From: a virus
Virus record (IMG/VR): IMGVR_UViG_3300002225_000008
Coordinates: 1 to 37,012 of that record
DNA length: 37,012 nt
Reading direction: 5' to 3' (one strand)
Below, in pieces: positions 1 to 37,012 of this stretch (positions are counted from its first letter, which is position 1; every line of letters begins with the position of its first letter). The notes below the pieces were generated by a model. The model saw only the letters and a program-made list of their open reading frames with translations. It did no database searches and had not been told where the DNA came from. Made by a program: the position numbers and the translations under genes.

Positions 1-135
1 TATCCAGCCTCCGTTGTCGCTCTCGGTGAACGTAACCACGCAGTCGTAACCTGTACTCCTAACGCCTTTAAGCATGTTGTGAGCGGAAACTTTGAACTTA
101 CCTTTTATTGCCGATATCAATCTAATGCTGCTCAT
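1..135 (-). CDS. Small protein of unknown function, cut by the window edge
   Basis: Leftward reading frame starting MSSIRLISAIKGKFKVSA, open through base 1. An AGGAGTGAG ribosome site lies just upstream of the ATG. It follows the preceding 40-residue gene closely (stop at 139). If the window ends are joined, the frame continues for two codons (Pro, Val) and stops at TGA in 37004-37006, giving a 47-residue protein whose stop overlaps the next ATG as ATGA. No family is recognised. It is probably the penultimate gene of the leftward operon that begins near 1956. Confidence 0.65.
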   Translation of the reverse strand, partial: MSSIRLISAIKGKFKVSAHNMLKGVRSTGYDCVVTFTESDNGGWI

Positions 136-138
136 AAC

Positions 139-261
139 TCACTCCTCTAGATATCTAATACGCATCAAGTCTTGGATTGTTAACCCAGCTAGTTGCGCGT
201 AATTACTAGCTTCTTTAAATGTCGCTGCTTGCTTCATTTTGTCTATGTACCATTGCTGCAT
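139..261 (-). CDS. 40-residue protein of unknown function
   Basis: Short leftward frame MQQWYIDKMKQAATFKEA..., ending ...RIRYLEE. Its ATG overlaps the stop of the upstream MazG-like gene as TAATG, typical of translational coupling in this operon. The composition (QAATFKEASNYAQLAGLTIQDLMRI) suggests two short helices, perhaps a helix-turn-helix-like fold, but no family is recognised. Position and coupling are the main support. Confidence 0.6.
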   Translation of the reverse strand: MQQWYIDKMKQAATFKEASNYAQLAGLTIQDLMRIRYLEE

Positions 262-692
262 TATTTGTTACCTATGAATGGTTCGAGCTCGGGTTCGCGG
301 TAATGCTTACCCTTGCTAATCTTGCCTTGCTCATTAAATACAGCCTTCCCATCTTCAAACTTAGAGTGATTGGAGTAGTTAACCTCTTTTAGCGCTCCCT
401 CGATATCCATTCCCAGCATGTGAGCTACACCGATAGCTGTAACTATTTGGTCGCATAACGAGTCGAGTAGTTCTACTTTACGATTTCTTTCTGCGGTGTT
501 GTAACACCAATCCATAACCGCCTTATAGTCGTCAGCGGTAGCTTCTAACGAGTGTTGCGCCTCGTCATCACCCATGGCTTCGGCCATCTCTGAAACTTCT
601 TCATAATGACAGCCAATCTGGATGCAAGCCTGTTCAATAGTCGGCTCAGGTATTGCCACTTCAAACCAGTTCTTAATATCTTTAATGTTCAT
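261..692 (-). CDS. MazG-like nucleotide pyrophosphohydrolase (all-alpha NTP-PPase)
   Basis: 143 residues. The family hydrolyses (d)NTPs or related nucleotides to monophosphate and pyrophosphate using Mg2+ held by acidic residues on helices. Visible are an acidic EEVSEMAEA helix near residues 31-39 and a second helix DSLCDQIVTAIGVAHMLG near 78-95, followed by the phage-typical C-terminal segment HSKFEDGKAVF...GKHYREPEL. It sits in the early leftward operon between small genes, coupled by ATGA upstream and TAATG downstream, so it probably acts on the nucleotide pool during infection. Substrate is unknown; related phage enzymes include dATP/dGTP diphosphohydrolases, but no PurZ gene is present here. 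Confidence 0.8.
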   Translation of the reverse strand: MNIKDIKNWFEVAIPEPTIEQACIQIGCHYEEVSEMAEAMGDDEAQHSLEATADDYKAVMDWCYNTAERNRKVELLDSLCDQIVTAIGVAHMLGMDIEGALKEVNYSNHSKFEDGKAVFNEQGKISKGKHYREPELEPFIGNK

Positions 693-865
693 GCTAATTC
701 AACCTTGATCGTTTTTAAGTTAGTTACTTTATAGTTACCATGCGCCCCAGTGTGAACGTGGTGTTTTACTTGTGGGTATTTCTGCTGATGCTTCTCAGCG
801 TATAAGTAAGCCTCGCGGCGTTGGGTTAGTGTCATTCTGTCGGGTTTAACTGTTATTGATTTCAT
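689..865 (-). CDS. 58-residue protein of unknown function
   Basis: Leftward frame MKSITVKPDRMTLTQRREAY... ending ...LKTIKVELA. It is tied to both neighbours by ATGA overlaps (862-865 with the methylase, 689-692 with the MazG-like gene). It is rich in Lys, His and Tyr with a basic, probably nucleic-acid-facing N-terminus. No family is recognised. Confidence 0.65.
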   Translation of the reverse strand: MKSITVKPDRMTLTQRREAYLYAEKHQQKYPQVKHHVHTGAHGNYKVTNLKTIKVELA

Positions 866-1356
866 TCGAATTCACTCCTATCAACCAATGTTACACAATG
901 CGATTTACAATGTGCACGCCATATGAAGATCACCGATCCTTTATTGTTACCGTTAACTGGTTTTTGTGTGTCAGCATTAATAAAACTTATGCGGCCAGAT
1001 ATAAATCTAACTTCGTTGCAAGATTCGTAAGCCTCTTTAAACCATTTAACTGAAGTGTCAGAAGGGATCAGCATTACAACAGTTTTACCTTGCTTGTGTT
1101 GCTCGGCAGCTTTGCTAACCCAAGGCGTTATATTTGAGTATGGAGGGTTGCACCAGTTAACTTTACCCCATCTAGCCCACTCTGTGGTTGCGTTAATATC
1201 CTCGGTTAAGTAGCTATCGCAAAGATGATTCTGATCGCTTGCTGCCACGTCACAATCAAAATTAAAGTCTAAGTTAAGTCGGTCAAACAAAGCTTTTGGT
1301 GTCTGCCAAAGATCCCTGATCACTGTTGGCGTATTGCTTTTATGTTCTGTGTTCAT
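862..1356 (-). CDS. Phage DNA N-6-adenine methyltransferase (Dam family)
   Basis: 164 residues from the ATG at 1356, which has AAGGA seven bases upstream; a TTG start nine codons earlier is possible but less likely. The Asp/Asn-Pro-Pro-Tyr catalytic motif is visible as NWCNPPYSNITPWVSKA near residues 67-82. The N-terminal DLWQTPKALFDRLNLDFNFDCDVAAS is the hallmark of the phage Dam family (PF05869), which methylates adenine N6 with S-adenosylmethionine, usually protecting phage DNA from host nucleases. The length fits the family. Its stop overlaps the next ATG. Confidence 0.9.
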   Translation of the reverse strand: MNTEHKSNTPTVIRDLWQTPKALFDRLNLDFNFDCDVAASDQNHLCDSYLTEDINATTEWARWGKVNWCNPPYSNITPWVSKAAEQHKQGKTVVMLIPSDTSVKWFKEAYESCNEVRFISGRISFINADTQKPVNGNNKGSVIFIWRAHCKSHCVTLVDRSEFE

Positions 1357-1366
1357 TTCATGATCC

Positions 1367-1765
1367 TTATTGGTAGCTAACAAAGTCTATATATCCAGTC
1401 TCGCCACTATTCCGCTTTTCTTGTATCAGCTTAAGCTCATCACGGTAATGCTTTGCTATGGCTTTCTTCTGCGACTTAATACCCTTGGCTATTTGTAGTT
1501 TCTTTTCAGATAGAAGGTTCCATCGACCAGTGCCGAACATATCAATAAACCAGTCTCCAGAGGCTAGAGGGGATTCATGCCATTTGCGGTGGCATCCATT
1601 GCACAAGCAGTTAGCGTTTAACTTATCGTATCTAACCGACATGTGACGGCGACTGAATACGTGTGAACATTCCATACGGCCTTGCTTGCCACACATCTCG
1701 CAAGTGTTATCGTGTGCAGCTCTAAGGCAATCACTAAACGCTGCATCGGCTATATCTCGTTTCAT
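1367..1765 (-). CDS. NinG/HNH-type zinc-binding protein
   Basis: 132 residues. Two Cys pairs, TCEMCGKQGRMECSH near 21-35 and CLCNGCHRKWHESP near 53-66, with a His between them, form a treble-clef/HNH-like zinc site. The arrangement C-x2-C, H, C-x2-CH followed by a GRWNLL segment is that of lambda NinG (Rap) and related HNH proteins, which resolve recombination intermediates. It lies in the operon divergent from a Sak3-type annealing protein and SSB, consistent with a recombination role. An AGGAGG site precedes the ATG. Plain HNH nuclease activity cannot be excluded. Confidence 0.7.
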   Translation of the reverse strand: MKRDIADAAFSDCLRAAHDNTCEMCGKQGRMECSHVFSRRHMSVRYDKLNANCLCNGCHRKWHESPLASGDWFIDMFGTGRWNLLSEKKLQIAKGIKSQKKAIAKHYRDELKLIQEKRNSGETGYIDFVSYQ

Positions 1766-1956
1766 GCGTTATCCTCCTGTAGTAAGTTTTGATGATGGGC
1801 ATCTAGCGCCAGGTAAACTTCATCTATGTTTAGCAGGTCATCCATACCAACCCACTGACCACCGATTAAAAGGTTTAGGTGTTCGATCGTATCTTTAACT
1901 AGGTATCTGCATTCTACTTGCTGTCCGTGAATGCTTAGCTCTGTATATCGCTTCAT
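1762..1956 (-). CDS. 64-residue protein of unknown function, first gene of the leftward operon
   Basis: Leftward frame MKRYTELSIHGQQVECRYLV... ending ...HHQNLLQEDNA. I use the ATG at 1956; an in-frame TTG at 1968 is an alternative. Its stop overlaps the ATG of the NinG-like gene (ATGA). Acidic C-terminal half, no recognised domain. It is the first gene behind the leftward promoter at 1987-2016, so it is probably made early. Confidence 0.65.
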   Translation of the reverse strand: MKRYTELSIHGQQVECRYLVKDTIEHLNLLIGGQWVGMDDLLNIDEVYLALDAHHQNLLQEDNA

Positions 1957-1975
1957 TTTAATTTCCAATTTGTTG

Positions 1976-2046
1976 TTGACGGATTAATAGTAGTGCATTA
2001 AGATATGCACAGTCAAGTACAAAATTAAATACATAAGAGGATGCAC
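1976..2046. promoter_or_regulatory. Divergent overlapping promoters sharing an inverted-repeat operator
   Basis: Rightward promoter: TTGACG (1976-1981), 17-nt spacer, TAAGAT (1999-2004). Leftward promoter: TTGACT (2011-2016, minus strand), 18-nt spacer, TACTAT (1987-1992, minus strand). The leftward spacer is exactly the inverted repeat GTGCAT-N6-ATGCAC (1993-2010), which also covers the rightward -10. A further half-site ATGCAC lies at 2041-2046, between the ribosome site and the ATG of the ribbon-helix-helix gene. One protein bound at 1993-2010 would shut both promoters. Confidence 0.75.
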
Positions 2047-2048
2047 AA

Positions 2049-2213
2049 ATGGCGCAAATGAGATTGAATGAATTAGACGATAACACTAGCGAGCTTCTTA
2101 CTGATGCTGCTAACCGTCTTGGGATGAAGAAACATGCATTTATCTATAAGCAGCTTGATAAGATAGCGGCGCGTGAATACGAGCAGCAGCAAAAGGAATC
2201 ATCACATGAGTGA
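2049..2213 (+). CDS. Ribbon-helix-helix (Arc/CopG-type) transcriptional regulator
   Basis: 54 residues, MAQMRLNELDDNTSELL... The short beta-strand-like start MRLNELD, followed by helix NTSELLTDAANRLG, a turn, and helix KKHAFIYKQLDKIAARE, matches the Arc/MetJ/CopG fold, in which a dimer inserts an antiparallel beta-ribbon into the major groove. These proteins usually repress their own promoter. Here it is the first rightward gene behind an inverted repeat with an extra half-site next to its own start codon, so autoregulation is likely. It overlaps the next gene by 8 nt. Specific DNA target is inferred from position only. Confidence 0.75.
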   Translation: MAQMRLNELDDNTSELLTDAANRLGMKKHAFIYKQLDKIAAREYEQQQKESSHE

Positions 2214-2814
2214 TTCAATATTCGCGACATTAAGCCAGATAAACGTAAACGATAAGACCAAGGATAAAAACAAGCTTACTTATCTATCGTGGCCATTTGC
2301 ATGGGGTGAGGTTAAAAAGGCTTTCCCTGAAGCTGTTTACACTGTTGAAAATCATGATGGTAAGCCTTACTTGTATGATTCTAGTTTGGGCTACCTAGTG
2401 TCAACTGTAGTGACGATTGGTGATCAATCAATACCGATGTCTCTACCTGTTATGGATGGCGCAAACAAGGCTATGAAGGCAGAGGCATACACTTACGATA
2501 CTAAGTTTAAAAAAGGTATAGTTTGCAACGCAGCTACCATGTTCGACATAAACAAAACCATGATGCGATGCCTTGTTAAAAACTTAGCAATGTTCGGGCT
2601 TGGTTTGTACATCTATGCTGGCGAAGACTTGCCAGAAGCTCCTCAGCAGTCAGAAGAAGATCGCGCAGCTTCACTGCAGAAGCTTCAATCTCACATTGAA
2701 AAGTGTGGTTACACATCAGAGCAGGTATGCGAGTCATATCAAGTTAAATCATTAAGCGAGCTAACAGACGTTAACGCTGTAGCTAAACAAGTAACAGAAT
2801 GGACTAAGGGGTAA
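2206..2814 (+). CDS. Single-strand annealing recombinase, Sak3/DUF1071-like
   Basis: 202 residues from the ATG at 2206 with a GGA site upstream. The N-terminal block KLTYLSWPFAWGEVKKAFPEA, then YLYDSS...VVTIGDQS..MSLPVMDGANKA and DINKTMMRCLVKNLAMFGLGLYIYAGEDLP, is the DUF1071 pattern, the family of the phage Sak3 annealing protein, related to Rad52/Erf-type functions. These proteins pair complementary single strands and work with SSB, which is the next gene three bases away. The variable acidic C-terminal part after residue 140 resembles a short helical domain. Role: phage recombination or repair during replication. Confidence 0.8.
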   Translation: MSDSIFATLSQINVNDKTKDKNKLTYLSWPFAWGEVKKAFPEAVYTVENHDGKPYLYDSSLGYLVSTVVTIGDQSIPMSLPVMDGANKAMKAEAYTYDTKFKKGIVCNAATMFDINKTMMRCLVKNLAMFGLGLYIYAGEDLPEAPQQSEEDRAASLQKLQSHIEKCGYTSEQVCESYQVKSLSELTDVNAVAKQVTEWTKG

Positions 2815-2817
2815 TTT

Positions 2818-3324
2818 ATGGCTTCACGTGGAATAAATAAAGTAATTTTAGTGGGAAACTTAGGTCAAGACCCTGAAGTTCGCTACATGCCAAACGGTAA
2901 TGCTGTTGCTAACATAGCGCTTGCAACTTCTGAAAGTTGGAAAGATAAGAGCGGGCAGAAGCAAGAAAAAACAGAGTGGCATAAAGTTGTGTTTTTCGGC
3001 AAGTTAGCTGAAATTGTCGGGGAATACCTAGCTAAAGGATCTCAGGTTTACGTTGAAGGAAAGCTTCAAACTAGAAAATGGGCAGATCAAGCGGGAGTTG
3101 AGAGGTACTCAACAGAAATAATTGTTGATGTTGGTGGGCAGATGCAAATGCTTGGCGGCAATCAAAGTGGTGGAAAGCCTAATAAGTCGCCGCAGCGACC
3201 AGCTCAAGCACCGCAAAAGCCACAGCCGCCACAAAGACCAGCGCCAACGCCGCAGCAAAACATAACACCAGACTTAGGTGATGGTTGGGATGATGATATT
3301 CATTTTAGCGGAGGCGGTAGGTAG
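2818..3324 (+). CDS. ssb: Single-stranded DNA-binding protein
   Basis: 168 residues. The OB-fold spans roughly 1-112: [20 protein letters not shown], then [33 protein letters not shown] and [17 protein letters not shown] Pro/Gln linker ([18 protein letters not shown]) follows. The end is unusual. The acidic tip that recruits partner proteins normally terminates a bacterial SSB as DDDIPF; here it reads DDDIHF and is followed by five more residues, SGGGR. Placed right behind the Sak3-type gene. Confidence 0.95.
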
Positions 3325-3345
3325 TCGTTAATTATCTACACTTAA

Positions 3346-3367
3346 GCCGCTACTAATTGGTAGCGGC
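3346..3367 (+). other. Intergenic hairpin, GCCGCTAC/GTAGCGGC
   Basis: Perfect 8-bp stem with a 6-nt loop (taattg) between ssb and the next gene, without a following T-run. A related smaller hairpin GCCGC-taag-GCGGC lies at 4096-4109 after the next gene. These may protect or process mRNA ends rather than terminate. Confidence 0.55.
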
Positions 3368-3387
3368 AACTTAAAGGAGTGATTGCA

Positions 3388-4095
3388 ATGCAAGTACAAA
3401 TATTTAAAGACATAACAACAGAAGATATCCTAGTTGACCTCGAGAAGTTGGCAGAAGATTACACCGGTCTATATGTTGAAATGGATGATCCAGAGCAGCG
3501 CAAGTATGTTAAAGAGAAAGCGCAAAGCATTAACGACATGCTAAAAACGCTAGATAGAGCGCGAATAGACAAGTCTAAGACGTTTAAATCAAGCGTTGAG
3601 ACTGAGGCTTTAGAAATAAAGAATCGCCTTGAAGCAGCTAACAAGCCATTCACTTTACTTATCGATGAGCATAAGGCTGATCGCAAGAAGATCCTTGACG
3701 CCAAGAAAGCGAAAGAGGAAGTCATTGAAGCTGCCAAGCAATTAGAGTTAGATCACGAGTTCGGCCTGCTAATGAATGCGCAGTGGGATAACGACAAAGA
3801 GAAGCGAGAGGCTGAGAAAGCCGCAGAGGTTGAGCGCATCGCTGAGAACGCTAGGCAGGAGCTAATCCGAGAGCAACAGGAGCAAGCCGAATATCAAGCA
3901 AGTATAGATAAATCAGTAAAGGAAGAGGCTGAAAGGCTTGAGAACTTAAGGGTGAGAGATGTTGAACATCGAAGGGCTGTTAACCAAGAGTCAGTTAATG
4001 AGCTTGAATCGCTTGGCGTAACAAATGATCAAGCGGTAGCAATCGTTAAGGCTCTGGCAAACAATAAGCTTACCCACATTTCAATCAACTACTAA
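3388..4095 (+). CDS. Coiled-coil protein, DUF1351-like
   Basis: 235 residues from the ATG at 3388, with GGAG eight bases upstream (a GTG at 3379 would sit on that site). Residues about 40-190 are almost all charged helix (DRARIDKSK..., KADRKKILDAKKAKEEV, EKREAEKAAEVERIAENARQ), implying a long coiled coil. The C-terminus GVTNDQAVAIVKALANNKLTHISINY is a small conserved end typical of phage proteins encoded next to annealing recombinases. I think it is DUF1351-like; function is unknown, perhaps an accessory to recombination. Confidence 0.65.
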   Translation: MQVQIFKDITTEDILVDLEKLAEDYTGLYVEMDDPEQRKYVKEKAQSINDMLKTLDRARIDKSKTFKSSVETEALEIKNRLEAANKPFTLLIDEHKADRKKILDAKKAKEEVIEAAKQLELDHEFGLLMNAQWDNDKEKREAEKAAEVERIAENARQELIREQQEQAEYQASIDKSVKEEAERLENLRVRDVEHRRAVNQESVNELESLGVTNDQAVAIVKALANNKLTHISINY

Positions 4096-4124
4096 GCCGC
4101 TAAGGCGGCAATAAGGAATATATT

Positions 4125-4325
4125 ATGAAAGTAACATTTGATTATGACTACGCTACAGGAAATATAACTGATTCAGCAGGGTTATATATTTGCATGCATG
4201 GAATGGTTCCATTCAAAGATGAAGATACTGGCGGAGCTGGTAACGTTAACTACATAAAGGAGCTGGTGGCTGCTGGCGTGTCAGTGGATGACATATTAAA
4301 ACTAAAGCGAGAAGGTGCAATCTAA
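4125..4325 (+). CDS. 66-residue protein of unknown function
   Basis: MKVTFDYDYATGNITDSAG..., ending ...DDILKLKREGAI. An AAGGAA site lies upstream. The C-terminal half (NYIKELVAAGVSVDDILKLKREG) looks like a short helical hairpin. No family is recognised. Its stop codon TAA is fused to the first repeat-type promoter (the repeat starts at the last A of the stop). Confidence 0.65.
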   Translation: MKVTFDYDYATGNITDSAGLYICMHGMVPFKDEDTGGAGNVNYIKELVAAGVSVDDILKLKREGAI

Positions 4326-4363
4326 CTGGTCAGAGCAGTCAATTAGCTAAACTGTGTAACAAT
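4325..4363 (+). promoter_or_regulatory. Repeat-type promoter, copy A
   Basis: ACTGGTCAGAGCAGT at 4325-4339, then 18 nt, then AACAAT at 4358-4363 as the likely -10. This is the weakest -10 of the set (a one-base shift gives TAACAA). An inverted repeat CTAAACTG/CAGTTTAG flanks the -10 region. The next gene starts at 4392. Confidence 0.55.
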
Positions 4364-4391
4364 ACATGCAGTTTAGTTAATTGGGGTTTTT

Positions 4392-4577
4392 ATGACGGAT
4401 ATATCAAAGCAGATTAAGAAGGATTTGTTTAGCGCTAATCGGCGTATCGAGAGGTTGGAGTATCAACTAGCTCAGCTGGTAGATAGCTCAGAAAGAAATA
4501 CAGGTCACTATCCATCAGTATGTTGTTATGAGCGAGCTATGGATGAATCGAAAAAGTTACTTAAGGAGAAATGGTGA
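4392..4577 (+). CDS. 61-residue coiled-coil protein of unknown function
   Basis: MTDISKQIKKDLFSANRRIERLEYQLAQLV... The spacing of Ile, Leu and Leu in residues 5-30 indicates a coiled coil. Two adjacent Cys (SVCCYERAM) occur in the second half. It is the first gene behind promoter copy A and overlaps the next small gene by one base (TGATG). Confidence 0.6.
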   Translation: MTDISKQIKKDLFSANRRIERLEYQLAQLVDSSERNTGHYPSVCCYERAMDESKKLLKEKW

Positions 4578-4660
4578 TGAGTCAAACAAATAAAGATAGA
4601 TTAGCTGGTGTGTTTATTGTTGCGCTTTGTATCCTGGTTATGTGCGCGGAGAGTTTCTAA
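4577..4660 (+). CDS. 27-residue single-membrane-span peptide
   Basis: MSQTNKDRLAGVFIVALCILVMCAESF. Eight polar residues are followed by one hydrophobic segment (AGVFIVALCILVMCA). It starts inside the stop of the preceding gene and its TAA overlaps the next ATG as TAATG, which supports real translation. A ribosome site AAGGAGAAATGG precedes the ATG. Function is unknown; phages often carry such micro-membrane proteins. Confidence 0.55.
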   Translation: MSQTNKDRLAGVFIVALCILVMCAESF

Positions 4661-4938
4661 TGAATATTCCAGCTGGTGCAACTCATGTTAAACAATGGAA
4701 CGGATCCGAATGGATGCCAATGCATTTAAAGGTAGGTGGAACTGGTTGTTACTTTTACAGCAATCTTAACGGGTGGCGTAAGGACTGCGCTATAGCTGGC
4801 CATATACTTGACTTGTATTATGACGAAATAGCCAGAGAGATTGATACAGAGACTCTGGAGGAGGCGGCTTGCTTTAATGCTGAATCTGCGAATAAAACAA
4901 TTATAAATATAGGTGGTTTATATGAAAACAATAGGTGA
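4660..4938 (+). CDS. 92-residue protein of unknown function
   Basis: Start at the ATG at 4660, coupled to the preceding peptide. MNIPAGATHVKQWNGSEWMPMHLKV... contains a motif common in small phage proteins: a Trp-rich beta region followed by NGWRKDCAIAGHILDLYYDE. The acidic tail is DTETLEEAACFNAESANK. No enzymatic motif is visible. It overlaps the next gene by 17 nt. Confidence 0.6.
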   Translation: MNIPAGATHVKQWNGSEWMPMHLKVGGTGCYFYSNLNGWRKDCAIAGHILDLYYDEIAREIDTETLEEAACFNAESANKTIINIGGLYENNR

Positions 4939-5872
4939 TTTTAAAAGTAGAGGGTGGATTGCTGTAGTTGGTGACGTTATTAAAGGTGGGGGCGGTAAAG
5001 AGAGTCATCAGCTAACAGAGCGAGACGTTAACAACATAAATTTTGGCGGCCACATCAAAGAGCGCGAAGTTAAATTATTAGTATGGCGTACCGACGTAGA
5101 GGTTAGGCCTGCCTTTAGAGGGTTAATTGACTGGGAGCGTGATGACGGCGAAGTCTTTACAGGTGTTGAGATGGCTGATCTGTGCTGGGCTTTAAATATA
5201 GTCAAATGGCGACCACACTTTCCAAGTGCTGATAAGCATGAATCAACTTGTGAGGTTAACGCAACATCGGCATTATTCGCTTTTGCTGGGTGGCTAACGT
5301 CAATGGAGAAACCAATTACATTTTCAAGTAACCACTGGGCAACACCTGCCGCTGACATGATTGCTGAATTCATTCGGGTTAACAAACTTAATGAAGAGTG
5401 TAATTTTGATAGAATTACCATACCTAACGACTTTAAGTTTCCAGAGCAAAAATCACCTTATGACGTTGACGCGCATGTTAGTGGTAGTGATGCCAGTATT
5501 CGGTATGCTGATGATAAGCCCGTATTCACTCAAGCAATGGCTGACAATAACGATATACCACCTATTGGTAGTTATGCTGAAATAGCTGAGCCAACAGAAT
5601 ACCTAAGTATTAGATATGAAGCAGGTTGTAAGGTTAAGGTGTATGCAATATTTACCGATGATAGAGGCGTTAAGCTAGCGGCTTTTGTAGATGACGGCGG
5701 GAAGGTTGGAGGCGTTGCCGTTGCTGAGTGCTTCAAACCAATCCAAACCGAGCGAGAAAGAACTACTGACAAGGCCGCGATATTAATTGCCAGTAAAGAA
5801 GTTTTACACAACCAATACCCAAGAGCGCTTGCTATCGCCGAGATTCTCTACGACGCTGGATTGCTAAAATAA
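4922..5872 (+). CDS. 316-residue phage protein of unknown function, apparently modular
   Basis: Start at the ATG at 4922 (AGGTGG upstream; an in-frame GTG at 4913 is less likely). The N-terminal part (KTIGDFKSRGWIAVVGDVI, FRGLIDWERDDGEVFTGVE) and a C-terminal module (DIPPIGSYAEI, CKVKVYAIFTDDRGVKLAAF) are separated by an acidic linker around 185-205. The C-terminal module is reminiscent of segments reused among hypothetical phage proteins, with a helical end LIASKEVLHNQYPRALAIAEILYDAGLL. Last gene before the strong terminator at 5908. No function can be assigned. Confidence 0.65.
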   Translation: MKTIGDFKSRGWIAVVGDVIKGGGGKESHQLTERDVNNINFGGHIKEREVKLLVWRTDVEVRPAFRGLIDWERDDGEVFTGVEMADLCWALNIVKWRPHFPSADKHESTCEVNATSALFAFAGWLTSMEKPITFSSNHWATPAADMIAEFIRVNKLNEECNFDRITIPNDFKFPEQKSPYDVDAHVSGSDASIRYADDKPVFTQAMADNNDIPPIGSYAEIAEPTEYLSIRYEAGCKVKVYAIFTDDRGVKLAAFVDDGGKVGGVAVAECFKPIQTERERTTDKAAILIASKEVLHNQYPRALAIAEILYDAGLLK

Positions 5873-5907
5873 CCAACACGCTATAAACTAACCCTGCAAT
5901 CACTCTT

Positions 5908-5936
5908 CGCCCCGCTCTCCTTCGGGGCTTTTTTTT
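5908..5936 (+). terminator. Rho-independent terminator
   Basis: GCCCCG (5909-5914) and CGGGGC (5923-5928) form a 6-bp G+C stem with an 8-nt loop, followed by eight T. It closes the rightward operon that begins near 2010. Confidence 0.9.
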
Positions 5937-5952
5937 GCGTGTAATTAAGCTA

Positions 5953-5991
5953 ACTGGTCGGAGCAGTGAAATAGGGTTTATGGGTTATATT
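5953..5991 (+). promoter_or_regulatory. Repeat-type promoter, copy B
   Basis: ACTGGTCGGAGCAGT at 5953-5967, 18 nt, then TATATT at 5986-5991. It follows the terminator directly and precedes the 62-residue gene at 6020, which has its own clear ribosome site. One of the two best examples of the family. Confidence 0.75.
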
Positions 5992-6019
5992 AAGTTATCG
6001 AAACGAAACGGAGAGAGTG

Positions 6020-6208
6020 ATGAAAACTGTATTTAATGTAGGTGATAAGGTTAACTACCATTGTTTTGCTGGTGGAAAAGTTACAAGTAGTGGGCACCTT
6101 GTTGAGAATATTAGCTTGCAGACTAACAATTTTGGTGATGATGTTGCTTGGATTTCTGGTAAGTCTGGCTGTATATCAATGGAGCATTTGACGGAGGATA
6201 AAGGATAG
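6020..6208 (+). CDS. 62-residue protein of unknown function
   Basis: MKTVFNVGDKVNYHCFAGGKVTSSGHL... from the ATG at 6020, with GGAGAGAG upstream. The VGDKV...GKV pattern is that of a small SH3-like or KOW-like beta barrel; no family is confirmed. It is a single-gene unit between a terminator plus promoter copy B and the gene-free RNA region. Confidence 0.65.
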   Translation: MKTVFNVGDKVNYHCFAGGKVTSSGHLVENISLQTNNFGDDVAWISGKSGCISMEHLTEDKG

Positions 6209-6237
6209 TTGTTTTGTAAGTTGTAGAGCGGTATAAT
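6209..6237 (+). promoter_or_regulatory. Candidate promoter for the gene-free region
   Basis: TTGTTT (6209-6214), 17-nt spacer, TATAAT (6232-6237), right after the preceding stop codon. No protein-coding frame follows for more than 450 nt, so it would drive a noncoding transcript starting near 6244. Confidence 0.5.
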
Positions 6238-6243
6238 TGAGTT

Positions 6244-6380
6244 GTAGTAAAGCGGTGTGAAGAGCCGTGAAAGTTCAGTTGATTAGGGTATTTAAGTAAC
6301 GTGTGATCTTTGGTGGGTTAAACTATCAACTGTCACCCCCTCTTCAACAAGGGTTACATGTTTCTTAAGTATCCTTTTTT
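6244..6380 (+). ncRNA. Possible structured noncoding RNA with terminator
   Basis: Two long pairings cross each other. CAGTTGAT (6276-6283) can pair with ATCAACTG (6325-6332), 8 bp, perfect. GGGTATTTAAG (6286-6296) can pair with CTTAAGTATCC (6364-6374), 11 bp including two G-U pairs, and is followed by six T (6375-6380). They could form an H-type pseudoknot or be mutually exclusive terminator and antiterminator forms. A consensus -10 lies just upstream and no open frame is present. The RNA start is inferred from the promoter. Family unknown. Confidence 0.45.
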
Positions 6381-6452
6381 GTGCCTAGCAGTAATGCATA
6401 TAAGCGTAATCTGACCCGCAAACCTTTTAAATCGATAAGAGTCAGTAGGCAC
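6381..6452 (+). other. Large stem-loop, GTGCCTA...TAGGCAC
   Basis: GTGCCTA (6381-6387) and TAGGCAC (6446-6452) form a perfect 7-bp closing stem. Inside, CTGAC (6411-6415) pairs with GTCAG (6441-6445), stacking on the closing stem's 3' strand. It begins immediately after the T-run of the preceding element. Probably part of a structured RNA locus; no known class recognised. Confidence 0.4.
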
Positions 6453-6480
6453 AACTCCTTTCAATGCTCCACAGAGATAT

Positions 6481-6557
6481 GCTTGGCATGACATGGTGTT
6501 ACTAATGAGGTTGATCTCTCAAAGGTGAATTAGGTTCGAATCCTAAGCCCAGCGCCA
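6481..6557 (+). tRNA. tRNA-like sequence with intact T arm, acceptor 3' strand and CCA
   Basis: A perfect T arm, TTAGG-TTCGAAT-CCTAA (6530-6546), is followed by GCCCAGC, a discriminator G and an encoded CCA (6555-6557). GCTTGGC at 6481-6487 can form the acceptor stem with one mismatch at the fourth pair, giving a canonical total of 77 nt. The middle does not fold properly. The D stem is not convincing, and the anticodon stem TGAGG/TCTCA would leave a six-base loop. So this is either a degenerate tRNA, an unusual phage tRNA, or a captured tRNA 3' end such as an old attachment site. No integrase is present. Confidence 0.35.
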
Positions 6558-6632
6558 AATCCTTAGCTCAATCAGCTATCCGCACAAACGAACAATTTAA
6601 CTGACTGCTGTAGTACGACTTTTCAATCTATG

Positions 6633-6669
6633 ATTTAAGACTATAATTTAAGACTATTCGTGATATAAT
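6633..6669 (+). promoter_or_regulatory. Tandem 13-bp repeat followed by an extended -10 promoter
   Basis: ATTTAAGACTATA (6633-6645) is directly repeated as ATTTAAGACTATT (6646-6658), followed by TGA-TATAAT with -10 at 6664-6669. The stretch TGATATAATGATTG recurs identically at the promoter near 14245. It would drive the HNH gene at 6700. No good -35 is seen, so the TG extension or a protein bound to the repeats may compensate. Confidence 0.55.
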
Positions 6670-6699
6670 GATTGTTAGTTTAGTTGCGCGGAGGTTTTG

Positions 6700-7206
6700 A
6701 TGATAACAAAGCAAGAGATAGAGAAATTTCTTAGTTATAACCCTGATACAGGATTATTTACAAGGGTTGTTGGTGGTAGCGGTGTTGGCAATGTTGCAGG
6801 GGCTGTGGCTGGGACAGATATACACGCAAGAGGTAAAACTTATAAGCGTATAACAATTTCAGGTAAGAAGTACTTTGCTCATAGACTTGCCGTAATATGC
6901 TTGGAGATGGACTTGCCTGAGTCGTGCGTTGTTGACCATATCAATGGTGACGGCACGTGTAATATATCGAGTAACTTAAGGGTTGTAAGCGCGTCTGATA
7001 ATGCAAAAAATATAAAGCTGCAAGACAGAAGCGTTACTGGTGTTATAGGTGTTATTCCCAGAGGAAGAGCGTTCGAGGCGTCAATAGGGTTTAAGGGTAA
7101 ATGCTTTTATTTGGGGAGATTTAAGGATTTAGAGTCCGCCAAGCTTGCTAGGTCGATAGCTGAAAAGGTTGTCGGCTATATGGATGAGCACGGCGATTAC
7201 AGATAA
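6700..7206 (+). CDS. HNH homing-type endonuclease with AP2-like C-terminus
   Basis: 168 residues from the ATG at 6700 (GGAGG upstream). The N-terminal region has the repeated ISGKKYFAHRLAVICLEM segment, then the HNH_3 core CVVDHINGDGTCNISSNLRVVSASDNAKN near 85-113 with His, Asn and the DHINGD motif. The C-terminal SVTGVIGVIPRGRAFEASIGFKGKCFYLGRF...AKLARSIAEKV is an AP2-type DNA-binding domain. This is the architecture of free-standing phage homing endonucleases. It stands as its own transcription unit in the accessory region. A second HNH/AP2-like gene is at 32018-32629. Confidence 0.85.
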   Translation: MITKQEIEKFLSYNPDTGLFTRVVGGSGVGNVAGAVAGTDIHARGKTYKRITISGKKYFAHRLAVICLEMDLPESCVVDHINGDGTCNISSNLRVVSASDNAKNIKLQDRSVTGVIGVIPRGRAFEASIGFKGKCFYLGRFKDLESAKLARSIAEKVVGYMDEHGDYR

Positions 7207-7248
7207 AACAGTTTAAGATCCTTTTTTAAGATGGAGTTACTACCATCC

Positions 7249-7276
7249 TTGACTAAGGTCTTGTTGATACTATGGT
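7249..7276 (+). promoter_or_regulatory. Sigma70-like promoter
   Basis: TTGACT (7249-7254), 16-nt spacer, TATGGT (7271-7276), about 40 nt before the GTG start of the YopX-like gene. Confidence 0.5.
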
Positions 7277-7317
7277 TTAAATTAACTGAATAGATAAATA
7301 ACAAAGAGGGTTTGATT

Positions 7318-7743
7318 GTGAGTAGAGAGATTAAGTTTAGATGCTGGGATAATGTAAGGAATGAATATCTGTCTAGCGGTAAAGTTATGATTCAAGTTTT
7401 ACCAGGAAGAACACCTAAAGCAGCAGATGGATTATATTTAGACACAAGCAACTTCATGTGTGCGGATGGCCGCATGACGCTTGAACAATTTACCGGCCTG
7501 ATTCACTGCGATGGTGAGGTAGCAAAAGCTGGCGATCATGTCGGTGATTGGGATCAAATTTGTGTCGGTGATAGATTCTTGGTTGACGGTATAGGTGTTT
7601 GTCATATTGTTATTTGCCCATTCTACGGGGTGTGTTTTGATGATGGTGGAAACTGCGGGCCAGTTCCAGTTATTGATTGTATTGCAGAGAATGATCGTAT
7701 GGAGTTAATCGGGAACATACACGAGAATAAAGATGAGGTATGA
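7318..7743 (+). CDS. YopX-like phage protein
   Basis: 141 residues starting at GTG 7318, with AGAGGG seven bases upstream. The start MSREIKFRCWDN is the signature of the YopX family, small beta-rich phage proteins of unknown function. Later segments MTLEQFTGLIHCDGEVAKAGDHVGDWDQICVGDRFLV fit the second half of that family, where a conserved Gly-rich strand pattern follows. It overlaps the next membrane protein gene by 11 nt. Biological role unknown. Confidence 0.75.
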   Translation: MSREIKFRCWDNVRNEYLSSGKVMIQVLPGRTPKAADGLYLDTSNFMCADGRMTLEQFTGLIHCDGEVAKAGDHVGDWDQICVGDRFLVDGIGVCHIVICPFYGVCFDDGGNCGPVPVIDCIAENDRMELIGNIHENKDEV

Positions 7744-7921
7744 AAACATAGTCACAGTATCAGTTGTAGCTGCTGGGCTTATATCGCTAGCTTACCTAGT
7801 AGAGTATCACCCGCCAAAGGTTACAGAGCCACCAATGAAGGCGATTAACTGTGACTATGTAGATTATCAGGGTAGAAATGTTTGCAAGGTGGTTAACGTT
7901 AGCGAAGGTGTGATAAAATAG
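7733..7921 (+). CDS. 62-residue membrane-anchored protein
   Basis: MRYENIVTVSVVAAGLISLAYLVEYHPPKV... One N-terminal hydrophobic span (about residues 6-23) is followed by a Pro-rich joint and a short outside domain with two Cys (INCDYVDYQGRNVCKVV) that could form a disulfide. Topology suggests inner-membrane anchoring with a periplasmic tail. Possibly related to envelope or lysis functions; no family recognised. Confidence 0.6.
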   Translation: MRYENIVTVSVVAAGLISLAYLVEYHPPKVTEPPMKAINCDYVDYQGRNVCKVVNVSEGVIK

Positions 7922-8007
7922 AATCAGTTACAACGGTACGAGGAGGTGATAAATCTCGCTCCAGCTGGCGTAATAGTTGGAACTCAATTCATTATTAGGA
8001 GTAGTAT

Positions 8008-8097
8008 ATGACAGATAAGAAACCAGTAAAGCAGGATGAACCTGTCGCTGAAACACGTGGCGGAACAGTTAAGCCTGACAAGAAAGATCCAAAATAG
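8008..8097 (+). CDS. 29-residue charged peptide
   Basis: MTDKKPVKQDEPVAETRGGTV... ends ...KPDKKDPK. An AGGAG site lies upstream (7997-8001). Entirely hydrophilic and Lys/Asp/Pro rich. No function can be inferred. The following membrane gene starts three bases after its stop. Confidence 0.45.
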   Translation: MTDKKPVKQDEPVAETRGGTVKPDKKDPK

Positions 8098-8099
8098 TG

Positions 8100-8600
8100 A
8101 TGGAATATTTAAGCCTAAGCCATGACCAGTTAAGAGGTTTAGACTTGGGCTTAATTATAACTGCGTTATACCTGTCATTAGCACTACTTATTCAGTCAAA
8201 ATCCATTGCCATTTGTGCATTAGCATTTATAGCCTCAGAGGTTTATTGCTTATCTCCAGCATACTCGGCAACACTAAAGTATGATCCATCGGCAGTATTT
8301 CTAATCTACTCCTTCATATACTTTACAGTAATAAGATATTTGTCTACCTACAAAGTAATGCTAGCTTGCTTTATAATGGCTGTATTCGAATTAATAGTTT
8401 ATAAGGCATACAGGGATGAAATCGGAATTGTCTTCATTGAGGGTTTCTTGTACGACAATTATGAACTACTTGTTACACTCTGCCATTTGGTTATTATCAA
8501 TTCAGTTATTGACTGGAGAAAAGCTGTCGTTAGTGTTCGAGATCATTGTTTACCTCTACTTCGCGCTATCCGCAATGTTGGCCTATCTTTGCCTTGTTGA
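8100..8600 (+). CDS. Multi-span integral membrane protein
   Basis: 166 residues with about five hydrophobic segments: LGLIITALYLSLALLI near 18-33, IAICALAFIASEVYCL near 37-52, AVFLIYSFIYFTVIRYL near 65-81, VMLACFIMAVFELIVY near 86-101 and ELLVTLCHLVIINSVI near 123-138. Few charged loops. No family recognised. It precedes two further membrane proteins, so this may be a phage membrane or lysis-accessory cluster, although a separate holin and amidase lie at 29745-30509. Confidence 0.65.
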   Translation: MEYLSLSHDQLRGLDLGLIITALYLSLALLIQSKSIAICALAFIASEVYCLSPAYSATLKYDPSAVFLIYSFIYFTVIRYLSTYKVMLACFIMAVFELIVYKAYRDEIGIVFIEGFLYDNYELLVTLCHLVIINSVIDWRKAVVSVRDHCLPLLRAIRNVGLSLPC

Positions 8601-8658
8601 CGCTAAACGCGCTACAATGATAAGAGATAAAATAACCAATAGACTTGAAGATGAATAG
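8416..8658 (+). CDS. Small two-span membrane protein overlapping its neighbour
   Basis: 80 residues if started at ATG 8416; the ATG at 8461 is an alternative start. Two hydrophobic segments (LLHSAIWLLSIQLL and LVFEIIVYLYFALSAMLAYLCLV) are followed by a charged tail DAKRATMIRDKITNRLEDE. This is the layout of a class II holin-like protein. It overlaps the preceding membrane gene by 185 nt in another frame and its end overlaps the next gene by 8 nt (ATGAATAG), which favours it being real. Ribosome site is weak. Confidence 0.5.
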   Translation: MKSELSSLRVSCTTIMNYLLHSAIWLLSIQLLTGEKLSLVFEIIVYLYFALSAMLAYLCLVDAKRATMIRDKITNRLEDE

Positions 8659-9031
8659 TATTAAGCACGGCGGAGCGCAGGAAAGCGATATAAGGGTTCT
8701 TGTTCAGCGCATAAACACGCTGGACGATAAGATTGATACTGTTAACGCCAATGTTGAAAAAACATCATCCTCGCTTGATAGGGTTGCTGATAATCTTGGT
8801 AGAGTAGCCGAGCAAATAGCCAGGAAAGAAGAAACCGATAAGCACCTATCTGAAAAGTTCAACACGCTATCTAACCGAGTAGATAAAATAGCAACCAACC
8901 AAAGAGACACCGACCTATTCATCGCAGCGCAAAAACCTTGGGCGGAATACAGAAATAAAATAATCCCATCGATAGTAGTCGCAATCATTCTTGGCTTAGC
9001 CGCAGTATTCTATTCAAACCCTTTTAAATAG
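8651..9031 (+). CDS. Coiled-coil protein with C-terminal membrane anchor
   Basis: 126 residues. Residues about 12-90 form a heptad-like coiled coil (RVLVQRINTLDDKIDTVNAN, SSLDRVADNLGRVAEQIA, LSEKFNTLSNRVDKIATNQ). A single hydrophobic span IIPSIVVAIILGLAAVFY near the C-terminus follows, leaving a short tail. Phages often have such tail-anchored coiled-coil proteins near lysis genes. A holin or holin-regulator role is possible but unproven. It ends the 7.3-9.0 kb unit before promoter copy C. Confidence 0.65.
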   Translation: MNSIKHGGAQESDIRVLVQRINTLDDKIDTVNANVEKTSSSLDRVADNLGRVAEQIARKEETDKHLSEKFNTLSNRVDKIATNQRDTDLFIAAQKPWAEYRNKIIPSIVVAIILGLAAVFYSNPFK

Positions 9032-9034
9032 CTC

Positions 9035-9073
9035 ACTGGTCGGAGCAGTAAAAACACTAAAGCCTGATAACAT
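9035..9073 (+). promoter_or_regulatory. Repeat-type promoter, copy C
   Basis: ACTGGTCGGAGCAGT at 9035-9049, 18 nt, then TAACAT at 9068-9073. The -10 lies inside the stem of the terminator at 9060-9090, so transcription from upstream would stop here while new transcription could begin just past the stem, before the gene at 9110. Confidence 0.6.
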
Positions 9074-9090
9074 AAGTTATTGGGTTTTTT
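9060..9090 (+). terminator. Rho-independent terminator
   Basis: AAGCCTGATAAC (9060-9071) can pair with GTTATTGGGTTT (9076-9087) over 12 bp including G-U pairs, four-base loop, T-run to 9090. It closes the 7.3-9.0 kb unit. Confidence 0.65.
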
Positions 9091-9109
9091 CGTTTAAGGG
9101 GATTGCAGA

Positions 9110-9268
9110 GTGAAGATTACTGAGAAAATAAAGGAATGGCAGCTGGTGTACGTAAAAAGCGAGTGTAAAACTGAAGCTGATAAAGTAAAGGCAGACGGTG
9201 AGCTTGAGTTGGTACTGCACGCTTTCGACACGTTAATTAACAGTTCTCTTGGGCTTAATAAGGAATAG
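9110..9268 (+). CDS. 52-residue protein of unknown function (GTG start)
   Basis: GTG at 9110 with AAGGGG eight bases upstream. The product MKITEKIKEWQLVYVKSECK... is predicted helical and charged. It is the first gene behind promoter copy C, two bases from the next gene. No family recognised. Confidence 0.55.
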   Translation: MKITEKIKEWQLVYVKSECKTEADKVKADGELELVLHAFDTLINSSLGLNKE

Positions 9269-9270
9269 GT

Positions 9271-9492
9271 ATGAGACAGCCTGACGATTGGTGCGAAACA
9301 GACGTTCAAATAATCCAACTTACTGATGAAGTAAACAAACAAGCCGAGCAAATCAAACTGCTGCAAGCGGATAATGAATTGTTGCGTAAATACATGTTGT
9401 TTATAGCGGAGGAGACAGATAACGGCACACTATCTATCGCAGGTGCTAACGAGTCTGCAAATCAAGCGTTAGCAGCCACGGCTAAGGGGTGA
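9271..9492 (+). CDS. 73-residue coiled-coil protein
   Basis: MRQPDDWCETDVQIIQLTDE... Residues about 13-45 (IIQLTDEVNKQAEQIKLLQ, ADNELLRKYMLFIAEE) show leucine-zipper-like spacing. The Ala-rich tail is SIAGANESANQALAATAKG. An AGGAATAGGT site lies upstream. Unknown function; it is the last gene before the virion operon. Confidence 0.6.
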   Translation: MRQPDDWCETDVQIIQLTDEVNKQAEQIKLLQADNELLRKYMLFIAEETDNGTLSIAGANESANQALAATAKG

Positions 9493-9521
9493 ATGAAGAA
9501 TAACGCAGCTTGGCAACTAAC

Positions 9522-9541
9522 CCTCTTAACTGAGGTTTTTT
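9522..9541 (+). terminator. Weak hairpin plus T-run
   Basis: CCTC (9522-9525) and GAGG (9532-9535) form a short stem followed by six T. Similar in sequence to the stronger hairpin at 16916-16943. Probably partial termination ahead of the terminase operon. Confidence 0.4.
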
Positions 9542-9544
9542 ACG

Positions 9545-9588
9545 GCCTAAATAAATAATGGTACAATGAAGCACCAGCGCAGAGCGCT
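9545..9588 (+). promoter_or_regulatory. Virion operon promoter with 5' hairpin
   Basis: Extended -10 TGG-TACAAT (-10 at 9562-9567), preceded at 17 nt by a weak TTTACG. Just after the expected start comes a perfect hairpin AGCGC-aga-GCGCT (9576-9588). A second virion promoter at 14245 has the same design, with an AGA loop. Confidence 0.55.
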
Positions 9589-9613
9589 TAACATCATAGG
9601 CTAGGGGCTTTAG

Positions 9614-10075
9614 ATGGCAAAGTTAACAGATAAGCAAGAGATGTTCTGTCTTGAATATCTAATAGATTTAAACGCAACTCAGGCAGCTATCAGGGCTGGC
9701 TATGCAGAATCCTCATCAAAAGCAAACGCTAATAGAATGATTGCAAATGATTGCATCAAGGAAAGAATACAAGAGCTAAAGTCGGTAAGGGAGAAAGAGC
9801 TTAAGGTTGACGCTCTATGGGTACTAGAAAGGTCTATCGAGCTTCATGATAGGTGTTCACAGGCAAAACTAGTAACTGACCGTGAAGGCAATCCTATTAA
9901 GGATGAGGACGGAAGGCCTGTATATAAGTTTGAGCATGCTGGAGTAAGTAAAGCGTTAGAGCTTATCGGTAAGCACGTTAATATTCAGGCGTTCGCTGAT
10001 AAAGTTGTCAGTGAAACCACTGTCACAGTTAAAGAAACTCTAGCGGAGAAACTTAAACGTGGCAGCAAACGCTAA
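9614..10075 (+). CDS. terS: Terminase small subunit
   Basis: 153 residues. The start LTDKQEMFCLEYLIDLNATQAAIRAGYAESSSKANANRMI is the Terminase_2 N-terminal helix-turn-helix that binds the packaging site. The middle is helical with a 'LELIGKHVNIQAF' segment typical of these proteins, and the basic end ETLAEKLKRGSKR is expected to contact the large subunit. Overlaps terL by 17 nt. It recognises phage DNA and feeds it to the packaging motor. Confidence 0.9.
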   Translation: MAKLTDKQEMFCLEYLIDLNATQAAIRAGYAESSSKANANRMIANDCIKERIQELKSVREKELKVDALWVLERSIELHDRCSQAKLVTDREGNPIKDEDGRPVYKFEHAGVSKALELIGKHVNIQAFADKVVSETTVTVKETLAEKLKRGSKR

Positions 10076-11642
10076 TCACGATCAAGCACTAAAATACCTA
10101 GACAGAATAGAAGCGTTATCAGATGAAGATATGGCTGATGCGTTCACCTATAAGTGGTTTAGGCTTAATACGTTGTACTTCATTAAAAACAAGCAGGGTA
10201 AAAAAACTCAATTCAAACCAAATGTAGAGCAAGAGCAATTCTATCTTGAGCAGCATGGTCGCGATGTAATACTAAAAGCTCGACAGCTTGGTTTCACAAC
10301 ATTTAAAATGATATCAGACCTAGACGACTGTCTTTTTGTTGAAAACTTTTCTGCTGGTTGTATCTGTCACAACCTAGAAGACGCGAAAGACATATTCAGA
10401 AATAAAATAAAGTTCGCCTACCAAAATATCAACGATGAATTTAAAGACGTTCTAGCGTCAATAGGCTATCCACTGCCATCTCCAGTTAACGATAAAGATA
10501 ACGGGTATGTATTCGACAACGGATCAAGCGTTAAGGTTTCTGTATCGTATCGTGGTGGAACACTTCAAAGCTTGCACATTTCTGAGTTCGGAAAGATATG
10601 TAAGAAATTCCCAGATAAAGCAAAAGAGATCGTAACGGGCGCATTCGAATCTGTGGCGGCAGGTAACGTTCTTACGATTGAGTCTACAGCTGAAGGTAAA
10701 GAGGGTTATTTTTACCAGTATTGCCAGGATGCTAAAAAGCTAAAGGATATGGGAAAGAAGCCATCTGTGCTTGATTTTAACTTTCATTTCTTTGGTTGGT
10801 GGTCTAGGCCTGAGTATTCCATTGATGGAGATATAGCTGAGCAGCTTCATAAGTATTTTAACGAGTTGGAGCATAAATACGGTATACCGCTAGATGATGG
10901 GCAAAAGGCTTGGTATACAGCTAAATGGAAAGTGCTTGGTGATGATATGAAGCGAGAGTATCCATCAACACCAAAGGAGGCTTTCGAGCAGTCAATAGAG
11001 GGTGCTTACTACGCGCAGCAGTTTGCTTCAGTGTATAAAGATGGTCGAATAGTTCATGGTATGAATTCTAGCTATGACAATAAAGGCGAAGTTAATACTG
11101 TTTGTGATATCGGTATTGGAGACTCTACAGCTATATGGTTTTACAGGTTGGTCGGTAGAGAGGTTCACGTTGTCCATTATCACGAGAATAGTGGTGAGTC
11201 GCTTGGGTACTACATAAAGTACATTCAGGATAAGCTAGATAAGGAAGGTTGGAGCATGGGTAAGAATTATGGCCCTCACGACATGAATAACAGAGAGTTT
11301 GCCAGCAAGGGAAAGACCAGAAAGGAGCTGGCAAAAGAGGGTGTGGAATATGGCGGTAAAACATATTCAATGATATTTGATATCGTGCCTAAGCTTTCAA
11401 TTGATGATGGGATCCAGGCTGCTAGGTCTATACTGTCAAGATGTGTATTCGATGAAGTTTCAACTGAGCAGGGTGTAAAGTGCTTAGAGTCTTACCGAAA
11501 AGAGTGGAACGAAAAGCTAGGTTGCTGGAGAAACGCTCCACTTCATGATTGGTCATCTCATGGTGCTGACGCTTTCAGGTATCTAGCAGTAGCTGAAGAT
11601 AAGAAGGTATTCGCTAAACCTAAATTCGGTCTAGGCGTTTAG
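10059..11642 (+). CDS. terL: Terminase large subunit (packaging ATPase and nuclease)
   Basis: 527 residues, GTG start at 10059 (GGAGA upstream). The ATPase half shows a Walker A-like loop KARQLGFTTFKMI near residues 72-84 and a Walker B-like SLHISEFGKI near 170-179. The nuclease half has the expected acidic residues in VCDIGIGDSTAIWFY near 347-361, GPHDMNNREF near 404-413 and DWSSHGADAFRYLAVAE near 497-513, an RNase H-like fold. It cuts concatemeric DNA and drives it into the prohead through the portal. Length and order fit a headful-type siphovirus. Confidence 0.92.
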   Translation: MAANANHDQALKYLDRIEALSDEDMADAFTYKWFRLNTLYFIKNKQGKKTQFKPNVEQEQFYLEQHGRDVILKARQLGFTTFKMISDLDDCLFVENFSAGCICHNLEDAKDIFRNKIKFAYQNINDEFKDVLASIGYPLPSPVNDKDNGYVFDNGSSVKVSVSYRGGTLQSLHISEFGKICKKFPDKAKEIVTGAFESVAAGNVLTIESTAEGKEGYFYQYCQDAKKLKDMGKKPSVLDFNFHFFGWWSRPEYSIDGDIAEQLHKYFNELEHKYGIPLDDGQKAWYTAKWKVLGDDMKREYPSTPKEAFEQSIEGAYYAQQFASVYKDGRIVHGMNSSYDNKGEVNTVCDIGIGDSTAIWFYRLVGREVHVVHYHENSGESLGYYIKYIQDKLDKEGWSMGKNYGPHDMNNREFASKGKTRKELAKEGVEYGGKTYSMIFDIVPKLSIDDGIQAARSILSRCVFDEVSTEQGVKCLESYRKEWNEKLGCWRNAPLHDWSSHGADAFRYLAVAEDKKVFAKPKFGLGV

Positions 11643-11681
11643 TAATGATACAATACATAAAAATTAAACAAGGGTTATAAA

Positions 11682-13145
11682 ATGAGTTCACTACATCCAG
11701 ACTATGTGAAGCTGCTTCCACGGTACAGAATGATTAGAGATTGCATTAATGATGATGTGCAGTCTGGGCTTCAAGTTAACACTTCAGTGACTACCGTGCC
11801 GAGTGAGGTGTATGTTAATTACTTGACTAGAACGCCAGGCATGAGTGACGAAACATACAGGTTGCTTTGTCAGTTAGGTCGATACGTTAACGTTACCGGT
11901 TCAACGCTTGATTTTATGTCTGGCGCAGTATGGCGAGTGGATCCAACTATTAAGCTGCCAACTTCTGTAGAGTACCTAGAAGAGAATGCAGACGGTGAAG
12001 GCAATTCGCTTAAGTCATTAGCTAAGGCTACCGTATCGGATGGGATATCTATGGGCCGTTTTGGTCTATTGGTTGAGCCTCCAATGCAGATGGTTGACGA
12101 CGAAGGTAACTCAGTTGAAGTAACCCGCAACGCTCAGAATAACGGCATGGCTAACACCTATATTAAGCCATACACTCCTGAATCGATAGTTGATTGGGAT
12201 ACTACAGTGATTAATGGTGTTAAGTCTTTATCTCTGGTTAAGCTGCTGGAGATTGTCAGCATTAGGGATAACTCTACATTCCAAACTGAAGAGGAGGAGC
12301 GATACAGATTCCTTATCTTAACCGATGAAGGTTATGAGCAGAGAATATATAAAAATGTAGAAGGAACAGAGATGGTCGGAGAACCTGTTTTAGTTACTGA
12401 CTTCGACGGCAGGAGATTAGATCACATTCCATTCTATTTTGCTGGTTCAAAAAATAACGATCCAGAAGCTGACAATCCTCCATTCTTCAAGATTTCCAAC
12501 ATTAACGTTGCCCACTATAACCTTGATGCCGAAAACAGATTGAACCTTAAGTTAAATGCCACAGGAACAATGGTGGTATGGGGTGATAACGCTGACGCAT
12601 TCGAGAATGCAACATTGTCAGTCGGTGGCGGTAATGGTCTTTATGTGGGCACTCAAGGCGGCATGGATATTAAGCAGATTGAAGCAAATGGCGCGCTACC
12701 TGCCGCTATGGATGCTGATTTGCAGTCTATGATCCAAATGGGCGCAAGGTTGATCACCAAAAACGGAAGTAGAACGGCTGAAGAGGCTAAACTTTCTGCT
12801 GCGCAAGAGACGTCTGTAATGTCTAATACTGTAGACAATGCGGAGGACGCATTAACTAAAGCTATCAATGAAGTTATCTGGTTTCAAACTGGCAGCGAGC
12901 AAACATTTGATTTCGAGTTAAACAGAAGATTCTTTGTTGAGTCAATGACAGCGCAGGATAGAGCGCAGTGGCAAAGTGATGTAAACATGGGTTACGTTGC
13001 GTTAACTGAGTACCTAGAAGCGCTAAGGAGAGCTGGTATCATTGATAAGACACCTGATGACATGATGAAGCTTGTAGAAAAGCAAGGTGATTTAGGTGGT
13101 GTTAGCAGTGACAGTTCAACTCCTAAAGAAACCACTGGGGCATAG
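11682..13145 (+). CDS. Portal protein, DUF4055-like
   Basis: 487 residues. The start LHPDYVKLLPRYRMIRDCINDD followed by PSEVYVNYLTRTPGMSDETY and a conserved TLDFMSGAVWRVDPTI is the DUF4055 pattern used as the portal in many siphoviruses. A long C-terminal helix region (AARLITKNGSRTAEEAKLSAAQETS..., about 355-390) matches the crown and stem of portals. It sits between terL and the head morphogenesis gene, the usual portal place. It forms the dodecameric ring at one head vertex. Confidence 0.88.
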   Translation: MSSLHPDYVKLLPRYRMIRDCINDDVQSGLQVNTSVTTVPSEVYVNYLTRTPGMSDETYRLLCQLGRYVNVTGSTLDFMSGAVWRVDPTIKLPTSVEYLEENADGEGNSLKSLAKATVSDGISMGRFGLLVEPPMQMVDDEGNSVEVTRNAQNNGMANTYIKPYTPESIVDWDTTVINGVKSLSLVKLLEIVSIRDNSTFQTEEEERYRFLILTDEGYEQRIYKNVEGTEMVGEPVLVTDFDGRRLDHIPFYFAGSKNNDPEADNPPFFKISNINVAHYNLDAENRLNLKLNATGTMVVWGDNADAFENATLSVGGGNGLYVGTQGGMDIKQIEANGALPAAMDADLQSMIQMGARLITKNGSRTAEEAKLSAAQETSVMSNTVDNAEDALTKAINEVIWFQTGSEQTFDFELNRRFFVESMTAQDRAQWQSDVNMGYVALTEYLEALRRAGIIDKTPDDMMKLVEKQGDLGGVSSDSSTPKETTGA

Positions 13146-13147
13146 CA

Positions 13148-14215
13148 ATGGCAACTAGCCAGGTAATTATCGATGCAAACGCTGTGCACCAGATTAGCAT
13201 GCAGCGCTTATCAACAGGTCAAGCTAAGAAAGTTGACCCTTACCTAAGGGCCGCGCAAAAATATATCCGTGAAAGGTTAGCTAAAGAACCTAGCGATACA
13301 GTAAGTGCTGCTAGGCTTAATAGGCTTCTAGATGACGTTAACGATAATATCAAAGGGATTTACACTGATTGGAATAAGCAGCTAACCATTGACCTAGGCG
13401 ATATTGCCAAGATGGAGGCTGACTTTCAAGTTGACACTATAAACACGGCAGTGGTTAACGTGACGTTAGGCGCACCTTCTACTGATAAAGTAATGGCCAG
13501 CGCAAGGGCTATGCAATTGCCTATTGAGGCAAAAGGCACTATCTCAATGCGCAAGATGCTTAACCAGTTCCCATCAAAGGAAACTAAGCGCGTTGTTAAT
13601 GCCATTAACATCGGATTATCTGCAGGAGAAACTACTCAACAGGTATCTAGGCAGGTTTCATCAATCATTGGTGGAATTAGTAGGAGTAATTCATTTAGCC
13701 TAACTAAGACGGCTATATCGGCAGTGCAGTCAGCAGCTAAAGATCAAACCTACAAAGAAAACTCGGATATCATAATTGGCTACAGATGGATATCTACCTT
13801 GGACGACTCAACCACCAATCAATGCAAGGCCTTAGATCAAAGGGTTTTCCTTAACTCAAATACATCTGAGATTAAGATTCTGCCGCCAATTCACTATGGT
13901 GAGAGGTCAACAACCGTACCTGAAATTAACGGCAAGTATACGTTCGATGATTCTGCAGCAAAGAGACCGTCAATTGGTGATGAAGGTGTTCAGCAGGTTG
14001 GCGCTAAAGAGGATTACTATACATTTCTACGCAGACAGCCAGCAATGTTCCAAGATGAAGCGTTTAACGGCAAAGAAATGGGCAAGGTGTTCAGAAATGC
14101 CGGTTTAACTAACGATGAGTTTGCAAAGGCTGCTATTGATAGGTTCGGCAATCCATTAACGCTGGAGCAGATGTCCAAAAAGAATAAGAAGATCTTAGAC
14201 TATTTGAGTCGGTAA
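13148..14215 (+). CDS. Phage head morphogenesis protein (SPP1 gp7 / Mu gpF type)
   Basis: 355 residues, two bases after the portal gene. The middle carries the signature of minor head proteins: LTKTAISAVQSAAKDQTY, then IIGYRWISTLDDSTTNQCKALDQRVF near 210-235 and ILPPIHYGERSTTVPEI near 243-260, where Cys and His may bind metal. The N-terminal 120 residues are helical. The C-terminal region (FNGKEMGKVFRNAGL) is variable. A few copies are usually packed within the head. No ADP-ribosyl transferase or toxin motif is visible at the C-terminus. Confidence 0.85.
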   Translation: MATSQVIIDANAVHQISMQRLSTGQAKKVDPYLRAAQKYIRERLAKEPSDTVSAARLNRLLDDVNDNIKGIYTDWNKQLTIDLGDIAKMEADFQVDTINTAVVNVTLGAPSTDKVMASARAMQLPIEAKGTISMRKMLNQFPSKETKRVVNAINIGLSAGETTQQVSRQVSSIIGGISRSNSFSLTKTAISAVQSAAKDQTYKENSDIIIGYRWISTLDDSTTNQCKALDQRVFLNSNTSEIKILPPIHYGERSTTVPEINGKYTFDDSAAKRPSIGDEGVQQVGAKEDYYTFLRRQPAMFQDEAFNGKEMGKVFRNAGLTNDEFAKAAIDRFGNPLTLEQMSKKNKKILDYLSR

Positions 14216-14244
14216 TCCGCTAACTATGCGAATTAGTAAAATAT

Positions 14245-14276
14245 TGATATAATGATTGCGCACAACAGAGTTGTGC
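14245..14276 (+). promoter_or_regulatory. Extended -10 promoter with 5' hairpin for scaffold and capsid genes
   Basis: TGA-TATAAT (-10 at 14248-14253) without a clear -35; identical over 14 bp (TGATATAATGATTG) with the promoter near 6662. A perfect hairpin GCACAAC-aga-GTTGTGC (14260-14276) starts at the predicted transcript 5' end. It would boost scaffold and major capsid expression. Confidence 0.6.
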
Positions 14277-14311
14277 ATAATGAGGCTAACTGTTCCTAGG
14301 GGGAGCAAAAG

Positions 14312-14953
14312 ATGGAAATCACACCAGAAGTACAAGAGCTGTTAGATAAACAGAAGGCGGAGCTTACAGCTGCATTCAATGCTGAAACAGATGGATTAGT
14401 TAAAGCTAAGAATGATTTGCTAGCAGAAAAGAAGCTGGCACAGGAAGCTGAAGCGGCGGCTAAAACAATCGCTGAAAATGAAGCGCTTGATAAGGCTAAA
14501 GCCAATAAGGACGTTGATACTTTAACGCTCTCGTATGAAGAAAAGCTTCAAGGTTTGACTGCTCAACTAAACGAGTTAAACACTAAAAATTTAAATGCTG
14601 CAAAGAGTCAATTAGCTAATGACTTTGTTAACGAGCATGTTGTAAACGATGCGTTCAGTAGGCAAGCTATGGCCGAAGCTTACAAAGGGCGCATTGATAT
14701 CCGAGACGGTAAAACTGTTGTATTAGACCCACAAGGCAATCTAACAGCGTTATCAGTTGAAGATTTGAACAAAGAGTTTATCAGTGCGTCAATATATGGA
14801 AATCATATCGTGGGCACTAAAGCAACTGGAGGCGGGGCCGAAGGTAATAAAGGCGGTGGCAGAGCTGTTAGCCTTAAAGATATGACAGCAACACAGGAGG
14901 CAGCGTTTGCTAACGCTAATCCTGAAGCATACAAACAACTAATAGGTAATTAA
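14312..14953 (+). CDS. Capsid scaffolding protein
   Basis: 213 residues. The N-terminal half is a long charged coiled coil (QELLDKQKAELTAAF, AKNDLLAEKKLAQEAEAAAK, LQGLTAQLNELNTKNLNAAK). The C-terminal half has VNDAFSRQAMAEAYKGRIDI...KTVVLDPQGNLTALSVEDL, then the Gly-rich segment ATGGGAEGNKGGGRA and a helical end. This is the standard layout of phage scaffold proteins encoded right before the major capsid gene. The GGGASA start (GGGGGAGC) gives a strong ribosome site. It guides prohead assembly and leaves before packaging. Confidence 0.82.
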   Translation: MEITPEVQELLDKQKAELTAAFNAETDGLVKAKNDLLAEKKLAQEAEAAAKTIAENEALDKAKANKDVDTLTLSYEEKLQGLTAQLNELNTKNLNAAKSQLANDFVNEHVVNDAFSRQAMAEAYKGRIDIRDGKTVVLDPQGNLTALSVEDLNKEFISASIYGNHIVGTKATGGGAEGNKGGGRAVSLKDMTATQEAAFANANPEAYKQLIGN

Positions 14954-14957
14954 AATT

Positions 14958-15965
14958 ATGGCTACCGTACAAATTTCTGACATCTACAACCCGCTAACGT
15001 TTGCTCGCCGTGAGCAAGAGGCTCAAATTGAGCTTAACGCATTCTTAGCATCTGGTATCATCGTTCAAGACCCGCGAGTAAGCGACCAAGCTTCAGTTGG
15101 TGGTAACAAGGGCGAAATGCCTTTCTTCAAGCCTCTAGGAACTCCAGAGCCTAACTACTCTAATGACGTTCCCGCAGACACTTCAACACCAAACAAGATT
15201 ACATCTGCAAAGATGGAGTGGCGATTAGCAAGTTTAAACCAGTCTTGGTCTACAATGGATCTCGCTGTTGATTTGGCGCTAGAAGATCCAGTTCAAGCTA
15301 TTACAGGTCGAATTGGTAAGTATTGGGCAACAACTGAAGAGCGCCGACTTATTCAATCGTCTCTAGGTGTACTTGCTGATAACGTTGCTAACGATGCTGG
15401 CGACATGGTTGTTAATATTGCAACTGATGCAACTGGAGCGCCTACAGCAGCGGAGCTAATTAGTGCTGACGCATTGATTGACGCAGAGCAAACAGCGGGT
15501 GACCACCAAGGTGGGTTTACAGCTATCGCGATGCACTCAGTTGTTTACTCAAACTTACGTAAGCAGCAGTTGATTGACTTCGTCCGAGATGCTGACAACA
15601 ACACAATGTTTGCTACCTATGGCGGTAAGCGCGTAGTTGTTGACGACTCATTGCCAGCTGTTCCAGGCACAAACCGAGTGACATACACTACTGTATTGTT
15701 TGGTTCTGGCGCTTGGATTATGGGCAACGGTCGAGTTAAGACTCCATCAGAAATGGATCGCAAGCCTGAGAATGGCAACGGCGGCGGTGAGGAGCTTCTT
15801 TATTCTCGCAGAGCTGAGATTATCCATCCGCTAGGCTTTAGCTTCACATCTGCATCCGTGGCAGGCCAATCAGCTACACTTGCTGAGCTTGCTAACGCTG
15901 CTAACTGGGATCGCGTTTGGGAGCGAAAGAACGTGCCATTAGCTTATCTACAAACCAACGGATAA
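14958..15965 (+). CDS. Major capsid protein
   Basis: 335 residues immediately after the scaffold gene. The start MATVQISDIYNPLTFARREQE with IELNAFLASGII, and later WSTMDLAVDLALEDPVQAI, HSVVYSNLRKQQLIDFV and GGKRVVVDDSLPAVPG...VLFGSGAWIMG, follow the HK97-fold coat pattern of this group: N-arm, E-loop region, A domain. The -VVVDDSLP- strand is especially typical. Codon use looks more optimised than neighbours (many CGT/CGC and AAC). It builds the icosahedral shell. Confidence 0.9.
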   Translation: MATVQISDIYNPLTFARREQEAQIELNAFLASGIIVQDPRVSDQASVGGNKGEMPFFKPLGTPEPNYSNDVPADTSTPNKITSAKMEWRLASLNQSWSTMDLAVDLALEDPVQAITGRIGKYWATTEERRLIQSSLGVLADNVANDAGDMVVNIATDATGAPTAAELISADALIDAEQTAGDHQGGFTAIAMHSVVYSNLRKQQLIDFVRDADNNTMFATYGGKRVVVDDSLPAVPGTNRVTYTTVLFGSGAWIMGNGRVKTPSEMDRKPENGNGGGEELLYSRRAEIIHPLGFSFTSASVAGQSATLAELANAANWDRVWERKNVPLAYLQTNG

Positions 15966-15971
15966 TTAATT

Positions 15972-16151
15972 ATGGCTAAGAAAGAGTTATCAATTGATGA
16001 GCACAACAAAGCCGTTGCTGAAAAGGTTTCAAAACTTAAGGCTGAGCTTAAAGAGGCTAAGCTAGAGTTTAAATCTGAGGCGTGCAAGCCGCAAGCGACA
16101 CTAGCAGAGTGCAATGCTTTAATTGCAAAGCATAGGCTAATGAAGAAATAA
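15972..16151 (+). CDS. 59-residue helical protein downstream of capsid gene
   Basis: MAKKELSIDEHNKAVAEKVSKL... One long charged helix (KLKAELKEAKLEFKSEACK) is followed by a short helix ALIAKHRLMKK. It starts six bases after the capsid stop, before the terminator at 16166. No family recognised; possibly a minor virion or assembly factor. Confidence 0.6.
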   Translation: MAKKELSIDEHNKAVAEKVSKLKAELKEAKLEFKSEACKPQATLAECNALIAKHRLMKK

Positions 16152-16165
16152 GCCCGACAAGCTGA

Positions 16166-16196
16166 CAAAAACCCACTTTAACAGGTGGGTTTTTTA
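16166..16196 (+). terminator. Rho-independent terminator after the capsid unit
   Basis: AAAAACCCAC (16167-16176) and GTGGGTTTTT, with loop of about eight bases, followed by a long T-run to 16195. It would reduce transcription into the tail genes. Confidence 0.85.
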
Positions 16197-16213
16197 TTTC
16201 CTGTGATTTAAGT

Positions 16214-16310
16214 TATACTAACAAGGTGAAAGAATTGAGGGCTTTCACACGTTAACAGGCCTGTTAGCACCTCTTACCCTCAAGTTATACCCTCAAGCCC
16301 CTTCGGGGGT
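16214..16310 (+). promoter_or_regulatory. Promoter and highly structured leader of the decoration-like gene
   Basis: -10 TATACT (16214-16219). The leader contains: stem GTGAAAG/CTTTCAC (16226-16232 with 16242-16248); palindrome TAACAGGCCTGTTA (16253-16266); a 10-bp direct repeat TACCCTCAAG at 16275-16284 and 16288-16297; and CCCC-ttc-GGGG near 16298-16308 without a T-run. The loop of the first stem holds TTGAGGG (16235-16241), complementary to CCCTCAA in both repeat copies, so alternative pairings are possible. Confidence 0.5.
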
Positions 16311-16331
16311 TAATCCCTCTGAGAATGTTTT

Positions 16332-16913
16332 ATGCCAACAAAAAATGATTATTTAAGAGTGCTTACCACCGATATCCTACCTGATGGAATATCCGAAGGC
16401 TTTAGAGCTTTGACGGTTCAGTCATACGTTGAAGCAAACTCTAAAAATGGAGTTCAGCACGAAGGATCTGTTTTACTTACTGCTGTACCTGGAGCTGGAA
16501 CCAATGACACTATATTTTTAACTGGCTCACTACCTGTTTCTTTAAAGGGTAGGGTTATTAGCTACTCAGGTGAGGGAGTCACGGGTGAGATATTTAGTGG
16601 GGCTACTTACACTGGAGGAACTGAAGCAGCTTACCAGAACGCATCAGACATAAATCCAGTTGAAGGCGAGGCTAAAATTATAGTCGGGGCGTCAATAGTG
16701 ACCGATGGCTTTCTAGCGTTCGCCCCTGTTTACTCACTTGGTAATAAGTCAAATCAAGGTCAAGGCTCAACCTCTTCTGTGTTGGGTGCAGAGAGATTGC
16801 TCAAACCTAACACCGCTTACCTTTTGCGATTAACGTCTTTGGATGCTTCTGCGCAGGATATATCAAGTTATCTTAGCTGGTATGAAGGGGGTTTGGATTT
16901 ACCACAACCCTAA
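16332..16913 (+). CDS. Putative virion structural protein (head decoration or fiber type)
   Basis: 193 residues, beta-rich with no long helices: GSVLLTAVPGAGTNDTIFLTGSLPVSLKGRVI, EAKIIVGASIVTDGFLAFAPVYSLG and the end PNTAYLLRLTSLDASAQDISSYLSWYEGGLDLP. The LSWYEG-type C-terminus is typical of small structural proteins encoded just after the capsid gene in several phage groups. Own promoter and leader upstream, bidirectional terminator downstream. I infer a capsid decoration role from position and composition; not proven. Confidence 0.6.
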   Translation: MPTKNDYLRVLTTDILPDGISEGFRALTVQSYVEANSKNGVQHEGSVLLTAVPGAGTNDTIFLTGSLPVSLKGRVISYSGEGVTGEIFSGATYTGGTEAAYQNASDINPVEGEAKIIVGASIVTDGFLAFAPVYSLGNKSNQGQGSTSSVLGAERLLKPNTAYLLRLTSLDASAQDISSYLSWYEGGLDLPQP

Positions 16914-16915
16914 AT

Positions 16916-16943
16916 AAAAAGGCCTCTTAATTGAGGTCTTTTT
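16916..16943. terminator. Bidirectional terminator
   Basis: AAAAAGGCCTC-ttaatt-GAGGTCTTTTT: 11-bp stem with A-run on one side and T-run on the other. It serves the rightward decoration-like gene and the leftward cassette, whose last gene stops at 16947. Confidence 0.85.
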
Positions 16944-16946
16944 GGT

Positions 16947-17153
16947 TTACTTTAAAGAAAGGTATGCATCCTGATAGCTTTCATAGGTGAACTCTATAAA
17001 AGCTATTGAGTATGAAGACACAAACTTGCCACCGCTCTTCTTATCCTCTATAGCGTCCATTGCCAAAACTTGCCAGTCATCATCGCCACACACCTGAGGC
17101 TCTGATGATATTTGCATAACTTTATTGCCATGATTAAAATAAAGACCTTTCAT
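16947..17153 (-). CDS. 68-residue protein of unknown function
   Basis: MKGLYFNHGNKVMQISSEPQ... from the ATG at 17153. Beta-rich with several aromatic residues; end IEFTYESYQDAYLSLK. Last gene of a three-gene reverse-strand cassette inserted among rightward virion genes. No family recognised. Confidence 0.65.
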   Translation of the reverse strand: MKGLYFNHGNKVMQISSEPQVCGDDDWQVLAMDAIEDKKSGGKFVSSYSIAFIEFTYESYQDAYLSLK

Positions 17154-17155
17154 AC

Positions 17156-17320
17156 CTAACACCCCGTAAATACTGGCAAACTTGCCACCTTCTTAACATT
17201 AACCACTCTATCTTTCTTGTTGTTATCAGCAGCGATAACCCACATAGAGCGATGACCTTGCTTGCTTCGGCACTTTGCCAAATCTGCGTTTACGCTATCT
17301 GTACCTGTGTATGATTCCAT
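17156..17320 (-). CDS. 54-residue basic protein of unknown function
   Basis: MESYTGTDSVNADLAKCRSKQ... ends ...KKVASLPVFTGC. It lies between the other two cassette genes with spacings of 1-2 bases. Basic overall, two Cys far apart. No family recognised. The weak ribosome site implies translation coupled to the upstream zinc-ribbon gene. Confidence 0.55.
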   Translation of the reverse strand: MESYTGTDSVNADLAKCRSKQGHRSMWVIAADNNKKDRVVNVKKVASLPVFTGC

Positions 17321-17321
17321 T

Positions 17322-17480
17322 TTATTTAGATTCTCCGCATTCGCAGCGATCTACCATTATCTGTAGGTCGCCGTAGCTGTCAGAGTTTAGGATAAATTCA
17401 AGCTCCTCGCCACATTCCTGACATTTCACGTAATCAACTTGAATCTCAAGCTTCTTCTCAACTTCAACTGTATTACTCAC
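17322..17480 (-). CDS. 52-residue zinc-ribbon-like protein (GTG start)
   Basis: GTG at 17480 with AAGGAG upstream. The product MSNTVEVEKKLEIQVDYVKC... has Cys pairs CQEC (20-23) and CEC (46-48), fitting a small zinc ribbon with an acidic end. Such proteins often bind nucleic acid or act as adaptors. It is the first gene of the reverse-strand cassette, directly behind promoter copy D. Confidence 0.6.
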   Translation of the reverse strand: MSNTVEVEKKLEIQVDYVKCQECGEELEFILNSDSYGDLQIMVDRCECGESK

Positions 17481-17508
17481 GGCAATCACTCCTTATTAAT
17501 TTACACAC

Positions 17509-17547
17509 ACTATAACGCCAAACTTTCGTTTCACTGCTCCGACCAGT
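17509..17547 (-). promoter_or_regulatory. Repeat-type promoter, copy D
   Basis: Minus-strand ACTGGTCGGAGCAGT at 17533-17547, 18 nt, then TATAGT at 17509-17514, the best -10 of the family. On the plus strand a TATACT (17557-17562) ten bases beyond the repeat could serve the connector gene at 17589, so the element may control two divergent promoters. Confidence 0.75.
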
Positions 17548-17588
17548 ACAATATGGTATACTGAACAAAACTTAAACGAGGCTTAGAG

Positions 17589-18104
17589 ATGGCTGTAACA
17601 CTTATACTGGAAACAGGCCAGGGCGAAGAAAACGCCAACACCTATATTCTGCTTGCTGATGCTCGAACTCTTGCCGAGCAGTTTAACTGGGCGCTTCCAA
17701 CTGATGACGAGGAAGCCAATCAAGCGTTGATTAATGGGTTCTACTACCTTAATACGCTAGAAGGTCAGATGTGCGGTGAGAGGACGTGGGAAGATCAAGA
17801 AGGAGCGTTTCCTAGGTCGGGATGCTATTGCGGTCCGTTCCTCATTAGTGAAACAGGAATCAAGAAAGAAGTTAAACAGGCTCAAGTTAGAGCTGCAGTA
17901 ACTTATGGCGCTGGAACTGATGTCAATCCAGACAATGACGGCAAGAATATAGCATCTGAAGCTGTGAGCGGTGCGGTAAGTGTATCTTACTTCAACAATG
18001 GTAAAACTGGCGGCTCAGTTAAAATAACTGAAGCTGAGGCGTTTCTGCAGCGTTGCTACTTAACTGGCAATTCAGCGTATAACTTTAGAACCCAGCGAGG
18101 CTAA
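17589..18104 (+). CDS. Head-tail connector, DnaT-like ssDNA-binding domain family
   Basis: 171 residues. The pattern NANTYILLADARTLAEQFNW, ALINGFYYLNTLEGQMCGERTWEDQEGAFPRSG and VKQAQVRAAVTYGAG is that of the DnaT-like family annotated in phages between capsid and tail genes, where it acts as an adaptor ring protein. The helical core is about 20-115; the C-terminal part (SGAVSVSYFNNGK..., about 119-150) is a beta extension. Position supports the connector role rather than replication. Confidence 0.75.
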   Translation: MAVTLILETGQGEENANTYILLADARTLAEQFNWALPTDDEEANQALINGFYYLNTLEGQMCGERTWEDQEGAFPRSGCYCGPFLISETGIKKEVKQAQVRAAVTYGAGTDVNPDNDGKNIASEAVSGAVSVSYFNNGKTGGSVKITEAEAFLQRCYLTGNSAYNFRTQRG

Positions 18105-18106
18105 TC

Positions 18107-18466
18107 ATGGCATTAGACCTATCAGCCACAGCAACCAGACTACTGAGAAAGCTAGCGGCTACATCTGAAAGCGGCTTTCTAGTTAGGCGTAGAGTTGTTG
18201 GTGGCGGTTACGATCCAATTAACGGTGATATACCTGGCACTAATGAGGACACAGGCTTAAACGGTGCAGCCCTGAAAAACATTCAAGGGCTAATACCTGA
18301 TAGTAGAATAATAGTAGACGCCCAACCGATAGTAATTGATAACAAGGTTGAAGTGCTTACTGACGATTCTATATTGGTTGGCGGTGTTGGTAAGTCGGTA
18401 TTGCAAGTGGATACTATTAACCACGCTGGTACTGTTCAGGCTTATATTATACAGGTGAGTATATGA
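18107..18466 (+). CDS. Putative head closure / head-tail joining protein
   Basis: 119 residues, two bases after the connector. Beta-rich: GFLVRRRVVGGGYDPINGDI, DSRIIVDAQPIVIDNKVEVLTDDSILVGGV and a C-terminal strand QAYIIQVSI. Size and position match the head-closure (stopper) proteins. Its stop overlaps the next ATG. No specific family motif is certain. Confidence 0.6.
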   Translation: MALDLSATATRLLRKLAATSESGFLVRRRVVGGGYDPINGDIPGTNEDTGLNGAALKNIQGLIPDSRIIVDAQPIVIDNKVEVLTDDSILVGGVGKSVLQVDTINHAGTVQAYIIQVSI

Positions 18467-18624
18467 CTAAAAGAACTATCAAGATGTCTGACGATTACTT
18501 TCAGGCGGTTTGCGATGCGATTGGATTCAGCCCGCAAGGTATAACAAGGCTAGCTGTTGAGCTTGAGGTTGGAGCTCCTATAGTTGTTCACGAGTCTAGG
18601 CATCTTACTGACGAGGAAGATTAA
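18463..18624 (+). CDS. 53-residue protein of unknown function in the connector operon
   Basis: MTKRTIKMSDDYFQAVCDAI... ends ...VHESRHLTDEED. Coupled at both ends (ATGA upstream; TAATG downstream). Acidic end, probable small alpha/beta fold. No family recognised. Confidence 0.65.
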   Translation: MTKRTIKMSDDYFQAVCDAIGFSPQGITRLAVELEVGAPIVVHESRHLTDEED

Positions 18625-19070
18625 TGTCATTCGATAAAGAGCTACAGAAAGCATCTGAGCGCACAATTGAGCATGTTCAGAACGTGTATCGAGCTAGCGC
18701 GTTCAAAGTGTGGTCTGAAGTAATTTATGCTTGGCCTGTCGGAAATAAATCTCTCTGGAAAAACCCACAGTCTGCACCTCCTTCATACACAGGCGGCTCA
18801 AGTAGAGCTAACTGGTTTGTTACCGTTAGAAGCCCATCAACGCAATACAACCAAAGCAACATAGATAAAAATGGCGCTAAAACGGTTAAGCGTGGCGCTG
18901 ACAAGATATTAAACGCAAAAGACCCTACTACATTCTTTTTCACTAATAACGCCGTATATGCGCGTAGAATTGAATATAATGGTTGGTCTACACAATTACC
19001 CGCTGGCACGGTCAGAAGCATTGCAAATCGATTTAGCCAATACGTAAAGCAAAATGAGAACGTGAGATAA
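18624..19070 (+). CDS. Tail completion / neck protein, HK97 gp10-like
   Basis: 148 residues. An N-terminal helix (FDKELQKASERTIEHVQNVYRASAFKVW) is followed by VIYAWPVGNKSLWKNPQSAPPSYTGGSSRANWFVTV and ends VYARRIEYNGWSTQLPAGTVRSIANRFSQYV. The -YARRIEYNGWS-.P.G.- block is highly typical of HK97 gp10-like neck proteins. It completes the tail end that docks to the head. Confidence 0.75.
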   Translation: MSFDKELQKASERTIEHVQNVYRASAFKVWSEVIYAWPVGNKSLWKNPQSAPPSYTGGSSRANWFVTVRSPSTQYNQSNIDKNGAKTVKRGADKILNAKDPTTFFFTNNAVYARRIEYNGWSTQLPAGTVRSIANRFSQYVKQNENVR

Positions 19071-19073
19071 ATT

Positions 19074-19475
19074 ATGTTCAATGAAAGAAGCGCATTAATT
19101 CAAGAGTGGCTAAATAATTCAGAATTTGGATTAACCACTGCCTACCCTAACAAAAAGTTTACCCCAGTTAGCGGCCAGTCATTTGCAGAGCTTACATTTC
19201 TTGGTGTTGCCGAAACACCTCTAGAGATAGGCGATACACCTACAAATATAAATGACGCAATCTTCCAGATATTGCTAAAGTACCCAGTAGAAAAAGGGGA
19301 TCAAGATGCCATTAAAAAGTCTGATGAAATCAAGCAGAAGTATAAGCGCGGAGTCAGATTGAGTTATGGCGGCGACACTGTAGACATTCTAACTGTTGAT
19401 TTCGGTACTGGATTCAATAGTGATGGCTGGTTTGCGCTTCCTATTTCGGTTAACTGGAGAGCTTACGTTTGCTAG
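19074..19475 (+). CDS. Tail terminator protein (DUF4128-like)
   Basis: 133 residues. ERSALIQEWLNNSEFGLTTAYPNKKFTPVSGQSFAELTFLG followed by FQILLKYPVEKGDQDAIKKSDEIKQKYKRG and SDGWFALPISVNWRAYV matches the DUF4128 fold, the ring that caps the tail tube. It lies directly between neck and tube genes. Its C-terminus overlaps a small TTG-started frame. Confidence 0.72.
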   Translation: MFNERSALIQEWLNNSEFGLTTAYPNKKFTPVSGQSFAELTFLGVAETPLEIGDTPTNINDAIFQILLKYPVEKGDQDAIKKSDEIKQKYKRGVRLSYGGDTVDILTVDFGTGFNSDGWFALPISVNWRAYVC

Positions 19476-19600
19476 GTGATTATACGATTAACCCTTGGGC
19501 TGGGATTGTCACCGATAGGCTAGCAATGCTTATCGGTGATCAGCTGTTTTACGTGAATGAAGAGACGGGCGATCTAGACGAGTTTGTTATTGTTCACTAG
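19469..19600 (+). CDS. 43-residue protein with TTG start
   Basis: TTG at 19469 inside the stop region of the tail terminator, with GGAGA eight bases upstream. The product MLGDYTINPWAGIVTDRLAM... ends ...TGDLDEFVIVH. The same direction and tight overlap suggest a translated small virion or assembly gene. Its stop overlaps the convergent stop of the next reverse gene at a CTAG. Confidence 0.45.
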   Translation: MLGDYTINPWAGIVTDRLAMLIGDQLFYVNEETGDLDEFVIVH

Positions 19601-19785
19601 TCATGCGATGAGGATATAACCTTAACTGATTCCAGTTTAGAGCCAATATCCCCATTGATTTCACGATAGTTAACAATATCAATCTCAATTCCCGTTACTT
19701 TACTTGATGAGTTATTAGCGGCAACAATGCGATTAATAATATTCTCAAGGTCAATCTTTAAATCTCTTACTTCTGAATTAGCCAT
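19597..19785 (-). CDS. 62-residue protein of unknown function, reverse orientation
   Basis: MANSEVRDLKIDLENIINRI... with a strong AGGAGG site. Helical N-terminus, beta-like end (KVTGIEIDIVNYREINGDIG). It stands alone on the minus strand within the virion operon, an isolated accessory gene similar to the reverse cassette at 16947-17480. No family recognised. Confidence 0.6.
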   Translation of the reverse strand: MANSEVRDLKIDLENIINRIVAANNSSSKVTGIEIDIVNYREINGDIGSKLESVKVISSSHD

Positions 19786-19832
19786 AAATCCTCCTTATTT
19801 AAAACCCAACATTACCACACAATATCAAGCTA

Positions 19833-19863
19833 ACTGGTCGGAGCAGTCATTAGGTGTTAAAAT
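19833..19863 (+). promoter_or_regulatory. Repeat-type element, copy E
   Basis: ACTGGTCGGAGCAGT at 19833-19847, preceded by AAGCTA exactly as in copy B. The 18-nt position does not hold a -10 here; instead TAAAAT at 19858-19863 is ten bases after the repeat. It precedes the tail tube gene (ATG 19899). Confidence 0.55.
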
Positions 19864-19898
19864 GTTGTGGAATCGATTCAAACAAAGAGAGATATAAC

Positions 19899-21068
19899 AT
19901 GACATGTCAAAATCCAGCATCGGGGAATAAATTCAAAGTTTATAAAACTCCTGAGCTAACCTGTAACGTGCTTCCAGATAATCCAGTGTGGACGCCTATC
20001 CGTGAAACTAGTGGTTTTTTTACACTGGGAGTTGATAGCGCCACAGTAAAAGAGCTTAACGGTAAGCGCGATATTACTGGCTTCATCCGAGGGAGAGAAA
20101 CGCCAGCAGGTGAAATCGCAACTGCAATGTCAATCGGATCACACGATGATATTTTTCAAAGCGCACTGCAGGGAACTTGGTCTGCTGGCTCAAAAATCAC
20201 TGGCCTGACTGTTGATGTTGACGCTACAGCAAAAACATTCACTGATGCAGCAGCTACCTTTGTTACCTCTGGAGTTACTGTTGGGCAGCTAGTTAGATTT
20301 GACGGGTTAACTGGTGACAACTCTAAACCTTCAATTGTAACAGCGGTTACTGAAACGGTAATAACTTCTAGCAATGCTGTATGGCTATCTAATGAGGCTG
20401 GAGTATCTACAGACCTAACTACAGGTGATGCGCTTAAAGTTGGCACTACTCGCCGAACTGACTCTATTATGGGTGTTATAGATATTGGCTCTGGTCAGTT
20501 TGAATATCATATTATCACCGGTGTTGAGTTTCATGATTATTCAGGTAGTGTTGCATTAAACTCTGCTATTGAAATGACGCACACAGGCACAGGCCGAACA
20601 TACCTTGAAGTAACTAAAGTTGAGCCAGCAGGTTCAACTTACAACGTTGCTACAACCACCAAGCCATTAAGTGACTTAGATTGCCGCGTGTTTACTGATG
20701 GCGCTCCGACTCGACTAGCAACCAGTTTAGAGCTTGGGTTTACAGGCAACGTTACTCCAGGTGGTGAGCTTGGCGTGAATGGCGTTGCTTACATGGACTA
20801 TGGTGAAGCATCTAACACTTTATCTGTAGGTTCTGCATACATTGACGCCACAGAGTTTAATAAATTCCGTAACGGTGATGTTTCTACTGTATCGGCTATC
20901 ATAGGTAACAATGAGGGGTCAATGTCTTGGACTTGGCATCAATCAAACTACCTAAATGCTGGCCCTGTAATTGAAGGTCCTGCAGCCATCACCGAAACAT
21001 TAGAGTTTCAACCAATCTACAACCAAGCAGAAGATACATCGCTAACTATTCAGCGTATTATCTACTAA
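19899..21068 (+). CDS. Major tail tube protein (Phage_tube_2-like)
   Basis: 389 residues from the ATG at 19899 (AGAGAGA upstream). The start FKVYKTPELTCNVLPDNPVWTPIRETSG with ELNGKRDITGFIRGRETPAGEIATAMS, and the end SMSWTWHQSNYLNAGPVIEGPAAITETLEFQPIYN, match the tube protein family of siphoviruses. Residues about 95-190 (KTFTDAAATFVTSGVTVGQLVRFDG) look like an inserted immunoglobulin-like or repeat domain, making it longer than simple tube proteins. Many copies stack to form the tail tube. Confidence 0.82.
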   Translation: MTCQNPASGNKFKVYKTPELTCNVLPDNPVWTPIRETSGFFTLGVDSATVKELNGKRDITGFIRGRETPAGEIATAMSIGSHDDIFQSALQGTWSAGSKITGLTVDVDATAKTFTDAAATFVTSGVTVGQLVRFDGLTGDNSKPSIVTAVTETVITSSNAVWLSNEAGVSTDLTTGDALKVGTTRRTDSIMGVIDIGSGQFEYHIITGVEFHDYSGSVALNSAIEMTHTGTGRTYLEVTKVEPAGSTYNVATTTKPLSDLDCRVFTDGAPTRLATSLELGFTGNVTPGGELGVNGVAYMDYGEASNTLSVGSAYIDATEFNKFRNGDVSTVSAIIGNNEGSMSWTWHQSNYLNAGPVIEGPAAITETLEFQPIYNQAEDTSLTIQRIIY

Positions 21069-21157
21069 AGTTTATGGCGACCGTGAAAGCGGGTGGTGAT
21101 GAGTGGCCTCAATCACCTTTACGCCAACCCCTTGAGGCTAAACTATGAGGCCAAATC

Positions 21158-21616
21158 ATGAACCTAGATGACATTTTAAACACAGAAGACTTTACCACTC
21201 ACGATGTTTCGATTGAGGTTAAGGGCGGAGTTATCACTCTGCAAGTAACCGATAAGTTCACTTCAGCATGGAATATCGCACAGCTTAATTTCAATCGCGC
21301 GCAATCTAAAGTGTATATGCAAGCCCCAAAGGACAAAGATGAGCAAGTTAAATTCTTTGATTCTGGTGAGTTTGCCAAGCTTATTAAGCCTGCTGAGCAT
21401 CAGTTATATGCTTCTCTTGTTACAGGCTGGAGCCTAGAAACTGAATTAACGCAAGAAGGTGTTGCTAAGTTGTTTGACGCATACCCAATCGTTGCACCTT
21501 CAATCGATAGCCACTTAAATGTGATCGCTCATAAGCGTGATGCTGAAAAAAAAAGCTTATTGAAGCAGTCCAATACCGATTCCAGCGAGAAAAACAAGGC
21601 AGAACAAAAAACGTAA
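21158..21616 (+). CDS. Tail assembly chaperone G
   Basis: 152 residues. Beta-rich start VSIEVKGGVITLQVTDKFTSAWNIAQLNFNRAQSK and a helical second half (ELTQEGVAKLFDAYPIVAPSIDSHLNVIAHK). It lies between tube and tape measure, as lambda gpG. The C-terminal 20 residues (after the A9 run at 21546-21554) are low-complexity and would be replaced in the frameshift product. It should bind the tape measure during tail assembly. Confidence 0.8.
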   Translation: MNLDDILNTEDFTTHDVSIEVKGGVITLQVTDKFTSAWNIAQLNFNRAQSKVYMQAPKDKDEQVKFFDSGEFAKLIKPAEHQLYASLVTGWSLETELTQEGVAKLFDAYPIVAPSIDSHLNVIAHKRDAEKKSLLKQSNTDSSEKNKAEQKT

Positions 21617-21867
21617 CGGTAAAACAAGAAGAGGAGGCCTTGCTTAAAATGATGGGTAAGAGCCTCCCGCCCGCTCCAGAGTTCCCGCAGTCTATGATGT
21701 ACATCTACAATCTGTTCATTTCGGTTAAAAACTCAACTCGTGATACAATAACGGCACAAAGTATCCTTAACTATTGCCAATTGTTTAGAACATCTATTAA
21801 CGCGTTTGAGGCCGATGCGATAATGGAGCTAGATAACGCATATCAAAAAGAGGTCTTAAATGGCTAA
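21553..21867 (+). CDS. T extension of the chaperone, made by -1 frameshift (GT)
   Basis: Open -1 frame after the slippery heptamer A_AAA_AAA (21547-21553). The joined reading continues as LIEAVQYRFQREKQG... and includes ALLKMMGKSLPPAPEFPQSMMYIYNLFISV and FEADAIMELDNAYQKEVLNG, giving a GT fusion of about 236 residues. The downstream frame overlaps the tape-measure start by 8 nt. An internal ATG at 21640 exists but without a good ribosome site, so frameshifting is the likely expression route. Confidence 0.75.
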   Translation, partial: KLIEAVQYRFQREKQGRTKNVTVKQEEEALLKMMGKSLPPAPEFPQSMMYIYNLFISVKNSTRDTITAQSILNYCQLFRTSINAFEADAIMELDNAYQKEVLNG

Positions 21868-23941
21868 CGATGCAAACCTAGTTATCAACGTCACTGACAA
21901 AGGGACGATAAAAAAGTCAGAGAAAGACCTCAAAGGGCTAACCAAAGAAGGCAAGAAGGCAGAAACACAGTTTAAATCGTTTGGCAAGAATGCTGCGGCT
22001 GCCGTTGCGGCAATCGACGGACCTCTTGGCGGCGTATCTTCACGAGTATCATCTCTAACAACTGTTTTATCATCTGGAACAGCTGCTATTACTGCGACTG
22101 CTTTAGCGGTTACAGGTTTAACGGCATCGCTATTTAAAGGTGCAATCGCTTTAGATGAGTATGAAGTTGGATTGAGGCGTACTGAGCAGATCCTGAAAAA
22201 TACAGGCTTTGCTGCTGGACTTACTGCGGAACAGCTAAGAGAGCAAGCTGACGCGCTTGGCAGGGCTACGCTATCTAACACTCAAGAGATTCAGGCTGCA
22301 CAAGCTCAATTAGCAACGTTTAACCGTGTTGCTGGAGAAACTTTCACGAGAACAATTGAGTTATCTCAAGACTTGGCAGAGTCTGGGTTTGGATCCGTTA
22401 CATCTGCGGCTGTCGGCTTGGGTAAGGCGTTACAAGACCCGATTAACGGAATGGTATTGCTTACCAAGCAGGGATCGCTTACCAAGGATGAGCAGAAAGA
22501 AATTGCTAAAGCGTTTGAAGAGACAAATGACTTAGCTGCTGCTCAGGGTGCAATTCTTGACGCTATCGCAAATCAAGTTGGTGGAGCAGGTGTCGCTGTT
22601 GCTGTTGATACTCTTGCTGGTAGCTGGGATACGTTTGCCGATGCGCTAGAAAAGTTTAACGCTGCTGGTGCTGAATCTACAGGCGTTGGTAACGGTATCA
22701 GATTCTTGCTAGATACTATGTCTGTCGGTCTTGATAACCTAACTGAATCGCTTGATAGAAACTCTGAGGCTGGATTTACTGCGCTAGTTAAAAGGCGTGA
22801 AGAGCTAAAGGATCAGCTTGCACTATCTAAGGAATCTATAGCTCAGGGCATACTATTCCCAGTAGCAAACGTGCAAAGGGAGCTTGATAAAGCCAACGCG
22901 GCAATTAAGGAGGTTCAAGACGCGCAGATAGCAAGAATAAAACGTGAGAACGATGCGCAACAGAAGTCATCCGCCTTGCAATCGTCATTAGAAGAAAAGC
23001 AGGCTGCTGCAAAAAAAGCAATTGACGACCAAATAATTGAGAGAGAGGCTAAAAAAACCCAGTCAAAGATTGATCAACTAACAAGTCTAAACTTAACTGA
23101 GCTTGAGTTAATCAACAAGCAGGAGCAAGACAGGTTAGCGATCATAGCGTCATTCAGAGAGCAGGAGGGGATACTTCAATCAGACCTTGACGCAGCAGAG
23201 GCAGAGATTGAGACAAACGCAACCGTTCGCCGTAGAGAGCTTAGAGCTGCAGAACTTGAGGAGATAATTGCCTCCGAGGAAGAAAAGAAAGCGATACAGC
23301 AAAAGGTTTTAGATGACCAAGTAGCAGCTGAAGAGGAGGCTAACAAAAAGAAGAAGCAGCAAGAAAAGGATTATTTTGATAGCTCGGTATCATTAATCTC
23401 TGCTCTAGGTGGTGCTCAGTCTAAAGCGGCTAAGGCTGCATTACTTACTTCACAACTTTACGCTCAGAAAGAGTTGATCATAAACAATGCCGAAGCGCTT
23501 GGTGAGGCGTGGGCTTCGGGGCCATTCCCTCAAAACTTACCGGCAGTCGGTGCAGCTACCGCAGCATTCTTGCCACTTTTCGCAACAGTCGCAAGCGCTC
23601 GCGCTCAAGGCGGCGGGTTAGCGGCTGGCCAAGTAACACAAATAAACGAAAGAGAAGCTGAGCTATTCGCGCCCAACTCTAACGGTCACGTTTTCACGCA
23701 AAAATCAATGCAAAACATGATGAATAACGCAGCAATGGGTAATGGTGGTGGCGCAGTAAACAACTTTTACTTTCAGGGATATAATGACGCTAACGTTTCA
23801 GAAGTTGCTAACGAGTCTGGTGGGGTTGACGTTTACATCACAAGAGAAGAGGCTAACGATTTGATTGTTGGTCAAATGACTAACCCATCAAGTGAAGGTT
23901 TCCGTGGTATGCAGTCAGTAAGTAATTTAGGGAGAACATAA
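21860..23941 (+). CDS. Tape measure protein
   Basis: 693 residues, the second-longest gene. Long helical, Ala/Gln/Glu-rich sequence. Hydrophobic stretch TTVLSSGTAAITATALAVTGLTASLFKGAIAL near 67-98, followed by the tail-length family block KNTGFAAGLTAEQLREQADALGRAT. Coiled coils are about 360-510. The C-terminal segment is LISALGGAQSKAAKAALLTSQLYAQKELIINNAEALGEAW. It sets the tail length and is ejected with DNA. Its length implies a rather short siphovirus tail. Confidence 0.9.
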   Translation: MANDANLVINVTDKGTIKKSEKDLKGLTKEGKKAETQFKSFGKNAAAAVAAIDGPLGGVSSRVSSLTTVLSSGTAAITATALAVTGLTASLFKGAIALDEYEVGLRRTEQILKNTGFAAGLTAEQLREQADALGRATLSNTQEIQAAQAQLATFNRVAGETFTRTIELSQDLAESGFGSVTSAAVGLGKALQDPINGMVLLTKQGSLTKDEQKEIAKAFEETNDLAAAQGAILDAIANQVGGAGVAVAVDTLAGSWDTFADALEKFNAAGAESTGVGNGIRFLLDTMSVGLDNLTESLDRNSEAGFTALVKRREELKDQLALSKESIAQGILFPVANVQRELDKANAAIKEVQDAQIARIKRENDAQQKSSALQSSLEEKQAAAKKAIDDQIIEREAKKTQSKIDQLTSLNLTELELINKQEQDRLAIIASFREQEGILQSDLDAAEAEIETNATVRRRELRAAELEEIIASEEEKKAIQQKVLDDQVAAEEEANKKKKQQEKDYFDSSVSLISALGGAQSKAAKAALLTSQLYAQKELIINNAEALGEAWASGPFPQNLPAVGAATAAFLPLFATVASARAQGGGLAAGQVTQINEREAELFAPNSNGHVFTQKSMQNMMNNAAMGNGGGAVNNFYFQGYNDANVSEVANESGGVDVYITREEANDLIVGQMTNPSSEGFRGMQSVSNLGRT

Positions 23942-24432
23942 TGGCTATTATTGGTGATGCAACTGATTTAAATACATTTGCATATGGCGGCGCTAATTTG
24001 CTGCCTGATAGAGACTCATACCAGCTAGCAACGCCTAACGGGGTTGTTACAAGCAATATCGCTGGGGGACTAACAAAACTAGGCCTTCAATACTTTAACT
24101 CACCAGCCAATTTAACAGTTACTTACTTCATGGAGTCGGTAGCAAAGATTAACTATGTCAAGGCTTTCTTGCGTCAAAACAATGGCGAGAAGTTCATTGC
24201 ATCACTTGCAGTTGATTACGGCACCGTCGAGGAGTACGTAGTTCAATATCTAGGTACGCCGCAAATATCAGAAACAGGATTCAATGGCACTCTAAGATTG
24301 TCACTTGAGGTTCAACCAAGCTTTGACGCTTGCATGGATCAATTCTCTGTAGACTTTGCGTGTATGGGTAACGATATTTGCGAGATATTTAATCTAGTTG
24401 ATGAAGGGATTAAGGCTAAACCAAATGGCTAA
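23941..24432 (+). CDS. Minor tail protein
   Basis: 163 residues overlapping the tape-measure stop by one base (TAATG). Beta-rich with LTVTYFMESVAKINYVKAFLRQNNGEKFIASLAVDYGTVEEYVVQYLGTPQISETGFNGTLRLSLEVQP, the usual layout of tail tip-proximal proteins (distal tail or gpM-like position). The Cys-rich end (ACMDQFSVDFACMGNDICEIF) is notable. Assignment rests mainly on gene order. Confidence 0.65.
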   Translation: MAIIGDATDLNTFAYGGANLLPDRDSYQLATPNGVVTSNIAGGLTKLGLQYFNSPANLTVTYFMESVAKINYVKAFLRQNNGEKFIASLAVDYGTVEEYVVQYLGTPQISETGFNGTLRLSLEVQPSFDACMDQFSVDFACMGNDICEIFNLVDEGIKAKPNG

Positions 24433-24943
24433 TGAAACTGCAGAGCTAACAGAGTTAATAGCATCGTTCACCACAGGAAAAGGTGAGGTTGAGATAGTAA
24501 AACTCAATCATCAAGACTGGGCGGAGCCCTTATACCTAACAAGCAACCTATCTAGCGGGTTTGTGATAAATATTGATGGAGTTGATACACCTGTAATGTA
24601 TGCACCCATGACGGTTGGCGGTGAAAGCTCAGGCAAACTATTGCTTAACGACAGGGATTTAACTGTGCAAGGCATTAATGACCTAGTGGCAAACTATGAA
24701 GATCAAATACCACTTGAATCTGAAGTTAAGCCTACAATGGAAGTTAGCACCTATATTGCTAGTCGTGATTTAACGCTATCCACAATATCTAAAGGGCCGC
24801 TTAAATACTTCGCTAACCTTATCTCATACAATCAAACAAACAATGCCGCCACAGTAGCTTGTTCAACAACCCGAACAAATGACGGGCAGACTGGAACAAG
24901 CCAAACTATTACCAGGTTCCCAACATTGTCGGGGTTCAAGTGA
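24425..24943 (+). CDS. Minor tail protein, DUF1833-like
   Basis: 172 residues from the ATG at 24425. Segments DWAEPLYLTSNLSSGFVINIDGVDTPVMYAPMTV and LLLNDRDLTVQGINDLVANYEDQIPLES...PTMEVSTYIASRDLTLSTISKGPLKY resemble the DUF1833 family, found next to NlpC-like tail genes. Overlaps neighbours on both sides. Likely part of the tail tip (lambda gpL position). Confidence 0.65.
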   Translation: MANETAELTELIASFTTGKGEVEIVKLNHQDWAEPLYLTSNLSSGFVINIDGVDTPVMYAPMTVGGESSGKLLLNDRDLTVQGINDLVANYEDQIPLESEVKPTMEVSTYIASRDLTLSTISKGPLKYFANLISYNQTNNAATVACSTTRTNDGQTGTSQTITRFPTLSGFK

Positions 24944-25287
24944 TTACCTATGAAAAGCATTCTTACAACTGCAGTCAATACGCTATCGAGCGCGTTAACC
25001 AGTTAAGAAATCTAGGCATAAAATTCACTACTGGTTCAGAGTGGCAGGTGTCATTCATTAGGCTTCTAAGGTCTGACTTCACCGAAATATTTAAACCTGT
25101 TGACGGGTGTATGGTTGTAATGAGTCAAAAAACTGGCGGCTTACATCTTGGCGTTTATGAGAACTATGGTGTAACACATAACTACAAGCCTAACTCTGGC
25201 GCGGGTAGTGTTATAATAAGCGATATCGGAACAATAAACGCAGAATATAAAAGGGTTAGGTTTTATGATCACAATAAAGCTATTTAG
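24940..25287 (+). CDS. NlpC/P60-like tail assembly protein
   Basis: 115 residues, GTG start at 24940 overlapping the previous stop. YNCSQYAIERVNQLRNLGIKF presents a Cys at a helix start and GGLHLGVYENYGVTHNY presents His, the order expected of a small NlpC/P60-like Cys-His hydrolase fold as in lambda gpK position. Such proteins may locally cut peptidoglycan during entry. The fold is short, so activity is uncertain. Confidence 0.62.
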   Translation: MITYEKHSYNCSQYAIERVNQLRNLGIKFTTGSEWQVSFIRLLRSDFTEIFKPVDGCMVVMSQKTGGLHLGVYENYGVTHNYKPNSGAGSVIISDIGTINAEYKRVRFYDHNKAI

Positions 25288-28030
25288 AGATATCGATGAT
25301 TACGAGACAGTTAAAGCTGAATCCGCTCATGATTTTATGCGCGACAATATAGAGCTGTTTCATAATGGATTTAGGCTTTATAAGGAGCAAGCTTCAGAAT
25401 CATCAGATATAACTGAAGACGTACAAGCGCTTATCGATGCTAAGATGTCTAACTGTGATCTAATATGCCTTAACCCAGCTAAAGGCCCAGAAACTTGGAT
25501 CCCTTTGATTATTTCTGCACTGGTATCTGTTGCTGTTGTATTATTAAGCCCAACACCAAAAGCCCCTGATAACTCAGAAAGAAGCCAGTCAAGCACAACT
25601 AATTCATTAGGCGGCCGTGACAACTCAATAAACCTTAACGCGCGTAACGCTGATATTTGGGGAAAGGTGGGCAAAGCCTCTCCTGATTTACTGCAGGTTC
25701 CACACTTTAGATTCGAGAATAACGTTGAGACCGAGCATTTTGCGCTAAACCTTGGCGATGGCAAACTACTTCAAGAAAACGTTGCAGACGGTGACACGCC
25801 ATTTAAATTCTTAATAGACTCAAAATATAACTCTTGGTGGCCATTCAAACACCCAAATAACGGAGACTCTCCAGACCTAGTTATAGGCGGCTTAATAGAC
25901 AGAGATTTAAACAATGTATTCCAATCTAAGGAGCTTAACCCTGCTGAACTGTTACCACCAAATGATCTAGATACAGATTTAGTCGTATGGTCGCTTACTG
26001 GGACTGGATCCGTAGGCTCTCTAGTTGCTCAAAGTGCGCCAAGTGGGTTTGATTTAACTGATTACTTCACTGCTGGCGACATCTTAACTATGGACGAAAT
26101 GAACTACTTCGAGCCAGACGGGACGGTAACGCTTTACGGCGATGGCGGCGGAGGCGGAACGATAAGTAAAGACTTTGACGCGCTAAAAGATCCTATTGAT
26201 ATCGGAGACAGCAAGTCAATTCAATACTTGGTAACAGCAGTTACACCAACAGAGATAACCGTTGATATACCAGCATCCGCGCCTGCTAATGTATTAGCGT
26301 CTTGGGCGTTAATGTCTGGCTACGTGGTACCAACAATCGCATACAGAGCTATAGGGTTTGTTGCGGTTAACTTCTATACATTTGATGACGATGTAACGGT
26401 TGGTACATGGTACGGGGATGTAGGTTTAACTGAAAATGTTACAGTTAGCACAAACTTTTACTCTCCAGTTGTTGGGTTTCCTTTCGATGGAACAATAGGC
26501 CCGTTCACAGTACCTACAGATGTGGATTCAATCACGGTTAACTTTGTATCGTCGAGTGGATTTTACAAACTTGATAGGAATAATGAAATATACATCGAGG
26601 CGGGCGTAAGGGTTGTTGTTGAAGAGACTGATTCTGATGGTTTGCCTTTAGGGCCATCAATCACAACAAATATTACTTATACAACAAACTCAAATAAAAC
26701 AACTGCTCAAGCTGCGCAAACATTAGATATAGATAACCCGTATGATTACGCAAAAATATCATGTGTTAGGACTACAGCAAGAGACAAAAGCGACAACATT
26801 TCAAACGTTGACCAAATTGTATGGCGTGATCTCTACTTTATAAATAATGTAGGGCCAACCGCTCCAGATAACTCATCAATTGCTCAAGTTGCAGTGCAAA
26901 GCAATACCGCATCGCAAGGCGTTAAAGCTAGGCAAGTAAATATGGACTTAACCAGATACATAACCCCATATATTGGTAATGGTCAGTTTGGCGCTGAAGT
27001 TCCCGCGTCAACAGTTGCAGAGGTGTCTATTGCGCTTGCTTTAGACCCGCTTAACGGCAGGCTAACACTAGATGATATTGATGCTGATTTATTGTTATCT
27101 GTTCAGGAACAGTTAAAGGCGTATTACGGCAACGATCAATACATTGAAGTTGGTTATAACCTAGACTCAACAACTTTAAGATTTCAGGATTCGTTTAATC
27201 TTTTATGGAACGCTGTCAACTGTAAGGCATACGCTCAGGACGCCGTATACAAGGTTTATCCAGATATTGAGCGCACAGTATCATCTAAGCAATTTACGCA
27301 CCGCAATAAGATTGTAGGAAGCGATAAGCGCGATAGAAGGTTCTCAGCTAAAGATAATAACGATGGTGTAGAGCTTACATATAGAGATAACAACACCGGC
27401 ACCTTTGAAACCGTGATACTTCACGTTAACGGTATCGATTCAACTAATAGGCTTAAAATTGAGCTATCAGGAGCTGTGAATAACATTCAGGCGACTACAA
27501 GAGCATATAGAGAGCTTAACTACATTAAGTATTCAAGGGTTAATATGTCCTTTGATGCTGACGGAATCGGAAGGCTAACAGTGCCAGGTGAGCGAGTTGA
27601 TAATGTAGACGGAACCAGAATAAGTAAACGTGAAAATAACACCAATTACTATAATATCTATGATGGCATGGTGCAGGATATAAACGGGTTTACCGCTTTA
27701 CTATCTCAACCGGTGGTTTTCACTTCTGGAGAAACCCACTCAATAAGATTTACGGATAAATACGGCAACCTTTTAGAGGCAATTAGCTGCACCGCTGGAG
27801 CGACTCCTTACCACGTTGTTTTATCTGAGCTTCCAAGCGATCCTATTTACGTCGGATACAAGCGAGAAAAGACAACTTTTACATTCGCTAGCGATAACTC
27901 ACGAGAAGCTTTGCCAATGCTGGTGTTAGATATTCAAGCTAAAAACAGTAGGGGATTACAGACAAGAACCCTTAGCGGTATCAACTATTCGCCCAAATAC
28001 TACGAAAATGATAAAATGTTTTCAAACTAA
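25265..28030 (+). CDS. Tail tip / host specificity protein (gpJ-like)
   Basis: 921 residues, the largest gene. The N-terminus (ITIKLFRDIDDYETVKAESAHDFM) looks like a gpI/ubiquitin-like start. A hydrophobic segment WIPLIISALVSVAVVLLSP near 80-98 and a NSLGGRDNSINLNARNADIWGKVGKASPDLL block are typical of tip attachment (TipJ-like) proteins. The middle has repeated beta domains. C-terminal segments KQFTHRNKIVGSDKRDRRF, YRELNYIKYSRVNMSF and LTVPGERVDNVDG are the conserved central tip-core type. It forms the baseplate-like tip that contacts the host. Confidence 0.8.
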   Translation: MITIKLFRDIDDYETVKAESAHDFMRDNIELFHNGFRLYKEQASESSDITEDVQALIDAKMSNCDLICLNPAKGPETWIPLIISALVSVAVVLLSPTPKAPDNSERSQSSTTNSLGGRDNSINLNARNADIWGKVGKASPDLLQVPHFRFENNVETEHFALNLGDGKLLQENVADGDTPFKFLIDSKYNSWWPFKHPNNGDSPDLVIGGLIDRDLNNVFQSKELNPAELLPPNDLDTDLVVWSLTGTGSVGSLVAQSAPSGFDLTDYFTAGDILTMDEMNYFEPDGTVTLYGDGGGGGTISKDFDALKDPIDIGDSKSIQYLVTAVTPTEITVDIPASAPANVLASWALMSGYVVPTIAYRAIGFVAVNFYTFDDDVTVGTWYGDVGLTENVTVSTNFYSPVVGFPFDGTIGPFTVPTDVDSITVNFVSSSGFYKLDRNNEIYIEAGVRVVVEETDSDGLPLGPSITTNITYTTNSNKTTAQAAQTLDIDNPYDYAKISCVRTTARDKSDNISNVDQIVWRDLYFINNVGPTAPDNSSIAQVAVQSNTASQGVKARQVNMDLTRYITPYIGNGQFGAEVPASTVAEVSIALALDPLNGRLTLDDIDADLLLSVQEQLKAYYGNDQYIEVGYNLDSTTLRFQDSFNLLWNAVNCKAYAQDAVYKVYPDIERTVSSKQFTHRNKIVGSDKRDRRFSAKDNNDGVELTYRDNNTGTFETVILHVNGIDSTNRLKIELSGAVNNIQATTRAYRELNYIKYSRVNMSFDADGIGRLTVPGERVDNVDGTRISKRENNTNYYNIYDGMVQDINGFTALLSQPVVFTSGETHSIRFTDKYGNLLEAISCTAGATPYHVVLSELPSDPIYVGYKREKTTFTFASDNSREALPMLVLDIQAKNSRGLQTRTLSGINYSPKYYENDKMFSN

Positions 28031-28048
28031 CTCAATAAGGTGATCAAT

Positions 28049-29716
28049 ATGGCTTGTGAAGGCTACCCAACAAAGGCAGACGCATTAAGGTTTAAAGAAA
28101 ACTCTGATTCTGAAACAGAGTTCATGGAGTCTGCAGCGGAAACGTTCCAGACACCAGAAGGGCAAACCAAATCAACTATTACAGGATTTGACTCTAGAGT
28201 AAGTCAAGCTGTTAGCAATGCTGGCGGCATTGATAATGGAGATTACGAAAGTAGCCCGCAGATAACTCAATACAATGAATACGTTGTTTTAGATAGAAGC
28301 GGGACGCCAACGCAATGGAAAGCAAAGCCATCAACGCCACTACCTTATCAGACTGATTTCACAACCTACCCAAGCCCAGCTTCAGATAGTAATCTGCAGT
28401 CTTATAACTCTAACTCTCTACAGGCGTTAAGCGGATTAACTGACCCTAGTGATTTAGATGGTGTTATGACTAGACGCTTTAATGATGAGACCGCAATGAT
28501 AGCTTTCACTGGCCACGCTGTAGGTAGAAAGTATTTTGTTAACAAGGTTGGACTTTATGAGGTGAAAACAATCTCTATACCGATGACTATAGCTAATTTT
28601 GAGCTTATAGAATCATCAGTAGCGATCGGGTCGGCAGTAAACAACACGACATCAGGGCTTAGCTCTTACACAGAGAATACATCGGGGTACAATAACACCG
28701 CTTATGGATTTAAGACGTTGCAATTTAACACTACAGGTTTTGACAACTTAGCTGTTGGCGTTCAATCTATGAGAGATAACACCTCAGGCAACAGAAACAC
28801 GGCTGTCGGTGTTGACGCTCTAGCTAAGAATACCGTTGGCGATCATAACTTAGCGCTAGGGCAAAATGCGCTTGGCTTCAACACCGATGGAACTTATAAC
28901 ACTGCACTTGGAATTGACGCATTGGAGTATGGTTTGCACAACAATTTCAACACCGCAATTGGTCAGTATGCTGGTTTGAATTTAGATAACTCCACTGGGA
29001 ATACAGTATGTGGCTATAACGTATTTCAGGCCGCAACATCTGGGAATAACAACTGTGCATACGGTAAAGACGCCCTTCGAGATCAGGATGGCCCAGACGC
29101 AAACACCGCCCTAGGGGCGGAAGCGGCCAGAGATAACACAACTGGGACAAATGTTACAGCAGTTGGTTTTAGAGCTGCAAGATCTAACACTACAGGGGCA
29201 AAAATTACAGCCATAGGTGATCAGGCGGCGTTTAAAAATATAGACGGCTCTAACAATTTAGCTGTGGGATTCACTGCCCTATATAACAACGTCTCAGGCG
29301 CATATAATACAGCTATTGGTGATAACTCCCTGTTCTCTGCGGTTGGTGGCAGTAATACAGCTATAGGCGGGTTTTCAGGTTACAACGTAACATCTGGAAC
29401 AGAAAATACATTTATCGGGTATCAGTCTGGGTTTACAGGCTCACAAAAGGTTGACGCAGTAAACACCACTGCAATCGGCAGAGGGGCGTTTACGACAGAG
29501 GATAACACCGTGCAACTCGGTAATTCCGCAGTTATTGGTATTGGTGTGGGGCAGAATAAAATATATTGGCTTCCAGCTATTCCAGTGACTGGGGCTTGGG
29601 CTAGAGGAAGCGTTGTTTACAACACCTCCGTTGTTGCTGGTGGGGTTTTCGGATGGATGTGCGTTACAGCTGGAACACCAGGTACATGGAAATCAATGGG
29701 CAATGTAGCGCCGTAA
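28049..29716 (+). CDS. Tail fiber with degenerate NTAIG-type repeats
   Basis: 555 residues from the ATG at 28049 (AAGGTG six bases upstream). The N-terminal 180 residues likely attach to the tip. Residues about 195-500 carry many copies of a repeat of the form NTAxGxxAL..NT.G..N.A.G (for example NTAVGVDALAKNTVGDHNLALG, split by variable residues), close to the YadA-head/Hep_Hag left-handed beta-roll repeats, which trimerise. The C-terminus WLPAIPVTGAWARGSVVYNTS resembles a receptor-side cap. No S74 self-cleaving chaperone is seen. Confidence 0.8.
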   Translation: MACEGYPTKADALRFKENSDSETEFMESAAETFQTPEGQTKSTITGFDSRVSQAVSNAGGIDNGDYESSPQITQYNEYVVLDRSGTPTQWKAKPSTPLPYQTDFTTYPSPASDSNLQSYNSNSLQALSGLTDPSDLDGVMTRRFNDETAMIAFTGHAVGRKYFVNKVGLYEVKTISIPMTIANFELIESSVAIGSAVNNTTSGLSSYTENTSGYNNTAYGFKTLQFNTTGFDNLAVGVQSMRDNTSGNRNTAVGVDALAKNTVGDHNLALGQNALGFNTDGTYNTALGIDALEYGLHNNFNTAIGQYAGLNLDNSTGNTVCGYNVFQAATSGNNNCAYGKDALRDQDGPDANTALGAEAARDNTTGTNVTAVGFRAARSNTTGAKITAIGDQAAFKNIDGSNNLAVGFTALYNNVSGAYNTAIGDNSLFSAVGGSNTAIGGFSGYNVTSGTENTFIGYQSGFTGSQKVDAVNTTAIGRGAFTTEDNTVQLGNSAVIGIGVGQNKIYWLPAIPVTGAWARGSVVYNTSVVAGGVFGWMCVTAGTPGTWKSMGNVAP

Positions 29717-29744
29717 TTTAAACAAATCTCGACGCTTATAATTT

Positions 29745-30125
29745 TCAATTCTTAAGCCCGTTTAAAATCTGAGTGGTAAAGTAAAACGCCAGGATGATAT
29801 TAAACGGGTTTGTTATATTCAAATCCATAAATGCGCTAACATCAGCAGCTAACACAGTGCCGGCGTTTAGCGTTGTATCATATGCAAACCTTCCGATAAT
29901 AGATGCTACCAACCAAGTTAGAATCAATACTATCCATACGAAGCATACGCACATAGCAATAAAGCGCCTTGCTGGTGACTGGTGCTTGGTCGCGTTCTGA
30001 TAGTCTAATACATACTGAGCTTTCTCTTTGGCAGTCCAATCAGTGCCGCTGATTTTCTCAACAATCTTTAGTGCGGTATCGCTTACACCTTGAAAGCCGA
30101 ATACCTTTTTTATTAAATCCCACAT
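29745..30125 (-). CDS. Holin (3-TM phage holin type)
   Basis: 126 residues. An amphipathic start (MWDLIKKVFGFQGVSDTALKIVEKISGTDWTAKEKAQYVLDY) is followed by SPARRFIAMCVCFVWIVLILTWLVASIIG, one long or two short spans, and a C-terminal span PFNIILAFYFTTQIL. This fits the family of 3-TM holins used in phage and gene-transfer-agent release. It abuts the amidase gene, so together they form the lysis pair: the holin opens the inner membrane. Confidence 0.78.
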   Translation of the reverse strand: MWDLIKKVFGFQGVSDTALKIVEKISGTDWTAKEKAQYVLDYQNATKHQSPARRFIAMCVCFVWIVLILTWLVASIIGRFAYDTTLNAGTVLAADVSAFMDLNITNPFNIILAFYFTTQILNGLKN

Positions 30126-30509
30126 CTAAACCTCCAGGAGCGGCCAATCGCCACCGTTATAAAACCAATGCTCAACATTAAAGTTAGGGCAAGTTTTGCC
30201 TTTGTCATATTGGTAATGCCCCCTTACGCTAGTTGCGTCGTGATTGATAAGTAACTTAAGCGCTTGCTGCTGGCAATTAGTGAACTTATCTTTGCCAGCT
30301 AAGCACACTCCGATCTTCTCATTGTGACCGAGGCAATGTGCACCAACCCAATACTCTGGGCGACCACACTCAATATGACCATCAACAGTGATAAAGTAGT
30401 GATACCCTATACCATCCCACCCGCGCTCTTTATGCCATCGATGAATGTCAGCTGCGGTGTCTTTTCTTCCGTTAGGCGCATCTGAACAGTGAATTATGTA
30501 CTCTGTCAT
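30126..30509 (-). CDS. Endolysin: N-acetylmuramoyl-L-alanine amidase (T7 lysozyme-like)
   Basis: 127 residues. Matches T7 lysozyme along its length: IIHCSDAP near 5-12 (zinc His), DIHRWHKERGWDGIGYHYFI, GHIECGRPEYWVGAHCLGHNEKIGVCLAG, and VRGHYQYDKGKTCPNFNVEHWF, with the second zinc His and the Cys ligand. It hydrolyses the amide bond between MurNAc and L-Ala in peptidoglycan. No signal peptide, so it depends on the holin. TAATG coupling with the upstream gene. Confidence 0.92.
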   Translation of the reverse strand: MTEYIIHCSDAPNGRKDTAADIHRWHKERGWDGIGYHYFITVDGHIECGRPEYWVGAHCLGHNEKIGVCLAGKDKFTNCQQQALKLLINHDATSVRGHYQYDKGKTCPNFNVEHWFYNGGDWPLLEV

Positions 30510-30682
30510 TATCTTAATTCCTCAAACTTGTTAGGTGTACCGCTATCAAACGCAGCAAGCCATAATAGTGACTTATTCTGATTACATGAGTAAGGATTGT
30601 CACACTTACACTTACCATCTTCACGCGCCCTGTATCCTTCATTCTTAATGCGTCTAATTGTAACAGCTGATAGTTGAGCCAT
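30509..30682 (-). CDS. Rmf/CrpP-like small protein
   Basis: 57 residues from the ATG at 30682 (GAGGTG upstream). The pattern IRRIKNEGYRAREDGK...NPYSCNQNKSLLWLAAFDSG resembles the ribosome modulation factor/CrpP fold: a basic helix ending in Gly, a Cys/Pro-Tyr turn, and a second helix with a Trp and a terminal Gly. Two extra Cys (CKCD) are present. Phages often carry such proteins; role unknown, ribosome or nucleic acid binding is possible. A second family member is at 33388-33558. Confidence 0.55.
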   Translation of the reverse strand: MAQLSAVTIRRIKNEGYRAREDGKCKCDNPYSCNQNKSLLWLAAFDSGTPNKFEELR

Positions 30683-30683
30683 T

Positions 30684-30926
30684 TTACACCTCATATCTGT
30701 ATGAAATATCGTAAACCGCTTTTTGTGAATTGTAGGCCATCTTTTCAGTCGACCGCTTACATTTACGCTTTAAACCTGGGAACTCTTTGTGATTAATGAT
30801 ACATCGCATAGTATATAGCAAGCTCTTCCTGTCAACCTTCAACTCTTGTGATAACACTTCAGCGTTAACCCATTCGCCATTACGAGCCTTAATAGCATCG
30901 TATAGTCTTTGTCGGTATTCCATCAT
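30684..30926 (-). CDS. Small winged-helix-like DNA-binding protein
   Basis: 80 residues. RQRLYDAIKARNGEWVNAEVLSQELKVDRKSLLYTMRCIINHKEFPGLKRKCKR reads as helix, helix, recognition helix and wing of a small winged HTH. The end (AYNSQKAVYDISYRYEV) is a beta hairpin. It starts inside the stop of the preceding membrane peptide (ATGA). Likely a regulator, target unknown. Confidence 0.6.
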   Translation of the reverse strand: MMEYRQRLYDAIKARNGEWVNAEVLSQELKVDRKSLLYTMRCIINHKEFPGLKRKCKRSTEKMAYNSQKAVYDISYRYEV

Positions 30927-31033
30927 AAAACCACCGTCTTAATGACTAAACCAATAACCAAAACCACTCCAGCCACAACCAGCAACACCAATGATGATTG
31001 ACCATTCTGCTCTTCTTCGTTATCTAATCGCAT
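30923..31033 (-). CDS. 36-residue single-span membrane peptide
   Basis: MRLDNEEEQNGQSSLVLLVV... An acidic N-terminal stretch is followed by one hydrophobic span (SLVLLVVAGVVLVIGLVI). AAGGAG and GAGAG lie upstream of the ATG at 31033. The stop overlaps the next ATG as ATGA. It may be a lysis or membrane modulator; no family recognised. Confidence 0.55.
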   Translation of the reverse strand: MRLDNEEEQNGQSSLVLLVVAGVVLVIGLVIKTVVL

Positions 31034-31050
31034 CACTCTCTCCTTAATTT

Positions 31051-31254
31051 TCAGTGCAGATTTAGCTTGTAGCGCATGCTAAACTCTCTAAATTCTTCCA
31101 TTGTTTGAAATTCATCCCTGTACACTTTCCCGTTTTTCATAGTGAATATTATCGCTATGCAAGAATACTTAGTTGTAACAGTTTCAGTTTCAACACTTTC
31201 AATATCTTCACTGCTAATTTTAATTGAGCAGTCTGGAACTATCTTTATTAACAT
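31051..31254 (-). CDS. 67-residue protein of unknown function
   Basis: MLIKIVPDCSIKISSEDIES..., from the ATG at 31254 with AAGGA upstream. Beta-rich centre KYSCIAIIFTMKNGKVYRDEFQT and a short helical end. It is directly behind promoter copy F with a predicted leader of under 20 nt. No family recognised. Confidence 0.65.
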   Translation of the reverse strand: MLIKIVPDCSIKISSEDIESVETETVTTKYSCIAIIFTMKNGKVYRDEFQTMEEFREFSMRYKLNLH

Positions 31255-31277
31255 CACTCTATCCTTAATTTTTACCC

Positions 31278-31316
31278 ACGTTAACACGGTTTAATCTAAT
31301 CACTGCTCTGACCAGT
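31278..31316 (-). promoter_or_regulatory. Repeat-type promoter, copy F, inside the methylase C-terminus
   Basis: Minus-strand ACTGGTCAGAGCAGT at 31302-31316, 18 nt, then TAACGT at 31278-31283. The repeat encodes the last residues of the cytosine methylase (LTGQSSD). Its downstream sequence resembles copy A (AAACYGTGT...AAC), suggesting common descent of the two copies. Confidence 0.7.
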
Positions 31317-31925
31317 TAGCGCAGCATTAAATACATGAAGCCCTACTGATGGGTGAACGCAATTCCTAAGTATTTGCGTTGGACAGTGATTCCCTTCGTA
31401 GTAAATATTTTTATCATAGTGAATACCTAGCCAATCCATTAAATCTTGCTTATCGCTTAAATTCTGACGATTGATGAAGTTTTTAAACTTAGGCTCATCA
31501 TCCATCTGTGGTATTTCAAAATTGGACCAGAAAGCATGCCTCCCAATGTACTGAGGCTCAATCAATGGTTGATAATAAGGTTTAACATTTTCAACAACCC
31601 ACTTCCCTTTAAAATTATGCTTTAGAAATATAGCTTGCTCATAGCATCTTAAGTCAGGATAAAGTGGTTTTCTGTTGCGACCGCTACGAATCATTTTTGT
31701 GTTAGCTTGGCACTTTGGTGATGACCATATAAAATAAAACTCTTGGTAATGCTCTAGCAGGTATTGTCTGGCATCACAAACAATAACCACATCATCAGGG
31801 TGTAATTCTTGATAAACTGCAGCAATCTTTGGGTCGCGCTCTATCGCAGTGACCTCGCAGTCATCCCACAGCTTTCTATTGCCGCCAAGCCCAGCGTATA
31901 AATTTAGAACTCTTTTATTTTTCAT
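31296..31925 (-). CDS. DNA (cytosine-5) methyltransferase-like protein
   Basis: 209 residues from the ATG at 31925 (AAGGA upstream). Motif I is VLNLYAGLGGNRKLW; the acidic ERDPKIAAVYQELHPDD follows; the motif IV region reads FIWSSPKCQANTK with the expected catalytic Cys but Lys instead of the second Pro of the usual PPC; motif VI-like WVVENVKPYY carries the Glu. The protein is short for a C5 methylase and keeps only a small target-recognition part before LRNCVHPSVGLHVF. It may protect phage DNA from restriction. Activity is plausible but the altered motif makes it uncertain. Confidence 0.72.
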   Translation of the reverse strand: MKNKRVLNLYAGLGGNRKLWDDCEVTAIERDPKIAAVYQELHPDDVVIVCDARQYLLEHYQEFYFIWSSPKCQANTKMIRSGRNRKPLYPDLRCYEQAIFLKHNFKGKWVVENVKPYYQPLIEPQYIGRHAFWSNFEIPQMDDEPKFKNFINRQNLSDKQDLMDWLGIHYDKNIYYEGNHCPTQILRNCVHPSVGLHVFNAALTGQSSD

Positions 31926-32017
31926 CACTCAATCCTTATTATAATTTAGTCCAGTTAACACCTGAATTTGTACCAAACGCATAAACCCATTCGATAAATG
32001 ATGCTTACGCTTTGTGT

Positions 32018-32629
32018 TTAGTATTTTGGTATAACATACCGAAGAAGCGCCGACTTTATTTGTTCACTTTCGCCGTCGGATAGCTTTTTTATAATAGAGT
32101 ATTTGAACTCCTTGTATGCGTCATGCGCTTCAATCTCACTATCAAACCTGCCTAAGTAAACGGTCTTTCCGTCAGATCTGCAGCTAGATTTGAATCTACC
32201 GTAAGACTTACTTACACCAAGCATCATTCCGCCTCTGCCGACACGGTGATTATTCAGAAGTCTATTTATTTTCATTTTTACAAATACACAAGTACTAGGG
32301 CTATAAACCTTGTTTCCACAAAAAAGTATGTCTTTGTCCAACTCAAGCCCTTCGTAATCATTTGAAACCATCCAATCACTGAAGTTGGAGAATGTTAACC
32401 ACTCATCAACAACATAGCATCCAGCGTAAGACGGGTACTTTTCCTGATATCTAGCAGAGTAACAGCGCATAAGCATATCTCGCCATTTCCTGTACACTGG
32501 GCAAACAACCCTTAAACCTCCAACATTTGCAGATGTTGCGTAGTCCGAGTCATTTATTCCAACTCCAAAAACAAGAGTCCTTTGTGATATTGATAATTTT
32601 GTTGCTGGTATAATTGGGAAATCGTTCAT
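32018..32629 (-). CDS. HNH/AP2-type endonuclease-like protein
   Basis: 203 residues from the ATG at 32629. The segment VYRKWRDMLMRCYSARYQEKYPSYAGCYVVDEWLTFSNFSDWM is typical of a phage HNH-like homing nuclease family in which the second half carries an AP2 domain, seen here as GVSKSYGRFKSSCRSDGKTVYLGRFDSEIEAHDAYKEFKYS. The GLELDKDIL..GNKVYSPSTCVFV core lies between. It stands between the methylase and a helical gene, flanked by intergenic DNA, as expected for a mobile homing gene. Confidence 0.75.
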   Translation of the reverse strand: MNDFPIIPATKLSISQRTLVFGVGINDSDYATSANVGGLRVVCPVYRKWRDMLMRCYSARYQEKYPSYAGCYVVDEWLTFSNFSDWMVSNDYEGLELDKDILFCGNKVYSPSTCVFVKMKINRLLNNHRVGRGGMMLGVSKSYGRFKSSCRSDGKTVYLGRFDSEIEAHDAYKEFKYSIIKKLSDGESEQIKSALLRYVIPKY

Positions 32630-32734
32630 AATAACCTCGTTAGTGGTCAATCGTTACTGAGAAGTTTGTGCGCCAGATTGGGTAACGAATCCAACTTTTC
32701 CCCCGCTAAAGGTAGGCACGCATTTATTGTACAT

Positions 32735-33070
32735 CTATCTTAATTTCATTTCAGCCATAATTTTCATCTGGTTAGTTTTCCAAATATCTATCTGAAGCTC
32801 AGCAGCCTTAACCATAAGCCTAAGCTTCTCAGCGACCTCCTGAGAGTCTTTTATACCCTCCAAGACCTCGATATATTCATCGTGAGAATAAGCGTAGCTC
32901 TCACGTTCCTGCTGCGTCTTGCGCCCATTTAACTCAGCTTGGTTAATCAGTAGCGCCTTTTTACATTTTCTAAACTCCTTTAGGTAATCACATTGGGCTC
33001 GAGCCTTTGCATACTCATCAGATTTAAGTTTAAGAAAATGAAGCGCCCTCTCTAGATCTAAATCACCCAT
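32735..33070 (-). CDS. 111-residue helical protein of unknown function
   Basis: From the ATG at 33070 (AGGTGG upstream). Almost wholly helical and charged (LERALHFLKLKSDEYAKARAQ, YLKEFRKCKKALLINQAEL, EYIEVLEGIKDSQEVAEKLRL), ending KTNQMKIMAEMKLR. Helical proteins of this type occur in many phage early regions without known function. Overlaps the upstream 29-residue gene by 8 nt. Confidence 0.65.
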   Translation of the reverse strand: MGDLDLERALHFLKLKSDEYAKARAQCDYLKEFRKCKKALLINQAELNGRKTQQERESYAYSHDEYIEVLEGIKDSQEVAEKLRLMVKAAELQIDIWKTNQMKIMAEMKLR

Positions 33071-33152
33071 TACTTCCACCTTTCGCTATTGCGTAGTCGA
33101 TATTATCAATCACAGATTGCCGTACCGACTCAGTTAGCGGAATCGACTTCAT
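33063..33152 (-). CDS. 29-residue peptide coupled to its neighbours
   Basis: MKSIPLTESVRQSVIDNIDY... ends AIAKGGSNG. Start overlaps the upstream stop (ATGA at 33149-33152) and the end overlaps the downstream gene by 8 nt. The amphipathic composition suggests a single helix. Real translation is likely from the coupling; function unknown. Confidence 0.5.
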   Translation of the reverse strand: MKSIPLTESVRQSVIDNIDYAIAKGGSNG

Positions 33153-33391
33153 AGCGCAGCACTCAAATACTTAGCGCTCATAAGCATAACCGGCGTGAAG
33201 TCACCCTTAACTTTGCTTTTCTGGTAAAACTTCTTGGCTACCTTGGCGCACTTAACACAACCGCTACGACCTCTAGAGGAACGCTCAAAGGTTTTACACC
33301 TTCTGCATGGCGTAACATGGGTAAACGTTTCACAACCTTCAGAGATAGCTTTCTCTGCTAAGTATTGAATTGATTTCTTATTCTCGCTCAT
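33149..33391 (-). CDS. 80-residue protein with two Cys pairs
   Basis: From the ATG at 33391, overlapping the stop of the upstream Rmf-like gene (ATGA). CRRCKTFERSSRGRSGCVKC forms a C-x2-C...C-x2-C zinc ribbon around residues 29-48 with many basic residues. The helical N-terminus is SIQYLAEKAISEGCETF. Likely nucleic-acid binding; no family recognised. Confidence 0.62.
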   Translation of the reverse strand: MSENKKSIQYLAEKAISEGCETFTHVTPCRRCKTFERSSRGRSGCVKCAKVAKKFYQKSKVKGDFTPVMLMSAKYLSAAL

Positions 33392-33558
33392 ACTCTGCCC
33401 CACTTATCAAAATGACCAGCTGACCAAGCGTGAAACCTCTTCGGATTGCTTTTAGGTGAGTATGGATTTATAGCGTCCCTTGCTGCTTGCCTACCCATGA
33501 CTACGAACATCAGCACGCCTCTATTAAACTCTCTTCCTGCATCTCTATATCTACTCAT
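33388..33558 (-). CDS. Rmf/CrpP-like small protein (second copy type)
   Basis: 56 residues from the ATG at 33558 (AAGGAG upstream). GVLMFVVMGRQAARDAINPYSPKSNPKRFHAWSAGHFDKWGRV shows the Rmf/CrpP pattern: helix, NPY turn, Trp and Gly in the second helix. Basic overall. It is the first gene behind promoter copy G. The protein at 30509-30682 appears to belong to the same broad family, though the two are too different for recent duplication. Confidence 0.6.
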   Translation of the reverse strand: MSRYRDAGREFNRGVLMFVVMGRQAARDAINPYSPKSNPKRFHAWSAGHFDKWGRV

Positions 33559-33581
33559 AACAATCTCCTTAATTTTTATAG

Positions 33582-33620
33582 ACTGTATCACCGATCACTC
33601 TAAACACTGCTCCGACCACT
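33582..33620 (-). promoter_or_regulatory. Repeat-type promoter, copy G
   Basis: Minus-strand AGTGGTCGGAGCAGT at 33606-33620 (one base from the consensus), 18 nt, then TACAGT at 33582-33587. The repeat begins at the last base of the stop codon of the upstream 56-residue gene, as in copy A. Confidence 0.7.
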
Positions 33621-33790
33621 TAATCGTTATCACACAGCATTTGCATTATTGCTTGGTCGGCTATCGTTGCTGCCAACTCTCCATCGATACTTACAGTGCT
33701 AGCGGCAATAGAATACTCAACACCGTTAAACGCATATTCTAGAATCTCAACATCTGCCATAACATTGTGCATCGGTTTCCATGCTTCCAT
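33620..33790 (-). CDS. 56-residue protein of unknown function
   Basis: MEAWKPMHNVMADVEILEYA... ends ...IADQAIMQMLCDND. AAGGGG lies upstream of the ATG at 33790. Acidic, with a beta-like middle (GVEYSIAASTVSID) and a helical end. Last gene of the early replication operon before promoter copy G. Confidence 0.6.
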   Translation of the reverse strand: MEAWKPMHNVMADVEILEYAFNGVEYSIAASTVSIDGELAATIADQAIMQMLCDND

Positions 33791-33800
33791 AAATCACCCC

Positions 33801-34034
33801 TTAGTAATGTTCTTCTGATGAAAGTGGATCAACGCTAATAACACTAGGCTTGCCGTGACTCATAGAGATAACACCCTTTGCGTTTAATCTAGCCACCGCC
33901 TCGCGCCAAGTTCCTCTGGATATGCCAGTTATTGCGCAGCCGTCATCCTGCGGTAAAAGCTTGTCACCCTTGCTAAACCTTTCGCAAATATACTTCATGG
34001 CAAATTCGGTTACGTTTCTATATTTTATAATCAT
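33801..34034 (-). CDS. GntR-like winged-helix DNA-binding protein
   Basis: 77 residues. FAMKYICERFSKGDKLLPQDDGCAITGISRGTWREAVARLNAKGVISMSHGKPSVISV is the GntR N-terminal pattern (basic arm, KLLP..., helix-turn-helix with SRGTWREAV, then wing), without a ligand domain. Likely a small phage repressor or activator. Joined to its upstream neighbour by ATGA. Confidence 0.72.
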   Translation of the reverse strand: MIIKYRNVTEFAMKYICERFSKGDKLLPQDDGCAITGISRGTWREAVARLNAKGVISMSHGKPSVISVDPLSSEEHY

Positions 34035-34213
34035 CTAACCCTCCCTATAGCTTTAACGTCTACAGCGTCTAGCAGCTTATCTAAGTAGCCTTTACCTTTC
34101 GGTGGCTCAATGGTATCAACTGGCATTTTAAACTCCATCTTGGGCTTCTCTGGAGCTTTGCGACCAGCGTTAGCAAGTCGGTGTAGTCGCTCTTGTATTG
34201 TTTCAGCCATCAT
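34031..34213 (-). CDS. 60-residue protein of unknown function
   Basis: MMAETIQERLHRLANAGRKA... Basic and Pro/Lys-rich middle (PEKPKMEFKMPVDTIEPPKG), short helical ends (YLDKLLDAVDVKAIGRV). Overlapping starts and stops on both sides. It resembles linker or peptide-like partners of larger replication proteins, but no family is recognised. Confidence 0.6.
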   Translation of the reverse strand: MMAETIQERLHRLANAGRKAPEKPKMEFKMPVDTIEPPKGKGYLDKLLDAVDVKAIGRVR

Positions 34214-34587
34214 TCAACCTCGTAATCTGGTTTAAATGGGGTTATTGACTTTATGTCCCTATCGAATAGGGTTTTCGTTAAAGTTCTAACTTCACCTTTG
34301 CTATACTTGCTGCCATCTGGATCTATAAGACTCCTTAGAAATACAACTCTATCAATGTATTTTTGAGGCATTTCAACAATAGCCAAAACCTTATAGATAA
34401 CTTTGCCCTCACCGTTGGCGGTGAAGTGCCTTTCATATCCATAACCAGAACCGTCCTCCTCCTCTGTTACTTTGCATCCAGCGTACCAATTTTCCATTAT
34501 TTCTGGCTCGTAGCGATTGCCTGTAATGTTTTCAATAATCTGAAATGGGTATACCATCTCGAATTCATCGCCTACGTTAATAATCAT
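34210..34587 (-). CDS. 125-residue protein of unknown function
   Basis: MIINVGDEFEMVYPFQIIEN... Beta-rich with conserved-looking NWYAGCKVTEEEDGSGYGYERHFTANGEGKVIYKVLAI, and an end TKTLFDRDIKSITPFKPDYEVE. The start overlaps the P-like stop (ATGA). It probably acts with the replication genes by operon logic; no family recognised. Confidence 0.6.
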   Translation of the reverse strand: MIINVGDEFEMVYPFQIIENITGNRYEPEIMENWYAGCKVTEEEDGSGYGYERHFTANGEGKVIYKVLAIVEMPQKYIDRVVFLRSLIDPDGSKYSKGEVRTLTKTLFDRDIKSITPFKPDYEVE

Positions 34588-35207
34588 TTTTTATTCCTTA
34601 GCGCGTCAATACGCTGCTCTAATTTGGTTTTAGGTTTGTTGCTTCTAATTCGGTCTTCAACCATGTGATCGCTATCTTTATCAGCTCTAACCTTTGGTAG
34701 TGCCTTCTGGCCTTCTGGTGGCATCTCTCCTCGCTCGCTTCTTTCATGCCATCGCATATAAACCTTTTTGAATAAAGCCCGTGATTTATCTTCTGCAATG
34801 CTTCTACAGTTGAAAGCGCAATCACTCCAGACTTTGACCTCAACCTGGTTACGCGGCTTGCCTCGCTTAATCATGTGATCGTAAACTTCATCGGTATCAA
34901 TGCCGCTTGCCAGCTCAAGAAACTTAGGCAGGTTTGGCGGCCATGCAATGCGCTGCTCAATTATCTGCTTCACGCCATTCTTCACAGTCGATTGATCTAT
35001 CTTGTTCAGGGCTAGATTCCACATAAGAGATGGAGTCTCTCCATTCTCTCTCACCCATTGTTCCCCGTAAATCTCCGCCGCCCTCTGCCATACCCAATCC
35101 GCAGCCTGGCTGCTCTCCGTATTTCGCGTTGTTTCTTGCTGCGATACGTTCTGACGCTGATTGCTTACCAGTTGGCGTAAGCTGTCCATTGTTGGTTTCG
35201 TGCTCAT
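34584..35207 (-). CDS. Lambda P-like replication protein (helicase loader)
   Basis: 207 residues from the ATG at 35207, with AAGGTGG five bases upstream. The segment AADWVWQRAAEIYGEQWVRENGETPSLMWNLAL...KNGVKQIIEQRIAWPPNLPKFLELASG is the N-terminal core of lambda P, and KALFKKVYMRWHE-like residues lie in the second part. P binds O at the origin and delivers host DnaB helicase. The first 251 nt overlap the O gene in a different frame, which is far longer than usual. Confidence 0.78.
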   Translation of the reverse strand: MSTKPTMDSLRQLVSNQRQNVSQQETTRNTESSQAADWVWQRAAEIYGEQWVRENGETPSLMWNLALNKIDQSTVKNGVKQIIEQRIAWPPNLPKFLELASGIDTDEVYDHMIKRGKPRNQVEVKVWSDCAFNCRSIAEDKSRALFKKVYMRWHERSERGEMPPEGQKALPKVRADKDSDHMVEDRIRSNKPKTKLEQRIDALRNKK

Positions 35208-35835
35208 CTGTCCACCTTTGGTTGTTTAGGTATGTCGAGGGGTGAAGCTTATCAATGCCGAACTGCTGCTTTGCAATGCGGGTTTGTATGTCTTGTGATA
35301 GAAGCTGGCCAAATTCAATTGGATCTGCCTTCATCTGCTTAGCAAGAGATTTAAACTTAGCTAAAGCCTTAACCTTAGATTTCTTTGGCAGACCTGCTGA
35401 ATAGAAAATATCAAAACCTTGCTCCAAAGTTTTTTCGCACATATAAATACTTTCAGGAGAAGTGATAGGAGTACTGATAGGATCGTGTGACAACTTGTCA
35501 CCCTCAGCATGACAACCTGTCACCTCAGCATGACAACCTGTCACCTCAGAGCTTTGTAAGTGACAAATTGTCACCCCCATTTCATCTCCAACTAAAGTGT
35601 AAAGTGATGGCCTGTTTGCTCTACGCTCAACAGTTAGCACTTTCATTTCTTCAAGAGTTTTAATCTTTCTCATAAAGTTTCTATCACTCATATCGCAAGC
35701 GTTAGCCATTTTTGATATTGAGTAGTAGCTGAACCCGTTATCATCTGCATTGTTGGCCAACTGAAGAAGCGCGAGCTTTGTTGAAGCGTCTTTAACTGGC
35801 GTGTCCCAAGCTAAGAAAGTGTATTTAGCTGACAT
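34957..35835 (-). CDS. Lambda O-like replication initiator with origin iterons
   Basis: 292 residues. The N-terminal winged helix AWDTPVKDASTKLALLQLANNADDNGFSYYSISKMANACDMSDRNFMRKIKTLEEMKVLTV (about 10-70) binds the origin. A middle segment encoded by the iterons follows (EVTGCHAEVTGCHAEG, about 97-112). The C-terminal domain FYSAGLPKKSKVKALAKFKSLAKQM...RIAKQQFGIDKLHPSTYLNNQRWTDE (about 143-214) is that of phage replication initiators. The final about 80 residues are overprinted on the P-like gene and look low in conserved structure. It opens the origin and recruits P. Confidence 0.8.
   Translation of the reverse strand: MSAKYTFLAWDTPVKDASTKLALLQLANNADDNGFSYYSISKMANACDMSDRNFMRKIKTLEEMKVLTVERRANRPSLYTLVGDEMGVTICHLQSSEVTGCHAEVTGCHAEGDKLSHDPISTPITSPESIYMCEKTLEQGFDIFYSAGLPKKSKVKALAKFKSLAKQMKADPIEFGQLLSQDIQTRIAKQQFGIDKLHPSTYLNNQRWTDEHETNNGQLTPTGKQSASERIAARNNAKYGEQPGCGLGMAEGGGDLRGTMGEREWRDSISYVESSPEQDRSIDCEEWREADN
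35401..35574. other. Putative origin of replication inside O
   Basis: Four iterons: GTGACAACTTGTCAC (35487-35501), ATGACAACCTGTCAC (35509-35523 and 35530-35544), GTGACAAATTGTCAC (35560-35574). The outer two are perfect palindromes. Spacings are 22, 21 and 30 bp, close to whole helical turns. The downstream side in gene direction (about 35401-35460) is AT-rich, as in lambda ori, where four iterons in O are followed by an AT-rich region. Confidence 0.8.
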
Positions 35836-36488
35836 TACACAACCCCTTCATTGATAAGCTTCTCGTTGATCCAAATCTCGCCAGCGTTGGTAAATAATGG
35901 TTGATCATAACCAAGCTCTGTTTTCTTCATTTCGCCATAGCCTTTATCAATAAACCATTGCTGAAACACCTTGCAGCGCTTCACGGCTCCGTTATACACC
36001 TTAAGCTCAGTTAGAATCCTATTGAGCTTAATTGCACTTAGCTTGTGCTTCTGCCCAACCTGAGTTGCTGTCATTAGGTTGTCGCGCTCAACAAGGCTCT
36101 CTACAAATGCTACTTTTGGTGCGTTTAGCTCAAGCTGTTTGGCTTGGTCTGCGCAAAGTTGTAGTGCATCGCCGTATGTTTGAGGTATCTGGAACTGACC
36201 AATATTTTTAAGCCACTCCAAAACCTTTCTTCTAACTGACTTGGACTCCCTCATTCCAACCAAAAGCATTTGATCGTGATTCAGGTTGTAGAATTTTATT
36301 GGCTGGTTATTCTGTGGGTGTACGAAAGTTTCGTAAGCCCCTAAATCTTCAATTTCATCCGATATCCTTACAAGAAAGTCGTTGTGCCTAACTCTAGATT
36401 CGCCGCAAGACTCTCTGAGCTCGTTTATTTTCTCGTGAAAGTCAAAGCTGCTTGTTGTTTTGCCTTGTGTTACAATTAAATTGTTCAT
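35835..36488 (-). CDS. Rha-like regulator with KilA-C antirepressor domain
   Basis: 217 residues. The N-terminal region VRHNDFLVRISDEIEDL...FYNLNHDQMLLVGMRESKSVRRKVLEWLK is the Rha (pRha) type, and LNAPKVAFVESLVERDNLMTATQVGQKHKLSAIKLNRILTELKVYN...WFIDKGYGEMKKTELGYDQPLFTNAGEIWINEKL is the KilA-C/ANT domain. Such proteins influence phage development, often as antirepressors. TAATG coupling to O. An AGGAGATCC site precedes the ATG; a possible antisense RNA covers this site. Confidence 0.85.
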   Translation of the reverse strand: MNNLIVTQGKTTSSFDFHEKINELRESCGESRVRHNDFLVRISDEIEDLGAYETFVHPQNNQPIKFYNLNHDQMLLVGMRESKSVRRKVLEWLKNIGQFQIPQTYGDALQLCADQAKQLELNAPKVAFVESLVERDNLMTATQVGQKHKLSAIKLNRILTELKVYNGAVKRCKVFQQWFIDKGYGEMKKTELGYDQPLFTNAGEIWINEKLINEGVV

Positions 36489-36528
36489 TTGGATCTCCTA
36501 AATTGCCTCGTTGTCGCGGGGCTTTTTT
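36483..36528 (+). ncRNA. Possible OOP-like antisense RNA over the Rha start
   Basis: Plus-strand extended -10 TGT-TACAAT (-10 at 36471-36476) is followed about 30 nt later by an intrinsic terminator GCCTCG-ttgtcg-CGGGGC with six T (36505-36528). The terminator works only in the plus direction, although both flanking genes are read on the minus strand. The transcript of about 45 nt would pair with the Rha ribosome site and start codon. In lambda the OOP RNA lies at the same place in the operon, antisense to cII. The -35 is poor, so this is a prediction. Confidence 0.45.
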
Positions 36529-36730
36529 ATGCTTTTTCTTTAAAGTTAATCATCTTGTACGCAATCATTGCCCCCTCTTGCTCACTGATAAACACATCTC
36601 CAGACCTTAACCATCTGTAGACGGTATTCATCGTGGTGCCTAGCTCGTTGGCTAGATTCTCAATAGCTTTAGTTCTTAATGGTGACTCATCAAGTGATAG
36701 CCAATTCTCTACTAGTACTAACTCTTCCAT
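36527..36730 (-). CDS. Cro-like helix-turn-helix repressor
   Basis: 67 residues from the ATG at 36730 (AAAGGAG upstream). RTKAIENLANELGTTMNTVYRWLRSGDVFISEQEGAMIAYKM shows a helix-turn-helix (LANELGTTMNTVYRWLRSG) with a small dimerisation tail. First gene of the early leftward operon, with a perfect palindrome over its own -10. No repressor of opposite orientation lies next to it. Confidence 0.65.
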   Translation of the reverse strand: MEELVLVENWLSLDESPLRTKAIENLANELGTTMNTVYRWLRSGDVFISEQEGAMIAYKMINFKEKA

Positions 36731-36752
36731 TATTATCTCCTTTGTTATTGAC

Positions 36753-36787
36753 GATATTAATAATATCACATGCGTTAATGCTGTCAA
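36753..36787 (-). promoter_or_regulatory. Strong early promoter with palindromic operator
   Basis: Minus strand: TTGACA (36782-36787), 16-nt spacer, TATTAT (36760-36765). A perfect 15-bp palindrome GATATTA-T-TAATATC (36753-36767) covers the -10. A dimeric HTH protein, most simply the product of the gene it drives, would repress here. Confidence 0.8.
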
Positions 36788-36810
36788 CCACCTATCAGAA
36801 AATAAGCAAT

Positions 36811-36834
36811 AAAAAACCCGCTAAGTGCGGGTTT
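36811..36834 (-). terminator. Rho-independent terminator of the leftward operon
   Basis: Minus-strand AAACCCGC-actta-GCGGGTTTTTT. It lies 18 bases after the stop of the last gene and just before the early promoter at 36787, insulating the two transcription units. Confidence 0.85.
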
Positions 36835-36851
36835 GGTTGATTAGGGTTGGC

Positions 36852-37007
36852 TTACTTCTTGTGCACAGTTTCAAACATTTTGTCCATATTGATATGCTTA
36901 ATGTTTTTACCTTTAACCGCCTTTGATAGCGCTAACAGGTAAAGTGATAGCCTATCCGCCGCTTCCTCTGGCGTGCTTTGCACTGGCATGTCTTGACCTA
37001 TACTCAT
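36852..37007 (-). CDS. 51-residue protein of unknown function, last gene of the leftward operon
   Basis: MSIGQDMPVQSTPEEAADRL... ends ...MDKMFETVHKK. Helical (EEAADRLSLYLLALSKAVKG). Only five bases precede the ATG in the window; if the ends are joined, the ATG overlaps the stop of the 47-residue gene as ATGA. The terminator at 36811 follows. No family recognised. Confidence 0.65.
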   Translation of the reverse strand: MSIGQDMPVQSTPEEAADRLSLYLLALSKAVKGKNIKHINMDKMFETVHKK

Positions 37008-37012
37008 ACTGG

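Follow-up and report, generated by a model that had tools for sequence, protein, structure and literature searches.

Dispersed near-FadR operators with a fixed-spacing -10 hexamer: candidate phage promoters that may use host FadR

We analyzed a stretch of phage DNA of 37,012 nucleotides (IMG/VR record IMGVR_UViG_3300002225_000008; hereafter the window), whose source is probably a marine bacterial virus. The window carries seven copies of a 15-bp near-palindrome, and the box with its flanking bases, aACTGGTCRGAGCAGTt, is a FadR operator with one changed base. To judge from their sequence and arrangement, these elements are in all likelihood promoters, and FadR-type control of the box appears likely. 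We favor, with some reserve, the reading that the promoters are activator-dependent and use the FadR protein of the host.

Box copies and promoter features in the window

A previous sequence-only reading of the window had listed ACTGGTCRGAGCAGT at 4325, 5953, 9035, and 19833 on the plus strand and at 17533, 31302, and 33606 on the minus strand. All seven copies were found at these positions and on these strands, and the copy at 33606 has the single mismatch that had been described. The half-sites are mirror images at all pairs but one (position 5 with position 11), and a -10-like hexamer lies exactly 18 nt 3′ of the box in six of the seven copies, both as that reading had it. The features are as follows, with the hexamer found at 18 nt given for each box.

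4325..4363, plus strand: FadR-box promoter 1; box 4325-4339, weak -10 AACAAT 4358-4363; predicted to drive ORF 4392-4577
5953..5991, plus strand: FadR-box promoter 2; box 5953-5967, -10 TATATT 5986-5991; predicted to drive ORF 6017-6208
9035..9073, plus strand: FadR-box promoter 3; box 9035-9049, -10 TAACAT 9068-9073; predicted to drive ORF 9110-9268
17509..17547, minus strand: FadR-box promoter 4; box 17533-17547, -10 TATAGT 17509-17514; predicted to drive ORF 17322-17480
19833..19847, plus strand: box 5, without a recognizable -10 at 18 nt (TGTGGA, which is no -10); upstream of the minor tail protein gene 19899-21068
31278..31316, minus strand: FadR-box promoter 6; box 31302-31316, -10 TAACGT 31278-31283; leads into 31051-31257
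33582..33620, minus strand: FadR-box promoter 7; box 33606-33620 (AGTGGTCGGAGCAGT), -10 TACAGT 33582-33587; predicted to drive ORF 33388-33558
33801..34034, minus strand: mini-FadR gene, encoding a 77-aa GntR/FadR-type winged-helix domain; the best named family is FadR (NF003444, 4.4e-6)
34584..35835, minus strand: replication genes, for a P-like helicase loader and a replication initiation protein, located upstream of the mini-FadR gene and read in its direction

With up to three mismatches allowed, the window gave 14 matches, which comprise the seven copies, six of those again on the opposite strand, and a match at 24516 that looks like chance; shuffled windows (n = 100) gave a mean of 1.25 matches and a maximum of 4. 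The match to TATAAT summed over the copies was 27 of 42 at offset 18, the highest of 50 offsets (the runner-up scored 21), and only 1 of 100,000 random draws from the AT-rich positions of the window attained 27. The distance from the box to the start codon was 44–60 nt for all seven copies; for the box at 4325, whose ORF starts with ATG at 4392, it was 52 nt. The copies had been described as lying in front of short orphan genes or transcription-unit starts; at 19833, the box precedes no orphan but the gene of a 389-aa minor tail protein (phrog_290).

Promoter 1 is overlapped by a strong hairpin (about 4332-4390) and promoter 3 by a hairpin with its main stem at about 9059-9088, and a terminator-like hairpin with a T run lies immediately 5′ of promoter 2. 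ORF 17322-17480 is a leftward gene within the rightward structural region. The box at 31302-31316 sits within the 3′ end of a DNA methyltransferase gene, and beyond 31051-31257 promoter 6 leads on to the leftward amidase gene 30126-30509.

Occurrence of the promoter in other phages

The suggestion of the sequence-only reading that the box covers the -35 place of a promoter, at a fixed spacing of 18 nt, is well supported in both the window and other phages. That reading had named copies scattered in coding DNA without the 18-nt spacing as evidence against it, and a motif scan of viral contigs gave a peak at 18 nt instead. A -10 matching at least 5 of 6 positions was present at 18 nt in 26 of the 112 distinct exact boxes listed (these being among at least 118 listed stretches, less duplicates and sites close to contig ends), compared with 0–2 at each of 25 other offsets. 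When only the 6-mer ACTGGT was required, in 28 box-bearing records, the count was 30 of 429 at offset 18 and 2–9 at 19 other offsets. FadR boxes in which both arms are perfect (ACTGGTNNGACCAGT) occur at the same position in other phages; with TAnnnT at 18 nt they were found in 37 viral-contig stretches, against 12 at the control spacing of 21, and of the distinct perfect-arm sites 11 of 27 had TGTG directly 5′ of the -10, compared with 1 of 10 control sites. In 12 viral records taken together, TAnnnT followed FadR-like sites 42 times at 18 nt and 6 times at 15 or 21 nt, with a single scored promoter each in G024, G026, and G028. Tallies over the selected records are not free of bias, since these 38 records (41 handles) were picked by eye, most of them among the 112 sites because they had a -10 or more than one box, with L132 picked from a terminase search and 26 of the 37 other records examined; many of the records are fragments.

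The cultured Pseudoalteromonas phages BS5 and HS2 carry 6 and 7 box promoters, respectively (a weak BS5 match at 26357 was left out as chance), which contradicts the earlier statement that no known phage family uses the sequence. No box promoter was found in the same-terminase relatives P23, vB_VnaS-L3, Shewanella 3/49, 1.047.O (one site, without a -10), and F89, and no box was found in the Pseudoalteromonas phages HP1 (45,000 of 45,035 bases), HS6, and H105/1 (first 30,000 of 30,651 bases). These results indicate that a FadR-bearing host is not enough for a phage to carry the promoter.

When cellular genomes were scanned for the composite of box and -10, 7 stretches matched, every one in MAG contigs, and two of these contigs were phage-like by PHROGs (9 of 10 tested proteins matched). 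The MAG that contains the two box-bearing phage-like contigs gave no match to FadR, and the contigs may be misbinned. Among 369 gammaproteobacterial genomes, the composite (N17-20) was present in 4 and phage-type sites only in that same MAG, which indicates that host promoters do not have precisely the form found in phages.

Relation of the box to the FadR operator and to host fabA/fabB promoters

The FadR operator is given as aaCTGGTCnGACC(T/A)Gtt in PMC9329746, and the phage box agrees with it at 13 of 14 core positions, a score that none of 2,000,000 random 15-mers attained. By the same scoring, the E. coli sites of fabA and fabB, as contained in primers in PMC4259882, scored 12 and 11, respectively. 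The distance to the -10 in these two promoters, counted by eye in the same primers (PMC4259882), is 19 nt. A FadR-type site followed 19 nt on by TAnnnT was found at 9 of 30 bacterial fabA loci, which were the best 30 of 74 genomes with fabA, with FadR presence no filter and with a search pattern that partly fixed the layout of site and TAnnnT but not the last T. The right half in these 9 loci is GAGTTGT (6) or GACTTGT (3), and six share the off-consensus G that the phage box has in its right half.

FadR-activated gammaproteobacterial fabA and fabB promoters resemble the phage element in that the operator replaces the -35, a -10 follows, and the downstream half is imperfect. They differ in that the host promoters have 19 nt to the -10 and the right half GAGTTGT or GACTTGT, whereas the phage promoters have 18 nt, the left half ACTGGTC, and often GAGCAGT. 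Furthermore, the host fabA/fabB spacers contain a AGCGTACA-TGTTCGCT stretch, which we take to be the FabR palindrome and which is absent from the phage spacers. Two other boxes were compared and rejected: the LexA box (CTG-N10-CAG) has the wrong spacing by eye, and the PdhR-type box (ATTGGTnnnACCAAT) differs at a conserved C, so that FadR is the better fit. In the literature searched, we found no description of phage promoters that carry FadR boxes or involve FadR proteins.

We propose that the element is an activator-dependent sigma-70-type promoter, in which the FadR operator would span about -45 to -31 and stand in for the -35 box, with the -10 located 18 nt past the operator and following a TGTG-rich stretch. 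FadR is an acyl-CoA-responsive regulator that activates fabA and fabB from the same position. In this proposal host FadR would bind the box and recruit RNA polymerase. The phage units would be read on DNA entry, without a phage-made activator, when long-chain acyl-CoA is low, and uptake of fatty acids by the cell would reduce their expression. The dedicated activator or modified polymerase suggested earlier fits less well with a near-FadR operator in the layout of host fabA. No protein family common to 11 box phages was found by BLAST (E 1e-4, against 6 others), the best being present in 7 of 11; small proteins that have diverged strongly may have escaped this comparison, and part of the records are fragmentary. 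In BS5, four small proteins that may have DNA-binding folds were likewise not common to all box phages. FadR appears in a figure legend for the host of HS2 (PMC11170926). FadR was present in 1 of 229 evenly drawn gammaproteobacterial genomes and in 57 of 79 genomes of the order to which that one belongs. Several points stand against host FadR as the activator: box 5 is without a -10 and the -10 of box 1 is weak, the phage spacing of 18 nt is one shorter than the 19 nt of hosts, the right half GAGCAGT departs from the FadR consensus and is more frequent than mere tolerance of the operator would call for, and a FadR-type domain is encoded by some box phages, although it would be superfluous if host FadR alone were at work.

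The mini-FadR protein and alternative readings of the box

The product of 33801-34034, one of the small HTH/RHH proteins that the sequence-only reading had named as candidate binders, proved by profile to be a FadR-type DNA-binding domain. The N-terminal GntR/FadR winged helix is present (NF003444, 4.4e-6; TIGR02812, 3.4e-5; PDB FadR, 1e-4), and a four-sequence profile matched FadR at 1.3e-9; the scores lie under the full-length cut-offs of the families (PF00392, 20.1 of 27 bits). The structural model has a pLDDT of 75.8, and its top Foldseek hits are NanR (1.1e-3) and FadR (1.6e-3), all hits being above 0.001. The protein matches about residues 1–70 of FadR and ends at 77 aa after the wing and a tail, without the C-terminal acyl-CoA-binding domain. 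Of the DNA-contact residues published for FadR, R45, R49, and H65 are retained by eye, whereas R35 and T46 are changed and a SEEHY tail is added.

The phage mini-FadR and its relatives might themselves be the main activator, host FadR being merely their ancestor, but we consider this unlikely. The protein is FadR-like, its gene follows the replication genes and shares their direction, and four box-bearing phages (G000, G017, G037, and G026) have mini-FadR genes that encode a SEEH[FY] tail. In G026 a box starts 10 nt past the gene, and altered contact residues (by eye) accompany an altered right half, TAATCTGT, present in 8 exact copies. However, the contigs were picked for boxes, so that co-occurrence is no independent test, and six phages with boxes (BS5, HS2, G002, G016, G024, and G033) gave no match to the mini-FadR profile (E 0.001); in G016 and G024, a 52-aa frame matches PF00392, but only weakly (E 0.002 and 0.006, respectively). 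Scans of viral contigs that started from the protein returned relatives only on contigs already known, and Alteromonas phage P24, which has the useful relative among named phages, carries one box without a -10 and no box promoter. In G037, which is mostly 91–97% identical to HS2 where aligned, the mini-FadR gene is an extra gene, which HS2 and BS5 lack at the corresponding place. Because of this extra gene, mini-FadR probably modulates rather than drives the box promoters, and where present it may compete with or replace host FadR.

A shared repressor site, which the earlier reading had also offered, is improbable and less likely than an activator site given the position of the box. Mycobacteriophage L5 stoperators and P1 c1 operators are likewise many dispersed, oriented copies of one operator, and they silence. 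The phage boxes are dispersed, oriented, and near-palindromic, G033 holds clusters of two to four palindromes among the matches listed, and in P24, which has two annotated integrases, the box starts 142 nt ahead of the mini-GntR gene. Unlike the silencing operators, the box occupies the place of an activator: it spans about -45 to -31, a -35 is lacking, and the -10 follows at a fixed distance. The BLAST comparison gave no repressor family common to the 11 box phages. HS2 is described in PMC5498523 as being without canonical indicators of integration.

We give an equally low chance to an unrelated phage-coded activator or sigma-like factor reading the box, with the likeness to FadR a convergence. 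In favor of this reading, the GAGCAGT half does not fit the FadR consensus, and 29 of 69 promoter-like sites read CRG[AG]GCAGT 3′ of ACTGGT, the commonest form. Against convergence are the core identity to FadR that no random 15-mer attained, the perfect-arm boxes at the same position in other phages, and the lack of a common gene, within the reach of BLAST for small proteins. Chance, or a mobile repeat without a regulatory role, is hardly credible: some promoter segments seem shuffled among places in BS5, HS2, and G037, but the 18-nt spacing and the start-codon distance are strict despite different flanks.

Returning to host FadR, phage promoters that use host regulators are known for LexA, CRP, and IHF, and the present proposal likewise places phage promoters under a host transcription factor. 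It differs in that the factor would be a fatty-acid sensor acting at six or seven places per genome (window, BS5, and HS2). We suggest tentatively that many phage units are tied to host FadR and acyl-CoA, that a severed, ligand-blind mini-FadR with the SEEH[FY] tail overrides or competes with it in some phages, and that the boxes titrate FadR. If so, titration by many phage boxes could tilt the host from fatty-acid synthesis to degradation. Fatty-acid degradation is reported for HS2-infected cells, with a larger effect for HP1, in PMC11170926; titration as its cause is not supported, HP1 being without boxes. The proposal names a trans-acting factor for a promoter class of many uncultured phage contigs that can be tested in culture with Pseudoalteromonas phage HS2, for which time-resolved RNA-seq of infected Pseudoalteromonas 13-15 is published (PMC7082346, PMC11170926), and with E. 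coli FadR reporters. It would link the expression of phage genes to the lipid status of the host, and the stand-alone FadR domain would represent a phage that kept the DNA grip of a host regulator and discarded its sensor.

Boxes and -10 hexamers in the window

The sequence-only reading had described seven copies of a 15-bp near-palindrome (the box) in the window, most of them followed by a -10-like hexamer at a fixed distance, and both statements were borne out. The features concerned are as follows.

4325, 5953, 9035 and 19833, plus strand: box
17533, 31302 and 33606, minus strand: box
4332-4390: stable hairpin followed by a T run, overlapping promoter 1 (z -5.0)
9059-9088: stable hairpin followed by a T run, overlapping promoter 3 (z -2.6)
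28040-29716: protein with matches to tail spike families
33801-34034, minus strand: mini-FadR, a 77-aa stand-alone FadR-type DNA-binding domain

With at most 3 mismatches the box matched 14 times, against 1.25 in shuffles; with at most 2, it matched seven times and the reversed pattern not once. A -10-like hexamer stood exactly 18 nt 3' of the box in six of the seven copies. Likeness to TATAAT, summed over the copies, peaked at offset 18 with 27, none of the other offsets (50 offsets) exceeding 21, and 27 was equalled by 1 of 100,000 draws from the AT-rich positions of the window. All seven boxes had a start codon 44-60 nt downstream. In regards to the hairpins, the predicted transcription start lies within the 3' arm, and the hairpins of promoters 1 and 3 could therefore stop upstream transcripts and not the promoter's own. 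The protein at 28040-29716 contains many NTAxG-type repeats resembling the head repeats of trimeric adhesins.

Box promoters in other phages

The earlier remark that no familiar phage family uses this sequence needs correcting, as the complete Pseudoalteromonas phages BS5 and HS2 hold seven candidate boxes each, with TAnnnT 18 nt after six and seven of them, respectively. A start codon followed 44-60 nt 3' of 20 of the 21 boxes in the window, BS5 and HS2 (19 starts called by script; that for 4325 taken from the ORF list); the sole exception, BS5 4579, also lacks a -10. Across 12 viral records, the window included, 42 sites (1 to 7 per record) had TAnnnT at 18 nt versus 6 at the control offsets of 15 or 21.

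An exact-box scan of viral contigs gave at least 118 stretches. Among the matches listed (112 distinct sites), a -10 scoring 5/6 or higher stood at offset 18 in 26, each of the other 25 offsets within 8-33 had at most 2, and many sites lacked a -10 and resembled chance or coding sites. When 28 box-bearing records were seeded with ACTGGT alone, such a -10 occurred at 18 nt in 30 of 429 distinct places and at each of the other 19 offsets in 2-9. No such promoter was found in five same-terminase relatives (P23, vB_VnaS-L3, Shewanella 3/49, 1.047.O and F89), in the Pseudoalteromonas phages HP1 and HS6, or in 30 kb of H105/1; 1.047.O has a single box-like site, without a -10. Judged from sequence, boxes with the fixed 18-nt -10 are very probably promoters.

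Three promoter segments of the viral record G037 (19527-19602, 20847-20943 and 28143-28213) align with several box promoters that lie at non-syntenic places in BS5 and HS2, one of them in inverted orientation, and the promoter and small-ORF cassettes of these three phages look as if they were mobile. A variant of the box, ACTGGTCTAATCTGT, is present in eight exact copies in the record G026 (stretches L206-L208); five of these are followed at 18 nt by a -10 beginning with A (AATNNT) and preceded by TGTG, and the mini-FadR gene of this record stops 10 nt short of one copy. In G033 (stretch L212), FadR-like palindromes stand side by side in groups of two to four at 45-75 and 6038-6177, one group right beside a contig end, an arrangement unlike single promoter boxes.

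Likeness to the FadR operator

The box was identical to the FadR operator, given as aaCTGGTCnGACC(T/A)Gtt in the available part of PMC9329746, at 13 of 14 core positions, or 15 of 16 counting its commonest flanks. None of 2,000,000 random 15-mers reached 13; for E. coli, the fabA and fabB sites contained in primer sequences of PMC4259882 score 12 and 11, and TATCCT (fabA) and TATTGT (fabB) lie 19 nt 3' of them, counted by eye. As an activator, FadR binds 5' of the -35 (PMC9329746, in part).

Among 79 genomes of one gammaproteobacterial order, FadR was found in 57 and fabA in 74. A FadR-type site with TAnnnT at 19 nt was present at 9 of the 30 host fabA loci examined, the remaining 21 lying outside the search pattern. 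The right half in the nine was GAGTTGT (six) or GACTTGT (three); thus, the palindrome-breaking G of the phage box also occurs in host fabA sites. The host fabA/fabB promoters differ from the phage promoters in their spacing, 19 instead of 18 nt.

Boxes that have two perfect arms (ACTGGTNNGACCAGT) followed by TAnnnT at 18 nt occurred in 37 stretches of viral contigs, against 12 for the 21-nt control. TGTG directly precedes the -10 at 11 of the 27 distinct sites versus 1 of 10 in the control, so that genuine promoters may make up about half of the 37. TGTG was likewise common at the ACTGGT-seeded places, where it was no part of the selection. FadR-type control of the box promoters is likely.

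Candidate factors acting on the boxes

Titration of FadR by HS2 is unsupported, since fatty-acid degradation, enhanced in both HS2 and HP1 virocells according to an excerpt of PMC11170926 (from the group of the HS2 gene-timing work), was stronger with HP1, which has no boxes.

A six-frame search with PF00392 gave matches in 8 of 38 records: a clear small domain in five (NinH-like in G028) and weak matches in G016, G024 and G027. The window phage (G000), G017, G037 and G026 share a FadR-type domain with the tail SEEH[FY]. For the window mini-FadR, FadR is the best named family, and the Vibrio and E. coli FadR proteins are the best solved relatives. Its predicted model, of modest confidence, resembles winged helices of the GntR type, with FadR one of the top matches and no Foldseek E-value of 0.001 or below. 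Of the FadR DNA contacts listed in the accessible part of PMC4259882, R45, R49 and H65 are retained in all four proteins, and R35 and T46 are changed in the window mini-FadR (by eye).

A profile of the four proteins gave no match in BS5, HS2, G002, G016, G024 or G033 at E 0.001, and one in Alteromonas phage P24. The P24 match (stretch L238, 10893-11259) is a 74-aa stand-alone domain, best family FadR (4.8e-11), without the SEEHF tail, which keeps every listed contact residue except H65 (by eye); one FadR-like box starts 142 nt 5' of its gene. The G037 mini-FadR gene is an extra piece missing from HS2 and BS5, both of which still have boxes, and no protein family was common to the 11 box phages compared. 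The absent profile matches, the extra gene and the lack of a common family favour a host factor. FadR appears in a figure legend concerning the host of HS2 (PMC11170926, in part), and the HS2 genes, 67% early and 3% middle in the available part of PMC7082346, fit promoters independent of a phage-made activator and do not prove them.

Two results speak against host FadR: across the wider class, 1 of 229 genomes had FadR, and one MAG holding two box-bearing phage-like contigs gave no FadR match, although these contigs may be misbinned. Activation by host FadR would be the best single explanation and a rather probable one, and the mini-FadR would probably serve as a modulator.

Follow-up and report, generated by a model that had tools for sequence, protein, structure and literature searches.

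The window, i.e. the whole stretch of DNA analysed here, comprises the 37,012 nucleotides of the IMG/VR virus record IMGVR_UViG_3300002225_000008, from a marine-type bacterial virus, and contains a gap in which sequence comparison identifies two conserved predicted RNA modules, A (6252–6380) and B (6381–6452), both absent from Rfam 15. The initial annotation had described this gap as free of protein genes, and 6209–6696 indeed holds no open reading frame of ≥60 aa and one of 46 aa on the minus strand. The promoter-like sequence reported there was also located, with TTGTTT at 6209–6214, a 17-nt spacer and TATAAT at 6232–6237. The −35 element is weak by itself (3/6) and a consensus promoter scan of the window did not call this pair of boxes; a −10 box matching at 5/6 or 6/6 positions is found upstream of the first hairpin (P1) in 14/14 module-A copies, mostly 6–7 nt off, with a summed score of 78/84 against a mean of 61.6 and a maximum of 71 in 1000 shuffles. 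The folding energy of the 491-nt gap is unremarkable (z = −1.57), and the case therefore had to be made from relatives; sequenced phages matched the gap directly at the DNA level only over short stretches of module B and the T arm. The features of the locus are as follows.

6209–6237, + strand: promoter, TTGTTT–17 nt–TATAAT, with the −10 box conserved in all module-A copies
6252–6268, + strand: module A, hairpin P1 (GCGGT/GCCGT), kept in all copies
6276–6332, + strand: module A, pseudoknot 6276–6283/6325–6332, arm-swap test on 14 copies
6285–6380, + strand: module A, long hairpin followed by U6; P2 6285–6296/6364–6375, P3 6298–6311/6349–6362, P4 6312–6315/6334–6337
6381–6452, + strand: module B, outer stem 6381–6387/6446–6452 with covariation, 69.5 bits against model R2; pseudoknot 6402–6404/6424–6426 and P2 6411–6415/6441–6445 inside
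6455–6467, + strand: conserved linker CTCCTTTCAATGC after slot 1, a block shared with relatives
6481–6557, + strand: tRNA-derived element, acceptor 6/7 bp, T arm 6530–6546, CCA
6558–6623, + strand: start of the 3' domain, aligning with L021 and L018 (0/300 shuffles as good)
6697–7206, + strand: HNH endonuclease gene (PHROG 99, E = 3.9e-42; Pfam HNH_3)
7207–7303, + strand: end of the 3' domain, aligning with the ends in L018, L051 and L022 (0/300 shuffles as good, each)

Module A comprises a small hairpin and a long hairpin followed by T6, with an 8-bp pairing of the 5' linker with the apical loop. This perfect 8-bp pairing had been noticed from the sequence at the outset, as had a second long pairing that crosses it; the latter is present with its two G-U pairs but extends over 12 bp and not 11, and the T6 (6375–6380) lies directly 3' of it as described. 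A crossing pair as large as this one of 8 and 12 bp was obtained in 0/2000 dinucleotide shuffles of 6244–6380. A third pairing of 14 bp (P3) had been overlooked; with it the long hairpin reaches 26 bp. The stable P2/P3 hairpin with U6 immediately after it has the layout of an intrinsic terminator, of putative activity, which the consensus terminator scanner overlooks because the stem is long and the loop large. Across the module-A copies, the linker from the pseudoknot arm to P2 measures 0–2 nt and the partner arm lies beyond a P2+P3 rod of 24–27 bp, such that pseudoknot, P2, P3 and P4 would be hard to close together in one chain. Three ways round this geometry can be envisaged: P4 may open, P2, which bears the U-run, may open as in an attenuator, or the pairing may form between chains.

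At least 13 further viral or prophage copies of module A were retrieved, from contigs of IMG/VR and from a single Colwellia MAG. A search pattern taken from the long-hairpin loop yielded ten viral contigs, with L060 already known via module B, and later searches added L099 on a Colwellia MAG contig, L101, a further, divergent copy that shares this contig, and L109. The whole RNA locus is thus present twice on this Colwellia phage contig (G001:C100), as diverged copies ~15 kb apart. In copies retrieved with the pattern, identity at TGATC-TTGGTGGG and CACCCC is imposed by the search and was not taken as evidence, which comes from changes in the helices and the pseudoknot. Covariance model R1, built for module A and run on terminase relatives of the window, matched L022 (E = 1e-15), L021 (1e-11) and L014 (5e-6), with L051 borderline (E = 0.012) and nevertheless keeping the pseudoknot and 3' domain; these four lack the search pattern and are therefore free of that ascertainment. 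L018 was not found by R1 and has a similar U-ended hairpin and a pseudoknot-capable pairing. Distant BLAST with one copy against 50,697 phage records gave no module A relatives. Chance matches were set aside (L061, L087, L090, L092, L093, L096, L104, and those of L063–L081 and L083 with P2 unpaired), as was L102, whose hairpin is made by an insertion sequence.

The nested helices of module A are paired in 95.6% of cells, against ≤57% with the partners slid. When arms of the crossing pairing were swapped among the 14 copies, own arms gave −8.7 kcal/mol against −6.0 for swapped ones (permutation p = 2e-5), and the same type of test with 11 copies gave p = 5e-5. Arm changes in both crossing pairings are thus compensated among relatives, the observation that the initial annotation had named as support for its pseudoknot RNA.

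The GTGCCTA/TAGGCAC stem-loop noted behind these pairings is present at 6381–6387/6446–6452, but is really the outer stem of a second conserved pseudoknot module. Module B is, on comparative grounds, a separate predicted H-type pseudoknot with the invariant loops CGUA, CCGCAAAC and AAAUCGAUAAGA, the stem-loop also being read as containing CCGCAARC. Its 3-bp pseudoknot joins bases 5' of CGUA to bases 3' of CCGCAARC and occurs as AAG/CUU, GUG/CAC, CGG/CCG, AGG/CCU, UAC/GUA and CUG/CAG, with 35/36 pairs kept over 12 copies despite many sequence changes and a covariation score of 0.694 against 0.116 when shuffled. The outer stem differs almost wholly among loci and is still paired (own arms −24.3, swapped −12.3 kcal/mol, p = 2e-5). 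The first relative came from Vibrio phage 1.199.A, in a gap lacking genes, followed by more viral contigs, and a second Colwellia MAG contig bears a more divergent copy. BLAST placed module B in 191 records of Vibrio phages; as many of these are isolates, it can be tested in the laboratory, and none of the matches listed carries an annotation. Exact pattern scans of 84,980 genomes for module B returned nothing, as did two narrow viral patterns. In Vibrio phage K172, the one of these records inspected, module B lies directly 3' of four tRNA genes and is followed by a terminator-like hairpin and by the endolysin gene. Module B is found as slot 1 (window, L099), as slot 2 (L060) and in a tRNA operon (K172), and is thus an autonomous domain shared by RNA loci of different kinds. 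In Vibrio phage 1.199.A (L053:3935–3980) a tRNA remnant directly precedes module B, and related phages have intact tRNAs there. Separately, hairpin units are arrayed in the motif region of L055 and L058 and in L059, L107 and L105; nearly identical long stems close the units, with terminator-like hairpins between some of them. Module B is found in one unit, and an L055 unit folds like a tRNA, has a long variable arm and is not called by ARAGORN. The ACCCGCAAG string of the Twister-sister ribozyme resembles the module B loop; module B differs in its H-type pseudoknot fold, and Rfam returned no match for it.

In relatives, module A is followed by a slot and the conserved linker CCUUUCAAAGC, often by another slot, and then by a 3' domain of ~240–290 nt. 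The slot after module A contains two tRNAs in L086 and three in L097, and is taken up by a tRNA-like element with T arms in L091 and by a plain hairpin in L094. The CTCCTTTCAATGC linker block recurs in L051, L060, L084, L085, L088, L094, L095, L097 and L101. The window element at 6481–6557 retains acceptor, T arm and CCA alone, with normal D and anticodon arms missing, and neither ARAGORN nor the Rfam tRNA model called a tRNA or tmRNA in the window, a tRNA or tmRNA identity being rejected on these results; in L021, a terminase relative of the window's phage, a tRNA-Arg stands exactly in its place with both flanks matching. With nhmmer, the 3' domain was detected in ten copies and, beyond these, in L018 and L051; it varies between sub-families (L060/L085, L089/L109, L084) and shows compensatory changes in 17/36 predicted pairs.

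Window positions 6589–6623 match the beginning of the L018 3' domain (0/300 shuffles as good) and, as 3'-domain pieces flank 6697–7206, the HNH gene sits inside the RNA locus. By alignment, the locus probably spans 6252 to ~7300 with a homing nuclease inside, and appears to be interrupted by this selfish gene. The initial annotation had missed this larger extent, the tRNA-like element and the apparent continuation past the HNH gene. Genes of HNH or GIY-YIG type, read from translations, also lie 3' of the RNA in L084, L085, L101 and L109. About 110 nt of the L018 3' domain have no recognisable counterpart in the window, whose copy may therefore be damaged there, and its 3' domain in two pieces may be dead.

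Comparison of the copies shows the structure, the conserved promoter, the modular build and the slots for tRNAs; transcription, oligomers and a cargo function we infer. On balance, we favour the interpretation that the locus would encode a large structured noncoding phage RNA, made from its own promoter and composed of module A, variable slots and the conserved 3' domain. Transcription during infection would yield an abundant RNA, by analogy with GOLLD and ROOL, starting with module A as a pseudoknotted 5' domain, behind which the slots of relatives contain functional tRNAs, tRNA-like hairpins or module B. In the window, they are filled by a degenerate tRNA-like element together with module B, and the homing HNH gene lies within the 3' domain. 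The RNA may fold, perhaps with its own copies, into a scaffold bearing or protecting tRNA-type cargo, again as in GOLLD and ROOL. Against such a large RNA, the U-run could stop the transcript at 6380 and leave a 130-nt RNA; the divided 3' domain of the window, the search-imposed identity within the module A core and the variation of 3' domains among sub-families also weigh against it.

A tentative alternative, to which we give a limited chance, is an attenuator leader, in line with the terminator/antiterminator switch proposed in the initial annotation. The long hairpin with U6 would act here as intrinsic terminator; the pseudoknot, by folding earlier, would hold back the lower stem and let polymerase enter the tRNA/RNA array, thereby switching between the 130-nt RNA and a long one. 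The U-run is kept in 13/14 copies and broken in L086, where tRNAs come immediately, and tRNAs straight behind the U-run in two relatives mean that read-through must occur there, as those of L097 require. The difficulty of satisfying pseudoknot, P2, P3 and P4 together across so short a linker also fits such a switch. However, P2 (about −15.6 kcal/mol) outweighs the pseudoknot (−8.3) in the window and the terminator form should win unaided, no ligand or regulator is known, and the U-run is partly pairable with As 5' of P2.

It is rather unlikely, in our estimate, that the RNA forms a third phage RNA cage beside GOLLD and ROOL, in which the module A linker–loop pairing would connect neighbours into a homo-oligomer and interior slots would display exchangeable cargo, be it a tRNA, a tRNA-like element or module B as an autonomous pseudoknot. 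Pairing in trans is suggested because the arms are too far apart to close easily within a molecule, and the linker–loop pairing of ROOL was found first by covariation and then seen joining two chains (PMC12286853). An improbable reading takes module A as a free-standing small RNA of ~130 nt, acting by base pairing or protein binding, with an ordinary decayed tRNA cluster behind it; its own promoter, the terminator-like end and tRNA remnants 3' of module A agree with this, but the conserved linker and 3' domain following module A in most copies would be left unexplained. That the gap is intergenic filler with chance pairings, as its ordinary folding energy might imply, is already refuted because three independent helix systems covary (each p ~2e-5).

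The favoured large RNA resembles GOLLD, a large phage or prophage RNA near or containing tRNAs, with a variable linker, a conserved 3' region and complex helices including pseudoknots (PMC12286853). A tRNA in the variable linker between structured regions is likewise present in L086, L097 and L021, the window having a tRNA-like element alone. ROOL is similar in being a phage RNA near tRNA islands (PMC12286853), but is not known to have a 5' domain made of one long hairpin ending in Us. No locus scanned matched Rfam GOLLD or ROOL at the gathering score, and a relaxed cut-off (E up to 10), applied to window 6000–6800, L094 and L097, gave no match either; the RNA is therefore assigned to neither family despite the likeness in layout. 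The ~800-nt noncoding RNA of ICP1, a large unannotated vibriophage RNA, is that phage's most abundant transcript (PMC7567579); it differs in being without tRNAs, and kinship was rejected with no match by R1 and none above background by R2. Candidates were also rejected among known riboswitches and T-boxes (no Rfam match), any other Rfam family (none, permissive searches included) and group I introns (no Rfam match; the 5' arms of the crossing helices are 1 nt apart, leaving no room for P4–P6). A literature search covering mainly non-subscription journals found no description of module A/B RNAs.

We know of few large ornate phage RNAs, and of none with known function. The comparisons point to an apparently undescribed, modular RNA class with interchangeable tRNA slots, which would add to this group from marine gammaproteobacterial phages; since tRNAs and a small pseudoknot interchange in the same slots, the cargo idea is directly testable.

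Two further elements were observed in the window. The repeat AACTGGTCGGAGCAGT occurs in seven copies with ≤1 mismatch (4324, 5952, 9034, 17533(−), 19832, 31302(−) and 33606(−)), 0.13 being expected by chance at ≤3 mismatches; the copy at 5952 lies shortly 5' of a start codon, as do copies in the related contigs L007 and L008, and the repeat is possibly a phage promoter or leader element. At 7936–7985, GGAGGTGATAAATCTCGCTC is followed by a hairpin (CCAGCT-GGCGTAAT-AGTTGG). The combination recurs at L020:6715–6753 with arms that are different yet pairing, and both L055 and L057 have a similar string in their RNA loci; this is possibly a further RNA motif.
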